A DNA stretch of 64,000 nt from Terriglobia bacterium (lineage in GTDB: Bacteria > Acidobacteriota > Terriglobia > Terriglobales > Acidobacteriaceae), in assembly GCA_020073385.1 (NCBI GenBank), contig JAIQFH010000006.1, forward strand, positions 186,001 to 250,000, in the 5' to 3' direction. Positions within the stretch are counted from its first letter, which is position 1. Each line of letters opens with the position of its first letter. The position numbers were made by a program, and so were the translations under genes. The notes under the pieces are model-generated. The model was given only the letters and a program-made list of their open reading frames with translations, searched no databases and was not told where the DNA came from. Positions 1 to 64,000 of this stretch are shown in pieces.

Positions 1-1745
<1,745 letters not shown>

Positions 1746-1866
1746 TGATTCTCCTGGGGCGCCGGCCAAACGAACACCTTATTGGATTTTACCCTGAGCT
1801 TAGGGTCGTGGGAAATGGCAATTAAATGTAAGGTTCTCAGACTAGACAGGTGCCTCAAAAGCAACA

Positions 1867-1918
1867 ACCACGAAGGACACTAAAGTTCACAAAGGAATGC
1901 CTTCGTGTCCTTTGTGGT
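1867..1918. repeat. inverted repeat of the GTGTCCTTCGTGGT family between clpX and lon
   Basis: The left arm ACCACGAAGGACAC (1867-1880) and right arm GTGTCCTTTGTGGT (1905-1918) are complementary at 13 of 14 positions around a 24-base centre. Related copies lie at 36075-36137 (full hairpin) and 30769-30800 (one arm). It could fold in the clpX-lon RNA, but no poly-T follows, so a terminator role is unsupported. Confidence 0.75.
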
Positions 1919-1936
1919 GAAAGGGGTCTGGCAAAC

Positions 1937-3217
1937 CTATCCTGCTTTTTCCATCACGGTCGCGAACGAGGCGGAACGCTTCTCCACCATCTCTCGGGTC
2001 ACTTCGAATTCCTTTAACTTCTTCTGGCTTGGGAGGTTAAACATCAAGTCGAGCATGAGTTCTTCGAGGATCATGCGCAAGCCGCGGGCTCCGACTTTGC
2101 GGGCCATGGCCTGGCGGGCGATCGCTCGCAGAGCTTCGTCGGCGAATTTAAGGCGAACATTCTCGAACTCAAACAGCCGCTGGTACTGCTTGACGATGGC
2201 GTTCTTGGGCCGGGTCAGAATCTCAATCAGCGCGAATTCGTCGAGGTCTTCCAGCATGCCCACAACCGGCAGGCGCCCCACAAATTCAGGAATAAGCCCG
2301 AACTTGATGAGGTCTTCCGGCTGAACTTCCTGCAAGAGTTCCTGAGTCTTCTTCTTCGAAGTGAAGGTGTCTTCCTTTTCGGCATCCTCGCCGCTGCGGA
2401 ATCCGAGAGATTTCTTGCCGATCCTGCGGGAGATGATCTTGTCGAGTCCGACAAAGGCCCCACCGCAGATGAAAAGAATGTTCGTCGTGTCGACCGGGGT
2501 GAACTCCTGGTGCGGATGCTTACGTCCGCCCTGCGGAGGAACGTTGGCGATCGTCCCTTCCAGAATTTTCAGCAGTGCCTGTTGCACGCCCTCGCCGGAA
2601 ACGTCCCGCGTGATCGAGGGATTCTCGTCCTTGCGGCCGATCTTGTCGACCTCATCAATGTAGATGATGCCGGTTTGCGTGCGGCTTACATCGCCATCGG
2701 CCGCCTGCAGCAGCTTCAGGATGATGTTCTCGACGTCTTCGCCGACATAGCCTGCTTCGGTCAGAGTAGTGGCGTCGACAATGGCGAACGGCACATCCAG
2801 CATGCGCGCCAGCGTCTGGGCGAGGAGCGTCTTGCCCGTGCCCGTCGGACCGATCAGCATGATGTTCGACTTTGAAAGCTCGATCCCATCGCCGGTCTTC
2901 TGGCGATTCATGAAGATCCGCTTGTAGTGGTTATAGACGGCGACCGCCAGCTTCTTCTTAGTCTGCTCCTGCCCGATGACGTATTCGTCCAGGAAGGTTT
3001 TCACTTCCTGGGGCTTGGGCAGTTGATTCGGCGTACTGCTGGGTGGGGTGGCGCTGCGGTCGTCTTCGAGGATCGAGTTGCAAACCGCGACACACTCGTC
3101 GCAAATGTAGGCGCGGGGATAATCGCTGGGAGAGGAGATCAGTTTCGCTACAGCGTCCTGCGATTTGTGGCAGAACGAACAACGTAGTATCTCTTCGGTT
3201 CCCGACTTATTTTTCAC
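1937..3217 (-). CDS. clpX: ClpX, ATP-binding unfoldase subunit of the Clp protease
   Basis: ClpX is the hexameric AAA+ unfoldase that feeds substrates to ClpP. The 426-residue protein has the usual family length. It begins with a zinc-binding domain of two Cys pairs (CSFC near residue 13 and CDEC near 40), then Walker A GPTGTGKT near residue 123, Walker [10 protein letters not shown] near 190, and a C-terminal small AAA domain. The GTG start at 3217 is chosen because AAGGAG lies about ten bases upstream. It lies 103 bp downstream of clpP on the same strand, the standard clpP-clpX order, and lon follows. Confidence 0.97.
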
Positions 3218-3320
3218 TCGGCTTCACTCCTTCAGCGGTTCCCGCGGCGTGATCGAAATCCCAGCTCCTTTCGACCCGTCCGCCGCTGGTTTCGGCGCAA
3301 CTTCGAGGCGCGAAGGCCGA

Positions 3321-3944
3321 TCATACCGCTTTTGCCGTCTTATAGATGATATCGTCTATGATTCCGTATTCCTTAGCCTGTTGCGCGTTCATAATGAAAT
3401 CGCGCTCCACATCCTTTTCTACCTTGTCGAGTTTTTGCCCGCTGTGCTTGGAAAGCAACTGGTTTGTGATCTCACGCATACGCAGAATCTCGCGCGCATG
3501 GATATCTATATCAGTAGCTTGGCCCGACAAACCTCCCATGGAGGGTTGATGTATTAGAATTCGCGAATTGGGCAATGCCAACCTCTTTTTGGGTTCGCCC
3601 GATGCCAAAAGTAACGCAGCCATAGATGCCGCCTGGCCAACGCACAGCGTCATGACATCGTTTTTCACGTACTGCATGGTGTCGTAAATCGCCATACCGG
3701 CCGTGATCGAGCCGCCCGGAGAGTTGATGTAAAGCTGTATGTCTTTCTCCGGATCTTCCTGAGCCAGAAACAACATCTGGGCGATCACCAGGTTGGCGAT
3801 GTTGTCGTCAATCGGCGTGCCGATGAAGATGATGTTGTCGCGGAGCAGTCGGGAATAGATGTCGTAGGCGCGTTCGCCCCGCCCGGTCTGCTCGATGACC
3901 ATCGGTACCAGCATCATGTGAGGATCGTTAGGTTTCACGTTCAC
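3321..3944 (-). CDS. clpP: ClpP, serine protease subunit of the Clp protease
   Basis: ClpP forms the tetradecameric proteolytic chamber used by ClpX. With the start chosen here the protein has 207 residues. The catalytic Ser is S107 in VGQAASMAA and the His is H132 in [10 protein letters not shown], a 25-residue spacing as in E. coli; an Asp candidate lies in VEKDVERD near residue 180. The frame stays open upstream to about 4085, but that extension overlaps the end of tig and does not look like ClpP. The GTG at 3944 has GGAG nine bases upstream; an ATG at 3917 or 3914 would be the alternative. It sits 64 bp after tig and before clpX, so the three are probably co-transcribed. Confidence 0.95.
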
Positions 3945-4008
3945 CTGCCACACTCCGCCCCAACTCAGCGTTCGCCTGGTTGGAGAGGATTCGAAAGGTC
4001 CGCTTGTA

Positions 4009-5295
4009 TTATGCGGACTGGTGATAAAGAAATTCGAGGGTCTTTTCGCTGCGGATTCTGTTCCGGATTCTATCGAGGCCCCCATCTTGTGTCAAACGAG
4101 TGCGGACCGCTTCCGGAGTCTGTTTTGACTGTGCGGCGAGCGCTTCGAGTTCGTGATTCACCTCGTCATCGCTGACCTCAATTCTCTCCAGCTCCGCAAT
4201 ACGTTCCAGTAACAACGACGACTTCACATCCTGCACCGCCTGATCTCTTTGCCCGGCGCGCAGCCGCGGAAGGTCCATCTTCTTCATGTCTTCCATCTTC
4301 ATGCCCTGCGCAGCGAGGGCACGCAGGCCACGCTCGAGACGCAGATCGATCTGCCGGTCGACCAGAGACTCGGGCACTTCGAAATCGTTGCGCTTGACCA
4401 GTTCGGCGATTAGCTTGTCTTTGGCTTCGCGCTCGGCAGTGTGCTTGCGCTCGGCGATCATGTTCTCGCGAATCTGTTTGCGCACCTGATCGAGCTCGGT
4501 GAAGTCGCCCAGTTCTTTGGCGAAATCATCGTTCAGTTCAGGCAAGCTCTTCTGCTTCACCGCATGCACCTTCACGGTATAGATGAAGGTCTTTCCCGCA
4601 AGCCGCTTGTCGTTAGTGTCTTCGGGATACACCACTTCAAACTCGCGCGTGTCTCCGGCATTGGCGCCGCGCAGGTTCGTCGAGAACTCAGGCACCGTAT
4701 TCTTACCGCCGATCTCGATCAGCACTTCGTCCATGTGCACCGGCTGAGTCTTGTCGCCGGCATCTTTCGGCCTCCCGTTCATCGAAGCCTGGGCGAAGTC
4801 GCCGTCGCCGAGCGGGCTGCCTTCGATCGTGGTGAACGTCGCATGCTGCTCGCGGACATTGTGCAGCGCCTCTTCGACTTCCTCGTCCTTAACGTCGATC
4901 TGCGGATGGTCGGCGCGCAGCTCCTGATAGCCCTCGACCTTGATCTCGGGCATGATCTCGAAGCTGGCCTTGAAGCGCAGCGGCTCGCCATCGTGAATGT
5001 GCAAGTCGGTGACGCGGGGCTGCGAGACGGGAACCATGCCGAGTTTCTCGGCCTCTTTGCGGAAATAGCGCGGAACGAGTGCCTCGACGACATCGCTCTT
5101 CAGGTCTTCTTTAAAGCGCTGCCGGATGATTGACGCCGGCACGTGCCCGGCGCGGAACCCGGGCAGGCGCGCCACCTTCTGATACTTCTGGATCAGAGTT
5201 TCAGTTTCGCGGGTGACTTCTTCAGCGGGGATTTCGACCGAAATCTCGCGTTTCACGCCGTTTTGTTTGGTTTCGGTAGTTTCCGTAGGACTCAC
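4009..5295 (-). CDS. tig: Trigger factor, ribosome-associated chaperone and peptidyl-prolyl isomerase
   Basis: Trigger factor binds the ribosome exit tunnel and shields nascent chains. The 428-residue product has the usual three parts: an N-terminal ribosome-binding domain with the signature GFRAGHVP near residue 47 (a variant of the GFRxGKxP ribosome-docking loop), a central FKBP-like domain around residues 145-235, and a helical C-terminal arm ending [10 protein letters not shown]. The GTG at 5295 is preferred: AAGGA lies four bases upstream, and the upstream extension is rich in Arg/Pro and unlike the family. It is the first gene of the tig-clpP-clpX-lon cluster; the promoter should lie in 5296-5550. 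Confidence 0.95.
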
Positions 5296-5551
5296 AATTT
5301 CCTTCTCGGCGCGCGCTCTACATCTGAAATCTGCAGGCCCGGATCCGCGCTCTTCTGCGATCCTTCGCGGCCGCGCTGGGCCCATTCACACGCCGGTAAT
5401 CTTGAGTGTAAAGAGACCGGGGGAAGGCGTCAAACGGCGAAGGGGAGAAGGGAAAGACATGGTCCCAGAGCGCCCCCCCCCTGAGATCATGTTGGGACTG
5501 GGAACGGGGGTGGGCTGAACTCGAAGGGTGTGTCCGCTTAAAATGTAAAGA

Positions 5552-7291
5552 ATGATTTTGGCTATCTACTCGACCTTTGAACAGATGCATGGTCGAAAGA
5601 GTTCCATATCAGAACTAATCGAACGCCTCCGCCCGTTTTCACGCGATTCCGTCCTAACGCTGTGCGCGTTCATCAGCATCCTCCTCAAGCTCTGGGATTC
5701 CACTGCACCCGACTTGGATCGATACGATCATCTAGTCGCGTGTTCATTCGATTGGCTACGAGGAGACTGGTACAAGTTGGCAGCACGTCTACCAGAGCCA
5801 GAGTTCGTTTTCCACCGCCGACAACTCCTCCTGATCAGCAAATTAGCGATCCTCCACTGCGATGATGAAGGACTCGATGTTTGGCGAATTCCGCCGGGTC
5901 CGTTTGGCACGATTTTGCTAATGGCCAATGATCACTTCCATTACGGACTAACACCTGAAATGGGGAAGGATGAGTTCGAGAATGTTAAGCGTCTGTTCGC
6001 AGAATTCATACCTGTCGCCGAAGGGGCCGGCTCTCGGCCAGAATACCGGATTGTGCGAGCTCGTCTGATGCTGGAGCAAGCCAACAAGATGAGGCATCAC
6101 CCAGAGTTCATTGACATCCCAGCAGAGTTTCTGAACAGGACCGGCATGTCCCTTGAAGATTACGAGGCTCTCTGTTTCGGCCTCTTCGCCAAGTGCGCAA
6201 CCTTATCTCTCGCAGATCTCGATCGAGGACCATCGGCGTTTACGTTTATAGAGGAAAATTTTCACGCAACGGCCATGGCGCATGAGAGCATCCGACTCTT
6301 CCTCAAAGATATGGCTGCACCACCGTCGATTTCGCGCACCGAGATACTACAGCGCGACTACGGGACGAATGACTTCACCGAAGCTCGAAAGCACCCCCTT
6401 TGCTCCATTTCGAATGGTTATCTACCTCTCGACGTTCTCTTCGCAATTGAGAAATTTGAAACAGGGCCTTACTGGGTTGTAAACGATATCAGCGCGGAGA
6501 AGGGCACCCGACTGCGACGATTCTGGGGCGCTGTGTTCGAAGCCTATATGAACAGCCTTGTTAGCGGGTCTCTGGTTGGTACCAATAGCCTCTTCATTCC
6601 CGATCCAAGAAGGGCGGACGACAAAGCCATCCAAATCTGCGACGGGCTTATGTTGCAGGGTAGTTCACTCGTACTTCTCGAATACAAAGCGAACATGTTT
6701 ACGGCAGAAACCAAGTACAGCGGGAATTTTACAGCTTTGGCTGCAGAGATCGAGAAGAAGCTGGTACGGGGCACATCTGAACGCGGCAAGAGCAAGAAGA
6801 AGGGTGTTGAACAACTTGCCGATGCTGTTCTTCAATTATTTGGCGAATCGAAAAAAGCGACCATTGCGGGGCTGGATCTCAGCGGTGTGAAACGAGTGTA
6901 CCCTCTGCTCGTTACGCTGGATGCAATCGGGGCAAGCCTACTTCTCAGTCGGCTGCTTAAGCACTATTTCTCGCGGTCCATCGTCGACGCTCACTTTTCG
7001 GACGTTCAGATCATGCCCCTAATGTGCACAGACGTGCAGAGTTTTGAGGAAGTAGCCGCTTGCTTTCCAACGATGGGCCTTGTCTCAATTCTTGACTACT
7101 GGATGTCGAAGGATCCCAATTTGATCTCGTCACTCGCCGCTCACTCTATACCGCAACTTCAGGGACATCCGAACGACCGGCTTTCCAGTGAATGGCTTCG
7201 TATTTCAGAACGAATCTGCGCTCGTCTTTTCCCGAAAGAACATGCGGCTGCGCAATGGTCAAAGAGGGTTCATCCCGACCAAGTCCGCTAG
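5552..7291 (+). CDS. Large orphan protein with a PD-(D/E)XK nuclease-like motif
   Basis: I do not recognise this 579-residue protein as a named family. No signal peptide or membrane segment is visible. Its middle third reads like the core of a restriction-endonuclease fold: a helix with F-W-x3-F-E330, then D364 at the start of a strand (DGLMLQG), then LLEYKAN with E377 and K379, i.e. D-x12-E-x-K, which fits a PD-(D/E)XK site. The roughly 320 residues before it are predicted to be mostly helical. It starts just after the tig promoter region and converges with the zinc-ribbon ORF, overlapping it by 33 bp. Base composition is less GC-rich than the flanks, which suggests acquisition. A defence or DNA-repair nuclease is an inference from motif and context only. 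Confidence 0.8.
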   Translation: MILAIYSTFEQMHGRKSSISELIERLRPFSRDSVLTLCAFISILLKLWDSTAPDLDRYDHLVACSFDWLRGDWYKLAARLPEPEFVFHRRQLLLISKLAILHCDDEGLDVWRIPPGPFGTILLMANDHFHYGLTPEMGKDEFENVKRLFAEFIPVAEGAGSRPEYRIVRARLMLEQANKMRHHPEFIDIPAEFLNRTGMSLEDYEALCFGLFAKCATLSLADLDRGPSAFTFIEENFHATAMAHESIRLFLKDMAAPPSISRTEILQRDYGTNDFTEARKHPLCSISNGYLPLDVLFAIEKFETGPYWVVNDISAEKGTRLRRFWGAVFEAYMNSLVSGSLVGTNSLFIPDPRRADDKAIQICDGLMLQGSSLVLLEYKANMFTAETKYSGNFTALAAEIEKKLVRGTSERGKSKKKGVEQLADAVLQLFGESKKATIAGLDLSGVKRVYPLLVTLDAIGASLLLSRLLKHYFSRSIVDAHFSDVQIMPLMCTDVQSFEEVAACFPTMGLVSILDYWMSKDPNLISSLAAHSIPQLQGHPNDRLSSEWLRISERICARLFPKEHAAAQWSKRVHPDQVR

Positions 7292-7651
7292 AGCCTGCCA
7301 ATGTCTCGGATGCGGCCGGCGTCCACCTCTGCGGATGTCAGACGCGTACGGAATCGACACTCCCATTGCGGAAGCGATTTGCGTGAGCGTGTAGTTCGCC
7401 AATCGCGGTTGAATTCGATTGGTGTAAACCTCCTCCGTCAGCCATTTCGGATGATCAGCAGGGCTCCACCGGTGACAAGCCGTGGCTTGTTTTCGCTGAG
7501 TTTCCGACAATCGCGCTCGCGACAGCGGAGACCTTGACGCGATTCTCCCTTTGCGAGCCACATCCACCATGCGGATGCGCAAGCCTTCTACGGCACAGAC
7601 AGAGCAATGCGTGCTGGTGCGAGGGATGATTTTTCCGCAGCCTTCACACAA
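7259..7651 (-). CDS. Zinc-ribbon plus helix-turn-helix protein, probably the C-terminal remnant of a larger protein
   Basis: The 130-residue product has Cys pairs C2-x2-C5 and C16-x2-C19 (a zinc ribbon), a basic linker, and a C-terminal region with TLTQIASAMGVSIPYASDIR that reads as a helix-turn-helix. Both parts suggest nucleic-acid binding. The only start is a TTG at 7651. The frame stays open for another 12 codons upstream, encoding a Pro/His-rich stretch (APQPPTPHH), before a TGA at 7688-7690. Such a Pro-rich lead-in looks like an interdomain linker, so the ORF may be a tail left from a longer gene. Its 3' end overlaps the nuclease-like gene by 33 bp in convergent orientation. I cannot name the parent family. 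Confidence 0.6.
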   Translation of the reverse strand: MCEGCGKIIPRTSTHCSVCAVEGLRIRMVDVARKGRIASRSPLSRARLSETQRKQATACHRWSPADHPKWLTEEVYTNRIQPRLANYTLTQIASAMGVSIPYASDIRRGGRRPHPRHWQALADLVGMNPL

Positions 7652-7699
7652 ATGATGTGGAGTGGGTGGTTGAGGAGCGGGTAAGTATCAACAGTACAA

Positions 7700-7906
7700 T
7701 CACGCGCCCTTAAGACTCCGGTGTCGGCGGTCAAGTTGGGCAGTCGCTGGGAGAGAGCATAAAGCCATCATCGATTGGAGTCGCACGTGTTTCGCCTCTA
7801 GCAGAGCCTCTAATTGCCTGACTAGACTGTCAAACCTTTGAGGGTCGTTCTCTATCGCGATACGCTTACAGAGAGAATCCAAGTGCTCTCGTTCTTCAGG
7901 AGTCAT
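7700..7906 (-). CDS. Small charged helical protein, third gene of a small-protein operon
   Basis: A 68-residue protein of unknown function. Residues 1-45 (starting MTPEEREHLDSLCKRIAIEN) are rich in Glu, Arg and Leu and look amphipathic and helical; the C-terminal 20 residues lack pattern. Its ATG (7906-7904) shares bases with the TGA stop of the upstream gene (7905-7903), an ATGA overlap that implies translational coupling. Residues 20-40 (NDPQRFDSLVRQLEALLE) resemble the DPNKMIELAVQLVAKLDE segment of its upstream neighbour, so the two may be distant paralogues. Confidence 0.65.
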   Translation of the reverse strand: MTPEEREHLDSLCKRIAIENDPQRFDSLVRQLEALLEAKHVRLQSMMALCSLPATAQLDRRHRSLKGA

Positions 7907-8103
7907 TCTCGCGGTCTCTCGGGCGGTTCTGTTTGCGGTTTCGGCGGCAGATTCTTTGCGGCCTTTTTTTCGTCAAGCTTGGCTACAAGCTGCACGGCCA
8001 ATTCGATCATCTTATTAGGGTCTGTTTCCTGTTGGACTCGGAGCGCCAGTTCGCGCCAGTCTTCATTGGTCGGTGCGCCGGCGTTTTCTTTTGCGTCTCC
8101 CAT
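7903..8103 (-). CDS. Small helical protein with a DWREL motif, second gene of the operon
   Basis: A 66-residue protein with the helical core NEDWRELALRVQQETDPNKM and a Pro-rich tail (LPPKPQTEPPERPRE). Short DWREL/DPNKM proteins of this kind are, as I remember them, common in acidobacterial genomes, but no function is known to me. The start at 8103 is chosen because it lies one base after the stop of the upstream 55-residue gene and has AAAGGG upstream; a longer frame to 8217 would overlap that gene and adds non-conserved-looking sequence. The stop overlaps the next start as ATGA, so the three small genes read as one coupled operon. Confidence 0.7.
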   Translation of the reverse strand: MGDAKENAGAPTNEDWRELALRVQQETDPNKMIELAVQLVAKLDEKKAAKNLPPKPQTEPPERPRE

Positions 8104-8104
8104 T

Positions 8105-8272
8105 TCAGTTGCCCTTTCTGGAAATGAGTGGGCGCTGCACGCGGGCCTTGACGGCAAGGGATAACCGTGGCGATGCGACGAGTGGGCTTCCACTTCTGCG
8201 AGGCAATGGTTTGGCAATCTTCCTCACCACCGCCACCGGAATCGTTTCGAAGTGCGTTAAAGATTTTCGCAT
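8105..8272 (-). CDS. Very small basic protein (55 aa), first gene of the operon
   Basis: This short gene opens with ATG at 8272 and ends with TGA at 8105-8107. A strong ribosome-binding site (AAGGAGG) lies seven bases upstream. The product begins MRKSLTHFETIPVAVVRKIA and is strongly basic in its second half. Its stop lies one base before the start of the next small gene, which supports it being real and co-translated. No membrane segment or Cys motif is present. The function is unknown; the N-terminus resembles short acidobacterial hypothetical proteins I have seen, but I cannot name a family. Confidence 0.65.
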   Translation of the reverse strand: MRKSLTHFETIPVAVVRKIAKPLPRRSGSPLVASPRLSLAVKARVQRPLISRKGN

Positions 8273-8580
8273 TTGAATTCCTCCTTCCGGCCAGCAAGAA
8301 CCCTAGCAGACGGGAAAGCGTACGGGTCATATCCTTTGGGAACCGGCTCGCGCTGTTTGTCCGCGCTAAAACGCTCGATTATCAGGTAGTTGTCTGCCCG
8401 TCTGTTGTAGATCAGCAGTTGTCCGGTTAGCGGAAATACAGCCTGCGTTTAGCGCATCGGCGTTTAGTGAGCTAACTCTCATACCTCACTTCCTCGAATT
8501 TTGTACTTGACTGCCTCGTCACGATGAAAGTACGATTGCGCTACGTTTGTTTAACGTCTGCTCCCGACAGGAGATTCCGG
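8273..8580. other. Intergenic region between the small-protein operon and a divergent small gene
   Basis: This 308-bp gap separates a minus-strand operon from a plus-strand gene, so it should hold two divergent promoters. Apart from the two ribosome-binding sites at its ends I see no repeat, hairpin or clear -35/-10 pair. Confidence 0.4.
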
Positions 8581-8862
8581 ATGAGCCCTCGGACCAGCAA
8601 AGCTTCCTTAAATTTCACCACCATGGCGCAAGTGGACGTTCCCCAAGGTCGAAATGGAAAGCACAAGGAGATCGTTACCCGAATCCTCTCCGACCTCGGT
8701 CAGGTTCCGGCGGGAACTGCGATCAAAGTACCTTTGGCGGACTTGGCGCAGAGCAAGGAGAAGGTGCGGTCTGCACTGAATCGCGCCATTCACAAGGGCC
8801 GGAGAGATGTCGCTACGGCCAGCGACGCGACCTTCCTGTATGTATGGAACAAGGCAAAGTAG
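8581..8862 (+). CDS. Small conserved-looking DNA-associated hypothetical protein
   Basis: A 93-residue protein of unknown function. It contains a basic segment (VPQGRNGKHKEIVTRIL) and a C-terminal part with KVPLADLAQSKEKVRSALNR followed by ATASDATFLYVWN. The latter reads like a small winged-helix: a helix pair, a basic recognition-like helix and a short beta end. The start at 8581 is preferred over one at 8524 because AGGAG lies eight bases upstream. It stands alone, divergent from the small-protein operon. A DNA-binding role is inference. Confidence 0.65.
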   Translation: MSPRTSKASLNFTTMAQVDVPQGRNGKHKEIVTRILSDLGQVPAGTAIKVPLADLAQSKEKVRSALNRAIHKGRRDVATASDATFLYVWNKAK

Positions 8863-9049
8863 TGGGTACGCAGCGAAATCTGCTGACTAGAACTCCCGCT
8901 GGTTAGTGAACTCAACGGTTTGATCCAGAATCAACACGAGCAAAAGCCACCGGCCGAAAAATGCGGGGACTAGAGGGAACGTTCACCGGTTTTTCGGAGA
9001 CTTGGCGACGCGAGAAGTGGGGCCGTCCTCAGGTTTCTTCGTGGCGGGT

Positions 9050-9322
9050 TCATTTCACCTTCGAGAGCAGAATCATTTCTCCCTTGGAAATGGGTATCTT
9101 GGTTGTGCATCCAACCACTTGGGAACTCTTTCGTGGCATATCCCGTGTCAGCCCGCTCACTGGCATGCTGGTAATCGTAATGTCCTTATCCGTTATTTTC
9201 CTTCCCGCGCCAAGGTCAGTCGCGGCAACCACAACGTCGATTCGCTCATCCGTTTTGAGCAGGACGCAGGCTGTGGAGCTAAATGCCAGGACCAACGCAA
9301 GAACCGTTCGCGACCACTTCAT
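9050..9322 (-). CDS. SAF-domain lipoprotein (CpaB/FlgA-like fold)
   Basis: A 90-residue exported protein. The N-terminus MKWSRTVLALVLAFSSTAC is a lipoprotein signal with the lipobox Cys near residue 19. The remainder reads as one SAF domain: VVVAATDLGAGRKITDKDI is the typical first strand and turn seen in CpaB and FlgA proteins, and VGCTTKIPISKGEMIL is the second half. It is much shorter than CpaB and lacks the C-terminal RcpC-like part. A GGGAG site lies upstream of the ATG. A degenerate coding tail ends 15 bp upstream, which suggests this was once the second gene of an operon. Confidence 0.75.
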   Translation of the reverse strand: MKWSRTVLALVLAFSSTACVLLKTDERIDVVVAATDLGAGRKITDKDITITSMPVSGLTRDMPRKSSQVVGCTTKIPISKGEMILLSKVK

Positions 9323-9336
9323 GGGCAGACTCCCTT

Positions 9337-9450
9337 TTATGGCCTGACATTGTAGGCCACATCCAGTCCACCATGTTCCTGTCCGCGCTGCATGGTCACT
9401 TCTATCGAGGGATCGCCTACTCGACCCTGCATGAACACCCAGCGATAGCT
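9337..9450 (-). pseudogene. Remnant of the 3' end of a gene upstream of the SAF lipoprotein
   Basis: The minus strand has an open segment that reads SYRWVFMQGRVGDP, then SIEVTMQRGQEHGG and LDVAYNVRP before TAA (9337-9339). It looks like the end of a real protein: regular strand-like pattern, coding codon use, and a stop placed just before the ribosome-binding site of the next gene. A TGA directly precedes the Ser codon, so the rest of the gene is lost or out of frame. A 31-residue protein from the internal ATG (9432) is the alternative. Confidence 0.35.
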
Positions 9451-9626
9451 TCAGGAACTCTGAGAATCGCAGTTCTGCTCCTCGGTGTCCTTGCCGCCGC
9501 GTCGAGTATGCTGCTGCCGGTGATGGGCTGGTCCAAACCTTGGCGTCGCTAAGGGTCCGGCGAATGCGGGTAGTCGCTTTTCCAAGAATCGACGGACATT
9601 GCCGACGTCGGCGTTCGCTGAAAACT

Positions 9627-10652
9627 CTACATGCCCACTGCGATGGGTTTCATCTGAATCGCCTCGGCAATACCGGCCACCCGCCGATACGACTCGAGCC
9701 TGTCCGCATGTTCATAGGTGTCGGTCACAACGATCACCTCGTCTGCGGCAGTGTCGCTCACCAGCCTCTCCAGTCCCGCTTTCACGGTCGCATCCGATCC
9801 CACAATCGCCGCGCCCAGTCTGTTCTCGACCGCTGCCCGCTCCAGTTCCTGCCACAGCGGCTCCATGGAATCGACCGGAGGTAGCAGTTCAACCGGCTCG
9901 TTTCGGATCAGTCGCAGAAAGCGTTGTTGTGGAGTGGTGAATAACCGTCTGGCCGCCGCATCGGTCTCCGCGGCAATCACCTGCACACCGATCATCAGAT
10001 GCGGACTCCGCAAGGCCTCGCTTGGACGGAACTGCTCCCGATACAGCCGCGCCGCCGCATACAGATACTCCGGAGCAAAGTGTGCTGCGAATGCAAACGG
10101 CAATCCCAACATTGCGGCCAATTGCGCACTGAAGCCGCTCGATCCCAGCAAGGTAATCGGCAAATTACTTCCCTGGCCGGGAATTGCTTTCACTGACTGC
10201 CCCGGCCGCTCGGGACCCAGGTAGCTCCGGAGTTCTTCCAGCAACGCCGGAAAGTCGTCGCCGCTTTGTCGGAGGTCTCGACGCAGAGCGCGCATGGTCG
10301 CAAAGTCGCCACCCGGAGCACGGCCCAGCCCCAGATCAATTCGTCCGGGATAGAGCGCCTCCAACGTCCCAAACTGTTCCGCCACCACCAGCGGTGCATG
10401 GTTCGGCAGCATCACTCCGCCGCTGCCCACACGAATGGTCTTCGTGGCTGAAGCAATGTGTCCAATGAGGACCGGTGTGGCCGAACAAGCCAATCCGGAG
10501 ATTGAGTGGTGTTCTGCCAACCAGTAGCGTGTGTACCCCAATTGCTCAACGTGTCGCGCCAGGTCGACCGAGCGGGCAATCGCGCTGCCCGCGGACTCCC
10601 CGGCGCGCATGCCAACCAAATCCAGTGCAGAAATCGCTAATCTGCTGCTCAT
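9627..10652 (-). CDS. Luciferase-like (LLM class) flavin-dependent oxidoreductase
   Basis: A 341-residue bacterial-luciferase-fold protein of the single-subunit type. Family signs include [16 protein letters not shown] near residue 40, [20 protein letters not shown] near 75, and [16 protein letters not shown] near 105, which is the flavin-proximal region. The frame stays open upstream to 11510, but that extension overlaps the DinB-like gene and is not related. The ATG at 10652 begins [12 protein letters not shown], a usual family start. It is monocistronic. The substrate cannot be read from the sequence; such enzymes use FMNH2 or F420 for oxidations. Confidence 0.9.
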
Positions 10653-10967
10653 CTTCGCATTAGATGAATTGGACAGCAAAGCGATGCGATGACACCTTAC
10701 AGCTTCGCCATAGGGATCAATAGTTCCGGAACAGTTTTCAATCGTACGCTGCTTTTCCCCGCGTATGGATTTCCCGCTTCGCCCCAAATATCCCCAAACT
10801 TCTCCACTACCACTCCGTCTAACCTCGCGTGGGGTGTAGGCTATCGACCAAAGGCTGCGAGCATACGGGACAGCCTGTGATCTTCGACCGCGTGAGTGCC
10901 GGATCCCGCCCGACTCGCGGTGGTGACCATGCCCCTTGGCTTCAATCCAATCGAGGAGGCTCCTCTT
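10653..10967. promoter_or_regulatory. Divergent intergenic region between the LLM and DinB-like genes
   Basis: This 315-bp gap lies between two divergently transcribed genes and should hold both promoters. I see no repeat-family member or clear palindrome; a GAGGAGG ribosome-binding site for the DinB-like gene lies at its right end. Confidence 0.4.
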
Positions 10968-11573
10968 ATGAAACGACCACCAATCCTGTTGCCGCTTGTA
11001 ATCCTCATCTTCACCGCCACCGCCTTGAGACAGGGCACAAACAGCGCCGCAGCGGGGTCCGTACCGCAAGCGCAACAGCCGCCAACCCTGGCCTCTAACG
11101 TGGACCCCGAGGTCAGCGCCATCGAGAAGCAGGTCGTGGAAGCTGCCGAGGCCATGCCGGAAGACAAGTTCAACTTCTCGCCCGAGAGCCTGCACATTCC
11201 CGGCGACGACTACAGAGGCGTGCGCAGCTTTGCGGTGCAGGTCAAGCACATCGCCGCCTCCAACTATTTCATATGGTCGCCACTGACCGGCGAAAAACTC
11301 CCCGAGGGTCTGAAAGACGGGAACGGCCCTGAGAACTTGAAGACCAAAGCCGACATCCTGAAATTTTTGAAGGATTCCTTTGCGCTCGGTCATAAGGCGG
11401 CGGCCACGTTGACAACGGAGAACATGTTGCAACCTCCGGGCAGCAGCAAATCGTCCCGCCTGCACCTGGCCGAATTCGGCGTAGCCCACGCCTTCAACCA
11501 CTACGGACAAATGGTCGAGTATCTGAGGATGAATGGAATCGTCCCCCCTGCCAGCCGCGGAAAGTCAGATTGA
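10968..11573 (+). CDS. Secreted DinB-like (damage-inducible fold) protein
   Basis: The 201-residue product begins with a hydrophobic signal sequence ([20 protein letters not shown]). The mature part resembles the DinB/YfiT four-helix bundle: an early helix with [25 protein letters not shown] carrying the first conserved His of such folds, and [20 protein letters not shown] at the C-terminus, a very typical DinB ending with another His pair. The start at 10968 is chosen because GAGGAGG lies nine bases upstream; a longer frame from 10896 lacks this. Members of this fold bind metal; the specific activity of the secreted type is unknown. Confidence 0.8.
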
Positions 11574-11667
11574 TGGCGTCGACGAGTCGGTGGACCGAAC
11601 GGAAGACGACACAGACGGAACGTTCAAGGTTCCGCCGTCTTCCATTCAAAGCTCGCAGGTACTGAAG

Positions 11668-12669
11668 CTATGCGCTCGCGTGGCGCTCCGAGACGATTCT
11701 GAGCGCCTCCTGATACCGGGCAGTACGCATATTCCGCAAGACCTGGTTCATATGGATCCGCCCGTACTGCAGCTTCGTCTCCGCGCTGGCTAAACTAATC
11801 TCACCGGCCCAGATGCCGTTATGAAAGTCTCTGAAGTGGAGCGCCTCTGCATGGGGCTCAATCGGCTTGCCGGAAGCGCCGAGCAGCAGGAAGATCATGG
11901 CATAGAACATGTGAAGCGCCTGCCGCATCAGGTAAAACCGCGCGAGCCCGTATTCCGAAACCGCTTCTCCAAAATAAGTACGAAGGTAAACCTCTTCTTC
12001 CACATCATTGGTGACCACAAAATTCGCGGCCACTGCTAGATCGGTGTAGCGGTCATTCAGAAAGGCAGCTTCCCAATCGACCAGCCAGACGCGGGTGCCA
12101 TCGAAAAGAATGTTTTCCGGCTTGAGATCGTTGTGACTGGATACCATCTCCGTATCGTGACGCGGGTAAACGCTCTGCACGCGGGCGTAGAGTTGGAAGA
12201 GTTCGTCAGTCTCGCTTGCCGGTAGGATCCTCGCATCCTGGAATTTTCGAATGTATGCATCCAGGGCATCGAAGTAGTCGCGGTACACGATCATTTTTGG
12301 GAACGGCGCCAGCGCGTGCAGCGTTTTAAGAGCCGCGGGCAAAAGGACAAGAGCCTCCGGGGTCGGAAACGGCCGTGCTTCCACAAAATCTGTAATCGAG
12401 ATCCGGTCTTCCGTGCTGGTGTACCAGATGCGCGGAGCCAGCCCTGCTGCGGCGGCACTCCTCATGCACGCGAACTGGCGCGTAGGATCATTCATCGCAT
12501 CGGTGTGCGTGATGACGCGCAACAGGTAAGGGCATCCCCGCACCACGATGCGAAAGACGAGGGCGGTGCTAAGGCCCGCGGTAAGCATCCGTATGTCTTC
12601 GAGCTCATTCACTCCGAATGCTTCCTGCAGGGCACGCCCCACGGCGGCAGTCTTGGCCTCTGGAATCAT
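11668..12669 (-). CDS. Aminoglycoside phosphotransferase/choline kinase-family protein
   Basis: A 333-residue kinase-like protein. The catalytic loop is SHNDLKPENILF (His-x-Asp-x4-Asn) near residue 197 and the metal-binding Asp follows in VWLVDWEAAF about 15 residues later. The N-terminal lobe has a Gly-rich segment MLTAGLSTALVFRI and a Lys/Arg-type ATP site in YLLRVI. AAGGAGG lies seven bases before the ATG. It stands alone and converges with the DinB-like gene. The family covers aminoglycoside, choline, ethanolamine and homoserine kinases; nothing here selects among them, so a resistance role should not be assumed. Confidence 0.85.
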   Translation of the reverse strand: MIPEAKTAAVGRALQEAFGVNELEDIRMLTAGLSTALVFRIVVRGCPYLLRVITHTDAMNDPTRQFACMRSAAAAGLAPRIWYTSTEDRISITDFVEARPFPTPEALVLLPAALKTLHALAPFPKMIVYRDYFDALDAYIRKFQDARILPASETDELFQLYARVQSVYPRHDTEMVSSHNDLKPENILFDGTRVWLVDWEAAFLNDRYTDLAVAANFVVTNDVEEEVYLRTYFGEAVSEYGLARFYLMRQALHMFYAMIFLLLGASGKPIEPHAEALHFRDFHNGIWAGEISLASAETKLQYGRIHMNQVLRNMRTARYQEALRIVSERHASA

Positions 12670-12890
12670 GAAATCCTCCTTGCGGAAGTTGGTTCAGTTT
12701 CCCAACGCTACCAAGAAAAGTTTCGAAAAACAGTCTGTGTTTAATTCGCCATACTTGCTATGCTTTATATAGTTGAGCAATCGGGGTACCTGTCCTTCCG
12801 CGCTTTCGCAGTAGTGGACGGCGGGCCTCGGCGGCGCAATCTTCCCGATCGTCTTTCCACAACAGAATTTGATTTCTTTTAAGAGTCGGC

Positions 12891-13106
12891 ATGGCGCTAT
12901 CTACCCGCAAATTCGGCACCACCTGTCCCATCTGTAAACGCTTCTGCTTTCTCAGCTACATCGAGATCGAAGAGACGGCCTCGGTCGGAGAACTGCGGGC
13001 CAAGCTTTTGCGGCAGGGATGGTTGGGTGAGCAGGCCCGCTGCGACGATCCGAAATGCAGCGGCCAGACGTTCTGTGCCTGGAATCAGGCGGTGTTTCCG
13101 CGGTAG
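12891..13106 (+). CDS. Small Cys-rich protein of unknown function
   Basis: A 71-residue protein with Cys pairs TCPIC near residue 11 and, in the C-terminal third, C-x4-C (CDDPKC) plus a further Cys in FCAW. The pattern suggests one zinc site. The segment between them (ETASVGELRAKLLRQGW) reads as a helix. It lies 85 bp ahead of the next plus-strand gene. I do not know a family name. It could be chance coding, but the spaced Cys pattern argues against that. Confidence 0.5.
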   Translation: MALSTRKFGTTCPICKRFCFLSYIEIEETASVGELRAKLLRQGWLGEQARCDDPKCSGQTFCAWNQAVFPR

Positions 13107-13191
13107 CGCCTGTCGCCAACGGGTTTGCTAACGACCAACGAGTAACGACCAACACGCTAAAGTCCAGCGTTTGTTTCAAAGGGGGATGGGG

Positions 13192-14073
13192 ATGACAGGT
13201 CCGTCAAGCGGCGATGTCTCTGTGCGGTCGATCAACCAGGAAATCATTGGGATGGACGGACCGAATCACCTGGTCAGCCAGATCATTCCGTCGATTGGGG
13301 TCATCAACCCAGGTTCCTTCCGGTTGCACGCCATGAACAATCGGCTGACGTTTTCAAGTGTGGGCTCGACAACAGGGCGGCTCGGGATTTTCGCGGCACA
13401 GAAGGGTGCCCAGCAGCGGGCCATGATTTTGCTGCTGCCCTCGAGCGGGACGCCCAGCCGGCTGCTGATCTGCATCACGCAGGGATTCGGTCAGGCGGCC
13501 CGCGATCTCGAACCGTTGGGCTGGAGCAATCCGTTGTCGCGTCCGTTTGTGAATTTCTGCCTTCTGAAACACGTCATCAACCGCTGGGGCGCACAGACTC
13601 TGGCTGCCACCGACGACATGGCGTTCCTGTACATCGTACGAGCGCGAGGAGACGAATTGGGACCTTTCGCGAACGATGGGCCGTTCGTGCTGGAAGTGTT
13701 GACTCAATTGGCTTCGCTCACCGGCGACTCGTTTTCTTTCGACCAGGTCGAAGCGTTCACGTTCAGCAGCGGCGTTTCGGATTTCAATGTGTTTATCAAC
13801 TCGATCTCCTCACTTCTGAATATCCAGGCGGTGTACGGGATCGATCCCGCGCAGGCTATGCCCCTGGCGCGCCCGGGTGGCTGCTTGCGCAAGCAGTACC
13901 TGAGCGGGCAGACGGGCGGACCGTCGGCGGGATTCGAGTATCTGGGGCTCGACAGTTGGGTCAATGAGTTCCGTTATCCCGACCGGATGAAGCTACCCGA
14001 TCCCTGGGTCTTCAATTACATGCACAATTGGGTCATGCCCATGTACATCTTGAATCTGGCGCTGGCGACGTAG
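13192..14073 (+). CDS. Hypothetical protein, unknown fold, about 293 aa
   Basis: I do not recognise this protein. It has no signal peptide or membrane segment. Notable stretches are LICITQGFGQAARDLEPLGW near residue 92, DDMAFLYIVRARGDELGPF near 140, and AFTFSSGVSDFNVFINS near 190, the last resembling a nucleophile elbow of an alpha/beta hydrolase in shape but without a clean G-x-S-x-G. Three ATGs lie close together (13171, 13186, 13192); I choose 13192 because the AAAGGGGG upstream is best spaced for it. It stands between a small Cys-rich gene and the UDG gene, all on the plus strand. Confidence 0.7.
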   Translation: MTGPSSGDVSVRSINQEIIGMDGPNHLVSQIIPSIGVINPGSFRLHAMNNRLTFSSVGSTTGRLGIFAAQKGAQQRAMILLLPSSGTPSRLLICITQGFGQAARDLEPLGWSNPLSRPFVNFCLLKHVINRWGAQTLAATDDMAFLYIVRARGDELGPFANDGPFVLEVLTQLASLTGDSFSFDQVEAFTFSSGVSDFNVFINSISSLLNIQAVYGIDPAQAMPLARPGGCLRKQYLSGQTGGPSAGFEYLGLDSWVNEFRYPDRMKLPDPWVFNYMHNWVMPMYILNLALAT

Positions 14074-14132
14074 AGGCCTGCATCCCTGGCCGGCCGTGCA
14101 TCTTGCCCACTCCTCTGTGATGTAATGGCCAA

Positions 14133-14816
14133 GTGTCCTGGCTCACGATTCTGAATCGCGAAATTGTCGGTTGCACTCGCTGTCCGCGCCTGGTCGCTTT
14201 CCGCGAGGGAGTCGCGCGCGAAAAACGCCGCGCGTATCGCGACTGGGAGTACTGGGGCAAGCCTGTGCCTGGATTCGGCGATCCCCGCGCGCGCGTTCTG
14301 ATCATGGGTCTCGCTCCCGGCGCGCACGGTTCGAACCGCACCGGCCGTCCGTTCACCGGCGACGCCTCCGGCAACTTCATGTACCCCGTGCTGTATGAAA
14401 CTGGATTTGCCAACCAGCCCACCGCAACGGATCGCGACGACGGCCTGAAACTCAAAGATCTCTACATTACCGCTGCCGTCCGATGCGCGCCACCCGACAA
14501 TAAGCCCCTGCCGCAGGAACTGGCGGAGTGTTCCATCTTTCTCGATCGGGAGCTTGCCGGCCTAAAAGAAGTGAAAGTCGTGGTGGCGCTGGGCAAGATC
14601 GGTTTCGACGCTTATTTGAATTACCTGAAGCGCCGCGGCCTGCTTCCCAGCCGCCAACCGTACCTCTTCAAACACGGCGCCCATTACCAGATGCCCGACG
14701 GTAACGTGTTACTTGCGTCATACCATCCGTCGAACCAGAACACGGCGACGGGCAAGCTGACGCGGGAAATGTTTGTGAAGATATTCAAGCAGGCGGCAAA
14801 ACTTGCCGATAGATAA
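14133..14816 (+). CDS. Uracil-DNA glycosylase, family 5-like (UdgB)
   Basis: The 227-residue enzyme removes uracil or deaminated bases from DNA. Motif 1 is GLAPGAHGSNRTGRPFTGD near residue 59, where family 5 enzymes have GLAPAAHGGNRTGR, and motif 2 is ASYHPSNQNTATGKLT near 190. Cys residues at CTRC near residue 14, AAVRCAPP near 115 and ELAEC fit the four-Cys iron-sulfur cluster of UDG families 4 and 5. The start is a GTG with weak upstream signal. A deaminated-base repair role follows from the family; the neighbours give no further hint. Confidence 0.9.
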   Translation: MSWLTILNREIVGCTRCPRLVAFREGVAREKRRAYRDWEYWGKPVPGFGDPRARVLIMGLAPGAHGSNRTGRPFTGDASGNFMYPVLYETGFANQPTATDRDDGLKLKDLYITAAVRCAPPDNKPLPQELAECSIFLDRELAGLKEVKVVVALGKIGFDAYLNYLKRRGLLPSRQPYLFKHGAHYQMPDGNVLLASYHPSNQNTATGKLTREMFVKIFKQAAKLADR

Positions 14817-14967
14817 GGGGAAGCGTCGCGCGCCGGACCGTGGAACCTTCCCCTCGACGGGGTCACAGCCGACAAAGCGGGTTGCGGTCCGGGCGGCGCT
14901 TTTTCTTGCCGTACTGCCTGCGCAACACGGAATCTCTCCGTGCCTTCCGTGGTCAATTCACTCCTCC

Positions 14968-15516
14968 CTACTTCAGCTTTGTCACCGTGACTTCCAGTTG
15001 ATACTGATGCTTTGAGTTCGGGTCGTCTACGACTCCCACGACCATGGTTTTGCCCAACAGTGCGACCGTGCTGGCCTCCATCCTCATTTGACGAATGGCT
15101 GGATGCATCGTCTGCTGCTGCTGTTCAGGGATAGCGAAGTTGGTCAGGTCGGCACTCACTTTTAGCGATACGTTTTCTCCGAGCGATGCCGCGTCTGACC
15201 GATCCGTCAAACGGCAGCGGATATTCATGCCGACATCCAGGTATTGAAACTCTCCTTGCTTCGACTCGACGGGTACCTTCGTTCCAATCCTGATCTCGTT
15301 CCAGTCGCCCGAACGCGAGTGCATGGAGTACTGTCGCGTGTTGACCTTCTTGCCGTCGTCCATTTCATTCAGTGAAAAGTCGAGGCGGTAAGCGCTGGCC
15401 ATTTTCTCTTCATCCGGCGCCTTGGGCGAATCTGCTTTCTGCGCCCACAGCCATGCGGGCCCCGCGGCAAGTATTGCCACCGTGAGCGTTAATGCCAAAA
15501 CCGTTTTCTTCAACAT
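14968..15516 (-). CDS. Secreted hypothetical protein, third gene of the sigma/anti-sigma operon
   Basis: A 182-residue exported protein: MLKKTVLALTLTVAILAAGP forms a signal peptide ending at AQKAD. The mature part is beta-rich, e.g. YRLDFSLNEMDDGKKVNTRQ, GTKVPVESKQGEFQYLDVGM and a last strand YQLEVTVTKLK. No enzyme motif is seen. It lies 21 bp after the anti-sigma gene on the same strand, so it is probably part of the same transcription unit and a direct output or sensor of that sigma system. The fold and partner are unknown. Confidence 0.8.
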   Translation of the reverse strand: MLKKTVLALTLTVAILAAGPAWLWAQKADSPKAPDEEKMASAYRLDFSLNEMDDGKKVNTRQYSMHSRSGDWNEIRIGTKVPVESKQGEFQYLDVGMNIRCRLTDRSDAASLGENVSLKVSADLTNFAIPEQQQQTMHPAIRQMRMEASTVALLGKTMVVGVVDDPNSKHQYQLEVTVTKLK

Positions 15517-15537
15517 GGAATTTGTTCTCCTTTGTCT

Positions 15538-16125
15538 CTATCGAACTTGTGAATCTTCATTTCCGTCCGGTCCCGCTTCTCGCATCTCCTGCTCTCGATC
15601 TTTTCTCAATGCCTCCGTTCTGGCCCGGGCTACCATCACGGCCTCATCGTGGAATTGCGCAATGTAGCTCGCTAGGATCTTCTCCTGCTCGCTGAGCGGA
15701 TGCGGCGATGGGAACTGATCGAGCTTGGGAGTGCCTGCCACGACCGGCGCAGAACCCAGCACATCAGTCTTATGGGCCGGACGGGGACGCGGCGGAATCG
15801 CAGTGGGATCACGACGAGCCACGTGCATCTCCGGCCCCGCGTTGCGATGCTCGGTCGGAGCAGGGCGGTTCGCGATTGCTGGATGCGATGGCGTGCGCGA
15901 TCTCCATGCGAACGTGATCAGTATGAGAAGCATCGCCGCTGCTGCCGCGAGGCCCCATCTCCACCATGTGTGGTATGCCGGGGTCGCATCGGCCGAACGC
16001 AAGTTGGCGAGAATTCGTTCTTCCATGCCCGGCCGCGGCTCAACCGACGCGTATTTCGCGAGTGCCGCGTCGAGAGTGCGGTCCAGGTCATCGCGCTTAT
16101 TTCGGATGTTGTCGTGATTCGCCAT
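15538..16125 (-). CDS. Anti-sigma-factor-like single-pass membrane protein
   Basis: A 195-residue protein. The first 55 residues are cytoplasmic and charged (DDLDRTLDAALAKYA, then GMEERILANLRS), followed by one membrane segment WGLAAAAAMLLILITFAW at about 58-75 and a Pro-rich periplasmic part ending in a charged helix. This layout, and its place four bases after an ECF sigma gene, fit an anti-sigma factor. The canonical zinc-binding HxxxCxxC motif is absent, so the class differs from ZAS anti-sigmas. The role is inference from context. Confidence 0.7.
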   Translation of the reverse strand: MANHDNIRNKRDDLDRTLDAALAKYASVEPRPGMEERILANLRSADATPAYHTWWRWGLAAAAAMLLILITFAWRSRTPSHPAIANRPAPTEHRNAGPEMHVARRDPTAIPPRPRPAHKTDVLGSAPVVAGTPKLDQFPSPHPLSEQEKILASYIAQFHDEAVMVARARTEALRKDREQEMREAGPDGNEDSQVR

Positions 16126-16129
16126 CAGT

Positions 16130-16714
16130 TCACCTCCGGCCTCGTTCTGCCAACTTTTCCTTCAAGATCTGCCGCGCCCGGAACACACGCGACCGCACGG
16201 CGGCTTCGTTGATGTTCAGCGTGGCCGCGATTTCCCGCGGCGTCATCTCCTGGATTGCCGACAGGATCAGTGGAGCACGCAACTTCTCGGGCAAGGCGGC
16301 AATCAGTTTTTCGAGAACTGCGCCAATTTGAGCTCCTTGGATCGTCTGATCGGCCGACGCATCCTGTGAAACAACTTCCTGCACCGGTTTCTCCGGATCC
16401 TCCAGCGGAATCTCTTGCTTTCTCGCGTTTCGTCTGCCGACCTCGATCGCGACCCGCCATGTAATGCGCGCCAACCAGGTCTTCGGCTCTTCCACCTCCG
16501 CCAGCTTTGAGCTGTAGCGCACCACGCGCAGGAACGTCTCTTGCGTGGCATCTTCCGCTTCGTGATGCCGGCGCAGCACCGCGTACGCAATGCGGTAAAC
16601 GAGCCGCGAGTGTTCGCGGACGAGCGCCTCGAGAGCTTCATCTCGACTGCGCTCGGCGGTCGCCGCTCCGCTCAGGATCGCCTCTGTTGCCAGCACCCGT
16701 CTTCCCTCACTCAT
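16130..16714 (-). CDS. ECF-type RNA polymerase sigma factor
   Basis: A 194-residue sigma-70 family factor. Region 2 covers LVREHSRLVYRIAYAVLRRH through HEAEDATQETFLRVVRY (residues 28-70), and PKTWLARITWRVAIEVGRRN follows. Region 4 is LPEKLRAPLILSAIQEMTPR with the HTH segment EIAATLNINEAAVRSRVFRA near residue 160. It heads a three-gene minus-strand operon with a putative anti-sigma (4-bp gap) and a secreted protein. Upstream, a 98-bp inverted-repeat element separates it from murB. Target promoters cannot be inferred from this window. Confidence 0.92.
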   Translation of the reverse strand: MSEGRRVLATEAILSGAATAERSRDEALEALVREHSRLVYRIAYAVLRRHHEAEDATQETFLRVVRYSSKLAEVEEPKTWLARITWRVAIEVGRRNARKQEIPLEDPEKPVQEVVSQDASADQTIQGAQIGAVLEKLIAALPEKLRAPLILSAIQEMTPREIAATLNINEAAVRSRVFRARQILKEKLAERGRR

Positions 16715-16799
16715 GAAGACCGCTTTCGGGAGGATTCTGTTCAGGAATTTCTGGAGGGAGAACGCCGGTTTGGCGGATACTTGCGATGCTCAGCGCAAG

Positions 16800-16897
16800 T
16801 TGTCATTCCGACGCGCCAGGTTTGGGCGCGAAGAATCTGCTGTTGCCGGCAAGAAACGGATTCCTCCGCGTTCGCTGCCCTCAGGTCGGAATGACAA
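16800..16897. repeat. MITE-like element, 98 bp with 13-bp perfect terminal inverted repeats
   Basis: TTGTCATTCCGAC (16800-16812) and GTCGGAATGACAA (16885-16897) are perfect inverted repeats. The interior holds the smaller palindrome-like GCGCGCCAGGTTTGGGCGCG and has no ORF. Related elements with TTGTCATCCTGA ends are at 21799-21906 and 24732-24855. Elements beginning GTCATTC/GTCATCC are common in several bacterial phyla. Confidence 0.8.
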
Positions 16898-16929
16898 GAT
16901 TTAAAGATGCGACATGCGGGGCGTGCCAG

Positions 16930-17985
16930 TTAGAAACCGACCATCACCGGTTCCGTCTCCAGCCGCACGCCCCAGATTTCCTCGACACGCTGCTGGATTT
17001 GATCTTTCAAGGCGAGAATTTCGGCAGCGGTGGCTCCGCCGCGGTTCACAAGGGCTAATGCGTGTTTGCTGGAGATTCCCGCATGGCCGAATCCATACCC
17101 GCGGGCAAATCCCGAGTGCTCGACCAGCCACGCTGCGGAAACTTTCCGGCTCTTCTCGAGTGCGGGATAACTCGGGATCGTGAGTTTCTTGGCGGCTGCG
17201 CGTCTTTTCATTTCTTCGTGCTGCTCTTCCGACAGCACCGGATTCTTGAAGAACGATCCCGCACTCCGACAGTTGGGGTCGCCCTCCACAATCAACATGC
17301 CTTTGCCGGCGCGGATATGCCGCACAGCTTCTCGCGTCTCAGCGAGATTGGGTGTCGTTTCTCGTCCTTCGAAGTGACGCTTGAGGTCGGCGTATTCCAA
17401 GTGTGGTTCGGCGTCTGGCGCGAGCGCATAAGTGACCCGGAGAATGATGAAGCGCCCTCGCTCCGTGGTGTTGAAGATGCTCGATCGATACGAGAACCCG
17501 CACGCCTCATTGCAAAGCTCGCGTATCTGATTGTCCTTGAGATCGAACACCTCGACCGATTCGATCGTGTTCGAAACTTCCTGTCCATAGGCTCCGACAT
17601 TCTGCACCGGCGTGCCACCAACGCTTCCAGGGATTCCGCTCATGCATTCGACTCCGGCACAATGCGCCATGACTGCATGCGACACGAAGCGATCCCAGGA
17701 TTCCCCGGCGCCCACATCAAACAGGGCTCTACCATCATCTGCGGCCACCGCGCGCCGCTCGATGCCCGTGATGCCGATCTTCAGCACCAGTCCAGGCCAG
17801 CCCGAGTCGGCAACCACAAGATTGCTGCCGCCTCCGAGAACGAAAAGCGGGACATCCCTGGTTCGTGCAAAACGGACGGACTCTTCTACGTCCGCGATCG
17901 ACTTGGCCTCAACGAAGAAGCGGGCAGGCCCCCCCATCCGGAAGGTGGTCAGCGGCGCGAGCGGAACATTTTCCTGCACCTGCAT
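16930..17985 (-). CDS. murB: UDP-N-acetylenolpyruvoylglucosamine reductase (MurB)
   Basis: MurB reduces enolpyruvyl-UDP-GlcNAc to UDP-MurNAc with NADPH and FAD in the cytoplasm. The 351-residue protein has the FAD-binding segments TFRMGGPARFFVEA near residue 17 and VLGGGSNLVVAD near 48, the loop GIPGSVGGTPVQNVGAYGQ near 117, the catalytic Ser region SAGSFFKNPV near 242, and GYGFGHAGISSKHALALVN near 300. The presence of the Tyr loop and overall length put it with the E. coli-like type I enzymes. I choose the ATG at 17985; a GTG six codons earlier (18003) is possible. It is monocistronic and not in a dcw cluster. Confidence 0.93.
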   Translation of the reverse strand: MQVQENVPLAPLTTFRMGGPARFFVEAKSIADVEESVRFARTRDVPLFVLGGGSNLVVADSGWPGLVLKIGITGIERRAVAADDGRALFDVGAGESWDRFVSHAVMAHCAGVECMSGIPGSVGGTPVQNVGAYGQEVSNTIESVEVFDLKDNQIRELCNEACGFSYRSSIFNTTERGRFIILRVTYALAPDAEPHLEYADLKRHFEGRETTPNLAETREAVRHIRAGKGMLIVEGDPNCRSAGSFFKNPVLSEEQHEEMKRRAAAKKLTIPSYPALEKSRKVSAAWLVEHSGFARGYGFGHAGISSKHALALVNRGGATAAEILALKDQIQQRVEEIWGVRLETEPVMVGF

Positions 17986-18116
17986 CGATGATCCACTATA
18001 CACAGCGATTTATATGATTTTCTCGTGATATTCCGGGCAGAGTGCAAGAGCGTCGCGGACTTTCCCAGTCAGAATCCGGTTACAATGAAAAGAGACTCAA
18101 ACAGGAGAGCGAGCCA

Positions 18117-18557
18117 ATGCCGATGTACCCCGAAATCATGTGTGTTCCCATGCGCGAGGAGCTGACACGCCTGGGTATCCAGGAATTGCATACGGCAGAA
18201 GAAGTCGATAAGGCGGTGCACGCTCCCGGAACGACGATGGTCGTCGTGAATTCTATTTGTGGTTGCGCGGCGGGGCGCATGCGTCCTGCGGTTCGGCTGG
18301 CAATGCAGAATTCAGTGCGTCCAGACCACGCGTACTCGGTGTTTGCCGGACAAGAAACCGAAGCGACGGAACGCGCCCGCAGTTACTTTACCGGATATCC
18401 GCCGTCCTCCCCATCGATTGCGATTTTGCGCGACGGCCAACTTGTATACATGCTGCCGCGCCGTGACATCGAATCTCGCGAAGCTCCCGCCATTGCTGCC
18501 GACTTGAAAGCCGCGTTCGACCGTTTATGCGACAAGAAGGCCGCGGTGCAATCGTAG
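18117..18557 (+). CDS. Bacilliredoxin-like protein, BrxA/BrxB (YphP/YqiW) family
   Basis: A 146-residue thioredoxin-fold protein. The active site is NSICGCAAGRMRP with the CGC motif near residue 45, characteristic of bacilliredoxins that remove bacillithiol from mixed disulfides in Firmicutes. Outside Firmicutes the thiol partner is not established. The C-terminus has YPPSSPSIAILRDGQLVYML, the thioredoxin cis-Pro strand. The ATG at 18117 has AGGAG nine bases upstream and gives the usual family start MPMYPEIM. It stands alone, divergent from murB. Confidence 0.92.
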   Translation: MPMYPEIMCVPMREELTRLGIQELHTAEEVDKAVHAPGTTMVVVNSICGCAAGRMRPAVRLAMQNSVRPDHAYSVFAGQETEATERARSYFTGYPPSSPSIAILRDGQLVYMLPRRDIESREAPAIAADLKAAFDRLCDKKAAVQS

Positions 18558-18802
18558 TCCCCCTCGAGATGCAGGAACTAGACAGGCAAGATTATTGATT
18601 TGAAGAAACCACGCCGCGGCGCGTCCAGCGTGGCTTCCGCCACGGCCAGCATCTTCAATCACTTACCTGAGCGCACAACAAAATCCACCGCCCAGGGTTT
18701 CTACAGTCAGCGATGTACCCTGCGGCCCGAAGCCACCGCGCCGCTGATTTCCGCATCTAGCTTCACGCGCCGCTTCGAACTCTAACGCGAGGGGAATTTC
18801 TC

Positions 18803-19243
18803 ATGAGGCGGTTTGCAGCGGGGATTGTTTTACTAATAACGCTGGCACTGATCGGTTGCGGTTCGAACAGCTCGAATCCTTCAAACATTAACGGGACGTG
18901 GAATGCGACATTGGTCAGCGGTGGCAATGCGACCGTCTTCACCTTCGGTACTTCGCTGACGGTAAACGGCGACGGTTCGCTGAGCGTTTCCAATTTCAGC
19001 TTCAGCACCAACTCACCGTGTTTCGTCTCCGGCGAAACCGAGAGTGGTTCCTTTACGCTGAGCGGAAACTTCAATGGAACTGTAAACGGTAAGTTCGATT
19101 TCACAGTGCAGTCGGGATCACCCGTCGGCAATACGCTCACGCTCTCCGGTACAGCCAACGGCAACACGATCTCGGGAACGTGGAGTTTGACGGGAAGCAG
19201 CGGTTGCACGGGGAACGGCACCTTCACGATGACAAAGGTTTAG
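18803..19243 (+). CDS. Putative lipoprotein with beta-rich repeats, first of a paralogous pair
   Basis: A 146-residue exported protein. The signal MRRFAAGIVLLITLALIGCG carries a lipobox Cys near residue 19. The rest is rich in Ser, Thr, Gly and Asn, with alternating strands such as NINGTWNATLVSGGNATVF and GTANGNTISGTWSLTGSSGC, which suggests a small beta-barrel or sandwich; two Cys may form a disulfide. The next plus-strand gene shares the layout (lipobox, GxW strand near the N-terminus, GxWSL strand near the C-terminus). No enzyme motif is present and the role is unknown. Confidence 0.8.
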   Translation: MRRFAAGIVLLITLALIGCGSNSSNPSNINGTWNATLVSGGNATVFTFGTSLTVNGDGSLSVSNFSFSTNSPCFVSGETESGSFTLSGNFNGTVNGKFDFTVQSGSPVGNTLTLSGTANGNTISGTWSLTGSSGCTGNGTFTMTKV

Positions 19244-19324
19244 GTGCCGTCCAAGCTCCGGCTTCCGGCCCAACTTCCGGAGGCCGGAGGCCAGCCGAAG
19301 CCGTAGGCCCAGAAGCTGACGCCC

Positions 19325-19354
19325 AAAGCCTGAAAGCTCAAAGCTCCTAGCTGG
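19325..19354. repeat. Heptameric tandem array (AGCTNNN type)
   Basis: Four degenerate 7-bp units (AGCCTGA, AAGCTCA, AAGCTCC, TAGCTGG) stand between the two lipoprotein genes. It shares the period with the arrays at 32950, 33349, 39499, 39612, 45222 and 45411. Confidence 0.55.
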
Positions 19355-19424
19355 TCCTTACATCCATTGACGGCCCTGCCCGCATCTCTCTATTCTCGTA
19401 GTGACTCCATTCGAAGGACGGTTC

Positions 19425-20003
19425 ATGAAGAAGCTTGCCCTGGTGGCCCTGCTAGCGCTCGAACTCGCGGTCTCGGGATGCGGCACGAGCGGTGCGCCAC
19501 CGACGACGACCAACACTGAAGCTACGGGAAACTGGGAGGCGCAGCTTACCGGAGGTACGGACCAGGCCAGCCTGCTGAACTTCGTGACCACCTTCAATGT
19601 GACCAATAGCGGCCCCCTCGATGTGACCGGTTTTGGTTTCTTCAATGCGGGATCGTGTTTTGCGACCGGCACGACTGCTGAAACCGTCAGTGGTAACGCC
19701 AGCTTCACCACCAGTTCAACGAACACGGTCACGGGTACGCTCACTTTGACTGTGACATCGACCACGAACGGCAGTGTATTGACATTAGGCACACCAGCCC
19801 CTGCGACTCTGACCGGAACCTCCAACGGAACGACCACCACGACCGGTACGCTCAGCAACGGAGTGGTTGTGGGTCAGTGGTCCCTGTCGCCCGGGAGCAG
19901 CGCTACTGGCTGCAATGCGGCTAGCGGGAATTTCATCATGTGTCAGGGCAAAGCTACCTGTACTCCGACGACCGCGTCGGCTGCGATCAAGAAGCCCGAA
20001 TAG
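19425..20003 (+). CDS. Putative lipoprotein, second of a paralogous pair
   Basis: A 192-residue exported protein with signal MKKLALVALLALELAVSGCG (lipobox Cys near residue 19). The mature part is extremely rich in Thr, Ser and Gly and repeats short strands such as TVTGTLTLTVTSTTNGSVL. It shares with the upstream lipoprotein a GNWEAQLTGG strand after the signal, a SCFATG/PCFVSG Cys, and VVGQWSLSPGSS near the end, so the two are probably duplicates that diverged. The ATG at 19425 is preferred over one at 19401 because it begins the signal peptide. lpxD follows 44 bp later on the same strand. Confidence 0.8.
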   Translation: MKKLALVALLALELAVSGCGTSGAPPTTTNTEATGNWEAQLTGGTDQASLLNFVTTFNVTNSGPLDVTGFGFFNAGSCFATGTTAETVSGNASFTTSSTNTVTGTLTLTVTSTTNGSVLTLGTPAPATLTGTSNGTTTTTGTLSNGVVVGQWSLSPGSSATGCNAASGNFIMCQGKATCTPTTASAAIKKPE

Positions 20004-20047
20004 CTGACCCTTCCTTCGTCCCACATCTCTGCTATACAGTGAGAGCC

Positions 20048-21043
20048 ATGAAGCGTTCGCTTCGTGAGATCGCGGAAAGCCTCCAGGCGCGCCTGATTGG
20101 CGACGGCGAGATTGAAGTCGCCGGCGTGTCGAGCCTCGAATCGGCGTTGCCGGATCATCTTGTCTTCGTCGACGATGCGAAACATCTCGCCGGGGCGCTG
20201 CAATCCCGAGCGGGCGCGATCATTGCAGGAGAGTTTGCCGCCGCTGTGAATGCCGATCGTCCTGTGCTCATCAGCGATCATCCCAAGCTGGCCTTTGCCC
20301 GCGCTGCGCGCATGTTGGCCGATGACGGGCGGCAGCAGGGGAGTATTCACGCCAGCGCCGTGATTGATCCGTCCGCCACGGTCGGGGCGGGCGTGCGGGT
20401 CGAAGCGCGAGCAGTAGTCGGCGAAGGCGCACAAATTAGGAATGGCACCCGGATCGGCGCGGGGGCCGTGATTGGTGCCGGTGTCACGATTGGCAGTAGC
20501 TGCGAGATTTACCCGAACGTCACCATTTATCCGGGCACCAGCGTAGGTGACCGCGTACTGATTCATGCCGGGGCGGTGCTCGGCAGCGACGGCTTCGGCT
20601 ACGTGCGCGACGGAAAAACGGGACACTACGAAAAGTTTCCCCAGGTTGGACGACTGGTGATTGAAGACGATGTCGAGATCGGAGCGAATGCGACGGTCGA
20701 CCGCGGCGCGCTCGAGGAAACCCGCATCCGGCGAGGCACGAAGATCGACAACCTGGTGCACGTCGGCCACAACTGCGATATCGGCGAAGACGTAGTGATC
20801 GCCGCGCAGACCGGCCTCTCCGGCAGCATCATAATCGAGAACGGCGCGGTGCTTGGTGGACAGGTGGGCATCGGCGAACACGCAACCATTGGAGAGGGAG
20901 TCATGCTAGGTGGCCAGGGCGGAGTTCTGCCCAACAAAGTTCTCCGCGGCAAGGGCGTCGCGTTCTGGGGAACCCCTGCGCAGCCCCTGCGACAATACTT
21001 GAAGCAGTTGGCAACGCTAGCGCGGCTGGCTAAGAAAGATTGA
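20048..21043 (+). CDS. lpxD: UDP-3-O-acylglucosamine N-acyltransferase (LpxD)
   Basis: LpxD adds the second acyl chain to UDP-acyl-GlcN in lipid A synthesis, in the cytoplasm. The 331-residue product has the N-terminal uridine-binding domain (residues 1-100, SLREIAESLQARLIGDGEIE) and then a left-handed beta-helix made of hexapeptide repeats (e.g. IGAGAVIGAGVTIGSSCEIY), with the catalytic His in NLVHVGHNCDIGE near residue 240. Its presence supports a Gram-negative envelope. It is not next to lpxA or fabZ, which is the more usual setting. The ATG at 20048 gives the normal family N-terminus. Confidence 0.96.
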   Translation: MKRSLREIAESLQARLIGDGEIEVAGVSSLESALPDHLVFVDDAKHLAGALQSRAGAIIAGEFAAAVNADRPVLISDHPKLAFARAARMLADDGRQQGSIHASAVIDPSATVGAGVRVEARAVVGEGAQIRNGTRIGAGAVIGAGVTIGSSCEIYPNVTIYPGTSVGDRVLIHAGAVLGSDGFGYVRDGKTGHYEKFPQVGRLVIEDDVEIGANATVDRGALEETRIRRGTKIDNLVHVGHNCDIGEDVVIAAQTGLSGSIIIENGAVLGGQVGIGEHATIGEGVMLGGQGGVLPNKVLRGKGVAFWGTPAQPLRQYLKQLATLARLAKKD

Positions 21044-21063
21044 GTAGCGCCGGAAATGGGGTG

Positions 21064-21099
21064 CCCCACCCTTGTCGTGGTTTTTGCGACAGGGTGGGG
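21064..21099 (+). terminator. Hairpin after lpxD, possible terminator
   Basis: CCCCACCC (21064-21071) pairs with GGGTGGGG (21092-21099), extended inward by CTTGTCG/GCGACAG, and is followed by GTTTTG. It resembles the GGTGCCCCAC hairpin found inside rarA at 30011-30046, so it may be a dispersed repeat used as a terminator. Confidence 0.5.
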
Positions 21100-21135
21100 G
21101 TTTTGACTTTGAGTGACAATGCATCGGAGTCTCTG

Positions 21136-21759
21136 ATGTCGTTGGTGATCATCGGCGGACATTCACGCAGCGTTGGCAAAACCAGCGTCGTCGCGGGCCT
21201 GATCTCCGCCCTCGCCGAATTCGAATGGACCGCGGCGAAGATCACGCAATACGGCCACGGAATTTGCTCTGCCAACGGCGAAGCCTGCGACTGCGCCACA
21301 GGCGACCATTCATGGGCGATCACAGAAGAGCGCGACCGGACGGGAGAGTCCGACACGTCGCGCTTTTTGGTGGCCGGAGCCGCGCGGGTATTCTGGGTGC
21401 GAACCGAGCAGGGAAGACTGGCCGAGGCGATGCCCATGCTGCGCAAGCGGCTGGAAGGCGCACGCAATGTAATCATCGAATCCAACAGCATCTTGAAGTT
21501 CCTGCGCCCAGATCTCTATCTCACAATCCTCGATCCCGGCACGCCCGACTTCAAGAAATCCGCACAAGAATTTCTAGACCGCGCCGATGCGGTGATCCTG
21601 CACCAATCGCCCACCGACCCGTCGTGGCAGTCGGTTTCCCTGAAACCGGTTGCAGACTGCCCGGTCTTCCAGATCAAACCCCCAGAGTACGTGACTCCAC
21701 AAATCATAGAATTTGTGCGCGCGAAGTTGGGCATCGGCGCAGTCCCAAACAATCGCTAG
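21136..21759 (+). CDS. P-loop NTPase, MobB-like, with a Cys cluster
   Basis: A 207-residue protein with Walker A GGHSRSVGKTSVV near residue 7. This placement right at the N-terminus, and the SVGKT form, resemble MobB and dethiobiotin-synthetase-type P-loop proteins. Unlike MobB it has a Cys/His patch near residue 42 (CSANGEACDCATGDHSW) that could bind metal, then an Asp/Glu-rich segment and NVIIESNSILKF, a likely Walker B-like strand. The ATG at 21136 has GGAG nearby. It follows lpxD after a hairpin. I cannot assign a pathway; molybdenum-cofactor neighbours are absent. Confidence 0.75.
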   Translation: MSLVIIGGHSRSVGKTSVVAGLISALAEFEWTAAKITQYGHGICSANGEACDCATGDHSWAITEERDRTGESDTSRFLVAGAARVFWVRTEQGRLAEAMPMLRKRLEGARNVIIESNSILKFLRPDLYLTILDPGTPDFKKSAQEFLDRADAVILHQSPTDPSWQSVSLKPVADCPVFQIKPPEYVTPQIIEFVRAKLGIGAVPNNR

Positions 21760-21798
21760 AGGTTATCCCTAGCGCACACACATGCGTGAGCCGGGACT

Positions 21799-21906
21799 TG
21801 TCATCCTGATGCACGCGTTCGTTGCGGGCCGAAGGACCTATGTAATCTGCCGACAGCACAGATGCTGCCGCGATTGCACGGGTCCTTCGCTTCGCTCAGG
21901 ATGACA
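21799..21906. repeat. MITE-like element, 108 bp with 11-bp terminal inverted repeats
   Basis: TGTCATCCTGA (21799-21809) and TCAGGATGACA (21896-21906) are perfect inverted ends. Inside are CGAAGGACC and GGTCCTTCG as inner inverted arms. It has no ORF. It belongs with the elements at 16800-16897 and 24732-24855. Confidence 0.8.
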
Positions 21907-21938
21907 GGGGGGGCGATGGCACTGTAAACGGGCGACTA

Positions 21939-21994
21939 ACAAACTAACAACTACCAACTGAGAACTGAGAACTGAGAACTGAGAACTGAGAACT
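21939..21994. repeat. Heptameric tandem array, GAGAACT type
   Basis: Eight 7-bp units run without a break: ACAAACT, AACAACT, ACCAACT and then five perfect copies of GAGAACT. It ends 28 bp before the lnt start, so it lies in the lnt leader. Confidence 0.9.
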
Positions 21995-22022
21995 GCTTCC
22001 CGCTCTTTGCTATTCTTCCCAC

Positions 22023-23615
22023 GTGCGCCAAATCCACCCCAGCGCCTGGCTTCTCGCCGCTGTCTCGGCGATCTTGCAGGTCGTAATCTTCCCGCTGCCG
22101 GGCGTCTACGTCCTTTCCTGGTTTGCAATCGCACCGTTGCTGATTGCCCTGCTGGGCGCACGCCGCGCCGGAGAGTTGGAGTTCGCCGGCTCGGTCCGCC
22201 TGCATCCGGCCACGCCGTGGCAGGGATTTCTGCTCGGCTACATCTGCGGCATCGTCTGGTACGCGGGAACCTGCTACTGGATTTACGACACGATGCGCCA
22301 GTACGGTGGCCTAAGCGCGCCCATGGCGCTGCTGGCCCTGGTTCTCTTTTGCTGTTATCTCGGCCTGTATCACGGAGTCTTCGGACTAGTCGTGAGCTTG
22401 CTCGCCCGTCCGCACGACCATCGTCGGGCCCTGGTGCTGGCTCCATTCCTGTGGGTCGCCATCGAATTGGCGCGAACCCGCATCAGCGGATATCCCTGGA
22501 ACCTGCTCGGCATCGCGCAGATCGATAATGTCGCACTCTGCCGCATTGCCGGCTTCACAGGCGTGTACGGAATTTCTTTCGAAATCGTGCTGGTCAACGT
22601 CGCGATTGCTGCCGCATTTCTGATCCCGCGGGCGAAGCGTGGCATGATGTTTGCCGCTGCTCTCGCTGCCGCCGCAGTGTTGCAATCAGGCAGGCTCATC
22701 GAAGCCCCGCCCGCCAAGGCCGACCACGCCGCGTTACTGGTGCAGCAGAACATCCCGGTTGCAGCCGATTGGACTCCTGCCCAACTCGAGCAGACGCTGC
22801 ACGAACTGACTGAACTCACCATCAACGCCGCTACGAGCAATGCGGGGACGAAAATCGATCTCATCGTCTGGCCTGAATCCCCCGCACCCTTTTTCACAAA
22901 TGACGCAAACTTCCGAGCGATCGCGAGCGATATGGCGCGCCAGACGGGCGCCTGGATCGTTGTCGGTGCCATCGGCAGCAACGCCCCGCATCCCAACGAC
23001 GAGCGTCCGTTATTCAACTCTGCCGCACTCATCAGCCCGCAGGGCGACTGGACGGCGCGCTACGACAAAGTTCATCTCGTCCCCTTCGGCGAATATCTTC
23101 CGTTCCCGAGCCTGTTCTCGTTCGCAGGAGGATTGACCAAGGAAGTCGGCCGGTTCGAGCGCGGCAAGTCGCGCCAGTCCTTAAATGCCGGCGGCGAGCA
23201 ACTAGGCCTCTTCATCTGCTACGAGTCGATCTTTCCCAATGAAGTCCGCCAGTCCGCCGATCTTGGCGCGCAAGTGTTCGTGAACATCTCGAACGACGGC
23301 TGGTACGGCGACAGCGGCGCCTACGCCCAGCACCTGAATCAGACCCGCATGCGCGCCATTGAGAACGACCGCTGGCTGCTCAGCGCGACCGACACCGGCG
23401 TCACCGCCGCGATCGATCCCTGGGGACGCATCGCCGCCCGCATCGCCCGCAAGGAGCGGACCACGCTCGTCGCACCGTATGCCCTCAATCCGATCACCAC
23501 GTTTTATACCCGCCACGGCGACTGGTTCGCTTTTGTGTGTGCGATAATTTTAATTGCAGCATTCATTGAGCGCTTCACATTCGCAAACCGCAAGAAGGCT
23601 GATACGTCCTCATGA
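22023..23615 (+). CDS. lnt: Apolipoprotein N-acyltransferase (Lnt)
   Basis: Lnt N-acylates the lipoprotein Cys at the inner membrane, the last step of Gram-negative lipoprotein maturation. The 530-residue protein has about six N-terminal membrane segments (residues 8-230), a periplasmic nitrilase domain, and a final membrane segment FAFVCAIILIAAFIERF. The catalytic triad is visible as E285 in VWPESPAPF, K349 in RYDKVHLVPFGEY and C399 in LFICYESIF. The start is a GTG. Its TGA stop overlaps the prfB start as ATGA (23612-23615), so the two are probably translationally coupled. It would process the lipoproteins encoded in this window. Confidence 0.96.
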   Translation: MRQIHPSAWLLAAVSAILQVVIFPLPGVYVLSWFAIAPLLIALLGARRAGELEFAGSVRLHPATPWQGFLLGYICGIVWYAGTCYWIYDTMRQYGGLSAPMALLALVLFCCYLGLYHGVFGLVVSLLARPHDHRRALVLAPFLWVAIELARTRISGYPWNLLGIAQIDNVALCRIAGFTGVYGISFEIVLVNVAIAAAFLIPRAKRGMMFAAALAAAAVLQSGRLIEAPPAKADHAALLVQQNIPVAADWTPAQLEQTLHELTELTINAATSNAGTKIDLIVWPESPAPFFTNDANFRAIASDMARQTGAWIVVGAIGSNAPHPNDERPLFNSAALISPQGDWTARYDKVHLVPFGEYLPFPSLFSFAGGLTKEVGRFERGKSRQSLNAGGEQLGLFICYESIFPNEVRQSADLGAQVFVNISNDGWYGDSGAYAQHLNQTRMRAIENDRWLLSATDTGVTAAIDPWGRIAARIARKERTTLVAPYALNPITTFYTRHGDWFAFVCAIILIAAFIERFTFANRKKADTSS

Positions 23616-24713
23616 ATCAAGAGTTAGAACAGGAATACGAAAAGCTGAGCAAGAAAGCCCACGATCTCCGGGAGTATCTTTGACGCGGAGAAGGTCCGTC
23701 CGCAGCTAGCCGAAATCGAAAAGCAGGCTTCCGACCCCAAGTTGTGGTCGAATCCACAGCGCTCGCAGCAGGTCATGCGAGAGAAGAAGCGTCTGGAGCA
23801 CGTGCTTGCCACCGACGCCGACCTGGCACGCCGGGCCGACGACATCAACGCGTACTTGGATCTCGGAAAGGAAGGCGAAAACGTCGACGCCGACCTGCAG
23901 CGCGAAATCACTTCTCTCCGCGACCTGATCGACCAACTCGAAACCGAGACGCTGCTTTCGGGCGAAAATGACGCCCGCAACGCCATCGTGACCATTCATC
24001 CCGGTGCCGGAGGCACCGAGTCGCAGGACTGGGCCGACATGCTGCTGCGCATGTACCTGAGATGGGCCGAGCGCCAGGGTTTCGAAACCGTGCTTTACGA
24101 CTATCAGCCCGGGGACGAAGCCGGATTGAAGTCAGCGACCTTTGCTGTGAACGGCGATTACGCCTTCGGCCTGCTGCAGGGCGAGATCGGCGTGCATCGC
24201 CTGGTCCGCATCTCCCCGTTCGATCAGGCCAAGCGCCGGCATACCTCGTTTGCCAGCGTGTTCGTCTCCCCCGAAATCGACGACAGCATCGAAATCGTAG
24301 TCAAGCCGGAAGACATCCGCATCGATACTTACCGCTCAAGTGGCAAGGGTGGGCAGCACGTGAACACCACAGACTCTGCCGTGCGCATCACGCATATTGC
24401 CACCGGTCTGGTGGCCAATTGCCAGAACGAACGCTCGCAGCACAAGAACAAAGAGCGTGCCATGAGTATGCTGCGCTCGAAGCTTTACGAATTCGAAATG
24501 GAAAAGAAGCGAGCGGCTACGAAGAAGATCGAAGACTCGAAACTCGACATCGAGTTCGGATCGCAGATCCGTTCCTACGTGCTGCAGCCGTACCGCATGA
24601 TCAAAGACCACCGGACAAAAGCGGAAGTTGGCGATGTCGATCGCGTTCTCGACGGAGACCTACAGCCATTCATCCGCGCGTATTTATTGGCACGACGCGG
24701 AGAGAAACAGTGA
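23612..24713 (+). CDS. prfB: Peptide chain release factor 2, with programmed +1 frameshift
   Basis: RF2 ends translation at UGA and UAA. Translation starts at ATG 23612 and reaches an in-frame TGA at codon 24 (23681-23683). The site reads GGGAG-TAT-CTT-TGA-C, i.e. an SD-like element three bases ahead of CTT, matching the classic RF2 autoregulatory frameshift. After a +1 shift, reading resumes with GAC at 23682 and runs to 24713, giving 366 residues, close to E. coli RF2 (365). The recognition motif SPF is in RISPFDQAKRR and the catalytic GGQ in SSGKGGQHVN near residue 245. The start overlaps the lnt stop. Confidence 0.96.
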
Positions 24714-24731
24714 CTCGTTGTGCCCACGGCT

Positions 24732-24855
24732 TTGTCATCCTGAGGCCCGCGCTTTTAGGGGGCCGAGGGACCTTGCGATGCGCGTGCAGCGCCGATACTG
24801 ACGCAAAGTACATAGGTCCTTCGGGCCGCAAAAACTGCGGCCCTCAGGATGACAA
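24732..24855. repeat. MITE-like element, 124 bp with 19-bp terminal inverted repeats
   Basis: The left end starts TTGTCATCCTGAGG (24732) and the right end finishes CCTCAGGATGACAA (24855); the 19-base arms match at 18 positions. Inner GGTCCTTCGGGCCGC is shared in part with the element at 21799. No ORF. Confidence 0.8.
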
Positions 24856-24885
24856 GGCTTGAGTTGCACCGAAAGAACTAGCACC

Positions 24886-25515
24886 ATGCCGAAATCTCAG
24901 CCTCGAAAGCGCGCCATAAAGCTCGGTCCACGTTTCTTGCGGGCATTTCAGTTCGCTTCCGAGAAGCACCACGGCCAGTCGCGCAAGGCTTCCACTATCC
25001 CTTACATCGCCCATCTGGTGGGCGTCGCATCCCTCGTGCTCGAAGCCGGAGGCGACGAAGATCTCGCCATCGCCGCGCTGCTGCACGACGTTGTGGAGGA
25101 TTGCGGCGGCGCTCGCGTGCTCAAAGAAGTCCGCCGTCGCTTTGGCAAGCGAGTCGCCGAAATAGTCGATGGCTGCACCGACGCTTACGAAGTCCCCAAG
25201 CCGCCCTGGCGCGAACGCAAGGAGAGCTACATCCGCCGGCTGAAGAAGGAAAGCGCCGACACGCGCCTGGTATCCGCCGCCGATAAACTGAACAACGTAC
25301 GCTCCATTCTGAGCGATTACCGCGCCGTCGGCGAATCGGTGTGGTCACGGTTCAATGGCCGGCGCGAAGGCACTCTTTGGTACTATCGGACGTTGCGGGA
25401 CGAATTTCTGCGCCGCAACAGAAACCGTATCACGCGCGACTTCGATCTTGCGGTGCGCGAATTGGAGTCGCTCACAGGATGCGTCCCAGTTGCGCGTCCA
25501 TCACCCGAGGAATGA
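24886..25515 (+). CDS. HD-domain phosphohydrolase, SpoT/RelA hydrolase-like
   Basis: A 209-residue single-domain HD protein. The metal-binding residues are visible as a His in ASEKHHGQSRK, a His in IPYIAHLVGVASLV, HD in IAALLHDVVEDCGG (near residue 70), and the later Asp in LVSAADKLNNVRSI. The HDVVED form and the following ADKLNN are the (p)ppGpp-hydrolase signature, so a small alarmone hydrolase is the best guess; a general nucleotidase is the alternative. There is no synthetase, TGS or ACT domain. It stands four bases before the next gene, so the two are probably co-transcribed. Confidence 0.88.
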   Translation: MPKSQPRKRAIKLGPRFLRAFQFASEKHHGQSRKASTIPYIAHLVGVASLVLEAGGDEDLAIAALLHDVVEDCGGARVLKEVRRRFGKRVAEIVDGCTDAYEVPKPPWRERKESYIRRLKKESADTRLVSAADKLNNVRSILSDYRAVGESVWSRFNGRREGTLWYYRTLRDEFLRRNRNRITRDFDLAVRELESLTGCVPVARPSPEE

Positions 25516-25518
25516 ATC

Positions 25519-26808
25519 ATGGCGCGCACGATTGATCAAATCCGCGCTTCCAAGCTGCCTTCAAACATGATGCAGTTCGCCGCCCGTGGCGCTCTCCAGG
25601 TTGCCCCGGCGGAAAACATCGAAATTCTCGTTTACCTCGCCCTCCACAACAAGGTCTTCGGCGAACTGGCGCGGATGACTCTTGCCGGATGGGATGAAAA
25701 GGCATGCCTGGCGGCCGCCTCCGATCCACAGACGAATCGCGAAGTTCTGGACTATTTCATTTCGCCGGACAACCTTCGTCCCAAACTGCTGCCCGCGTTG
25801 CTCGAGAATTCGTCAGTTCCCGAGGCGCAAATCGTAAAGCTTGCGACGTCGGCCATGCGTGACATAGTCGAAATCATCCTGAAGAGCAAGCGCGCGTTAT
25901 CGCTGCCGGCAGTGGTAAATGTGCTGAAGTCGAATCCGTATCTTAAAAAAGAGGAAGTCGAGCTACTTCAGCCTAAACCCTCTGCACCAATTGCTCAGCC
26001 GGATGCTCCGGTACCGGCGCAGTCGCCAGCGGTGGGAGGTGCATCCGATGCACAGACAAGACCAGAGGCTTCTGCGGTCCAAGCCGGAAGCGCCCCAGTT
26101 GCTGTTGCAGAGGGTGATCATGCCGCGCCACCGAGTGATGATCATGACGAGGTCGTTACCGGCTACATCAAAGATCATGCCGCTGACATCGCGGCGGAAG
26201 GCGAAAAGCCCTTCCAGGCGATCGGCGGGGTCGTTGAGTTGCTGGGACATGACTATTTCCCGGTTGTGGACTCAGCGGAAATTACCAAGCCGCCGGTACC
26301 TGCCGCGTCGGCAAGCACTGCAGCCGCAAAGCCGGCGGCGAAACCCGCCGCCACTCAGGGGAAACTGCCCGTCGAACCCAAGCGCGAGAATACTCTGCAG
26401 AAAATCAACCGTCTCGATGTCAAGGGCCGCATCCAACTTGCGCTCAAAGGCAACAAAGAAGAGCGCTCCATCCTGATCCGCGACGGCACCAAGGTGGTGG
26501 CGCTTGCGGTGCTTGAGGCGCCCAAGCTTGCCGATGGCGAAGTGGAAAAATTCGCCAGCCAGAAAAACGTTCTCGAAGCCGTGTTGCGGCAGATCCCGCT
26601 CAAAAGGCGATTCGTGAAGAACTACATAGTAGTGCGGAACCTGTGCGCCAACCCCCGGACCCCGCTCGACATCGGCCTGAAACTGATGAAGAATCTGTTA
26701 GTGCAGGATTTGAAAAACATTTCGGCGAATAAAGAGGTTTCAGAAACGATTCGGAAACTGGCGTTCAAGATGTTCAAGCAGAAGGTCGAAGAAGCAAACA
26801 AGAAGTAA
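25519..26808 (+). CDS. Hypothetical helical-repeat protein
   Basis: A 429-residue cytoplasmic protein of unknown function. Residues 1-150 show helical hairpins typical of HEAT- or leucine-variant repeats (ENIEILVYLALHNKVFGELA; SDPQTNREVLDYFIS). A Pro/Ala-rich, low-complexity linker spans about 155-285. The C-terminal 140 residues return to helical repeats: GRIQLALKGNKEERSILIRD, VVALAVLEAPKL, and CANPRTPLDIGLKLMKNLL. These read like repeats in which an essential Arg-Asp pair starts each unit. It follows the HD hydrolase by three bases and precedes the CoA-binding gene by 13, forming a plus-strand operon. Confidence 0.8.
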   Translation: MARTIDQIRASKLPSNMMQFAARGALQVAPAENIEILVYLALHNKVFGELARMTLAGWDEKACLAAASDPQTNREVLDYFISPDNLRPKLLPALLENSSVPEAQIVKLATSAMRDIVEIILKSKRALSLPAVVNVLKSNPYLKKEEVELLQPKPSAPIAQPDAPVPAQSPAVGGASDAQTRPEASAVQAGSAPVAVAEGDHAAPPSDDHDEVVTGYIKDHAADIAAEGEKPFQAIGGVVELLGHDYFPVVDSAEITKPPVPAASASTAAAKPAAKPAATQGKLPVEPKRENTLQKINRLDVKGRIQLALKGNKEERSILIRDGTKVVALAVLEAPKLADGEVEKFASQKNVLEAVLRQIPLKRRFVKNYIVVRNLCANPRTPLDIGLKLMKNLLVQDLKNISANKEVSETIRKLAFKMFKQKVEEANKK

Positions 26809-26821
26809 CGTTGGAGGACTT

Positions 26822-27235
26822 TTGGCCACATCTCCCCAATCCGATCCGATCACTGATCTTCTCCGGCGGTCGAAGACGATCGCAGTTGTGGGACTCTCCT
26901 CGAATCCTCTGCGCCCCAGCCACGGCGTTTCCGCCTACATGCAAAGCCACGGGTACCACATCATTCCAGTGAATCCGAACATTGAGGAATGCCTGGGCGA
27001 GAAAGCCTACACCTCGCTGCTCGATGTCCCCGAGAAGATCGACATCGTGGACATCTTTCGCCGCCCGGAATTCGTGGAGGAAGTCGTCGATCAGGCCATC
27101 CAGTTAAAAGTGCCGGCGATCTGGATGCAAGAAGAGGTCATTCACGAAAGGGCGGCCGCCAAGGCGCGCCAGGCTGGAATCTTTGTGGTGATGGACCGAT
27201 GCATACTCAAAGAGCATCGTGATCGCAGGCGCTAG
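26822..27235 (+). CDS. CoA-binding (YccU-type) protein
   Basis: A 137-residue Rossmann-fold protein of the CoA-binding family. The first strand and loop read KTIAVVGLSSNPLRPSHGVS near residue 15, and the family's IIPVNPN follows near 43, then a helix with DIVDIFRRPEFV and the conserved IWMQEEVIHE near 100. It has the length of E. coli YccU/YneT-type proteins. The start is a TTG with GGAGGA six bases upstream. It follows the helical-repeat gene by 13 bp. The biological role of this family is unclear. Confidence 0.9.
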   Translation: MATSPQSDPITDLLRRSKTIAVVGLSSNPLRPSHGVSAYMQSHGYHIIPVNPNIEECLGEKAYTSLLDVPEKIDIVDIFRRPEFVEEVVDQAIQLKVPAIWMQEEVIHERAAAKARQAGIFVVMDRCILKEHRDRRR

Positions 27236-27253
27236 ACTCGCTCGCAGAGTCCC

Positions 27254-27952
27254 ATGAAATCGGCTCACCTTCTGGCTGCCTTCGTCGCGCTCCTGCTCGT
27301 AACGGACCAACTCGCTCTCGGTCGCCTCAAAAAAACGGCGGAGCCTCGTCCTCGGACTCGCGTTTACACGCAGATCATGGCCGGTCTTTGGCTGGCCACT
27401 GCGTGGGCTGCCGGCATCATGGGACCACGGGCTCTCTGCCGGGTCTCTCTCACTTCGGGCGTGGCAAAGATGCTTCCGCCATCCCCCATCCTCGCAATCT
27501 TCGTGCTTATTTCGGTGTGTGCGATGGCCCTGCCGGCGCTGCTGGTACGGATACCGGCAAGACCGCAAGGCATCGCGCAGGCGCTGGGGAAACTCAGTTA
27601 CCTTCTTCCGCAGAATCAGCGCGAGCGATTGTGGTGGGTCATGCTATCGCTCACCGCGGGCATTTGCGAGGAATGCATCTTCCGCAGTTTCCTCTTCTGG
27701 TATCTTCAAGGCGCGCCCTGGCGCTTTGGCATCGCAACCGCAATCGGAGTAGCTTGCGCAGTATTCGCCCTCGGTCACTTGTACCAAGGATCGCTGCCCG
27801 CCCTCGGCACAGGCGTGCTGGCCGTCTTGTTTTTCCTGTTCTTTCTTGCGACTGGAAATTTGCTCTTGCCGATCGCGATCCACGCCCTGACGGACATGAG
27901 AGTACTTCTTCTGATTCCCCGGTCAGCCCACCCAGAGTTCCCCGAGGCTTAG
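27254..27952 (+). CDS. CPBP-family intramembrane metalloprotease
   Basis: A 232-residue membrane protein with about six membrane segments. The CPBP (CAAX protease/Abi) motifs are ICEECIFRSFLFWYL near residue 138 (EExxxR-like, here EECxxR), FALGHLYQGS near 173, and the last motif IAIHALTDMRVL near 215. It starts 18 bp after the CoA-binding gene. Its 3' end meets the phosphatase gene on the other strand with a four-base overlap. Members cleave or modify membrane-embedded peptides, and some serve in bacteriocin immunity; nothing here identifies the substrate. Confidence 0.88.
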   Translation: MKSAHLLAAFVALLLVTDQLALGRLKKTAEPRPRTRVYTQIMAGLWLATAWAAGIMGPRALCRVSLTSGVAKMLPPSPILAIFVLISVCAMALPALLVRIPARPQGIAQALGKLSYLLPQNQRERLWWVMLSLTAGICEECIFRSFLFWYLQGAPWRFGIATAIGVACAVFALGHLYQGSLPALGTGVLAVLFFLFFLATGNLLLPIAIHALTDMRVLLLIPRSAHPEFPEA

Positions 27953-29244
27953 GCTGCTACGGAATTGGCCGCTAGAGCCGCTGTGCTGAGAAACACCGCG
28001 CTCGCGTCGTCCCGCACACCAGCGCCGTTGGCGAAGGAGCGGACCTCATCCACGAGACTCACCGCAGACGCACCGGGCTTAACCGCGTGTTCCGCGAGCC
28101 GGGATGCGCCAAATTCTTCGTCTTTCCCGTTTACCGCTTCGGTGATTCCATCACTGTAGAAAATCAACTTCGATCCCTGCGATAACTTGATTTCCGTTTC
28201 CGAGTAGTCTCCGCAACCAAGGCCCAGTGGCAAGCCGCGCTCCACATCGAGAAATTTCTCGCCACGCTCATCAATGAAGAGCGGCCGCAGATGCCCAGCG
28301 CTGGCGAACACCACCGTGCGCGCGGCCGGGTCGAGGACGGCGTAAACCATGGTCACAAATTTTCCGGCAGGGAAGTCATCGACCAGCAGTTCGTTCAGCC
28401 GGGTCAGCACTTCACCCGGCGAGCAGCAGGCTTCCGCCAGTGACCGCAGCATTCCCCGTGTCGCCGACATCAGCAGCGCCGCCGCAGTTCCTTTGCCCGA
28501 TACATCCGCGAGAACGATGCCCCAGCGCCCATCAGGAAATGGAATAAAGTCGTACCAGTCGCCGCCCACAGCACGAGCCGGCACGCTGAGTCCGGAGATT
28601 GCGAACCCGGGAATGTATGGCGAACTCTTCGGCAACAGCGCTTGCTGAATCGCCCGTGCTTCCTGCGCATCGCGATCCATCGCCGCCCGCTCGGCGCGTT
28701 CCAGTTGAAATCGTCGCGCGTTGTGAATGGCAATCGCAACGTGATCGCAGAGCGCCTGGAGAATTCTGAGTTTCGGACGCGGGAACGCATCCAGTTCCGG
28801 ATGTGACGCCGTGAAGACTCCTACCAGCCGGTCGCCCACGCAAAGAGGAATGCCAACTTCCGAGAGAGTATCGTTTTCGCAACCGATGTAGTATTTGTCC
28901 TTGCGAACATCGGGAGCGTAGTGCATGCGCCCCGCGGCGGCGACATGTCCCACAATGCCTTCCTGGCCGATCTTAAGACGGTGTCCCTTACCATGCAGCG
29001 TGCACCCGCGCACCGAAGCCATGACCATCTCATGCCGCTCTTCGTCATGCAGGAAGACACTGGCCTCCACGCATCCGAATGAGATGGCGACATCGTTCAC
29101 AATTCTGTCGATGAGTTGATCAAGGTCGAGAATCGAAGTGATGGTCTGTGCAATCTTCTGCACCCGCTGCAACTCTTCGACAAGATCTTCCGGCACAGGC
29201 CGAATTACTAATTCGTTGCCGGCGAGACTGGGTATCGCAGCCAT
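27949..29244 (-). CDS. GAF-domain PP2C (SpoIIE-type) serine/threonine phosphatase
   Basis: A 431-residue signalling protein. A GAF domain covers roughly residues 25-180 (IDRIVNDVAISFGCVEASVF; VGIPLCVGDRLVGVFTASH), a helical linker follows (RAERAAMDRDAQEARAIQQA), and the SpoIIE-like PP2C domain covers 215-425 with the metal-binding motifs GGDWYDF near 234, LADVSGKG near 253 and YSDGITEA near 365, plus a final DDASAV. This is the RsbU-type partner-switching layout. The ATG at 29244 has AAAGGA upstream; an earlier start at 29286 is possible. No anti-sigma or STAS partner lies next to it. Confidence 0.93.
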   Translation of the reverse strand: MAAIPSLAGNELVIRPVPEDLVEELQRVQKIAQTITSILDLDQLIDRIVNDVAISFGCVEASVFLHDEERHEMVMASVRGCTLHGKGHRLKIGQEGIVGHVAAAGRMHYAPDVRKDKYYIGCENDTLSEVGIPLCVGDRLVGVFTASHPELDAFPRPKLRILQALCDHVAIAIHNARRFQLERAERAAMDRDAQEARAIQQALLPKSSPYIPGFAISGLSVPARAVGGDWYDFIPFPDGRWGIVLADVSGKGTAAALLMSATRGMLRSLAEACCSPGEVLTRLNELLVDDFPAGKFVTMVYAVLDPAARTVVFASAGHLRPLFIDERGEKFLDVERGLPLGLGCGDYSETEIKLSQGSKLIFYSDGITEAVNGKDEEFGASRLAEHAVKPGASAVSLVDEVRSFANGAGVRDDASAVFLSTAALAANSVAA

Positions 29245-29310
29245 AGCGACCTGTCCTTTTGGGGAGATTGAACACACAAATAACACCTTAGGAGATGACC
29301 GAGGCAGGGG

Positions 29311-30726
29311 CTACGATTCTTTCTTTTGCCCGCCAGAAACGCTCGGATTGGCCTGCCAACGCTGGCGTTTGATCTCCTCCATGCGGTTGCGGATGCGCTT
29401 TTCAATGCCTTCATTCGTCGGCTGATAGTAGACGCGTCCACGCAGATTATCGGGCAGGCATTCCATGTCGGCCACTTTTGATTCGAGATCGTGGGCGTAC
29501 TGGTAGCCCTTCCCGTATCCGAGACCTTTCATCAATCGGGTCGGCGCATTTCGCAAATGCAATGGTACCGGCTCCGCTGCGGTAGCCTCGACATCCTCCT
29601 GCACGCTCCCGTACGCAGTGTAAAGTGCATTCGATTTCGGAGCCACCGACAGATATACAACCGCCTGTGCTAGCGCCAGATTGCCCTCCGGCATGCCGAT
29701 GAAATCCACCGCGTCTCGAGCTGCCATGCATAACGAGAGCGCATTCGGATCAGCCAGCCCGATGTCTTCCACCGCCATCCGCACCACCCGCCGCGCAACG
29801 TAAAGAGGATCTTCCCCCGCTTCGAGCATGCGTCCCAGCCAGTACAACGCCGCGTCCGGATCGCTGTTGCGCACCGACTTATGCAGCGCCGAAATCAGGT
29901 TGTAATGTTCTTCGCCGGTCTTGTCGTAAAGCAAAATGCGCTTCTGCAGGGCGTCGTGGACGATCTCGTCGGTAATCTCGCGAGACTCTTTCGGTTCCAG
30001 TTCAACTGTGGGTGCCCCACTTCTGCCCGATGTTGGCAGAAGTGGAGATTTCGCCAACCCGGCAGCAACTTCCAAAACGTTATAGGCACTCCGCGCGTCG
30101 CCGCTCGTGTAGCTAGCAATCTTCTTGAGCACGTCGTCGGAAGCCTTTAGATCCATCTCGCCAAGCCCGCGTTCACGGTCGGTAAGCGCTCGTCGCAGCA
30201 ACACAACAATCTGCTCCTCTGTGAGCGGTTGCAGCACGTAGACTCGGCAACGCGAGAGCAGCGCGGAGTTGATCTCGAACGAGGGATTTTCGGTGGTCGC
30301 TCCAATCAGCCGGATGTTCCCCTTCTCCACGTGCGGAAGGAACGCATCCTGCTGCGCCTTGTTGAAGCGATGAATCTCGTCAATGAACACGATCGTGCGC
30401 GTACCGTACTGTCGCGCGCGCTCCGCATCGGCCATGACCTGCTTGATCTCTTTGATCCCGGCCAGCACCGCGGAGAATTCAATGAACTCCGCCTTGGTCA
30501 TGTTGGCGATGATCTTGGCGAGCGTGGTCTTGCCTGTTCCCGGCGGCCCCCAGAAGAGGATGGACCCAGCATCATCGCGCTCAATCGAAACCCGCAACGG
30601 TTTCCCCGGCCCAATCAGATGCTCCTGACCAGCATATTCATCGAGAGTGCGCGGACGCATGCGGTCCGCCAGCGGCCGAGTAGTGTCGGCCGCCCCGGCA
30701 TTCGGCATGGGCTGAAACAGGCTCAT
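29311..30726 (-). CDS. rarA: Replication-associated recombination protein A (RarA/MgsA)
   Basis: RarA is a AAA+ ATPase related to the clamp loader that acts at stalled forks. The 471-residue protein has Walker [15 protein letters not shown] near residue 57, Walker [18 protein letters not shown] near 113, and the C-terminal MgsA domain with [20 protein letters not shown] near 275 and [20 protein letters not shown] near 315. Residues about 225-240 ([15 protein letters not shown]) are encoded by a hairpin repeat at 30011-30046 that is not expected in the family and keeps the frame. It lies directly upstream of the phosphatase gene on the same strand. Confidence 0.95.
30011..30046. repeat. Hairpin repeat inserted in frame within rarA
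   Basis: GGTGCCCCACTTCTGCC, a seven-base spacer, and GGCAGAAGTGG form a strong hairpin inside the rarA reading frame. The GGTGCCCCAC start matches the hairpin after lpxD (21060-21099). It codes for a Pro/Ser/Gly-rich linker between the AAA+ and C-terminal domains. Confidence 0.65.
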
Positions 30727-30768
30727 GGAATCTCTACCCCTCAGCTTAACGCATCAGGGACAGAGATT

Positions 30769-30800
30769 TCCTTCGTGAACGCTCGTGTCCTTCGTGGTTA
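30769..30800. repeat. Single arm of the GTGTCCTTCGTGGT repeat family
   Basis: CCTTCGTGAACGCTCGTGT followed by CCTTCGTGGTTA lies between mqnA and rarA. It matches one arm of the hairpins at 1867-1918 and 36075-36137; the second arm is missing here. Confidence 0.6.
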
Positions 30801-30812
30801 TTGGTTTATCTT

Positions 30813-31688
30813 TTAGTCGGCAAACACCCGCGACCCCTGCACGAACCGCAGTTCGGGCGCCGCCGGAAGCACTCCGAGGTCCGCAGCGTAGCGATAAAAC
30901 AGCTGCAGCCCTGCAAGGCAACCCGCATCGAGCTGGTAGTGGATATTTTCGGTCAAATAACCGCGGACCTCTGACTCGTCCAATCCTACCCGCGACGCCC
31001 ATTCACGGGAAAGCTGGTCAACATTCTCCGGCATCAACCCGTGATCGCGTGAATCGCGAAACACCGCCGCCAGATCGAGCGCAGGATCGGCTTCGGGCAA
31101 CGCCTCCCCCCGCACCGCCCAGAATGCGAACACAAACGGCTTGCCCGTGTATCGGATCCATTCCTCGGCCAGATCCAGCGTGTGATAGCGCCTGCGGTCG
31201 ACCTTAAGCGCCGGATCTCCAATGACCAATCCGGCATCGCACGTCTCGAGCATCTTCTCGACATCGGGCTCCATCGGCGTGAATGTTCTGCCGCCGCCCA
31301 GCCACTTTTCGAACAGAATCTTCGTTAGTGCCACCGACGTCATCGAAGACGTATCCAGCGCCACCGTCCGCACGAGTTCTACCGGAATCTGACTGACCAA
31401 CAAGATCGATCGCACCGCCCGGCGCGAGGCGATGGCGACGTCGGGAAGAATCTGCAGCCCGGGAATTTGTGTGTATGCCGCCGCCGGAATGATCCCGATA
31501 TCGGCCGTGCCCTCGGCGAGCGCGCGAGCGCATGAGGAAGGCAAGGTGTAGGAAATCTCGAAGTGTTGGCCCGCGTCCGGGTTGGTGCTCCATCCTTTCG
31601 CGTGTTTGGCGAAAGGGTGAGTTTCGAAGTCCCACATCAAAGGAGCGGTATTCAGGTAAGAAATGGCGGAAATGCGCAAACGTCTCAT
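30813..31688 (-). CDS. mqnA: Chorismate dehydratase (MqnA), futalosine menaquinone pathway
   Basis: MqnA converts chorismate to 3-[(1-carboxyvinyl)oxy]benzoate, the first step of the futalosine route to menaquinone. The roughly 291-residue periplasmic-binding-like fold starts LRISAISYLNTAPLMWDF, the usual family opening, followed by ALAEGTADIGIIPAAAY near residue 65 and DAGLVIGDPALKV near 145. The start is uncertain: the ATG at 31688 fits the family, while a GTG at 31718 would add ten residues; neither has a good ribosome-binding site. mqnD lies about 7 kb away at 38618, so the pathway is scattered but supported twice in this window. Confidence 0.93.
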   Translation of the reverse strand: MRRLRISAISYLNTAPLMWDFETHPFAKHAKGWSTNPDAGQHFEISYTLPSSCARALAEGTADIGIIPAAAYTQIPGLQILPDVAIASRRAVRSILLVSQIPVELVRTVALDTSSMTSVALTKILFEKWLGGGRTFTPMEPDVEKMLETCDAGLVIGDPALKVDRRRYHTLDLAEEWIRYTGKPFVFAFWAVRGEALPEADPALDLAAVFRDSRDHGLMPENVDQLSREWASRVGLDESEVRGYLTENIHYQLDAGCLAGLQLFYRYAADLGVLPAAPELRFVQGSRVFAD

Positions 31689-31797
31689 TCGGAAGTTTCG
31701 AATCGGGACTCTTTCCACAATATTAACAAACGATTGTGACGTCTGACCTTGACAGCCTTCTCCCGCGAAACGCTATAGTCCGCTCGGAGCCCTATTT

Positions 31798-32958
31798 GTG
31801 TCTGAAACGGCCGTCTCCCCCGCAACTACCCACACCCTGGAATGGCTCGCCCTATCGCTTACGCCCGGCCTTGGCCCGACGAAAGCCCGAAAGCTCGCCG
31901 AACATTTCGGATCGTCTGAAGCCATATTCCGCGCCTCGCTGACCGAGCTGGAGAGCACCGGCATCCAAGCGGTTTCGGCCCAATCGATCGCGACAGGGAA
32001 GTCGATGGAATTGGCTCGCGAGGAAATGGCGGGCGCAGCCGACGCTGGCGTCACCGTAGTGTCCGTCGCAGATGCATCCTATCCAACGCGCCTGAAAGAA
32101 ATCTACGATCCCCCGGCTATCCTTTATGTGCGTGGTGACGCCGAGTTGCTGACCAAACCCGGCATTGCCGTGGTGGGAACTCGTCATCCGACGCCCTATG
32201 GTTCGGGGATGGCAGAGCGCCTGGCCTGCGATCTCGCCTCGCAGGGCTTGGTCATTATTAGTGGCATGGCCCGTGGTGTCGATACGGCCAGCCATCGCGG
32301 CGCAATTGCGGCCAAAGGGAAAACCGTCGCCGTATTCGGCACCGGCGTCGATGTCATTTACCCCAAGGAGAACTCGCGTCTCTCAGAACAGATTCTCGCG
32401 CTCGGCGGAGCGCTCATTTCCGAATTTCCTCTAGGGACCTTTGCCGCGCCGCAAAATTTTCCGATTCGCAACCGCATCCTGAGCGGCATGTCGGTCGGCG
32501 TGCTGGTGGTGGAAGCCGCCGAATATTCCGGCACGCGCATCACCGCCCGCCTCGCGCTTGAGCAGAATCGTGACGTCTTTGCCGTACCTGGCAACGTGAC
32601 CAACAAAAATTCCTGGGGACCGAACACACTCATCAAACAGGGTGCCAAACTGGTAGCAACCTGGGAAGACGTGTGGGAGGATCTCCCGACAGAAGTACGA
32701 CTTGCATTGACCCCGCCCGCCTCCTCTGAATCCCAAGCCTCGTCCGCCGCATCTCTATTTCCGGACGACGGGCTTCCTCCACACGAAAAGCTCCTCCTGA
32801 GCCTGCTGAAAGCTGACGAGGCCACGCACATCGACGAACTCGTCGAAAAGCTGGAATCGCAAATGTCTTCCTCCGAAATCTTCGCCGCCCTGTTCGAACT
32901 CGAGCTCACGGGCAAAGTACGACAGATGCCGGGGAAGAATTTTGTGAAGAGCTTCTAG
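31798..32958 (+). CDS. dprA: DNA-processing protein DprA (Smf)
   Basis: DprA loads RecA on incoming single-stranded DNA during natural transformation. The 386-residue protein has an N-terminal SAM-like region (LSLTPGLGPTKARKLAEHFG), the Rossmann-like core with IAVVGTRHPTPYGSGMAERL near residue 123 and VIISGMARGVDTASHRGAI near 152, FPLGTFAAPQNFPIRNRIL near 213, and a C-terminal winged-helix (DEATHIDELVEKLESQMSSS). The start is a GTG. Its last codons and TAG stop (AGC TTC TAG) lie inside a heptameric array that begins at 32950. Confidence 0.95.
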   Translation: MSETAVSPATTHTLEWLALSLTPGLGPTKARKLAEHFGSSEAIFRASLTELESTGIQAVSAQSIATGKSMELAREEMAGAADAGVTVVSVADASYPTRLKEIYDPPAILYVRGDAELLTKPGIAVVGTRHPTPYGSGMAERLACDLASQGLVIISGMARGVDTASHRGAIAAKGKTVAVFGTGVDVIYPKENSRLSEQILALGGALISEFPLGTFAAPQNFPIRNRILSGMSVGVLVVEAAEYSGTRITARLALEQNRDVFAVPGNVTNKNSWGPNTLIKQGAKLVATWEDVWEDLPTEVRLALTPPASSESQASSAASLFPDDGLPPHEKLLLSLLKADEATHIDELVEKLESQMSSSEIFAALFELELTGKVRQMPGKNFVKSF

Positions 32959-32977
32959 CTGCTAGCTTCTAGCTAGG
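32950..32977. repeat. Heptameric AGCTNNN array at the end of dprA
   Basis: Units AGCTTCT, AGCTGCT, AGCTTCT and AGCTAGG follow each other exactly. The dprA stop codon is within the first unit. The first 25 bases are the reverse complement, with one mismatch, of 33356-33380 on the other side of the four-helix gene. Confidence 0.9.
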
Positions 32978-32989
32978 CAAGGAGGAATG

Positions 32990-33361
32990 ATGGAAAACTT
33001 CAAGAATTTAAAGGTTTGGAGCAAGGCTCACGAGTTGACATTGGACATCTACCAGTGCACGCGCAGTTTTCCGAAAGATGAAATGTACGGATTGACAAGT
33101 CAGATGCGGCGGGCGGCTGCTTCGATCGGAGCCAACATTGCTGAAGGTTGCGGTCGCAGGTCCGATCCGGAGATGAGGCGGTTCGTTCAGATCGCTCGCG
33201 GATCAGCGAATGAGTTGGAGTATCACTTACTTTTAGCGAAAGATCTCCAGTTCCTGACACCCGACGAATATAGCGAATTGGAAGTGAGAATATTGGAAAT
33301 CCAACGAATGCTAGCAGCGCTGTCCCAACGATTACAGCGTCCGGTTTTAGCTACAAGCTAG
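32990..33361 (+). CDS. S23-like four-helix-bundle protein
   Basis: A 123-residue protein of the four-helix family known as S23 or intervening-sequence protein (also the bAvd fold). Typical marks are the opening FKNLKVWSKAHELTLDIYQC, SFPKDEMYGLTSQMRRAAAS, the signature IGANIAEGCGRR near residue 45, and GSANELEYHLLLAKDLQFL. The second of two adjacent ATGs (32990) is chosen because AAGGAGG is then four bases away. Its last four residues and TAG stop are encoded by a heptameric array. Near-perfect inverted arrays lie on both sides. No reverse transcriptase or rRNA gene is close. Function unknown. Confidence 0.92.
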   Translation: MENFKNLKVWSKAHELTLDIYQCTRSFPKDEMYGLTSQMRRAAASIGANIAEGCGRRSDPEMRRFVQIARGSANELEYHLLLAKDLQFLTPDEYSELEVRILEIQRMLAALSQRLQRPVLATS

Positions 33362-33386
33362 GAGCTAGCAGCTAGAAGCTTTCAGC
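33349..33386. repeat. Heptameric AGCTNNN array at the end of the four-helix gene
   Basis: Units AGCTACA, AGCTAGG, AGCTAGC, AGCTAGA and AGCTTTC follow in register. The four-helix gene ends inside it (TAG at 33359-33361). Bases 33356-33380 match the reverse complement of 32950-32974 at 24 of 25 positions. Confidence 0.9.
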
Positions 33387-33456
33387 GAGTAACTTGTTGC
33401 CGTCCGCCCATTCGTGCTAGCTTCAAAAAACGCACCAAACTGAAACAGAGGTTCCA

Positions 33457-35970
33457 TTGTCAAAAGGTTTAGTCATCGTCGAATCGCCGGCCAAGGCGAA
33501 AACCATCCAGAAATATCTGGGTAAGGGGTTCTCCGTCGAAGCCTCGCTCGGGCACGTCAAGGATCTGCCCAAGAGCACTCTCGGTGTCGACATTAATAAT
33601 GATTTCGAGACCGACTACATCGTCATTCCCGGCAAAGAAAAAGTTGTCGCTAAGCTGAAGAAGCTGGCGGCCTCGGCGGACTCCATCTATCTCGCGCCTG
33701 ACCCGGACCGCGAAGGCGAAGCCATCGCTGCTCACCTGGCGTTCGAACTCGATGAGGACGGCGGAAAAAAGAAGAAAGCCGCAAAGAAGGCAAAAAAAGG
33801 TGAGCCCGAAGCTCCTCCGCGCATTCAGCGCGTGACCTTCAATGAAATTACCAAGCGAGCCGTGCAGGCCGCCTTCGAACATCCGCGCGCCATCGACCAG
33901 AATCTGGTGGACGCGCAGCAGGCCCGACGTGTGCTTGACCGGCTTGTGGGTTATCAGGTTTCTCCTCTTTTATGGGACAAAGTCCGCCGCGGTCTTTCCG
34001 CCGGACGTGTACAAACCGTCGCGCTTCGCCTGATCGTCGAACGCGAACGCGAAATCAAGGCGTTCGAGAAGAAAGAATATTGGACGATCGACGCTCATCT
34101 CGCCGCCAGCAAGCCGCCGGCGTTTGACGCCCGCTTTGTGGGTAAGGGTGAGGAGAAGGTTGAAGTCACCAATGGCGAAGATGCGGAAAAGATCCGTGCC
34201 GCTCTTGAGAAAGCAGACTGGATCGTCCGCTCCGTCGATAAGAAAGAGCGCCGCCGCAACGCCGCGCCTCCGTTCACAACCAGCAAGCTGCAACAGGATT
34301 CCTCCCGCAAGCTCCGTTTCAGCGTGAAGCGCACCATGATGATTGCGCAGCGCCTCTATGAAGGTGTGGAACTCGGCGAAGAAGGCTCGGTCGGCCTCAT
34401 CACGTACATGCGTACTGACTCGACTCGTGTCGCGCCCGAAGCCATCGCGGAAGTACGCGAGTATGTTGGCAAGGAATACGGTCCGACCTATCTGCCTGAG
34501 ACACCGAACACGTTTAAAGAGAAGAAAGATTCGCAAGGCGCTCACGAAGCCATCCGTCCGACTTCGGCGATGCGCCATCCCGACCAGATCAAGCAGTACT
34601 TAAAGGAAGATGAGTTCAAAGTCTACAAGTTGATTTGGCAGCGCTTCGTTGCCTCGCAAATCAACCCTGCCGTATTCGACCAGACGACTGTCGATATCGA
34701 CGCGAAGAGCGGCAACGAGGCCTTCTGGTTCCGCGTGACCGGCTCAGTCCTGAAGTTCGACGGTTTCCTCAAAGTCTACGAAGAATCCAAAGAGGGCAAA
34801 GACGAAGAGGACGAGGAACTGAAGCACAAACTGCCAGCGCTCGAAGCCGGACAGAAGTTGACACTCCGCGAACTGAAGCCCGAGCAGCACTTCACCGAGC
34901 CTCCTCCGCGCTTCAACGAAGCTTCACTGGTCAAAGAACTCGAAGAACGCGGCATCGGACGCCCGTCTACGTACGCGGCGATTCTTACCACCATTCAAGA
35001 GCGGCAGTACGTGCAAAAAATCGGCGGCAAGTTTGTTCCCACCGAGATCGGATTAGTCGTCACCGATCTCCTGGTCGAAAATTTCCGCGACATTTTCGAT
35101 CTGCAGTACACCGCCCGCCTGGAAGAGGAACTCGACGAGATCGAAGAAGGCAAAGAGAAGTGGCAAGACGCGATGTCAGACTTCTACAAGAAATTCCAGA
35201 AGGATCTCAAATATGCCGAAAAGCATATGGAGAATATCAAGCGGATGGAGAAGCCCACCGACGAGAAGTGCGAAAAGTGTGGCGCGCCGCTGGTGATCAA
35301 GTGGGGCAAGCACGGGTCCTTCTACGCCTGCAGCACCTACGATAAGGACGATCCGAACACTTGCACCTTCACCAAAGAAAATCCGATTAACCTGCCCGAC
35401 CTCGATTCGGCTGATATGCAGGAAACCGGGGCCGCAGAGGAATATTGCGAAAACTGTGGCCGCGTAATGGTTCTGAAGCGCGGACGCTTCGGCCAGTTCA
35501 TGGCCTGCACCGGATATCCCGACTGCAAGACCACGCGCCGTCTCGATCAGGGCAAGAAAGTTCCCGATATCCCGCTCGACGAGCTCTGCCCAAAGTGCGG
35601 CCGCAACATGATGATCCGCCACGGCCGTTACGGCGAGTTCACCACCTGCAGCGGATATCCCGACTGCAAGTACGTCAAGCAGAACTACATCGGCGTGAAG
35701 TGTCCCGACTGCAAAGAAGGCGATCTCGTCGAGAAGAGGGCGCGCAAGGGCAACACCTTCTACGGATGCTCGAATTACCCGAAGTGTAAGTTCACTTCGG
35801 CTCATAAGCCGCTCGCCGAGAAATGCCCCAGTTGCGGCAGCGAGTACCTGGTCGAGAAGAATCTGAAAGCCGGCCCTGTGATCGCGTGTCCGAACAAGGA
35901 GTGCGACTACGAGCGCGCCGTTCCGCCGCCTCCTCCGAAACCAGAGGCGTCAGCATCAACGAGCGCGTAA
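33457..35970 (+). CDS. topA: DNA topoisomerase I (type IA)
   Basis: TopA relaxes negative supercoils. The 837-residue enzyme starts with the TOPRIM domain (LVIVESPAKAKTIQKYLGKG; acidic residues in APDPDREGEAIAAHLA near residue 85), holds a Lys-rich insert near 108 (GGKKKKAAKKAKKGE), and has the catalytic Tyr Y317 in LITYMRTDSTR. The C-terminal third carries a series of four-Cys zinc ribbons (CEKCGAPLV, CENCGRVMV, CPKCGRNMM, CPDCKEGDLV, CPSCGSEYLV), five in all, the last degenerate. The start is a TTG with AGAGG upstream. The downstream gap holds nested repeats. Confidence 0.96.
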   Translation: MSKGLVIVESPAKAKTIQKYLGKGFSVEASLGHVKDLPKSTLGVDINNDFETDYIVIPGKEKVVAKLKKLAASADSIYLAPDPDREGEAIAAHLAFELDEDGGKKKKAAKKAKKGEPEAPPRIQRVTFNEITKRAVQAAFEHPRAIDQNLVDAQQARRVLDRLVGYQVSPLLWDKVRRGLSAGRVQTVALRLIVEREREIKAFEKKEYWTIDAHLAASKPPAFDARFVGKGEEKVEVTNGEDAEKIRAALEKADWIVRSVDKKERRRNAAPPFTTSKLQQDSSRKLRFSVKRTMMIAQRLYEGVELGEEGSVGLITYMRTDSTRVAPEAIAEVREYVGKEYGPTYLPETPNTFKEKKDSQGAHEAIRPTSAMRHPDQIKQYLKEDEFKVYKLIWQRFVASQINPAVFDQTTVDIDAKSGNEAFWFRVTGSVLKFDGFLKVYEESKEGKDEEDEELKHKLPALEAGQKLTLRELKPEQHFTEPPPRFNEASLVKELEERGIGRPSTYAAILTTIQERQYVQKIGGKFVPTEIGLVVTDLLVENFRDIFDLQYTARLEEELDEIEEGKEKWQDAMSDFYKKFQKDLKYAEKHMENIKRMEKPTDEKCEKCGAPLVIKWGKHGSFYACSTYDKDDPNTCTFTKENPINLPDLDSADMQETGAAEEYCENCGRVMVLKRGRFGQFMACTGYPDCKTTRRLDQGKKVPDIPLDELCPKCGRNMMIRHGRYGEFTTCSGYPDCKYVKQNYIGVKCPDCKEGDLVEKRARKGNTFYGCSNYPKCKFTSAHKPLAEKCPSCGSEYLVEKNLKAGPVIACPNKECDYERAVPPPPPKPEASASTSA

Positions 35971-35977
35971 TAGCGGT

Positions 35978-36053
35978 GAGCAATGGGCGATGGGCAGTGA
36001 GCGATGAGTAAATGCCCTGGCTTGTGACTCATTGCTCGTAGCTCTTTGCTCAA
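35978..36053. repeat. Heptameric GAGCRAT-type array and partial inverted partner
   Basis: Units GAGCAAT, GGGCGAT, GGGCAGT and GAGCGAT run from 35978 to 36005. A degenerate inverted stretch (GACTCAT, TGCTCGT, AGCTCTT, TGCTCA) lies at 36026-36053. GAGCAAT is a rotation of the reverse complement of GCTCATT, the unit found at 36147-36179. Confidence 0.7.
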
Positions 36054-36074
36054 GGCCTCCCCTGAGAATCGGAA

Positions 36075-36137
36075 ACCACAAAGGACACGAAGGCACACGA
36101 AGTAGATTCCTTCGTGCATCTTCGTGCCCTTAGTGGT
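36075..36137. repeat. Large hairpin of the GTGTCCTTCGTGGT family
   Basis: ACCACAAAGGACACGAAGG (from 36075) pairs with CTTCGTGCCCTTAGTGGT (ending 36137) over arms of about 28 bases with a few mismatches. It lies between two inverted heptamer arrays, so the whole 35978-36179 segment is a nested palindrome. Confidence 0.75.
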
Positions 36138-36146
36138 TATCGCATT

Positions 36147-36179
36147 GCTCACCGCTCATTGCTCATTGCTCATTGCTCC
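36147..36179. repeat. Heptameric tandem array, GCTCATT type
   Basis: GCTCACC and then three perfect GCTCATT units and a partial one (GCTCC). It ends 31 bp before the next start codon, so it is part of that gene's leader region. Confidence 0.9.
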
Positions 36180-36209
36180 ATTACAATCCAACGATTCCCG
36201 GAGGAATGC

Positions 36210-36671
36210 ATGCCCAAGAAACCAACCGTAGCCGACGCTCAGCTCATCGTTCAACTCTATGACCTTCGGCGCGAGGCCGAAATGCGCAAAGCTCGCAGCT
36301 GGTGGGCGGGAGAGTTCTTCCCGCAAAGCGCCGACGACTTCCTGAAAGTTGCCTGGGCCATGGGCGCCCAGGAAAATGCCTGGCTTCGCCAAGTGGGCGG
36401 GTACTGGGGCATGGTCTCATCGTTCGTGAACAACGGCGTCCTGAATGAACAGTTATTTCTAGCTCCGGGATTCAGCGGCGAGCTGTTTCTGATCTATGCG
36501 AAAATCCATCCTTTTATGAAAGATCTGCGTCAGAAACTCAACGACCCCAACGCCTTCAAAGACGTCGAGACCGCCGTCACCCATACAAAATGGGGTCGCG
36601 ACCGTCTTCAGTTCATGATCAAGCGCGTCGAAACCATGCGCCAGAAGCGGGCCGAGCAGCAAGCCCGTTAA
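36210..36671 (+). CDS. Hypothetical protein, about 153 aa, helical
   Basis: A soluble, mostly helical protein of unknown function: MPKKPTVADAQLIVQLYDLR, REAEMRKARSWWAGEFFP, then WAMGAQENAWLRQVGGYWGM and a charged C-terminal helix KRVETMRQKRAEQQ. The paired Trp residues and FFPQSADDF in the first half look conserved in style, but I know no family name. The ATG at 36210 is chosen because GGAGG lies six bases upstream; the longer frame from 36114 runs through the repeat array. It is followed after 25 bp by an SDR gene on the same strand. Confidence 0.8.
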   Translation: MPKKPTVADAQLIVQLYDLRREAEMRKARSWWAGEFFPQSADDFLKVAWAMGAQENAWLRQVGGYWGMVSSFVNNGVLNEQLFLAPGFSGELFLIYAKIHPFMKDLRQKLNDPNAFKDVETAVTHTKWGRDRLQFMIKRVETMRQKRAEQQAR

Positions 36672-36696
36672 CGGGAATCTACCGAAGGTCGGTTCG

Positions 36697-37596
36697 ATGA
36701 CTCAACTATCACAAACTCCGCGCCTCAGGAATCAAGTTGCCCTCGTGACCGGCGGCGGCCGTGGCATTGGCCGCGCGATTGCCGAATCGCTTGCCGGGGC
36801 CGGAGCGGCAGTGGCCATCACCTCGCGTTCCCCGGATGAACTGAACGAGACGGTTCGTGTGATCGAGAAAGACGGTGGCCGCGCCGCAGCCTATCCCGCC
36901 GACGTAACCGACGCCGCCCAGATCCAATCCGCAGTCACCGCGATCGAAGCATCACTCGGTCCCATCGACGTGCTGGTGAACAACGCCGGATCGCCCGGCC
37001 CTCTGAGGCCTTTGTTGGAAACCGAGGTCGCCGACTGGTGGCGCGCCATGGAAGTCAACCTCCTCGGCCCCCTCTTGTGTACGCGGCTAGTATTGCCCGG
37101 GATGGTCTCCCGCCGTTGCGGAAGAATCATCAACGTCTCCAGCGGCGGCGGAGCCAATGCGATTCCGTTCTTCAGCAGCTATGTATGCGGCAAGACAGCC
37201 GTGATTCGCTTCACCGAATGCCTGGCCCTCGAAACCAAACCATACGGGATCGCCGTGTTCTCGATCGCCCCCGGCACCGTGAGAACTGCGATGAGCGAGT
37301 ATTCCTTGAATTCACCTGACGGCAAGAAATGGCTCCCGTGGTTCAAGCGAATCTTCGACGAAGGCTTGGCAGTCCCCGCCGAGCGCCCTGCTGCACTCGT
37401 GCTGGAGCTCGCTTCCGGCCGCGCCGACAGCCTTTCCGGAAGGTTCCTTTCGATCTACGACGATCTCGATGAGCTCCTGAAAAGCGCCGCTGATTTGGAG
37501 CAAAAGAACTTGTATGCACTAAAAGTGGAACGTCTCGCCGCGCCTCCCAATCCAGCCATGGCGTCCATCATGGCTGCCGCCCGCAAGACGGGGTGA
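36697..37596 (+). CDS. Short-chain dehydrogenase/reductase
   Basis: A 299-residue classical SDR. The cofactor site is VTGGGRGIGRAIAESL near residue 18, NNAG at about 95 (VLVNNAGSPGPL), the catalytic Ser in INVSSGGGANAIPF near 147, and the active-site pair is Y161 and K165 in SSYVCGKTAVIRF. The TSRSP segment after the second strand (near residue 47) suggests NADP preference. The C-terminal 70 residues are longer than in minimal SDRs. It follows a helical hypothetical gene by 25 bp. The substrate is unknown. Confidence 0.92.
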   Translation: MTQLSQTPRLRNQVALVTGGGRGIGRAIAESLAGAGAAVAITSRSPDELNETVRVIEKDGGRAAAYPADVTDAAQIQSAVTAIEASLGPIDVLVNNAGSPGPLRPLLETEVADWWRAMEVNLLGPLLCTRLVLPGMVSRRCGRIINVSSGGGANAIPFFSSYVCGKTAVIRFTECLALETKPYGIAVFSIAPGTVRTAMSEYSLNSPDGKKWLPWFKRIFDEGLAVPAERPAALVLELASGRADSLSGRFLSIYDDLDELLKSAADLEQKNLYALKVERLAAPPNPAMASIMAAARKTG

Positions 37597-37658
37597 CACC
37601 ACCGCCCCCCAGTTCTTCCCAAGGCCCGCCGCTGTCCCATCTGTTATCCTAATCGGCT

Positions 37659-37823
37659 GTGCGGATGATCTGGTGGTTCCTGATCCTGGGTGTCAGTACG
37701 CTGGTCGTAGTGTGTGTCGCGATTGCTTTATACGTTCATCTCAGACGACATTTGCAGAAGACGCACGACGCCCACGACGGAACCCTGAGTAAAACAGACC
37801 ACGGTACCCGCACAGACCACTGA
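37659..37823 (+). CDS. Small single-pass membrane protein (54 aa)
   Basis: This short gene starts at GTG 37659 or ATG 37665 and ends at TGA 37821-37823. Its product begins MIWWFLILGVSTLVVVCVAI and continues ALYVHLRRHLQKTHD: one membrane segment of about 22 residues, then a basic stretch and a hydrophilic, His/Asp-rich tail. The frame shows a clear N-in/C-in hydrophobic pattern and normal codon use. It lies between the SDR and bioY genes, all on the plus strand, 23 bp before bioY. The function is unknown. Confidence 0.7.
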   Translation: MRMIWWFLILGVSTLVVVCVAIALYVHLRRHLQKTHDAHDGTLSKTDHGTRTDH

Positions 37824-37846
37824 TTCTGCATTGGAGAGATTCATTT

Positions 37847-38425
37847 ATGACAAGGTCGGCTGTTGAAGCTCTGCGCACTCCGCAAGAGCGCGCAATCGAT
37901 ACCTTACGGCAGGTCGCACTCATCGTGGGTGGAAGTTTGTTCGTGGCAGTGTGTGCCCACTGGGGCTCCCTCTCACTGATGCCTCTGACCCCAGTGCCCC
38001 TGACAGTGCAGAATTTTGCCGTCTTGCTGGTTGGTCTGCTTCTTGGAAGCCGGCGGGGTTTCGCCGCTCTCACGCTCTATCTGGTCGAAGGCATGGCGGG
38101 ATTGCCCGTCTTCAATCCCGCAGGCGCAGGTGGAGTTGCTCAGTTATTCGGAGGAGTTACCGGCGGATTCTTGTTGGCATATCCTCTGGTCGCATTCGTC
38201 GCCGGCTACATCTTCGAACGCGGCTCCAGGACGTTCGCGCGCGCTGCCCTCGCAGGTATCGCCGCCGAGGCCGTGCTCTTCGCCGGAGGGCTAAGCTGGT
38301 TATACGTTTTCACGCATTCCCTGGCGAAGGCCGCCTACCTCGGCCTGTACTGGTTTCTCGCCGCAGAAGTGATTAAGGTGATGTTGGCTGCCGGAATTGC
38401 AGCCCGCTGGCGTCGCACACAGTGA
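37847..38425 (+). CDS. bioY: Biotin transporter S component BioY
   Basis: BioY is the biotin-binding membrane subunit of ECF transporters. The 192-residue protein has six predicted membrane segments and the family's marks: PLTPVPLTVQNFAVLLVG near residue 46, LLLGSRRGFAALTLYLVEG near 65, GLPVFNPAGAGGVAQLFGG near 85, and GGFLLAYPLVAFVAGYIFE near 106. No ECF ATPase or T-component gene lies here, which is common since BioY can act alone or with a shared module. It comes 23 bp after a small membrane protein gene. A biotin-responsive site is not apparent. Confidence 0.94.
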   Translation: MTRSAVEALRTPQERAIDTLRQVALIVGGSLFVAVCAHWGSLSLMPLTPVPLTVQNFAVLLVGLLLGSRRGFAALTLYLVEGMAGLPVFNPAGAGGVAQLFGGVTGGFLLAYPLVAFVAGYIFERGSRTFARAALAGIAAEAVLFAGGLSWLYVFTHSLAKAAYLGLYWFLAAEVIKVMLAAGIAARWRRTQ

Positions 38426-38496
38426 TTCTGTTCACTGAAGAAGGATCGCGGCTGTGACTAAGATATTGGGAGAGAGCGCCAGAGACTTCGCCGATC

Positions 38497-38575
38497 AGCC
38501 GCGAAGCGGCGGTATGTGAAAATACGGCACGGGAGTGCCGTTGCAGATCGATAAATCATAGGTCCCGAAGGGACG
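38497..38575. repeat. Cluster of dispersed short palindromes upstream of mqnD
   Basis: Three hairpins follow each other: AGCCGCGAAGCGGCGG (38497), CGGCACGGGAGTGCCG (about 38525) and GTCCCGAAGGGAC (about 38562). The first, with the following TATGTGA, recurs with two changes at 46831-46853. Confidence 0.65.
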
Positions 38576-38617
38576 ACAAAGCTTTTCTTCGCGTGACGCA
38601 GGAGTCCACAACAACCG

Positions 38618-39493
38618 ATGACCGCCGTATCCGATACTGAAAGAACAACCAGCTCCGCCGCCGCCGTCCGCGAGATCACCGTGGCTCACAGCCCCGACTC
38701 CGATGACGCGTTCATGTTCTACGCTCTGGCCACGCACAAAATCCGCACGCCGGGCCTGCGTTTTACGCACACCTTGTGTGACATCCAGACGCTGAATCAG
38801 AAGGCCCAGGAGGGCGTCTACGACGTCAGCGCGATTTCCTTCCACGCCTATCCCTACGTGCAGGACAAATACGCGTTGATGGCCTGCGGCGGCAGCGTTG
38901 GCGAGGGCTACGGTCCCATGATCGTCTCGCCGCGCCCCTTCTCGCAAAACGAAGTCAAGTCCAAGCGGATCGCGGTTCCAGGTACTCTGACTACCGCCTA
39001 CCTCGCGCTGCACCTGTTCGCGCCCGGCGTGGAGACTGAAGTTGTTCCTTTCGACCAGATCATTCCGCAGCTCTTGGAGGGGAAGTACGAGGCCGGCCTC
39101 ATCATTCACGAGGGCCAGTTGACCTACGACAAGTCCGGCCTGCACCGCATCGTCGATCTCGGCAAGTGGTGGCAGAAGGTTACCGGATTGCCGCTTCCTC
39201 TCGGAGGCAATGCCATCCGCCGCGCGCTCGGTCCGCAGTTGATGTCCGCCGTGACCGTGGCCCTCCGCGAAAGCATCCAGTACGCCCTCGATCACCGTGA
39301 AGAAGCGCTCGCATATGCCATGCAGTTCGCCCGCGACCTCGATCCGCAATCCGCCGACGCGTTCGTCGGCATGTATGTGAACGAGCGCACGCTCGACTAT
39401 GGGGCGGACGGCCGCGAAGCCATCCAACGACTGCTCGACATGGGCCACAAAGCCGGCATCATCGGCCCCGAAGCGCGCGTGGATTGGGTGTGA
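38618..39493 (+). CDS. mqnD: 1,4-dihydroxy-6-naphthoate synthase (MqnD)
   Basis: MqnD converts cyclic dehypoxanthine futalosine to 1,4-dihydroxy-6-naphthoate in the futalosine pathway. The 291-residue protein has the family opening [20 protein letters not shown] near residue 21, then [20 protein letters not shown] near 68 and [19 protein letters not shown] near 115, and [15 protein letters not shown] near 160 with the catalytic-type His and Gln. The start at 38618 gives a normal N-terminus with a short polar extension. A heptameric array starts six bases after the TGA stop. mqnA lies at 30813. Confidence 0.94.
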
Positions 39494-39498
39494 AGAAG

Positions 39499-39534
39499 CC
39501 TCTAGCTTCTAGCTCCTGGCTTCTGGCTTCCAGC
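39499..39534. repeat. Heptameric AGCTYCY array after mqnD
   Basis: Units AGCTTCT, AGCTCCT, GGCTTCT and GGCTTCC run from 39504. They are in the opposite orientation to the array at 39612-39637, with about 80 bp in between. Confidence 0.85.
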
Positions 39535-39611
39535 AAACCTCAGTCCCTCGAGCAGCCCTTTTCCGTGCCACGCGATGAGGACACCAGAGACGCATTTGCC
39601 GATTTGTGTTT

Positions 39612-39637
39612 AGCTGGAAGCTAGGAGCTAGAAGCTT
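39612..39637. repeat. Heptameric array that carries the ribosome-binding site of the HAD gene
   Basis: Units AGCTGGA, AGCTAGG, AGCTAGA and AGCTT. AGGAG at 39623-39627 is formed across two units and lies eight bases before the TTG start of the HAD gene at 39636. Confidence 0.8.
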
Positions 39638-40328
39638 GTCCCCCCAAACTCTCCTCATCGACGCCGACGACACACTCTGGGAGAACAACGTCTATTTCGA
39701 GCGCGCCATCGCTCGTTTCATTTCATTTCTGAACCATCATGAGTTCACCCCTGAGCAAGTGCGCGAGGTGCTCAACGATGTCGAACGCGAATGCATCGTC
39801 AAGCACGGATACGGCCTCCACAGTTTCGCCCACGCGCTGGTCGATACCTTCGAGCGCCTGAGCCCCGTACCGGTCACTCCAGAGCTTCACGAGCAAGTCC
39901 TCGGCTTCACGCGCATCATCGAGAACCACGACATCGAGTTCCTCCCCGAAGTCCCCGAGACCTTGGAGTATCTCTCGCAAGGACATCGCCTGATCCTCGT
40001 GACGAAAGGGGCCCAAGCCGAGCAATCAGGAAAGGTAGAGCGTTCGGGAGTGAAGAAGTATTTCGCGGCGACAGAAATCGTGGCCGAGAAGAATTCCGTG
40101 ATCTACGGCCACATAGCCGAGAAGTACGACTGCAATCACAATTCCACCTGGATGATCGGCAACAGCCCGAAGTCCGACATCAATCCAGCCCTGGCCGCAG
40201 GCCTTCACGCGATCTTCGTCCCCCACGGCGACACCTGGATCCTCGAGCACGAGGAAGTAAACCCCGCCCCGCCCGGCCAAAAGCTCCTGATAGTAGGCCG
40301 CTTCGCCGAACTCCGCGAACACTTTTGA
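39636..40328 (+). CDS. HAD-superfamily hydrolase
   Basis: A 230-residue HAD phosphatase-like protein. Motif I is LLIDADDTLWENN near residue 6 (DxDxT), motif II LILVTKGA near 114, and motif III/IV is MIGNSPKSDINPALAAGLHA near 170, where the metal-binding Asp of DINPA sits. The helical cap lies between motifs I and II, as in class I enzymes. The TTG start at 39636 is proposed because AGGAG eight bases upstream is well placed; it arises within a heptameric array. An earlier start at 39606 would read through the array. The substrate is unknown. Confidence 0.85.
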   Translation: MSPQTLLIDADDTLWENNVYFERAIARFISFLNHHEFTPEQVREVLNDVERECIVKHGYGLHSFAHALVDTFERLSPVPVTPELHEQVLGFTRIIENHDIEFLPEVPETLEYLSQGHRLILVTKGAQAEQSGKVERSGVKKYFAATEIVAEKNSVIYGHIAEKYDCNHNSTWMIGNSPKSDINPALAAGLHAIFVPHGDTWILEHEEVNPAPPGQKLLIVGRFAELREHF

Positions 40329-40340
40329 TACCCATGTAGC

Positions 40341-40359
40341 GACAGCCGCCTCGGCTGTC
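40341..40359. repeat. GACAGCCG hairpin between convergent genes
   Basis: GACAGCCG and CGGCTGTC flank a three-base loop, 13 bp after the HAD gene and between convergent genes. The same stem occurs at 42793-42814. It may help end transcription, but no poly-T follows. Confidence 0.65.
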
Positions 40360-40406
40360 CCGCGAAGGCGAAGCCAAGCGGCATTTTCCCCAAAGCCTGC
40401 AGCGAT

Positions 40407-41336
40407 CTACTCCCGGTGCCCCGCGGCCTTGTCTAACTGCTCAAAGATCGGCACAATCGCAACCCCAAACTCCCCAGCAAGACGCGACCACTCAACCTGC
40501 CGAGGATTCCCCACAACCGCCCTTCCTCCCAACCTCACACGTAGCCGAGGATTCAATCGCTCCAACTCCCGCTTCAACTCGCCCACAACCACCGACTCGC
40601 AAGCAGCGTTATAGACGCAGTGCGCCGGAGTCGGAGCCTGCAACAACTGCACAAGCATCGTAGCGATATCCTCCACGTGAACCAGCAGGATCCTCTCCGA
40701 TTCCGCATAAGGGATTTCGATGTCCCCCGCCCCCGTTGTCCCAAGGCGCTCGAAGATCTCGCTCCTCCAAGCCGACGTCGCCGACCGCGCCTCCGGACCC
40801 ACCACCCGTCCCATCCGAAGGCTGACGAATTCCAAACCGTGCGCCTGCCGGTATGCTTCTCCCAACTGCTCAACATACAACTTCGCTGCACCATACAAAT
40901 CCTCCGGCGCCGCCCGATCCCTTTCCGTTACGACCTGCTCCGCCGGACAAGTCCCATAAACGCTGAGAGAACTTCCGAAGATGAATCGCCGCGCTCCGAA
41001 CTGTCTCGCCATCTCCAGCAGATTGAGGCTGCCTTCAACGTTGACTCGCGTAGCCCGCGCAGGCTCGTGCTGTGCCATGGTCGGCAGAATCGCCGCGAGA
41101 TGCACGATCGCAGCAATCGGCCGTGCCTGAAACAACGATCGCAGCTGCTTCCGGTCGGTAATGTCAATGCCGATCTCCCGGCCCACCGCGAAGTGCGCGG
41201 GGCCAGCCGCAGCCGACTCAGGCTGATCCAATGCCAGGACCGGATAACCTGAACGCTGTAAAAGTTTTCGCACGGCGCGCCCGATGAATCCGCGCGTCCC
41301 GGTTACCAGCACCGAATTGGAATCAGGCGTCTCCAT
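40407..41336 (-). CDS. NAD-dependent epimerase/dehydratase
   Basis: A 309-residue extended SDR. The cofactor loop is VLVTGTRGFIGRAVRKLL near residue 9, with AAIVHLAAILPTMAQHEPAR near 75, the Ser in FIFGSSLSVYGT near 118, and the active-site pair Tyr/Lys in DLYGAAKLYVEQLGE near 147. These place it with sugar-nucleotide epimerases such as GalE-like enzymes; the specific sugar is not readable. It is convergent with the HAD gene and divergent from the HD-GYP gene. No polysaccharide cluster is near. Confidence 0.9.
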   Translation of the reverse strand: METPDSNSVLVTGTRGFIGRAVRKLLQRSGYPVLALDQPESAAAGPAHFAVGREIGIDITDRKQLRSLFQARPIAAIVHLAAILPTMAQHEPARATRVNVEGSLNLLEMARQFGARRFIFGSSLSVYGTCPAEQVVTERDRAAPEDLYGAAKLYVEQLGEAYRQAHGLEFVSLRMGRVVGPEARSATSAWRSEIFERLGTTGAGDIEIPYAESERILLVHVEDIATMLVQLLQAPTPAHCVYNAACESVVVGELKRELERLNPRLRVRLGGRAVVGNPRQVEWSRLAGEFGVAIVPIFEQLDKAAGHRE

Positions 41337-41472
41337 CAGACAGCAGGAATCATCTCCGTTACTCTCATTTCAGTTACTATCGCATCAAACTAACCAACAC
41401 CGCTCCTCTCGCGCTCGCTATTCTCCGCATGCTACCCTTTTTCTGCTCTGCGATCTGGCTCCCACTTCGTCG

Positions 41473-42723
41473 GTGGCGATTCAGACCAACAATTTAAGGC
41501 GGTTGCTGCACACGGTCGAGGCGCTTTCCGAACTCGGGCCCGCGCTGACGGCTGAGCGCGAGTTCTCGGAAACCTCGCGACTTATGCTGTCTGCCGTCAT
41601 GGAAGCAGCGGGCGCGCGCGAAGGCGCGCTGTTTTTGTTTAGTGAGAAACCTGCTGTCCTGACTTCCACCACCGCCTTGGGATTCGCCCTCATGCCGGAT
41701 CCCGCCTTCATTCCTCTCCTTCCCAAACACGTGCACGCGCTGACTGCAGCGCGCGGACCCATCGTTCTCAATTCCTCGACTTACTCGGTCTTCCTGAGTT
41801 CGAATGGCAACGTCGCTCCCGAACTCTTCAAGTGTCTTGCTCCCCTGAAAGCCGGAGGCCGTCTTGCCGGCGTCATCGGCCTTGGCCGCCGTCCCGGCGA
41901 GGCGCTCTACGAAGACAGCGAACTCGACGCCCTCGAACTGCTTTGCAGCTACGTCGCGCTTGCGGTTCAGAATCACGCCCTGACACAGACCATCGCGCAG
42001 CGTGTCTCCGAGAACTTGCGTCTCATGGCTTCGCTGCACGGCTTCTACGACAATGCGCTCGAAGCCTTCGCCAGCGCCATTGACGTCAAGCATGTCAACA
42101 TTCACGGCCACTCCTTGCGCGTTGGCCGCTACGCCGCCGCCATCGGAGACGCCATGGGCATGGATCCCAACGAAGTCGCCTCCCTGCGCAGCGCTGGCTA
42201 TCTGCACGATATCGGCAAAGTCGCCGTCGACCGCCGCCTCTTCGGCAAAACCAGTGCGCTCGATCCGGATGAATTCCGCGAGATGGCCGATCACACCACG
42301 GTCGGCCACCAGATTGTCCGCAGCGTGACGTTTCCCTGGCCCAGGATTCCTGAGACCGTGCGCTGGCATCACGAACGCAGTGATGGCTCCGGCTATCCCG
42401 ACAAGCTCATGCAAGAAGAAGTGCCACTGTCTGTGCGCATCATCGGCGTCGCTGATTCATTCGACGCCATGACCACCGTGCGTCCCTACCGCGCCCCGTT
42501 GTCGATCGGAAGTGCGCTCAGCGACCTCGTGCGTCTGGCGCCAGAGAAGTTCGATCCCAATGTCGTCCAGGCGCTGCTGATCCAGGTCCGTCGCGACGCG
42601 GTTGGCAGCAGCAGGACACCGCTGCTTGAAGGCACGTCCGTCAACATCGCCGCCGCTGACATCGATCATCTGGCCGCGACCCTGCAGCACAAAGTGTCCC
42701 GCGGCAAGATCATCTCCATTTAG
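41473..42723 (+). CDS. GAF plus HD-GYP domain protein, putative c-di-GMP phosphodiesterase
   Basis: HD-GYP proteins hydrolyse cyclic di-GMP. The roughly 416-residue protein has a GAF domain at about 20-180 (REGALFLFSEKPAVL; GRLAGVIGLGRRP) and an HD-GYP domain at 190-400 with VKHVNIHGHSLRVGRYAAAI, HD in YLHDIGKVAVDRRLF near 246, HTTVGHQIV near 275, HHERSDGSGYPDKL (GYP) near 303, and ADSFDAMTT near 330. All metal-binding positions appear intact. The start is unclear: a GTG at 41473 is chosen because the upstream frame to 41284 overlaps the divergent epimerase gene. Confidence 0.9.
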   Translation: MAIQTNNLRRLLHTVEALSELGPALTAEREFSETSRLMLSAVMEAAGAREGALFLFSEKPAVLTSTTALGFALMPDPAFIPLLPKHVHALTAARGPIVLNSSTYSVFLSSNGNVAPELFKCLAPLKAGGRLAGVIGLGRRPGEALYEDSELDALELLCSYVALAVQNHALTQTIAQRVSENLRLMASLHGFYDNALEAFASAIDVKHVNIHGHSLRVGRYAAAIGDAMGMDPNEVASLRSAGYLHDIGKVAVDRRLFGKTSALDPDEFREMADHTTVGHQIVRSVTFPWPRIPETVRWHHERSDGSGYPDKLMQEEVPLSVRIIGVADSFDAMTTVRPYRAPLSIGSALSDLVRLAPEKFDPNVVQALLIQVRRDAVGSSRTPLLEGTSVNIAAADIDHLAATLQHKVSRGKIISI

Positions 42724-43058
42724 CCTCGGTTTTTCCCAGCAGCCTATGTGGAATGGCAATGTGTCGAATGGTTATGTCGAACGGTTATGTGGGGACAGCC
42801 GTCTTCGGCTGTCCAGCGAGCGAAGCGAGCGCACTGCGAGCCGCCACGAACTGTTTGCCCCAACTAAGAGATCCTGTGCACCGCCGTGGAAGCGGCGCTT
42901 TAGTGCGCCATGAGCCGCGCATACCGAGGCAAGCTCTAGTCCTGCTCTGAAATCCCTGTCCCACAACGACTTCCGCCCTCGGGCGGATCTCGCATGCCAG
43001 CAACTTTTCCGGCGGTCCGGGTTCATAATCAAAAGATTCGTCTTTCCGGGGAGTCCCA
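42724..43058. other. Intergenic region with hairpins between the HD-GYP and DUF1800 genes
   Basis: This 335-bp gap has a near-duplication TGTCGAATGGTTATG/TGTCGAACGGTTATG at about 42761-42790, the GGACAGCCG hairpin at 42793-42814, and an AAGCGGCGCTTTAGTGCGCC hairpin near 42893. No ORF is convincing. The DUF1800 promoter should be in the last 100 bp. Confidence 0.5.
42793..42814. repeat. GGACAGCCG hairpin downstream of the HD-GYP gene
   Basis: GGACAGCCG and CGGCTGTCC are perfect nine-base arms around TCTT. It shares its stem with the hairpin at 40341-40359 and lies 70 bp after the HD-GYP gene. Confidence 0.7.
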
Positions 43059-45224
43059 ATGCGACCCAGCCCGACCCGCGTAGCGCTGTTACTTCTGTGT
43101 CTCAGCCTTGCCTGCGCTGTCCCGCAATTACTCGCCAGGAAGAAAGACCAGCCCGCCGACACTCCGAACGAACAGAAGCGCGCGGTACACGCCCTGAATC
43201 GCCTCACCTTCGGCGCTCGTCCCGGCGACGTGCAGCAGGTAATGGCGATGGGTGTCGACCGCTGGATCGACCTCCAACTGCATCCTGAAAAAATCGCCGA
43301 TAAAGACGTGGAAGCCCGCCTCGAACCCCTCCGCACAGTGCGCATGAGCACGAAAGAAATCCTCGAGGACTTTCCTGACGGTCAGATGGTGAAGCAAGTC
43401 GCGGACGGCAAGCACGCCATGCCTTCCGATCCGGCGCGCCGTGCGGTGTATCAGGTGCAGGTGGCGCGCTTCGATGAAAAGCAGGAAAGAAAAGAGAAGA
43501 AAGCAGCCGCCCAGCCTCCCGTTCCCGCCGAAGAACTCGCTGCTGCAGCGGCCGCCTCAGCAGATTCCGCGTCGCCCGATGCCAACGCGATGAATGCCAT
43601 GACAACCAAAAACGCCGCGGCTGAGGTTCGTGTAGGGGCGGACGCCGCGTCCGCCCTGCGGAGCGGAGCGACGCATGCCGCACTCACGCCCCAGCCAACT
43701 CCCGCCGATGCAGCCCAAGCGCGTCGCCGCGAAGTTCGCCTCTATACCGACTTAAAAATCCAGGCACTCATCGACCTCCCGCCCAACGAGCGCTACAAGA
43801 AGGTGCTCGCCATGTCAGCCGATGAGCAGGTCGCATTCGCCGACTCGCTCAGGAAGGGCAAGGGGCAGGAGTTTCTCGAGGGCCTCGATCCCCGGCAAAA
43901 AGAAGTCCTGCAGGCCATGAACAATCCGCCCGCAGTGGTAGTTGATGAACTCTCGCAGGCCAAACTGCTGCGCGCCGTCTACAGCGAACGCCAACTCGAA
44001 GAAGTGATGACCGACTTCTGGTTCAACCACTTCAATGTTTTCATCGGCAAGGGCCCAGAGCGGTTGCTGATCACGAACTATGAGCAGGTTGTGATCCGCC
44101 CCCATGCGCTCGGCAAATTTGAAGACTTGCTCGTGGCCACCGCGAAGAGTCCGGCCATGCAGTTCTATCTCGATAACTGGCTGAGCGTCGGCCCGAACTC
44201 TCCGCAGACTGAGGGCCTACCGCGGCGGCCTGCTGTCCGGTTCGGTCGCTACGGCCGTCCGCGCGTGCCTCGCGGACCCAATCTCAACTCAAAGCGCAAG
44301 CAGAACAGTGGCCTGAACGAAAACTACGGCCGCGAGTTGCTCGAACTGCACACGCTTAGTGTGAACGGCGGCTACTCCCAGCGAGATGTCACAGAGGTCG
44401 CCAAGGTCTTCACCGGTTGGACCATTGACAAGCCTTTCGAGGGAATGACCTTCCGCTACGATCCGCACATGCACGAGCCGGGACCGAAGTTTGTCCTGGG
44501 ACACCGCATCAAGCCCAAGGGCGAAGATGAGGGCAGGGAAGTGCTGCACATGCTCGCGACCAGCCCGCAGACCGCGCACTTCATTTCGCTGAAGTTGGCG
44601 CAGCGTTTCGTATCCGACGATCCGCCGCCCGCGCTGGTCGATCGCATTGCCAAGACATTTCAGAAGAAAAAAGGCGACATTCGCGAAGTGCTGTCGACGC
44701 TTTTCCATTCTCCCGAATTCTGGGCTGACGGAACCTATCGCGCTAAGGTGAAAACTCCGCTGGAGTTCGTCGCCTCAGCCGTTCGCGCGACCGGAGCGAG
44801 CGTCGACGATGCGTTGCCCCTCGTCCGCCAGCTGAATAATATGGGCATGCCTCTCTACGGAGCGCAGCCGCCCACTGGATACTCGATGAAGGCCGATACA
44901 TGGGTCAGTTCGGCAGCTTTGCTCAACCGCATGAATTTTGCCCTGGCTCTGACCTCAGGCAAGGTCCGAGGCGTAAAAGTCGATGCCGTGCAATTGGTGG
45001 CCAGCCCGACTCTGCCACCGGATGCGGTCGCCACGCTTTCCACAATGGAAGCCAAGCTTCTGGCATCCGATGTCTCGAAGCAAACCCACGACTCGATCCT
45101 CGAGCAGCTGGACACGCCCACGAAAAACGGCGATAAGAAAGACAAGCCCCCGCAGCCCAAGCCGCCAGACGTAAACACGATGGCGGGATTATTGTTAGGT
45201 TCACCAGAATTTCAGAGAAGATAG
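43059..45224 (+). CDS. Secreted DUF1800-domain protein
   Basis: The 721-residue protein starts with a signal peptide (MRPSPTRVALLLLCLSLACA) and carries the DUF1800 fold: RAVHALNRLTFGARPGDVQQ near residue 41, EVMTDFWFNHFNVFIGKGPE near 315, and then NYGRELLELHTLSVNGGYSQ near 424 and VTEVAKVFTGWTI. Residues near 193-205 (GADAASALRSGATH) are coded by a hairpin repeat (43637-43655) within a low-complexity Ala-rich segment. Its stop codon lies at the start of a heptameric array. A DUF1501 gene follows after 236 bp, the usual partner of DUF1800 in many bacteria. The biochemical role of the pair is unknown. Confidence 0.93.
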   Translation: MRPSPTRVALLLLCLSLACAVPQLLARKKDQPADTPNEQKRAVHALNRLTFGARPGDVQQVMAMGVDRWIDLQLHPEKIADKDVEARLEPLRTVRMSTKEILEDFPDGQMVKQVADGKHAMPSDPARRAVYQVQVARFDEKQERKEKKAAAQPPVPAEELAAAAAASADSASPDANAMNAMTTKNAAAEVRVGADAASALRSGATHAALTPQPTPADAAQARRREVRLYTDLKIQALIDLPPNERYKKVLAMSADEQVAFADSLRKGKGQEFLEGLDPRQKEVLQAMNNPPAVVVDELSQAKLLRAVYSERQLEEVMTDFWFNHFNVFIGKGPERLLITNYEQVVIRPHALGKFEDLLVATAKSPAMQFYLDNWLSVGPNSPQTEGLPRRPAVRFGRYGRPRVPRGPNLNSKRKQNSGLNENYGRELLELHTLSVNGGYSQRDVTEVAKVFTGWTIDKPFEGMTFRYDPHMHEPGPKFVLGHRIKPKGEDEGREVLHMLATSPQTAHFISLKLAQRFVSDDPPPALVDRIAKTFQKKKGDIREVLSTLFHSPEFWADGTYRAKVKTPLEFVASAVRATGASVDDALPLVRQLNNMGMPLYGAQPPTGYSMKADTWVSSAALLNRMNFALALTSGKVRGVKVDAVQLVASPTLPPDAVATLSTMEAKLLASDVSKQTHDSILEQLDTPTKNGDKKDKPPQPKPPDVNTMAGLLLGSPEFQRR
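43637..43655. repeat. Hairpin repeat inside the DUF1800 gene
   Basis: GGCGGACG and CGTCCGCC form an eight-base stem with a three-base loop, preceded by GTAGG. It keeps the reading frame and encodes GADAASA in a variable linker. It looks like an inserted intergenic-type repeat. Confidence 0.6.
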
Positions 45225-45246
45225 CTACGAGCTCCTAGCTAGCTGA
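45222..45246. repeat. Heptameric array at the end of the DUF1800 gene
   Basis: Units TAGCTAC, GAGCTCC, TAGCTAG and CTGA; the first TAG is the DUF1800 stop codon. It is paired with a larger array at 45411-45459. Confidence 0.7.
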
Positions 45247-45410
45247 ACGGATAACAGCCTTGTGTTCCTCTGTGCTTCACAGAGATGACGTGAATGAGGG
45301 TGGGGAATGATCGCAGTGAGGAATGGGATGGAATGTGGAGTGAGGTGGAAGACCGGCCCTTTAGGCCGCGTTAGTGCCGCAAAGATTTCAGGGGCTTTAG
45401 CCCCCGTGCA

Positions 45411-45459
45411 AGCTTCTAGCTGGGAGCTAGGAGCTAGCAGCTAGGAGCTAGGAGCTTCT
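45411..45459. repeat. Seven-unit heptameric array that carries the ribosome-binding site of the DUF1501 gene
   Basis: Seven units in exact register: AGCTTCT, AGCTGGG, AGCTAGG, AGCTAGC, AGCTAGG, AGCTAGG, AGCTTCT. AGGAG at 45450-45454 is formed across units six and seven, six bases before the ATG at 45461, an ideal spacing. No other ribosome-binding site is present. Confidence 0.92.
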
Positions 45460-45460
45460 T

Positions 45461-46702
45461 ATGCCAACTCGCCGCATCTTCCTCCGCAACAGCGCTCTCG
45501 CCGTCGTCGGCACGGCCGCGGTCCCAAGCTTCCTGACCCGCGCCGCTTTCGGAGTCACCGAGAACGCCGCTCGTCCCAAGCGCCTGGTCGTGATCTTCCA
45601 ACGCGGCGCGGCCGATGGACTCAATATCGTCGTCCCTCATGGCGAGCCGCAGTACTACGCCATGCGTCCCAGCATCAACATTCCTAAGAAGTCGGTCCTC
45701 GATCTCAACGGATTTTTCGGACTTCATCCGTCTCTCGCGCCCTTTCACCCGCTGTGGCAGCAGCGTCACCTCGCAATCGTTCATGCCGCGGGATCGCCCG
45801 ACTCCACCCGCTCGCATTTCGATGCCCAGGACTTTATGGAGTCCGGCACGCCCGGTGTAAAAATCACCGAAGACGGATGGCTCAACCGTTCCCTGCATAG
45901 CCTGCCCGCTGCTCCGAAGAATTCTCCTTTTCGCGCCATCGCTCTCGGTCCGTCGCTTCCCCGCATCCTGAGCGGTGCCGAGCCCGCGGTCGCGATGAAT
46001 AACATCGACGATTTTTCTCTCGGCGGAAAAAATCCCAAGCCCTCGCGCGCGGCTACCGCATTTGAGGCCATGTACGACCACTCCTCCGACAGCGTGCTGC
46101 ACACCACCGGCGAGGAGACTTTCGACGCCGTCAAGATGTTGAAGGCCGCCGATCCCGGCAAATACTCACCCGCGCCCGGGGCCAATTATCCCAAGGGACG
46201 CTTCGGCGACAGCCTCCGTCAACTCGCCCAGCTGATCAAAGCGAATCTTGGTGTGCAGATCGCTTTCGCCGACATCAGCGGCTGGGACCATCACGTCAAC
46301 GAGGGCGCAACCGAAGGCCAACTCGCCAACGTGCTCTCAGATTTCTCGCAATCGCTGGCCGCGTTCTGGACCGATCTCGGCGATCTCGGCGAAGACACGG
46401 TGATTGTCACCATGTCGGAGTTCGGCCGCACCGCCCGTGAGAACGGCAACCGCGGCACCGACCACGGTCACGCCAACGTGATGTTTATCTTGGGTGGCCC
46501 GGTCAAGGGAGGCAAAGTCTACGGCCGCTGGCCCGGTTTAGACCAATCCCAACTCTATGAAGGCCGCGACCTCGCGCTGACCACCGACTTCCGCCAGGTA
46601 ATCGGCGAAGCCATCGCCATGCATTTAGGCAACAGAAATCTCGCGCAGGTCTTCCCCGCCTACGACAACCAGCCCACAAGATTCCTCAAGCTTCTAGCGT
46701 GA
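45461..46702 (+). CDS. Tat-exported DUF1501-family protein
   Basis: The 413-residue protein starts with a twin-arginine signal (MPTRRIFLRNSALAVVGTAA). The DUF1501 fold belongs to the alkaline-phosphatase/sulfatase-like superfamily: KRLVVIFQRGAADGLNIVVP near residue 34, ARSHFDAQDFMESG-type motif at about 120 (here RSHFDAQDFMESG), FADISGWDHHVNEG near 269, and TVIVTMSEFGRTARENGNRG near 315 then DHGHANVMFILGG. These give the metal-binding Asp/His set. It follows the DUF1800 gene, its usual partner. Its ribosome-binding site lies in a heptameric array. Confidence 0.93.
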   Translation: MPTRRIFLRNSALAVVGTAAVPSFLTRAAFGVTENAARPKRLVVIFQRGAADGLNIVVPHGEPQYYAMRPSINIPKKSVLDLNGFFGLHPSLAPFHPLWQQRHLAIVHAAGSPDSTRSHFDAQDFMESGTPGVKITEDGWLNRSLHSLPAAPKNSPFRAIALGPSLPRILSGAEPAVAMNNIDDFSLGGKNPKPSRAATAFEAMYDHSSDSVLHTTGEETFDAVKMLKAADPGKYSPAPGANYPKGRFGDSLRQLAQLIKANLGVQIAFADISGWDHHVNEGATEGQLANVLSDFSQSLAAFWTDLGDLGEDTVIVTMSEFGRTARENGNRGTDHGHANVMFILGGPVKGGKVYGRWPGLDQSQLYEGRDLALTTDFRQVIGEAIAMHLGNRNLAQVFPAYDNQPTRFLKLLA

Positions 46703-46830
46703 CGTAGCGCCGAAATCGTGCCACCTGTGGCGGGGGCCGTCTTACCGACGAATAGCGAACCGTCGACCGTTCTCAATCTTGGAGAGCAATAAATCTTGGA
46801 GATCACAGAACGTGATTAACACGTGGATTG

Positions 46831-46876
46831 AGCCGCGCAGCGGCGGAATGTGACAGCCCGGCCCGGAACTGCCCGG
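46831..46876. repeat. Dispersed palindromic repeat between the DUF1501 and Rieske genes
   Basis: AGCCGCGCAGCGGCGG followed by AATGTGA (46831-46853) matches 38497-38519 with two differences. A second hairpin, GCCCGGCCCGGAACTGCCCGGG, follows at once. The rest of this 250-bp convergent gap holds nothing I recognise. Confidence 0.65.
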
Positions 46877-46953
46877 GAAGATGGAGCAGAGAGAGAGCAA
46901 ATCCACTTCAGCGGACGGCAGCCTTCGCGTTCCAGGATTGTGGCAGGCGCAAG

Positions 46954-47259
46954 CTAGATATCGATGAACACTTCCCCGTCCTCAACCTTGATCGGATACG
47001 TCTTCAACTTCTGATCAGGATGATCCACTGCCACGCCCGTCTTTGGATCCCATTTCCATGCATGCCACGGGCAAACGATCTTTCCGTCTTCCACCATGCC
47101 CTGTCCCAGCGAGCCACCCTGGTGCAGGCACTCGTTGTCCATGGCGCTAAGCTTGCCCCAGACGTTAGCGATGCAGATCATTTTTCCGTTGCAGGGAAAG
47201 TCCCGCACTTCGTTGGTGGTGGGTAGATGAGCCTGGGAAATGATCCGGGTGAAGGCCAT
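46954..47259 (-). CDS. Rieske [2Fe-2S] ferredoxin-like protein
   Basis: A 101-residue Rieske-fold protein. The cluster ligands are C-x-H in DNECLHQGGSL near residue 44 and C-x2-H in VCPWHAWKWDPKTG near residue 63, which gives the two-Cys/two-His set. Length and sequence (QAHLPTTNEVRDFPCNGK, KLKTYPIKVEDGEVFIDI) resemble the small subunit-type NirD/ferredoxin Rieske proteins rather than membrane Rieske subunits. It lies 50 bp downstream of nuoB on the same strand, with a heptameric array in its leader. The partner oxidoreductase is not evident. Confidence 0.93.
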   Translation of the reverse strand: MAFTRIISQAHLPTTNEVRDFPCNGKMICIANVWGKLSAMDNECLHQGGSLGQGMVEDGKIVCPWHAWKWDPKTGVAVDHPDQKLKTYPIKVEDGEVFIDI

Positions 47260-47278
47260 AGTTCAGGATTTTTCTGAG

Positions 47279-47302
47279 AGCTGACAGCTGATAGCTGAGA
47301 GC
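47279..47302. repeat. Heptameric AGCTGAN array in the nuoB-Rieske gap
   Basis: Units AGCTGAC, AGCTGAT and AGCTGAG plus AGC. It fills half of the gap between nuoB and the Rieske gene and ends about 20 bp from the Rieske start codon. Confidence 0.8.
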
Positions 47303-47308
47303 CCCCAG

Positions 47309-47872
47309 CTATTTCGGCTGCAACGTCTGCGCAATCATGATCTGGCGCTTGAAATTCTCCACCATGTTCGGATCGAGCCGCACCTCGGTGGGCTTCTTGG
47401 CCAGCGTCATCGTGTCGATCTTGTCCTGCAGTTTCAACAGCGCGTAAAACAAATTCTCCGGACGCGGCGGGCACCCGGTCACATAAACGTCTACCGGCAC
47501 GATCTTATCCACGCCCTGCAGCACCGCGTAAGTATTAAACGGACCACCCACCGACGAGCAGGCGCCCATCGAGATCACCCACTTCGGGTCCGGCATCTGA
47601 TCGTAAATCCGTTTGACCACCGGCGCCATCTTCAGCGTGACCGTCCCGGCCACGATCATCAGATCGCTCTGCCGCGGGCTGGGACGAAACACCTCCGACC
47701 CAAAGCGCGCAATATCAAACCGCGCCGTCGACGACGCGATCATCTCAATCGCGCAGCAGGCCAACCCAAACGTCATCGGCCAAACCGCTGATTTCCGCGC
47801 CCAGTTGAAGACGTAGTCCACCGTAGAAATCAGAAAATTCTTCTCAAACTTGTTTTGCAGCCACCCGCTCAT
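47309..47872 (-). CDS. nuoB: NADH-quinone oxidoreductase subunit B (NuoB)
   Basis: NuoB holds cluster N2, the last iron-sulfur centre of complex I. The 187-residue protein has the four Cys ligands: CC in [11 protein letters not shown] (residues 39-40), [10 protein letters not shown] near 104, and [15 protein letters not shown] near 134. The N-terminus ([20 protein letters not shown]) fits the family. The frame runs upstream to 48010, but the ATG at 47872 gives the normal start. Unusually, nuoA and nuoC are not adjacent: the upstream gap leads to a divergent NHL-repeat gene and downstream is a Rieske gene. It may be an extra copy separate from the main nuo operon. Confidence 0.94.
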
Positions 47873-48152
47873 GCAGAACCCTCGCAGTCGCGTACACAGG
47901 CAGAATAGGGAAGGCGGGGAAGCGCTGTCAACGTTGATCCCACGCTCCTTTCCGGAACGGTCCTCTCGATGCGCTGCCCAATACATAGCCAATCTTAGCA
48001 AGACAGCCAAGAAGGGGGCTTCTCTTGACTGGTTCGCCGAATCTCCGATATTGGCCTAACGTGCGCTATATTGGACGCCGATTCCTCTGGTGGGTTCTGC
48101 AAGGCATTTCAAAATCCGATTCCTGAACCGGGTCACGAAGATTGGAGTGGAA

Positions 48153-49232
48153 ATGAATCGCTCGACAATTCTCCTTTTGCTGGCAATTGCGTACAAGACC
48201 TGTTCGCTTTCTGCACAAACGTCTGCGGTGCCCGAAATTCAGTATCGCTCGGTGCCTGATTTCTTCCACCTTCCAGCCGACCTCTATTTCGGTGAGGTTA
48301 CTGGTGTCGCCGTGAATTCGAAAGGTCACATCTTCGTATTCTCTCGCGGCAACACGACTGGCCCCGCCTATGGTGCGGCCGCGGCGCAGCTACTGGAATT
48401 CGGCCCGGATGGGAAATTTCTGCGGGAGATCGGCCACAACCTGTATGCATGGTCCTACGCACACACGGTCAAAATTGATCCGCAGGACAACATCTGGGTC
48501 ACCGACAAGGGTTCGGATGTTGTCGTCAAGTTCACTCCTGACGGTCGAGTCTCCATGGTTTTCGGTCGCAAGCAGGAGGCGTCAGACGATGGGACTGGGC
48601 CGCTGAAAGAAGTCCAACCTCCTTTGCCGCCAGAAGATGGCCTATTCCGACAGGTGACGGATGTGGCTTGGGACTCCGCGGGCAATACCTATATTAGTGA
48701 CGGCTACATCAATTCAAGAATCGCCAAGGTCGATAAGGAAGGCAATTGGCTGAAGTCATGGGGCGAACCAGGGAACAAACCCGGTCAATTCGACACTCCG
48801 CACAGTATTGCGATTGACGCGCAAGACAATATTTATGTGGCAGACCGCGGGAACCATCGCATACAAGTATTCGACCCAACTGGCAAATTCCTCCGTCAGA
48901 TCGTCATCGATGTACCCGCTCCGCCAGATGCAAGACCCGCGATAGGCAACAAAACAGACCATCCCTCTGGATCGAGAACGCCAGGTTCTCCTTGGGCCAT
49001 TTGCATCACTCCGCCGCCCCATCAAGTGTTGTTTAGCTCAGATGCGTTTCCCGGAAGGATTTACAAGCTCAGCCTGGATGGAAAGCTTCTTGGTATGTTC
49101 GGAAAGACAGGAAAACAGTTAGGTCAGTTCGGCTGGATTCACGAAATTGCTTGCCCTTCCGAGAATGAGTTGTACGTAGCGGAGCTCTTAAACTGGCGTG
49201 CGCAGAAAATCGTTCTAGAGGCAATGCACTAA
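48153..49232 (+). CDS. Secreted NHL-repeat protein, peptidyl-alpha-hydroxyglycine lyase-like
   Basis: A 359-residue exported beta-propeller. After a signal peptide (MNRSTILLLLAIAYKTCSLS) come NHL repeats: GVAVNSKGHIFVFSRGN near residue 50, VKIDPQDNIWVTDKGSDVVV near 105, VAWDSAGNTYISDGYINSRI near 170, and SIAIDAQDNIYVADRGNHRI near 222. This pattern, with YISDGYINSRI and HSIAID, resembles the lyase domain of peptidylglycine alpha-amidating enzymes. The ATG at 48153 has GGAG upstream. It is divergent from nuoB. An amidating function in bacteria is not established. Confidence 0.85.
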   Translation: MNRSTILLLLAIAYKTCSLSAQTSAVPEIQYRSVPDFFHLPADLYFGEVTGVAVNSKGHIFVFSRGNTTGPAYGAAAAQLLEFGPDGKFLREIGHNLYAWSYAHTVKIDPQDNIWVTDKGSDVVVKFTPDGRVSMVFGRKQEASDDGTGPLKEVQPPLPPEDGLFRQVTDVAWDSAGNTYISDGYINSRIAKVDKEGNWLKSWGEPGNKPGQFDTPHSIAIDAQDNIYVADRGNHRIQVFDPTGKFLRQIVIDVPAPPDARPAIGNKTDHPSGSRTPGSPWAICITPPPHQVLFSSDAFPGRIYKLSLDGKLLGMFGKTGKQLGQFGWIHEIACPSENELYVAELLNWRAQKIVLEAMH

Positions 49233-49328
49233 TCCAATGCTGCCGCGTCGGCAAATGCCGGTTCTGCCCAGTTGACGGGAAAACCGGAAGCGTTTCTCAG
49301 GTTAATGCGCCGCCGTCCCTGCTCGTCT

Positions 49329-52295
49329 CTACCGTTCCACCCGTCGCAGCACAACCGGAATACCCGACGGCACCTCCCAAGTCACATCAATCGACGGATC
49401 CGACCCGTCCGGCGCCGGCCCGATTGCCGGCCGCCCCGGTTCCTCTTTCGGAGGCTTCGGCGACTCCCACGGCAAATTGACCGAGCGCTGCAATTCGATG
49501 CGATCTCCCTTGACCGCGCCCTTGAAGTCGCTGCTCCCGGATTTGAAGGCCACCCGATCGCCGTCGACGGTCCCTTCCACAATCGGCGCGGGGACATCGT
49601 CCCCTCCGAAAAATCCGGCGGCCCCTTCGACCGTTCCAGTCAGCTTGCCGCCATCCTGCCGCAGCGTGAACACAGCGTTGACACCGATCAGCATGGAAAT
49701 GAAGTCGTTCGCGGGCCCACCGGTCGGCAGCACCGGTCTCCACAAGCCAGTAATTCCGGCACCGGATGGTACCTCGCGCTCCCACACCGCCACCTGCGGT
49801 CGCAGCCTCACCGCCTTGGCGGCAATCGTCGCAGAAGCCGACGCAAGACCAGGCGAAGTCGCCTCTACCGTAATATTTCCTACTGTCTTCGACGACTGCA
49901 CCAGTGCCATGCAGAAACCGGAGAATGCCTTTCGCGACGTCCCTTTATCTGAAGCATGGTCCGTCGGATCGCCATTGCCCACGCCAATCAATTTTCCAGC
50001 GCCGGAAATTCGGAATGTCACCTCATTGTCGGTGATGGGAATCGTGCGCCCCTGCGCGTCCTGCACCTCAACCGCGAACATCGCTACATCCTCGCCGTCG
50101 GCCGAGACTCCCTCGCGATCCGCGCGCAGAACCAGTTTGGCGGCCGCGCCGGTCGTCTCGCGCTTGGCCGTCATCACCTGCTTCCCGTCTTTCCATCCCC
50201 GGGCCTCGATCGACCCCGGCGCGTACTTCACAACCCATGCCGCGTGCGAATCCTGTTTTATATCTTTCGCGCCCAGGCTCTTGCCGTTCACCAACAACTC
50301 CACGCGATCCAGGTTCGAGTAGGCCCAGACTGCGATCTCCTTGCCCTCCATCCCCGGCCAGTTCCAGTGCGGAAAGATGTGCAGCACGGGTTTCGCGGTC
50401 CACCATGACTGGTAGTAGTAAAACGAATCCTTGGGAAATCCGCATGTGTCGATGATGCCGTACTGCGAACTGATGTTGGGCCACGTGTACGGCGACGGCT
50501 CGCCACGATAATCGAAACCCGTCCACACGAATCCGCCCGAGAGCCACGGCCTCGCGTTGCAGAAACGCCACCACCCTTCAGCCGAAGCTCGCCCGGTAGT
50601 CGTGTAGGGATCGTACGAACTCACGAAGCCCTTCGCGCGATCCGTGATGTATATGCCACGCGTCCCCACAGCGCTCACGGTTTCCGTTCCCATCACCGGC
50701 CTGTCCGGATGCTTCTTGTGAAACTCCTCTGCCGGCGGATCCATGTAGTTGTACCCCGCCACATCGCACACCTCCAGCCCGCCCGTCCCAATGGCCCCCG
50801 CGGGAGCGATGGAAACCGGCCGTGATCCATCGTGCTGCTTCGCCACCGCCTTCATCGCGCTCAGGATGAGTCCGCCCCGTGCAGTGTTCGCCTGGCCTTC
50901 TTCGTTTCCCATCGACCACATAAAGACGCTGGGATGATTGCGATCCCGCCGCACAAGGTTCTCAAACTGGCTGAGCCCTTCCGGATTCGACGACATCATG
51001 CGCGTCTCGTCAAAAATCAGCATGCCCATCTGATCGCATGCGTCCAGTAACTCCGAGGTCGGCGGATTGTGCGATGTCCGAATCGAGTTGCAGCCCATCT
51101 CCTGCAGCTTGGCGACGCGGTAGTACTGCACAGCATCAGGCAGCGCAGCCCCCAGACCCGCATGGTCCTGGTGGTTGCACGTGCCCTTCAGCTTGACTGA
51201 CTTGCCGTTCAGCAGCAGCCCCTTCTCGGCGTCAAATTCCGCCGTCCGAATACCGAATGGAGTCTCACAGCGATCCACCACTTGCCCGTCCGCTTGAATC
51301 TCGGTGACCAGTTTGTACAGATGTCTCTCCTCGAGCGACCACAACAGCGGCCGCTTCACCACGATCTCCTGTCGATAACTCAGATTGTCTCCGGCGGAAA
51401 TCGATGCCGCGGGCGCAGTGTCCTTGCCCACCGCTTGCCCCGAAGGATCGAGAATGGTCGAGGTCACGCGCGCACTGCGGCTCGAAGTTCCGTCGTTACT
51501 TACCTCGGTCAGAATGGAAAGGGAAGCTTCGCCTGACCGCACCTGCGACCTCACGAACGTGCCCCACTTCTTCACGTGCAACGGGTTGGTCTTCACCAGC
51601 CACACATGCCGGTAAATGCCCGCACCCTCATAGAACCAGCCATCGCTCTCGGTAGCATCCACGCGCACCAGCAATACGTTGCGCTGTCCGATATACGCGA
51701 AATCCGTCACATCGAAGCTGAACGGATCGTAGCCGCCGCTATGCCGCCCAATGTAGAAGCCGTTCAACACAACCATGGTCTCGCGGTATGCGCCGTCGAA
51801 CTCGATAGTGATCCGTTTGCCCGCGTCCTCCGCCGGAATATCGAAGACACGCCGGTACCACCCGACGCTTGTCGCGGGATAGTTCCTGCCCAGCGGGTAA
51901 AAGCCTTTGTTCAACAAGTCCGGGTCGTTCTGGAAAGGCAACTCTACGGCCCAGTCGTGCGGCAGGTCGAGTGCTTTCCACTCGCTATCGTCATAGGCGA
52001 TGGAGCAGGCTGGCATGAAATTTCCCGTCTTCTGGAAATTGCCCACCGCCGGGCCGCCGAATCCGAAGTCCTTGCTCAGATCATCGGCGTGCCCAAAGTG
52101 AAAGCGCCAGCCAAAGTCGAGCAGCAATCGCTCGCGCCCCGCGCCCGGGATTGAAGAGGCGGCATTGTCATCAACGAGAGCGTTGGACTCAGGCCGCGCA
52201 GCCTTGCTCGCGAGATCAAACGGAATTTGTTTAGCGGCGGCAACCGCTGCAGGTGCCAGCAGTCCGGCCTTAAGCACATCGCGGCGGGTAGGCAT
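49329..52295 (-). CDS. Tat-exported glycoside hydrolase family 2 protein (beta-galactosidase-like)
   Basis: The 988-residue protein starts with a twin-arginine signal (MPTRRDVLKAGLLAPAAVAA). GH2 domains follow in order: jelly-roll sugar-binding (AYDDSEWKALDLPHDWAVEL near residue 98), Ig-like, TIM barrel with the acid/base Glu in FMWSMGNEEGQ near 464 and the nucleophile region VMGTETVSAVG near 535, then DUF4982-like and Ig-like/Big domains (VSADGEDVAMFAVEVQDAQG near 733) and a C-terminal beta domain. GGAGG lies before the ATG. It stands alone between the NHL gene and the transporter. Likely periplasmic hydrolysis of beta-galactosides or related glycans. Confidence 0.94.
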   Translation of the reverse strand: MPTRRDVLKAGLLAPAAVAAAKQIPFDLASKAARPESNALVDDNAASSIPGAGRERLLLDFGWRFHFGHADDLSKDFGFGGPAVGNFQKTGNFMPACSIAYDDSEWKALDLPHDWAVELPFQNDPDLLNKGFYPLGRNYPATSVGWYRRVFDIPAEDAGKRITIEFDGAYRETMVVLNGFYIGRHSGGYDPFSFDVTDFAYIGQRNVLLVRVDATESDGWFYEGAGIYRHVWLVKTNPLHVKKWGTFVRSQVRSGEASLSILTEVSNDGTSSRSARVTSTILDPSGQAVGKDTAPAASISAGDNLSYRQEIVVKRPLLWSLEERHLYKLVTEIQADGQVVDRCETPFGIRTAEFDAEKGLLLNGKSVKLKGTCNHQDHAGLGAALPDAVQYYRVAKLQEMGCNSIRTSHNPPTSELLDACDQMGMLIFDETRMMSSNPEGLSQFENLVRRDRNHPSVFMWSMGNEEGQANTARGGLILSAMKAVAKQHDGSRPVSIAPAGAIGTGGLEVCDVAGYNYMDPPAEEFHKKHPDRPVMGTETVSAVGTRGIYITDRAKGFVSSYDPYTTTGRASAEGWWRFCNARPWLSGGFVWTGFDYRGEPSPYTWPNISSQYGIIDTCGFPKDSFYYYQSWWTAKPVLHIFPHWNWPGMEGKEIAVWAYSNLDRVELLVNGKSLGAKDIKQDSHAAWVVKYAPGSIEARGWKDGKQVMTAKRETTGAAAKLVLRADREGVSADGEDVAMFAVEVQDAQGRTIPITDNEVTFRISGAGKLIGVGNGDPTDHASDKGTSRKAFSGFCMALVQSSKTVGNITVEATSPGLASASATIAAKAVRLRPQVAVWEREVPSGAGITGLWRPVLPTGGPANDFISMLIGVNAVFTLRQDGGKLTGTVEGAAGFFGGDDVPAPIVEGTVDGDRVAFKSGSSDFKGAVKGDRIELQRSVNLPWESPKPPKEEPGRPAIGPAPDGSDPSIDVTWEVPSGIPVVLRRVER

Positions 52296-52635
52296 GGTTC
52301 CTCCGGATAAGAGCCTTGAAGATGGAAACTCTGATGCCGAGTCAGGCTTTGATCAGAGATGAAAACGAGCGAAGTATACGCCCCGCCCTTCGCGCTTCAC
52401 AACGACGCGAGTCACCAATGTGTGACTCGTTTGTGCGGGTGCCCTCTGCTTGATTCACTCAAGCGAAGAGGATTTTGGCGGAAGAGCGGCGCTTTAGCGC
52501 CGCGTCAGAAGCCACGACAAAAAGCGGGCTTTAGCCCCGGTGAGAATTACGACGCGCGGGAAACGGCACGGAATCGCGATGCCAATCTCAGCCCCAAAGG
52601 GGCGAACGACATTTCTCGCGCACGATGAGGAACCT
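52296..52635. other. Intergenic region with short hairpins upstream of the GH2 gene
   Basis: This 340-bp gap lies between the end of the transporter gene and the start of the GH2 gene, both on the minus strand. It holds hairpins GCGGCGCTTTAGCGCCGC (52486-52503) and CGGGCTTTAGCCCCG (about 52525-52539), plus CCCCAAAGGGG near 52590. These belong to the GGCTTTAGCC family also seen near 45391 and 54470. No ORF is convincing. Confidence 0.6.
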
Positions 52636-54207
52636 TCAATGCGCCCCACCCGCCGGCCCTCTTCCCACCGACTTCTTCAACGCAAACACAATCGGAACGC
52701 ACGCAAAACACACCAGCGCCATATACCGAAAATCATCCACGTACGACCACAACCGCGACTGCGCGTTGAGCGCATGATCCAGCAACCCGTAAGCCTGCTG
52801 CGTCGCGGTCGCAGGAGACGACCCCTGCGCCCCCAGATATTGCTGTATTCCCGCGACTGCACCTCTCACCTCCGGCCGCCCCGGCGCTAACGAGGCGGCT
52901 AATTCATTGCGATGCAACTGCTCATGCCGCGCCACGATGGTATTCACAATCGAAATCCCAATGCTGCCTCCAATATTGCGCATCAGGTTATACAGCCCGC
53001 TGGCATTCCCGATCTCTTCGTTCTTCAGGAACGCCATGGTGGTCGTCGAGAGCGGCACGAACACGCACCCCGACCCAAACCCGCTGAGCACAACCGGCCA
53101 CAGAAGACTCCACTGCCCGATGGAAAGATTGACATGGCTGAACCCGATGCTCGTCGCGGCAAACAGGCAAAATCCAAACGCAATCAGCAACCGGTTATCG
53201 ATCTTCGCCGTCAGGTATCCGATCATTGGCATCGCCAGAATGGCCCCAATGCCCCGCGGACTCACTGCCCATCCCGCCGCCAGCGCCGTATACCCCATCA
53301 GTTCCTGATAAAACAGCGGCAGCAGTGTGATTAATCCGTAGATCGCAGCGCCGAACAATCCGATCAGCAGACATCCCATCGCGAAGTTGCGGTGGCGGAA
53401 CACACGCAGATCCACCAACGGTTTGTCATGCCGGAATTCTCGAATCAGAAACGCAACGAAGCTGACCACCAGGACCGCCGCCGCCCACCGAATCCAGGTC
53501 GCCCCGAACCAGTCATCCTCCTGCCCCTTGTCGAGGATGATCTGCAGGCACCCCAGCCACACCGCCAGCAGTCCCAGTCCCCAGCCGTCGAACTTTCCCG
53601 GATGTGCGTTCTTGATATACGGGGGATCCTCCACATACCGCGAGATCATGAACACTGCGAACGCACCCACCGGAATGTTGATGTAAAACGCCCATCGCCA
53701 CGAATAGGTGTCTGTAAGCCATCCGCCCAACGTCGGGCCCAGCACCGGTGCGACCACCACGCCCAGCGCAAACACAGCCATCGCCATGCCGCGCTTTTGC
53801 GGAGGAAAAGTCTCCAGCAGAATGGATTGCGACAGCGGCTGTAACGCCCCGCCGCCCGCACCCTGCAGAGCCCGTGCGAGCAGGATCATTCCCAGGCTCG
53901 TCGCCGCTCCGCAGGCAAACGACGACGCGGTGAACAAGAAGATGCAGAACAGCAGGAACCGCTTGCGTCCAAACCGCAGCGAAAACCACGAACTCGCCGG
54001 CAGTACCACTGCATTGGCCACCAGGTAACTGGTCAGTACCCATGTCGCTTCGTCATTCGATGCCGACAAACTTCCAGCGATATAGGGCAGCGCGACCGCC
54101 GCAATGGAAGTGTCGAGCACCTCCATAAATGTCGCCAGCATCACCGCAAGCGCAATCAACCAGGGATTCACGGTCGGCGCATTGTGAGTCGTTTGTGCTG
54201 GAGTCAT
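52636..54207 (-). CDS. MFS transporter, DHA2 family (EmrB/QacA type)
   Basis: A 523-residue, 14-segment drug:proton antiporter-like protein of the inner membrane. The family motifs are FMEVLDTSIAAVALPYIAGS near residue 22 (motif D1), SWFSLRFGRKRFLLFCIFLF near 73 (motif A), LLARALQGAGGGALQPLSQS near 109 (motif B) and LGVVVAPVLGPTLGGWLTD near 147 (motif C of drug antiporters). EmrB usually works with a membrane-fusion EmrA and an outer-membrane protein, but neither is next to it. The MocR regulator gene lies upstream in the same direction, 266 bp away. The substrate is unknown. Confidence 0.93.
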   Translation of the reverse strand: MTPAQTTHNAPTVNPWLIALAVMLATFMEVLDTSIAAVALPYIAGSLSASNDEATWVLTSYLVANAVVLPASSWFSLRFGRKRFLLFCIFLFTASSFACGAATSLGMILLARALQGAGGGALQPLSQSILLETFPPQKRGMAMAVFALGVVVAPVLGPTLGGWLTDTYSWRWAFYINIPVGAFAVFMISRYVEDPPYIKNAHPGKFDGWGLGLLAVWLGCLQIILDKGQEDDWFGATWIRWAAAVLVVSFVAFLIREFRHDKPLVDLRVFRHRNFAMGCLLIGLFGAAIYGLITLLPLFYQELMGYTALAAGWAVSPRGIGAILAMPMIGYLTAKIDNRLLIAFGFCLFAATSIGFSHVNLSIGQWSLLWPVVLSGFGSGCVFVPLSTTTMAFLKNEEIGNASGLYNLMRNIGGSIGISIVNTIVARHEQLHRNELAASLAPGRPEVRGAVAGIQQYLGAQGSSPATATQQAYGLLDHALNAQSRLWSYVDDFRYMALVCFACVPIVFALKKSVGRGPAGGAH

Positions 54208-54335
54208 TCCTTCCCACTTTCGAAGGCGAGAACAGGGTGGTTCTTAAAGATGCTCTGCCCGCCTTTGAGGTTGAAAAAATGTTTTGGCAGGCGCAAATCG
54301 GATTCTTGGTTCGTAAAAGAGCGTTTTCGCATGAC

Positions 54336-54482
54336 GTAGCGCCGCCGTCCCGGCGGCTGTGGTGGCGGCGTCTCGCCGCCACAGCCAGAGATCGACAAAG
54401 CCGTCAGGAGTGAATCGAATCGGGAAGGGCACGGCTTCAGCCGTGCGGCTGCCAGCTGCAGATTTTCTCGGCTTTAGCCGCT
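54336..54482. repeat. Cluster of dispersed hairpins between the MocR and MFS genes
   Basis: GCCGCCGTCCCGGCGGC (54341-54357), GGCGGCGTCTCGCCGCC (54364-54380), GCACGGCTTCAGCCGTGC (54429-54446) and a CGGCTTTAGCCG hairpin at the MocR end. GGCTTCAGCC recurs at 60003-60020. Confidence 0.65.
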
Positions 54483-56021
54483 GAGGGCCTGCATCCTCTC
54501 CGCTGCTGCCCCACCCAGGACCCGCCTTGACGAGGCCACCTTCAATTTCCCAACAAGCAGATTGCGCAACCTGCGCACGGCGGAGGGGGTTTCCCGGGCG
54601 GTGATGCCGCCAAAGCCTAGAATCAGGCCCTGACGCGGCTGTCCCATATACGCGCGGGAGAGAGGCCACAGGGCCAGTTTCTGACGTGCGCCATCCCAGG
54701 CAATTTCCTCGTCGCGGAATTTGTCTTGCAACATCACGGTGAGATGCATGCCGGCTGCGTCTCCGACGACTTCGGCCATGTCGCCGAGGCTGTTGGTAAG
54801 GCTCTCGACCAGGACTTGCCTCAACCCGCCATAGTGAACCCGCATCCTTCGCAAGTGGCGGGCAAAGTGCCCTTCGTCGATGAAGTCGGCGAGTACCTGC
54901 TGATAAAAAGTTGGCGGGCCCAGGTCCATTACTCGACGCATGGTGACAAAGCGGTCGATCAAATCGGGCGGAACCACGATGTATCCCAGCCGCAACGAAG
55001 GAAAAAGAACTTTGCTGAAGGTTCCGATGTAGATGACTCGGGAATTGCTGTCGAGTCCGTGCAGAGACGGGATCGGCAGGCTCTCGTAACGGTATTCGCT
55101 GTCGTAGTCATCCTCGATAATCCATGCGCCCGAGTTTTGCGCCCACTCCACCAACTGCAGGCGGCGCGAGGCGCTCATCGTGACTCCCAAGGGGAATTGG
55201 TGCGATGGCGTGACAAACGCAGCCCGCGCTTTTCGACACTTCCTGATGCCGGCCGGAACATCGAGACCCTCGGCGTCCACCGCGATCGCCTCCGGACGGC
55301 ATCCGTTCAACGTGAAAATGTCCCGGGCCAGGCGATAAGCGGGATCTTCGATCCACACCCGATCGCCCGGACTGAGGAGAACACGCGTCGTGATCTCGAG
55401 TGCCTGCTGCGAACCGTTGACGATCAGGACCTGCTCAGGTTCGCAGCGCAGCGCACGCGCAGTTCCCACATAATTCGCAATCGCCTGCCGCAGCGCTTTG
55501 TGGCCCATCAGGTCGCCGTAACGAAAACATTCGCCGTTGGCGTTTCGCGACCGGCGCGCGATCAACGCCGACCAGGTGTGCAACGGGAATTGATCAAAAG
55601 CCACCTGTCCCACGCGGAACGGCCCAGGCAGGGCCATCCACGGCAAGTCTTCCTTGCGTGGAAGGAGCGAACAGCGATTCGAAACCAGACGGGGACCGAC
55701 GCGGGTTGTTGTGCCCCTTGCACCCATCGGTCCGCTCGACGTCAATTGCTCGGGAAGGGAGCCGGAAACCACAGTCCCAGCTCCGACCCGGCTCTGCAGA
55801 TAGCCTTCAGCCAGCAATTGCGCATACGCGTTGAGCACGGGAAACCGGGAAACCCCCATCTCGAAGGCGAAGACGCGAGTGGAGGGAATTCGCTGCCCCG
55901 GACGGAGCCGGCCATCCAGAATGGCCGCGCGGAACGAATTATAGATTTGCCGGTGCAGAGGCTGGGAGGCTCTGCGATCCACAGCGATCATGGGCAACAA
56001 GCCGGAGGCCACGCGCTTCAT
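54474..56021 (-). CDS. MocR/PdxR-type regulator (GntR HTH fused to aminotransferase fold)
   Basis: A 515-residue fusion protein. The N-terminal GntR winged-helix covers residues 15-85 (PLHRQIYNSFRAAILDGRL; RPGQRIPSTRVFAFEMGVSR). The C-terminal part is a class I aminotransferase fold with the PLP Lys in YIGTFSKVLFPSLRLGYIV near 335, WIIEDDYDSEYRYESLPIPS near 300 and the substrate-phosphate region SHQFPLGVTMSASRR. Such proteins sense pyridoxal phosphate or amines rather than catalyse transamination. AGTGGTC boxes lie just upstream of its start. The regulated target might be itself or the divergent gene at 56134. Confidence 0.93.
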   Translation of the reverse strand: MKRVASGLLPMIAVDRRASQPLHRQIYNSFRAAILDGRLRPGQRIPSTRVFAFEMGVSRFPVLNAYAQLLAEGYLQSRVGAGTVVSGSLPEQLTSSGPMGARGTTTRVGPRLVSNRCSLLPRKEDLPWMALPGPFRVGQVAFDQFPLHTWSALIARRSRNANGECFRYGDLMGHKALRQAIANYVGTARALRCEPEQVLIVNGSQQALEITTRVLLSPGDRVWIEDPAYRLARDIFTLNGCRPEAIAVDAEGLDVPAGIRKCRKARAAFVTPSHQFPLGVTMSASRRLQLVEWAQNSGAWIIEDDYDSEYRYESLPIPSLHGLDSNSRVIYIGTFSKVLFPSLRLGYIVVPPDLIDRFVTMRRVMDLGPPTFYQQVLADFIDEGHFARHLRRMRVHYGGLRQVLVESLTNSLGDMAEVVGDAAGMHLTVMLQDKFRDEEIAWDGARQKLALWPLSRAYMGQPRQGLILGFGGITARETPSAVRRLRNLLVGKLKVASSRRVLGGAAAERMQALSG

Positions 56022-56032
56022 TTTCGCGGATC

Positions 56033-56084
56033 ATAGTGGTCATGCCAAAAACGTGTCAAGTGGGTATTGAACGCGACCACTTAT
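56033..56084. promoter_or_regulatory. Three AGTGG operator-like boxes upstream of the MocR gene
   Basis: ATAGTGGTCAT (56033-56043), CAAGTGGGTAT (56057-56067) and, inverted, ATAAGTGGTC (56084-56075). The boxes resemble AAAGTGGWCTA, the motif I recall for PdxR in Corynebacterium. They lie in the 112-bp gap between MocR and the divergent gene, which suggests autoregulation. Confidence 0.55.
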
Positions 56085-56133
56085 GATGGCACTCTCCCCT
56101 TAAGCAAGAAACCACGCCATCGGGGAGAGTTCT

Positions 56134-56472
56134 ATGTCGCGGATCCGCCATTGCGTGGAGTGTCCCAAATGCTTCACGCGATATGTGATTTCGTTCAGCC
56201 CATACCGCAACGGCGCGTACTTGCGGCCCGTGGTGAGTGGGCATTGGGATGAGTATATTCTCTACTGTTCCTGCAGTCGGGCGGGTGGGGTCAGCCGCTG
56301 GAGGGCGAACGAAGAAATGGCTTGCAGAGTCTCGAACGCAGCCTTTGAGCGGGGCTACGGAACCTCGGCTGAGATTCGTCCTGTAGGCAAGCCCAGGGAT
56401 CCCTTGTCCTTTGACGCGTCTCGGTATCTGAACGACTGGAAATCGCAGGACCGCCACAAGAGCACATCCTGA
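56134..56472 (+). CDS. Small Cys-containing hypothetical protein
   Basis: A 112-residue cytoplasmic protein. It starts MSRIRHCVECPKCFTRYVIS with C-x2-C-x2-C, then FSPYRNGAYLRP, DEYILYCSCSRAGGVSRW with C-x-C, and a C-terminal part with CRVSNAAFERGYGTSAEI. The Cys spacing suggests a zinc ribbon. Several acidobacterial genomes, as I remember, have similar CPKCFTRY proteins, but I know no function. GGGAGAG precedes the ATG. It is divergent from the MocR gene and could share its control region. Confidence 0.75.
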   Translation: MSRIRHCVECPKCFTRYVISFSPYRNGAYLRPVVSGHWDEYILYCSCSRAGGVSRWRANEEMACRVSNAAFERGYGTSAEIRPVGKPRDPLSFDASRYLNDWKSQDRHKSTS

Positions 56473-56506
56473 GCAGTTGGCTCGTCCTTGGTTTCTTGGC
56501 ATCCGC

Positions 56507-57418
56507 ATGCACACAACACTTCTCGCCATATTTCTTGAGATCTCTCGCACGGTCGTTTCGATGTGCGCCGCCGGCATCCTGCTGTTCCTGGTTGCGCTGT
56601 GGGCTGCGAAAACTGACATCGCGCGGGCCCGCGGCCTCGACAAGGTCGTAGCCTTAAGCAATTTGTGTTTCGCCGCCCCCTTGGCAGTCTTCGGTGCCCT
56701 GCATCTCTCGGACGTAGACTTCGTCATGCCCATCGTGCCCTCGTATATGCCGTGGCGATTGTTCTGGGGGTATTTCGTCGGATTTGCGCTGCTGGCCGCG
56801 TCCTTGAGCATTGCCACAAAAATTCAAGTGCGCTGGTCCGGCCTGCTGCTCGGGATCATGATGTTTCTTTTCGTGGGGATGTTGGACATCCGGGGAGCTA
56901 TCGCCCACCCCAGAGATAGATTTGTATGGACGTTTGTCCTCCGCGAAAGTTCGTTCGCGGCTGGCGGCTGGATTCTTGCCGGAAACGCCCTGCGCGAGCA
57001 AGGCCGCGGGCAAGGCAGAAGCAAGCTCATTCTCGTGGGCCGCGTGATAATCGCGATCGCCGCCATATTTTATGGCATTGAGCATTTTCTGCACCCAGCG
57101 AGCGCGCCCGGAGTCCCGCTCGAAAAACTGATGCCCACGTGGATTCCGGCCCGCCTGCTCATCGGCTATCTGACGGGCGCAATTCTTCTCGTTGCCGGGA
57201 TAAGTATTCTGTTGGCCAAGAAAACGCGAATGGCGGCAACGTATCTCGGTACCTGGATTGTGCTGCTGGTCGTGTTCGTCTACGGCCCGATCCTGATCGC
57301 GTCGATGTTAGACCCGAGCACCGCGGTCAAGATCGAGGGGATCAACTACTTCTTTGACACGCTGCTGTTCGCCGGAGCGATTCTCGCCCTCGCCAGCGCG
57401 ACCCCACGCACGGACTGA
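56507..57418 (+). CDS. DoxX-like duplicated membrane protein
   Basis: A 303-residue inner-membrane protein with about eight membrane segments arranged as two similar halves: the first has FAAPLAVFGALHLSDVDFVM and PSYMPWRLFWGYFVGFALLA, the second IFYGIEHFLHPASAPGVPLE and PTWIPARLLIGYLTGAILLV. The repeated 'GxxHFxxP...PxWxPxRxxxGYxxG' pattern is that of DoxX-like proteins. An earlier TTG (56477) would add ten residues; the ATG at 56507 is used. It follows the small Cys-containing gene by about 35 bp on the same strand. No enzyme motif is visible. Confidence 0.85.
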   Translation: MHTTLLAIFLEISRTVVSMCAAGILLFLVALWAAKTDIARARGLDKVVALSNLCFAAPLAVFGALHLSDVDFVMPIVPSYMPWRLFWGYFVGFALLAASLSIATKIQVRWSGLLLGIMMFLFVGMLDIRGAIAHPRDRFVWTFVLRESSFAAGGWILAGNALREQGRGQGRSKLILVGRVIIAIAAIFYGIEHFLHPASAPGVPLEKLMPTWIPARLLIGYLTGAILLVAGISILLAKKTRMAATYLGTWIVLLVVFVYGPILIASMLDPSTAVKIEGINYFFDTLLFAGAILALASATPRTD

Positions 57419-57564
57419 AATGCGCCTGGTTGCGCCCACGTATTCTCCAAGCATGGTTATTTCGTAACTTGCTTGACGTATCGCGGCAACCCTCCAAGCC
57501 CCTCAATGAGCGCTAACGCCTGATAACGTCAGCCGTCTTGAAGTGAAGAAGCTGATTTAGGACT

Positions 57565-58149
57565 CTATTTCACGGTCTGAGCCAGATCACCCGTGGTCAA
57601 CACATACATTATGTAGCGATATATCTTCACCGTGTGCTGCTTGCAGACCAATGTAACCACTCCATCGCTTGTACGCTCGCTGTCTACGTCCTTCATCTTT
57701 TCCCAAGGTTCCGCGGTCGCGAGATGCGACACCTCCGGAGCGGAACTCTTCCCCGGCTGCAAGTACTGAGGTTCCGGGATGCGGGGGGAAAACCTGTCAC
57801 TCAGGAAGACCTTGACCCGTGCTGATCCGTTTTCCCAACTCACTGAATCCATCCGCAGGCTCAGTCTCGATGCCTGATTCTTCGTCCTAGCTTGAGACAC
57901 TACAATTTCCCCCGAGAACTTTGCATTTTGTGGCACAACGATTCCATTGAGTAGGGTAGCCATCGACAGTTTGGCTTGAACTGTCGTTCCGACGGGCGTC
58001 TTCCCCGCTGTCACGCTCCTCTGGAAGACCACGGGGAACTCTTGCGCTCCGCTGACTGGCGCCGCCATCCTAGGCTGTTGTTGGCCCGAGGAACCGGATG
58101 AACAAGCGACAATTATCATCAAGCTCGCCACGAGTACTCTTGCCAACAT
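57565..58149 (-). CDS. Putative lipoprotein of unknown function
   Basis: A 194-residue exported protein with the lipoprotein signal MLARVLVASLMIIVACSSGS (lipobox Cys near residue 16). The mature part is beta-rich: GTTVQAKLSMATLLNGIVVP and NAKFSGEIVVSQARTK, then SWENGSARVKVFLSDRF. The NGIVVPQNAKFSGEIV wording resembles conjugal-transfer TraK/TrbI-like beta domains only loosely. AGGAGG lies eight bases before the ATG. A short repeat and a remnant of the next gene's start lie upstream. Function unknown. Confidence 0.75.
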   Translation of the reverse strand: MLARVLVASLMIIVACSSGSSGQQQPRMAAPVSGAQEFPVVFQRSVTAGKTPVGTTVQAKLSMATLLNGIVVPQNAKFSGEIVVSQARTKNQASRLSLRMDSVSWENGSARVKVFLSDRFSPRIPEPQYLQPGKSSAPEVSHLATAEPWEKMKDVDSERTSDGVVTLVCKQHTVKIYRYIMYVLTTGDLAQTVK

Positions 58150-58219
58150 GATTTCGACCTCCTGTTATTGATTTTCTCATGCGGGATAGGAAGGGTGGTC
58201 AGAAGCGGTGATCCACGAC

Positions 58220-58246
58220 TGGCGAAAAATCGCCATTACACTCACC
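58220..58246. repeat. TGGCGAAAAATCGCCA palindrome, copy 1
   Basis: TGGCGA-AAAA-TCGCCA is a perfect palindrome, followed by TTACACTCAC. The same palindrome with TATCACTCAT stands at 58750-58776, on the other side of the small gene, in the same orientation. On the minus strand this copy starts a broken ORF (ATGGCGATTTTTCGCCAG...) of 19 codons. Confidence 0.8.
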
Positions 58247-58271
58247 GTCCGGCGTCGCAGGACTTGCGCGA

Positions 58272-58766
58272 TCAACTCGAATTACGAAGATTGGGATAGG
58301 GATCATCTAACGTTGCTCGACGCCAGCAACTGAGCGAAGCCCGTTGCTCGGCCTCGGTGAGATCAAATGAACCAACCTGGGTCTTAAGCCATGACACATC
58401 GTGCCACGCTCCTGCTGGCTCAGGAGCGACCTTCGAGTTCGTCTCTTTCGCCAAGAACCACGCCACCCGAGCGGCCAATTCCGGTATTGGAGAATCAACT
58501 TGGAGAATGAGAGGGTGTTCCGAGAACGGTCCGACTTCGACAATTTCATGCTCGCACTCCCGATTCTGGGCATAGAGGCACGTCCAATCTCGACTCGCGG
58601 GATTGTGCGAATTGCCGTCCGTATCTACGTTATGAGAGTCTCCCCACAGAAACGTGATTACGAGGCGAAAGTCGGGACGGGGGCCTTCTGGTTGAACAAA
58701 GAATCGTGGCACTTGAAACTCCCGTTGGGATCGTATCATCGACGATAGTTGGCGAAAAATCGCCAT
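58272..58766 (-). CDS. Hypothetical protein flanked by a duplicated 27-bp segment
   Basis: A protein of about 164 residues that I do not recognise. It starts MAIFRQLSSMIRSQREFQVP if the ATG at 58766 is used; the frame is open to 58856 with further starts at 58784 and 58775. It has no signal or membrane segment; notable parts are RPDFRLVITFLWGDSHNVDT and EIVEVGPFSEHPLILQVDSP, which look beta-rich, then ELAARVAWFLAKETNSKVAP, a helix. The coding start MAIFRQ lies in a palindrome whose second copy occurs after the gene, which suggests a tandem duplication that left only the first codons of the second copy. Confidence 0.6.
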   Translation of the reverse strand: MAIFRQLSSMIRSQREFQVPRFFVQPEGPRPDFRLVITFLWGDSHNVDTDGNSHNPASRDWTCLYAQNRECEHEIVEVGPFSEHPLILQVDSPIPELAARVAWFLAKETNSKVAPEPAGAWHDVSWLKTQVGSFDLTEAEQRASLSCWRRATLDDPYPNLRNSS

Positions 58767-58776
58767 ATCACTCATC
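58750..58776. repeat. TGGCGAAAAATCGCCA palindrome, copy 2
   Basis: Same 16-bp palindrome as 58220-58246, with the following CACTCA also shared: 24 of 27 positions match. It overlaps the proposed start codon of the gene at 58272-58766. Confidence 0.8.
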
Positions 58777-58862
58777 ACGGGCAGCAAAACAGTTTCTTCG
58801 TGCTCGCTTGTGCTGCGGCCTGGGCAGAAGAATACCCTGGACCGGATACGATCCAACGCCTG

Positions 58863-59852
58863 TTAAAGATGTTTAGGGACGCTTCCGAATGGCTTTGCCA
58901 AAAGGGGCCGCGACTCTATGCCTGCCGGAGTGTAGTGTCGCGCCACCTCCGACGCATATCGCATTCCAACCGCCTGGTGGGCCGACAACCATTCGCTCAA
59001 TCGAGTCGATCCCGCAGTCGGCCCTTCCGGCGCCAGCAGGTTGCCCATCAGCCCGCGATACTCCTCCCACGTAAGCACCACGTCACCCACCAACCATCCC
59101 GCCACCAGAGTCGCAAGATAGGCCAAACCGGCCGGCACATGGACGAAGCGCACCGACCGTCCAATCGAGCGCGCGATCAGCCTGACTAACTCGTCGAACG
59201 TATACGTTTCCGGACCCACCGCATCAATCACCGCATTGCCAGTCGCGTCCACAGCTTCAGCCATGATCCGCGCCATGTCTTCCACATAAATCGGTCGAAT
59301 CCGATACCGGCCATCTCCCGGTATTCCGAACACCGGAAATCGCCGTACGAACCACGCGATGTTATTAATGAGTATGTCTTCCTCTCCAAATATCACCGTC
59401 GGCCGCACAATCGTGTACGAAAGCCCGGAGTCGATCACGGCCTGCTCCAGTTCCGCCTTCCCGCGGTAATAAGCGAGCGGAGACTCCGCCGACGGATTCG
59501 CGATGCTTACATGCACAATGCGCCCGACTCCCGCATCCTTCGCCGCTTCAATCAACGTCCGCGTATTCCGCACCGCCGTCTCGAACGTCAACTCTCCGCG
59601 GGGAAATCGAACCCAATAGGTATTGATCAGCGTAGATGTGCCGAGAAGCGTCTTTCTGAGTTGGTCAGGACGATCGAAGTCATAGGGAAAAACCCCCACA
59701 GCCTGACCGAAAGGATTCTCGCGCCCAGGATGCCCCGTGAGAGTACGTACCCGATATCCCCGGTCCAGCAGAAGTTGCGCAACGTACTTCCCGGTGTAAC
59801 TGAACGCGCCGGTTATCGTGACTGTCCCCCGCCCGGCCTTCTCGTCGTGCAT
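58863..59852 (-). CDS. NmrA/NAD(P)-binding atypical SDR
   Basis: A 329-residue NAD(P)-binding protein. The cofactor loop is VTITGAFSYTGKYVAQLLLD near residue 10 (GxFxxTGxxV, an atypical SDR form), then YRVRTLTGHPGR near 33, RIVHVSIANPSAESPLAYYR near 110 with Tyr but no clear YxxxK active pair, and YTIVRPTVIFGEEDILINN near 146. This fits NmrA-like or NADH-ubiquinone subunit 9-like atypical SDRs. Two hydrophobic segments near the C-terminus (VPAGLAYLATLVAGWLVGDV) may touch the membrane. The substrate is unknown. Confidence 0.87.
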   Translation of the reverse strand: MHDEKAGRGTVTITGAFSYTGKYVAQLLLDRGYRVRTLTGHPGRENPFGQAVGVFPYDFDRPDQLRKTLLGTSTLINTYWVRFPRGELTFETAVRNTRTLIEAAKDAGVGRIVHVSIANPSAESPLAYYRGKAELEQAVIDSGLSYTIVRPTVIFGEEDILINNIAWFVRRFPVFGIPGDGRYRIRPIYVEDMARIMAEAVDATGNAVIDAVGPETYTFDELVRLIARSIGRSVRFVHVPAGLAYLATLVAGWLVGDVVLTWEEYRGLMGNLLAPEGPTAGSTRLSEWLSAHQAVGMRYASEVARHYTPAGIESRPLLAKPFGSVPKHL

Positions 59853-59888
59853 CGGTAAACTCCTATGCCGTACGTCTCACGCGATGTC

Positions 59889-59960
59889 TTGTCATGCTGA
59901 GCGAAGCGGGAACGAGAGCAACGCGATCGTTCCCGCGCAGTCGAAGCATCCCTACCATCT
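59889..59960. repeat. GTCATGCTGAGCGAAGC repeat with hairpin
   Basis: It starts CTTGTCATGCTGAGCGAAGC and has perfect ten-base arms GCGGGAACGA (59906-59915) and TCGTTCCCGC (59927-59936), ending GCAGTCGAAGCATC. It is a relative of the GTCATCC elements but lacks their inverted ends. Confidence 0.65.
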
Positions 59961-60002
59961 TCGAAGAGGTTAGCTTGAGAGTTCTGATCCTGTTTTGAAA
60001 GG

Positions 60003-60020
60003 GCGCGGCTTCAGCCGCGC
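60003..60020. repeat. GCGCGGCTTCAGCCGCGC hairpin
   Basis: A perfect palindrome with a short loop, 9 bp after the end of the tetR-like gene. It shares GGCTTCAGCC with 54429-54446 and could aid termination. Confidence 0.65.
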
Positions 60021-60028
60021 CGTCAGGT

Positions 60029-60712
60029 CTACCCGCTCGCCGCCTCCACCAATTCCAGTGCCGTTTTCCGCAGAGGCTTCATCAGCGGTAACGACGAAAT
60101 CCTAAGCAGATTCACCAACAAGCTCAGACTCTTCTCCATCAACCGCTGCGTCCGCTCCTGATCCGGCGAGTGGTCGTAAAGCCAGAACATGATCAGCGCC
60201 ATCTGGTACAGCCAGAGCAGATAAGGCAACCGAGGCTTCAGATCAGCCGGAATCTTCACGTCGCCGCCTTCGATCGCCACCCTCATCTGTTCCACCGCGG
60301 CATCGCGAATGAGCCGCGACTCTTCGCTGAACGGCGAAAGCGGATCGGCCCCATCCGGCGCGTGCCGGAACAGGGCAGCGCAGAACTTGCGATTCGGCGC
60401 CAGCAGCGTCAGCCGTTGATCGAGCACCGCCCGAATCCGCTCTTTCAGCTTCTTCTTCTCCGCGAGCGCTCCGCCCACCAGCGGCGTGCTGGTCTCCTGC
60501 ATCTCACGATAGAACGCCAGCACGATGGCGTCTTTGGAAGAGTAGTAGTAATAAGCTCCGCCCAGAGCCACGCCGGCCTTGGCCGCGATGTCGCGCATGG
60601 TCGTCTCTTCGAATCCCTTTTCGCGAAACATCTGCATCGCGGCTTCGTAAATCTTGCGGCGCGTATCTTCGGCGCGCGACGTAACTCTGGGCTTGATCGT
60701 TGTGTTGGTCAT
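60029..60712 (-). CDS. TetR/AcrR-family transcriptional regulator
   Basis: A 227-residue TetR repressor. The HTH lies near residues 15-62: DTRRKIYEAAMQMFREKGFE, then TTMRDIAAKAGVALGGAYYY and YSSKDAIVLAFYREM. The C-terminal ligand domain is helical and specific. The ATG at 60712 overlaps the TGA stop of the DUF393 gene as ATGA, so the two are translationally coupled. Twin perfect palindromes TTGAACGTGTTCAA lie upstream of the first gene of this cassette (61721) and are the likely operators. The inducer is unknown. Confidence 0.93.
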   Translation of the reverse strand: MTNTTIKPRVTSRAEDTRRKIYEAAMQMFREKGFEETTMRDIAAKAGVALGGAYYYYSSKDAIVLAFYREMQETSTPLVGGALAEKKKLKERIRAVLDQRLTLLAPNRKFCAALFRHAPDGADPLSPFSEESRLIRDAAVEQMRVAIEGGDVKIPADLKPRLPYLLWLYQMALIMFWLYDHSPDQERTQRLMEKSLSLLVNLLRISSLPLMKPLRKTALELVEAASG

Positions 60713-61173
60713 AGTAAGTATTCCCGAACAGTCGACACCGGCGCGTTGCCCGCTGGCAGGGCACAAGGCTCAAGTTCAACCCGTCGCAGTTCGCCGGCAA
60801 TCGCTTCCGGATCCTCCGCGCTCAGCATCTTCGAAAGCCAGTGCCGGTTCTTCGAGAGCGCCGCAAAGGCCTGCCGCGCCAGCGGCATCAGCAACGGATG
60901 CGTCAGCCGCGCCGCCCACTCGCGATATTCCACCATGGCATACATCACCATGATCCATGCCCGGTCGTTCAAATACACAGCCCCTTCATCGCTGATCACC
61001 GCGAGATCCTCGTTTGTCGCGATGCGATCCAGTTCCGGAAACAGCCGCTTGGCTTTCTCCGACCCTTGCTCCACCACCGCCAGCCCGATCCACGACCGTT
61101 GCGCCAGGATCCAGTTCTTCAACCGGCAACAAAGTTCGCACCTCGGATCGTAAAGCACATAAAGTTTTTCCAT
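60709..61173 (-). CDS. DCC/DUF393-family thiol-disulfide oxidoreductase-like protein
   Basis: A 154-residue thioredoxin-like protein. It begins MEKLYVLYDPRCELCCRLKN, the typical DUF393 start with D-x-x-C-x2-C; the redox Cys pair lies at residues 12 and 15, and another Cys follows. The rest is helical with EYREWAARLTHPLLMPLARQ. The ATG at 61173 gives the family start; the open frame to 61236 runs through a repeat of the CTCTGCGT...GTGGTC type. Its stop overlaps the tetR start as ATGA. With the membrane protein gene at 61293 it forms a three-gene cassette. Confidence 0.88.
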   Translation of the reverse strand: MEKLYVLYDPRCELCCRLKNWILAQRSWIGLAVVEQGSEKAKRLFPELDRIATNEDLAVISDEGAVYLNDRAWIMVMYAMVEYREWAARLTHPLLMPLARQAFAALSKNRHWLSKMLSAEDPEAIAGELRRVELEPCALPAGNAPVSTVREYLL

Positions 61174-61292
61174 GATGCGACCTCCTTTCGCTTCCTCTGC
61201 GTCCTCCGCGCGTTCCTCTGCGTTCTCTGTGGTCAAGCTTTACGAAGCGCGGATTACTAACGACTCCTGCGGCGGGAAGAGATGACCCATTT

Positions 61293-61721
61293 TCACCGCG
61301 GGATCGCGACGTTCAACCTGGCATCCGGCGCCACGGGCGGTGGCGGCATCACCGGCGGCCGCGGCACCCGCGCGCTCCGCCGGATGCGCGAGAAGACGTA
61401 GAGATTGAAGAAGTGCATCCCGCCGAGAATCAGCAGCACCATCCCCATCTTGTCGCTCAGCAACTCGATCGCGGACCGTGAATTATTGATCACCTCCGCC
61501 GTCTTCAGTGCCAGCGACACGAATCCGATATTGATCAGATAGAACCCCACCACCAGCAAATGATTCACCGAGTCGGCCAGTTCCCGATCGCCATGAAAAG
61601 CGTCCACCAGGAAGATTGCCCCGCGCTTGTACAGTGTGCGTGCCACCCAGATCGTCAGCGCGACGCTGATCAACAGGTACGTCAGGTACGTGACCACGAT
61701 GATGTTGTTGGCTGTATTCAT
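61293..61721 (-). CDS. Membrane protein of the TetR cassette
   Basis: A 142-residue inner-membrane protein with three predicted membrane segments: TYLLISVALTIWVARTLY near residue 14, HLLVVGFYLINIGFVSLALK near 54, and MGMVLLILGGMHFFNLYVFS near 91, then a Pro-rich cytoplasmic tail (RPPVMPPPPVAP). No enzyme motif is visible. GGGAGG lies just before the ATG and two TetR-type palindromes lie at 61745 and 61800, so it is probably the first gene of the regulated transcript. I know no function; it may act with the DUF393 protein in the membrane. Confidence 0.85.
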   Translation of the reverse strand: MNTANNIIVVTYLTYLLISVALTIWVARTLYKRGAIFLVDAFHGDRELADSVNHLLVVGFYLINIGFVSLALKTAEVINNSRSAIELLSDKMGMVLLILGGMHFFNLYVFSRIRRSARVPRPPVMPPPPVAPDARLNVAIPR

Positions 61722-61744
61722 AATCTCCCTCCCCCAAAGGGATA

Positions 61745-61813
61745 TTGAACGTGTTCAAAATCACTGTAGGCCCGCGCCAATGGCCTGTCAATAGAAAAAT
61801 TGAACGTGTTCAA
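61745..61813. promoter_or_regulatory. Twin TetR operators (TTGAACGTGTTCAA)
   Basis: The perfect palindrome TTGAACGTGTTCAA stands at 61745-61758 and again at 61800-61813, 55 bp apart centre to centre. Both copies share a preceding A/AT. The first is 24 bp before the start codon of the membrane protein gene, so a bound repressor would block transcription of the whole cassette. Confidence 0.8.
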
Positions 61814-61957
61814 CTATCTGCTTTCCCAGTAACTTGGCAACGCGATACTACGATGTCGCCCACACTGTCGGTTATTCCGGGAAACGCGCGGACGCATCCA
61901 GCGTCCTACTCTGTGTACCCCTGTGTCCCCTGTGGTGAATTGTTTTTTGCCGAGCTC

Positions 61958-63115
61958 TTATGTCCGAGCCGGCCAGTTAACCTGCCCACCCTTGTTGTAA
62001 GCTAGATTCCCAATGTGCCCCGCCCGTGCCGCCGCAACCCCGGCCTCAACCGGCGCATTCGGTTCCTTGCGGGTCTTGATGCACTCGAAAAAGTTCTCCA
62101 TATGTGTGATCGTCCCGTCTCGGAAGCTGTGCGCGGTGAGCACCGGATTCTGGTCCCTCTGCACGCCCTCGCGATACACGGTGAATCCTCCACGATCGAT
62201 CTTCAAGGTCGCATCCGTCCCGCGAAATTCCAGCCCGCCGTCATCGATTGACGAACACATCATCCCCTCATACACCACATCAAACCCGGGATATCGGAAC
62301 GCCGCCTGAATCGTGTCCGGACAATCCCACTGATCGAAGACGTACTTGTCGGCGACCATGCAAGCCTGCTTCGGCGTATCGGCCTTCATCGCCCAATGCA
62401 CCACGTCAATCCAGTGCGTGAACAGATCGGTCATCGCCCCGCCGCCAAAATTCCAGAACCACCGCCAATGCGCAAATTTCTCATCGCTGAACGCCTGTTC
62501 CGGCGCCGATCCCAGCCACATCTTCCAGTCGAGCGCCTGCTGATCGATCGGCTTTGCCACCCAGTTGCGCTGATAGTTTTGCCACCAATATGTCCGCACC
62601 TGCACCACGCGCCCCAGGCTTCCCGCCTGAATCAAATCGACCGCGTCGCGAAAGTGCGTCCAGCTCCGCTGCTGCATGCCGCACTGCAAAATCTGCTTGC
62701 CTGACCGTACCGCCTTCGTCAGTGTGGCTCCCTCTTCGATCGTGTGGGTAACGGGCTTTTCGAGGAATACGTCTTTCCCCGCCTTCAGAGCGTCCACCGC
62801 CATCGGCACATGCCAGTGGTCCGGAGACGCGATGATCACCGCATCGATGTTCTTGTCGAGCACTTCCCGATAATCGAGATGCGTCGTAGCCAACCCATTG
62901 GATCGCTCTTTGACCGCATCGCGATTGGGTCCGTACACGTCACTCACCGCCACAATTTCGTACGAGCCGGCCCTGTCGGCCGAATCGAGCAGCCCCTTCA
63001 TGCGATGTCCCGCCCCAATCACTCCGATGCGAATTTTGTCGTTAGCCCCAAACACACGGGTGGAAGCGAGCGCCGTCATTCCGCTCGCAATAATGAAGCT
63101 GCGCCGAGTAATCAT
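61958..63115 (-). CDS. Tat-exported Gfo/Idh/MocA-family oxidoreductase
   Basis: A 385-residue NAD(P)-binding protein. The N-terminus is a twin-arginine signal (MITRRSFIIASGMTALASTR). The Rossmann part shows IRIGVIGAGHRMKGLLDSAD near residue 28 and IIASPDHWHVPMAVDALKAG near 98, then the EKP motif in FLEKPVTHT near 122, and a GFO_IDH_MocA C-terminal part with FWNFGGGAMTDLFTHWIDVV near 223. Such exported members, often next to DUF1080 proteins, act on sugars with a tightly bound cofactor. A DUF1080 gene lies divergently 316 bp away. Confidence 0.94.
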   Translation of the reverse strand: MITRRSFIIASGMTALASTRVFGANDKIRIGVIGAGHRMKGLLDSADRAGSYEIVAVSDVYGPNRDAVKERSNGLATTHLDYREVLDKNIDAVIIASPDHWHVPMAVDALKAGKDVFLEKPVTHTIEEGATLTKAVRSGKQILQCGMQQRSWTHFRDAVDLIQAGSLGRVVQVRTYWWQNYQRNWVAKPIDQQALDWKMWLGSAPEQAFSDEKFAHWRWFWNFGGGAMTDLFTHWIDVVHWAMKADTPKQACMVADKYVFDQWDCPDTIQAAFRYPGFDVVYEGMMCSSIDDGGLEFRGTDATLKIDRGGFTVYREGVQRDQNPVLTAHSFRDGTITHMENFFECIKTRKEPNAPVEAGVAAARAGHIGNLAYNKGGQVNWPART

Positions 63116-63431
63116 GATGAACGGCCTCCATATGCCGAATGATGGTATCAAGTTTCAACTCAGGTGCAAGGTCATGGAACTTGGCCGGACCAGCCGCCGT
63201 TGCGCATCAATACCCAAGGGAAAGCGAAGGAACCAGATCCTTCGTGCACTTTCGTGTTCTCCATGGTTCCAGCCTTTTCCTCGCTTCTAACCCGAGCCAC
63301 TAGCCTCGTCCTCTGCGCGCTTTTCTCTGCGTTCTCTGCGGTTATTGCCTTTGTCGTTGTCGCTTCCATGGTTTCCTTGCCGGGCTAGGCCTAGCTGCGA
63401 AGCCAAACATTTCGGTGTATGCTCTTGGACC
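63116..63431. promoter_or_regulatory. Divergent intergenic region between the Gfo/Idh/MocA and DUF1080 genes
   Basis: The 316-bp gap should hold two promoters. In it CCTTCGTGCACTTTCGTGTT (about 63239) is one arm of the GTGTCCTTCGTGGT repeat family, and CTCTGCGCGCTTTTCTCTGC near 63312 is the related CTCTGCG type also found at 61190-61235. No ORF is convincing. Confidence 0.5.
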
Positions 63432-64000
63432 ATGCGAGTCAAAATCTGGAGTTACTTCGCAATCGCGTCCTTTCTAACCATGTCTTTCTTCACTCAAGCA
63501 CAGCAATCCTCCGCCAAACCGGAAGACACCGAAGTCTGGCAACCCGAACCGAAAGTCGTCACACCGGCCGCAGAGTCCGGCAAACCCCCGTCAGACGCGA
63601 TCATCCTCTTCGACGGAAAGAATCTGGACGAATGGGTCTCCGCCAACGATCGTTCGCAACCCGCGAAGTGGACCGTCGCCGACGGCATTCTCGTCGTGAG
63701 TAAAACCGCGGGCAACATCGAAACCAAGCGCACCTTCCACAATTACCAGTTTCACATGGAATGGAAAGTTCCCGAAAACATCACCGGCTCCGGACAGGCG
63801 CGAGGGAACAGTGGACTCTTCCTGGCCTCCACCGGCACCGGCGACGCCGGATACGAACTGCAAGTCCTCGACTCCTACAACAACAAAACCTACGTCAACG
63901 GGATGGCCGCGAGCGTCTACAAGCAGAGCATCCCGCTCGCGAATCCAGCCCGTAAGCCCGGAGAATGGCAGAGGTACGACGTCGTGTGGACCGCTCCCAC
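63432..64000 (+). CDS. DUF1080 (3-keto-disaccharide hydrolase-like) protein, truncated by the window edge
   Basis: The visible 189 codons begin MRVKIWSYFAIASFLTMSFF, a signal peptide ending near AQQSS, then the DUF1080 lectin-like fold: AIILFDGKNLDEWVSAND near residue 56, then WTVADGILVVSKTAGNIET near 80, FHNYQFHMEWKVPENITG near 101, and GNSGLFLASTGTGDAGYELQ near 125. These are the standard DUF1080 marks (LFNGKDLxGW, NSGI/LFL, YELQVLD). The protein runs off the right edge. It is divergent from an exported Gfo/Idh/MocA gene, a pairing that fits periplasmic sugar oxidation or hydrolysis. Confidence 0.93.
   Translation, partial: MRVKIWSYFAIASFLTMSFFTQAQQSSAKPEDTEVWQPEPKVVTPAAESGKPPSDAIILFDGKNLDEWVSANDRSQPAKWTVADGILVVSKTAGNIETKRTFHNYQFHMEWKVPENITGSGQARGNSGLFLASTGTGDAGYELQVLDSYNNKTYVNGMAASVYKQSIPLANPARKPGEWQRYDVVWTAP

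Follow-up and report, generated by a model that had tools for sequence, protein, structure and literature searches.

Many seven-base tandem repeats in an acidobacterial genome look like the inverted ends of a small selfish element

Many of the seven-base tandem repeats in the window, i.e. the whole stretch of 64,000 nucleotides from a Terriglobia bacterium analysed here, look like the mirror-image ends of a small selfish element, which occurs with or without its single gene. We consider it probable that array pairs form the inverted ends, of about three to six units with a period of usually 7, of a mobile element of ~0.4 kb having an S23/IVP four-helix-bundle gene as its sole gene, and of gene-less hairpin derivatives keeping the arms. 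The arrangement is found in many bacterial phyla and may offer an explanation for heptamer repeats of obscure origin.

A census of 757,918 bp of the genome, comprising the window and 40 further stretches, some from contigs known beforehand to carry AGCT arrays, yielded 28 period-7 arrays, where three dinucleotide shuffles averaged 0.67, all other periods from 2 to 21 giving 0-7 arrays apiece; this is the enrichment on which the sequence-only reading of the window had staked its proposal. Three AGCTNNN units followed by AGCT are matched 68 times on the forward strand of the whole genome (8.23 Mb; overlapping matches counted apart), the reversed pattern used as a control giving 0 matches. Ten of the 11 array positions given in that reading are period-7 (or 14/21) rows in Tandem Repeats Finder (TRF), and the remaining one at 45222, composed of three imperfect units, is unreported there. 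We find its longest array, with seven AGCTNNN units, at 45411-45459; its count of at least ten occupied gene gaps has to be corrected to 11 arrays in ~8 gaps, several of them being paired and those at 32950 and 33349 overlapping dprA and a 124-aa ORF, respectively, at their ends. Inverted pairing of the arrays (Table 1) is a point absent from that reading: for 22 of 37 arrays of period 7, 14 or 21 an inverted partner lies no more than 400 bp away, compared to 0 of 37 with shuffled flanks, the other 15 being partnerless at this limit. The view that a constant period with variable sequence reflects a shared process holds, with the amendment that at least some arrays are inverted arms of an element and not free-standing; the unit sequences would differ since the arrays form the arms of a larger entity.

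Table 1. Tandem arrays and associated features of the window (positions counted from its first nucleotide).
Feature	Position	Strand	Units and remarks
Single CCAACGA-type array, absent from the sequence-only reading	13128..13153	+	no partner within 400 bp; unit forms the arms of L030, L052, L058, L072
Weak array, about three units	19324..19346	+	under the census threshold
Single GAGAACT array	21935..21995	+	no partner within 400 bp; unit forms the arms of gene-bearing L031, L054 in relatives
Left arm, gene-bearing element	32950..32974	+	AGCTTCT AGCTGCT AGCTTCT AGCT; pairing score with right arm 19-23
S23-family four-helix-bundle gene, 124 aa	32987..33361	+	PF05635, TIGR02436
Right arm, gene-bearing element, inverted	33349..33380	+	AGCTACA AGCTAGG AGCTAGC AGCTAGA AGCT; overlaps gene end
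Left arm, gene-less pair, GAGCAAT type	35972..36008	+	TRF
Second-class hairpin	36074..36138	+	AACCACAAAGGACACGAAGGCACACGAAG and its inverse; within the GAGCAAT pair; by eye resembles arms of GxxExxY elements
Right arm, gene-less pair, GCTCATT type	36143..36178	+	TRF; inverted score 21; partner 35972..36008
Left arm, gene-less pair, AGCTTCT type	39497..39534	+	TRF; inverted score 19
Right arm, gene-less pair, AGCTAGA type	39612..39636	+	TRF; 77 bp from left arm 39497..39534
Imperfect left arm, gene-less pair	45223..45244	+	AGCTACG AGCTCCT AGCTAGCT; absent from TRF output
Right arm, seven AGCTNNN units	45411..45459	+	TRF; inverted score 15; partner 45223..45244
Single AGCTGAN array	47274..47302	+	no partner within 400 bp; unit forms the arms of L056, L065

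The gene-bearing element (32950-33380) consists of two inverted arrays around the gene of a four-helix-bundle protein of the S23 (23S-rRNA intervening-sequence) family, its left arm supplying the stop codon of dprA (ORF 31798-32958). The 124-aa protein matches PF05635 (E 3.4e-42; 143.4 bits compared to a curated cut-off of 33.8) and TIGR02436 (135.1 bits, cut-off 24), and AlphaFold folds its 101-aa domain, aligned with 19 relatives, into four helices (pLDDT 94.6), a model that superposes on XCC0516 (2gsc) with a TM of 0.95 and an rmsd of 0.9. The gene shows dN/dS values of 0.04-0.09 in three of six orthologue pairs, i.e. those with computable dS, showing the S23-type protein being under purifying selection. 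The model also matches the fold of Avd of diversity-generating retroelements (4dwl) and the reverse-transcriptase complexes of these retroelements (8ube/8ub7) with a TM of 0.78-0.83 (model-normalised), albeit at a Foldseek E of 0.06-0.4; unlike Avd, the protein scores 29.9 bits against an NCBIfam Avd cut-off of 80, and no reverse transcriptase is present among the nine window proteins scanned, the neighbours being dprA and topA. All three PF05635 genes of the genome lie between inverted arrays, each pair having a unit of its own. In a FastTree phylogeny the 18 genes found at the dprA-topA site share a 23-tip clade (support 0.75) with five others and sort roughly into three groups according to unit type; a single orthologous clade is thereby not supported, and for this reason we do not claim that one element swapped its unit in place.

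The association of arms and gene extends far beyond this genome. Short-period arrays are present on both sides of 119 of 171 S23-type elements, compared to 1 of 600 control ORFs (drawn from the 1135 small ORFs in the sample of this genome); the 119 span 17 phyla, two of them archaeal, counting each phylum with at least one locus arrayed on both sides, and many of the records are MAGs. A further 44 elements have an array on one side only and eight have none, one-sided matches also occurring at 62 of the 600 control ORFs. For period 7 on both sides the numbers are 90 of 167 four-helix-bundle genes compared to 1 of 600 control ORFs, and for arms of at least 13 they are 150 of 168 compared to 9 of 600. 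The two arms are mutually reverse-complementary in 150 of 168 elements and in 23 of 504 mismatched cross pairs, and left and right arm share the same period, be it 6, 7, 8 or 9, in 114 of 119. Inverted arms often carry unit-specific variants in register. A class survey of 41 genomes (92 of 106 rows examined; period score threshold 8.5) found period 7 reaching the threshold in 60% of the flanks upstream and in 80% of those downstream, compared to 2% and 7% of control windows at a distance of 700-900 bp, with period 8 in 10% and 12% and periods 3-6 and 9-12 in at most 1%; at 80 named loci period 7 occurs in 64%/58% of the flanks and in 4%/4% of the control windows. Elements with proteins at least 70% identical have a common unit sequence, qualifying the earlier proposal that the copies lack shared ancestry, and similarity falls to near background once the proteins are less than 60% identical. 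The arms are thus inverted but of varying sequence, in contrast to the fixed-sequence terminal inverted repeats of insertion sequences.

A second class of genes, encoding GxxExxY proteins (PF13366, TIGR04256), is flanked by inverted arms whose period is 9-10 and in no case 7, and therefore the arm period follows the protein. This bears on replication slippage as a source of the repeats, according to which heptamers are favoured since DNA polymerase holds ~7 nt, an idea that PMC4679880 credits to Mrazek et al. 2007, so that arrays arise anywhere. Slippage agrees with copies of one insertion differing by whole units of 7 and 14 bp, yet it does not account for arrays pairing as inverted arms, often with variants in register, for one gene family being bracketed across phyla while random small ORFs are not, and for both arms sharing a period of 6, 7, 8 or 9 with 9-10 at GxxExxY genes of the same genomes. 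We regard it as very unlikely as the general origin; it may act as a trimmer or extender of arms and a maker of unpaired arrays.

Comparison of related Nostocales plasmids shows arms and gene being gained or lost as a whole unit. At the best-matched site, L191 is filled and L299 empty, with flanks 99.1% and 98.4% identical and no array around the empty junction; at a second site, filled in L193 and empty in L302 and L306 (flanks 91-93% identical), the empty plasmids likewise have no array. Arms and gene therefore came or went together. This also speaks against the idea that heptamer hairpins pre-exist for other reasons and serve as landing places into whose loops four-helix-bundle genes insert, which would fit gene-less hairpins being commoner than gene-bearing ones and one plasmid site existing in gene-bearing, gene-less hairpin and bare versions (L277, L310, L311), and which we judge unlikely. 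Mobility is further indicated by one element family (78-82% identical) residing at three different plasmid sites, and copies of one insertion differ by 14 bp (L191/L305) or 7 bp (L277/L312). A 5-bp target duplication is seen at two of seven sites compared (GTAAT at L191, TTCTA at L193); at L188, L189, L190, L277 and L386 the junctions are not clean, and L278 likewise has no clean empty site, the flanks being too diverged or rearranged. Shared 6-mers flanking 142 elements are in slight excess (13 compared to 4.8 expected), and we do not claim a general target-site duplication since the excess is mostly palindromic overlap of the arms. No empty site for L192 was found among the best 12 of 121 records, and one query protein was without a match among 50,697 phage records.

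Many of the dispersed arrays are gene-less hairpins with arms of the S23-element kind, and the paired ones may derive from an element that once carried the four-helix-bundle gene. In one relative, two such hairpins lie in unrelated flanks and share 88% identity along 121 bp. Since gene-less arrays far outnumber genes, with three genes in this genome and 28 period-7 arrays in 9% of it, we limit this claim of origin to a part of the arrays. Period-7/14 arrays number 9-13 per 100 kb where a genome has 4-7 S23-type genes (three genomes) and 0-3.4 per 100 kb where it has 0-1 (five genomes), two one-gene genomes being as array-poor as those with zero. Numbers of AGCTNNN arrays and genes correlate over 41 genomes (rho 0.70; 0.61 within genus), a relation confounded by phylogeny and completeness, and within family f2 the association is no more than suggestive (Fisher p 0.07). 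A screen for other cargo in 1.48 Mb of nine genomes gave 18 inverted pairs, 15 with loops below 250 bp; of the three with longer loops one is the window element and two, both from L351, surround a 115-aa ORF (by eye NuoK-like) and a 382-aa ORF (mechanical). The latter two were rejected as cargo-bearing elements: BLAST finds self-complementary hairpins at 16591-16672 and 17011-17110, and we therefore take them as arms of separate adjacent hairpins.

Parts of this picture are already in print. The 23S rRNA intervening sequences (IVS) of Coxiella and Leptospira with an S23p ORF, ~0.4 kb in size and with inverted repeats, were termed a selfish genetic element, and in Coxiella heptameric repeats of GACAGAT lie upstream of the S23p ORF (PMC4990558). 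The elements described here share the protein family, size, inverted repeats and heptamers with them; unlike the IVS as described there, they sit between ordinary genes, are bounded by an array at either end, and occur with many different units and as gene-less copies, and the window element, between dprA and topA and outside the 23S rRNA gene, is not a 23S IVS insertion. The seven-base STRR of filamentous cyanobacteria, of unknown function, are able to form hairpins (PMC2670836), as do the heptanucleotide repeats in P6b of the Nostoc trnL intron (PMC3488679). Our arrays fit the STRR definition, being 7-bp tandem units that are dispersed and can fold into hairpins, and the tie to STRR suggested by the sequence-only reading is strengthened: whereas no gene partner is mentioned in those descriptions as far as available, 23 of 27 cyanobacterial rows have period-7/8 arrays on both sides of a four-helix-bundle gene, the like-armed gene occurring in Nostoc, Anabaena, Calothrix, Trichormus, Moorena and Sphaerospermopsis. 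The intergenic TAACTGA heptamers of Beggiatoaceae, scattered across phyla, were proposed as possible sites of a post-transcriptional regulator in an account whose available part does not name the four-helix-bundle gene (PMC4679880); we read a TAACTGA unit in the left arm of the Moorena element L279. Among the matches listed for open-access full text, a scope leaving most subscription journals outside, no paper joins four-helix-bundle/S23 genes to heptamer arrays in general.

These precedents might suggest the arms acting as RNA, the transcript folding and RNase III excising the element as in the 23S rRNA IVS, which would render it harmless in transcripts and put the hairpin under selection. 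The RNase III-excised Coxiella IVS with its S23 family and heptamers (PMC4990558) and the trnL intron hairpins (PMC3488679) agree with this. Against it, arm mismatches of 137 elements have no sense-strand bias for G-U wobble (173 sense-type, 190 antisense-type), and in none of 40 scanned loci (of 80 named) does the gene lie inside a known structured RNA, four Rfam matches being more than 1 kb away from it; the 64-kb window has no structured-RNA match at Rfam gathering scores. We consider selection on RNA arms quite unlikely.

In REPIN/RAYT systems and MITEs dispersed gene-less hairpins exist alongside rarer gene-bearing copies, as they do here, although in our case the gene-bearing copy has no transposase and the period of the arms is fixed but not their sequence. 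It appears highly improbable that a Y1 transposase (REP-associated or IS200/IS605) moves the hairpins and that the four-helix-bundle gene is a passenger: hairpins with gene-less copies resemble REPINs and the genome has seven Y1 transposase matches, but none of the seven genes has period-7 arrays on both sides and two have them on one.

As a model for the mobile element, the S23-type protein, a five-chain torus in a solved relative, would recognise the evenly spaced units in the arms, and the spacing would be kept while the sequence drifts because the protein reads unit spacing. Element and gene-less copies would be mobilised in trans by a nuclease or recombinase of the host or of another source, arm length being adjusted through gain or loss of whole units. 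We identified no mobilising enzyme. The element has no transposase, the only ORF found between the arms at 32950-33380 being the PF05635 gene. More tentatively, and as a possibility rather than a probability, there might be a widespread class of transposase-less elements with ends recognised by spacing and not by sequence, the protein setting the period (7-8 for S23-type proteins, 9-10 for GxxExxY nucleases), the units drifting freely and gene-less hairpins giving rise to the majority of heptanucleotide repeats, among them cyanobacterial STRR and the heptamers of 23S rRNA IVS.

Heptamers have been known piecemeal from cyanobacteria, Beggiatoaceae, lichen Nostoc markers and the Coxiella 23S gene, with no common origin given in the accounts as far as available. 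Linking them to a single gene family makes their origin testable by binding and mobility assays and provides a genomic context for two orphan families, the four-helix bundle TIGR02436 and GxxExxY TIGR04256, and it suggests that ends of DNA could be marked by period instead of sequence.

The tandem arrays that the sequence-only reading had placed in the gene gaps are real, TRF reporting rows of period 7 (or 14 or 21) at 10 of its 11 coordinates; at the eleventh (45222) an array starting at 45223 is present, its units being imperfect and only three in number. The suggested enrichment of period 7 held in 757,918 bp of the genome of the window (the window and 40 stretches, 20 chosen by contig number and 20 from long contigs): we counted 28 arrays against 0.67 in shuffles and 0-7 for each other period, the density being indicative only because some of the long contigs were already known to hold AGCT arrays. 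Three AGCTNNN units followed by AGCT match the forward strand of this genome 68 times, overlapping matches counted apart, and the reversed control 0 times. For the 37 sample arrays with a period of 7, 14 or 21, we looked for an inverted partner no more than 400 bp away and found one for 22 (shuffled flanks, 0 of 37); the other 15, including the window arrays at 13128, 21935 and 47274, have none at this threshold. The pairs in the window are listed in the table.

Inverted array pairs and a further hairpin, by position in the window
Position	Feature	Units or type	Between the arrays
32950/33349	inverted pair	AGCTTCT-type / AGCTAGA-type	PF05635 gene
35972/36143	inverted pair	GAGCAAT / GCTCATT	
36074-36138	hairpin	resembles GxxExxY arm type	
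39497/39612	inverted pair	AGCTTCT-type / AGCTAGA-type	
45223/45411	inverted pair	AGCTTCT-type / AGCTAGA-type	

The bracketed gene, located between dprA and topA, encodes a 124-aa protein that is a clear member of PF05635 (23S rRNA intervening-sequence or S23 protein; four helix bundle protein at NCBI). Its AlphaFold model, with a pLDDT of 94.6, resembles the Xanthomonas protein 2gsc (TM 0.95) and, less closely, Avd of diversity-generating retroelements, a likeness of PF05635 pointed out in PMC10053308. The Xanthomonas S23 protein is described as a toroidal homopentamer (PMC4990558), and Xanthomonas campestris, the species of 2gsc, also figures in a list of the ten genomes with the most 5-11 nt repeats (PMC4679880). 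Purifying selection acts on the gene, with dN/dS of 0.09, 0.08 and 0.04 in the three of six orthologue pairs with computable dS; broken copies occur, e.g. with an in-frame stop in genome G001. Across the genus, the dprA-topA gap (loci L234-L251 and L025) shows roughly three types of unit: 18 of the 25 genomes searched have a four-helix-bundle gene next to topA, dprA takes its stop codon from the array in several, and by eye mere remnants are left in genome G006 and in one copy of G005.

All three PF05635 genes of this genome lie between inverted arrays, with units AGCTNNN (7), GTTTCANN (8) and ATTGCCG (7). Across the class the gene is present in 33 of 41 genomes (106 rows); among the 92 rows examined, the 14 omitted being mostly partial or weak, an array of period 7 meeting the threshold lies in the upstream flank in 60% (n=92) and in the downstream flank in 80% (n=91), the corresponding values being 2% and 7% in control windows set 700-900 bp away (n=89 each); in the flanks, period 8 does so in 10% and 12% and periods 3-6 and 9-12 in at most 1%. 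For 80 named loci from a scan of a genome collection the values are 64% of 77 upstream and 58% of 79 downstream flanks against 4% and 4%. By record taxonomy, many records being MAGs that may be misbinned, arrays on both sides occur at one or more loci in 17 of 22 phyla, including Acidobacteriota, Bacteroidota, Nitrospirota, Chloroflexota, Planctomycetota, Cyanobacteriota, Pseudomonadota and Spirochaetota and the archaeal Methanobacteriota and Nanobdellota, Verrucomicrobiota being weakest (both sides at 2 of 6, none at 3). Pooling the class and named sets, of which locus L126 appears to duplicate L043 with identical arms, we examined 171 of 172 elements for any period of 5-11 and found arrays on both sides in 119, on one side in 44 and on neither in 8, the period being equal in both arms in 114 of the 119 (95 at 7, 16 at 8, 2 at 9, 1 at 6). 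The same search around 600 of the 1135 small ORFs of the own-genome sample gave both sides for 1, one side for 62 and neither for 537, so that one-sided element cases are partly background; period 7 on both sides is found at 90 of 167 PF05635 genes and 1 of the 600 control ORFs.

Within an element the two arms are reverse complements of each other, and unit-specific variants often match in order. Complementarity scores of at least 13 are reached by 150 of 168 elements, against 23 of 504 when the left arm of one element is paired with the right arm of another, inverted arms occurring at 9 of the 600 control ORFs. The unit sequence is clearly common only at protein identities of at least 70% (mean similarity 0.48-0.71 among 137 elements), falling to 0.13 at 60-70% and 0.02-0.05 under 60%. 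The proposal of a constant period with variable sequence is thus borne out, period and pairing being kept as the unit sequence drifts.

For heptamers, polymerase slippage has been put forward (PMC4679880), by which the period would stem from the DNA polymerase. A second family, the GxxExxY proteins (PF13366, PDDEXK_3; one tested is TIGR04256), present in 16 of 41 class genomes (42 rows), bears on this. Of 30 loci fetched (L356-L385), 25 have full flanks, and 22 of these have inverted arms scoring at least 15, one (L362) through a 15-base match without an array, against 7 of 75 cross pairs. A typical arm is AACCACAGAGGACACAGAGGACACAG, about three units. Of the flanks, 24% and 20% have an array over threshold at period 9, 20% and 16% at period 10 and 4% and 8% at period 8, period 7 being found at 0 of 25 on either side. 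GxxExxY and PF05635 genes share the architecture and differ in period; of our arguments for a period tied to the encoded protein, and not to the polymerase, this is the strongest.

In Nostocales plasmids one record carries the element and another lacks it. Trichormus variabilis plasmid C (L191) differs from Nostoc linckia (L299; flanks 99.1% and 98.4% identical) by 428 bp comprising left array, gene, right array and GTAAT, with GTAAT at both junctions and no array at the equivalent site of the empty plasmid. In Nostoc ATCC 53789 (L193) the whole element is extra relative to Nostoc C057 and C052 (L306, L302; flanks 91-93% identical), which have no array, and TTCTA is repeated at both junctions. 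These two elements match over the element alone, at 78% identity (H69), and their sites are unrelated. A further relative (82%, H56) is found in Aulosira at yet another site; related plasmids lack it as a whole, but with junctions that are not clean. The 5-bp target duplication is tentative, being seen at two of seven sites compared and not clear at L188, L189, L190, L277 and L386, and a search of 142 elements gave no clear general duplication signal. Copies of one insertion differ by whole units in one arm, 14 bp in L191/L305 and 7 bp in L277/L312, and at the L191 site a truncated copy is present in L300. In Nostoc ATCC 53789 pNsp_c (L310, ~820-1050) a gene-less heptamer hairpin stands where L277 and L312 carry the gene, possibly an intermediate of loss or gain. 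Separately, the cas6-cas4 gap, occupied in Anabaena sp. 90 by a four-helix-bundle element, has a different insert in a Dolichospermum plasmid (L298, ~716-960; flanks 98.7-99.4% identical), by eye with GTAGGTTGGGTTGACGC... and, at the other end, its inverse.

Most arrays have no gene between them; a stricter rule yields 18 inverted pairs over 1.48 Mb from nine genomes, and 15 of these have loops under 250 bp. One relative carries two gene-less hairpins 2.6 kb apart, 88% identical over 121 bp in unrelated flanks. Three genomes, with 4, 5 and 7 genes, have 13, 9 and 12 arrays of period 7/14 per 100 kb, a few being plain 14-mers and not heptamers; for five genomes having at most one gene the densities are 3.4, 2.0, 1.4, 0 and 1.1, and the matches listed there are GC-rich low complexity. 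AGCTNNN arrays occur in 26 of 33 gene-bearing and 1 of 8 gene-lacking genomes (Fisher p 0.001, uncorrected for kinship and completeness), within family f2 alone in 4 of 7 and 0 of 7 (p 0.07), and their counts correlate with gene counts (rho 0.70; within the genus 0.61; uncorrected for phylogeny and completeness).

Pieces of this picture have been published: the heptamers that lie upstream of the S23 ORF within the 23S intervening sequence of Coxiella (PMC4990558), the STRR, 7-bp repeats that form hairpins and whose function is unknown (PMC2670836), heptanucleotides that pair within the trnL intron of Nostoc (PMC3488679) and TAACTGA arrays in Beggiatoaceae (PMC4679880), the same unit occurring on the other strand in one Moorena element arm (L279). 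No paper found in the literature searched connects four-helix-bundle genes with heptamer arrays in general. Three cyanobacterial genomes and six plasmids gave 27 gene rows, of which 23 are flanked on both sides by arrays of period 7/8, 2 on one side only and 2 on neither; these rows are not independent, since some derive from a single broken gene and several concern loci already counted.

As a summary, we document the anatomy, pairing, presence/absence, distribution and selection of these elements, and we consider it probable that the paired arrays are the ends of a mobile element that lacks a transposase, and of gene-less derivatives of it, our confidence being set slightly lower because the duplication stands at two of seven sites. 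The four-helix-bundle protein may recognise the evenly spaced units, and movement of the element would need an enzyme supplied in trans.
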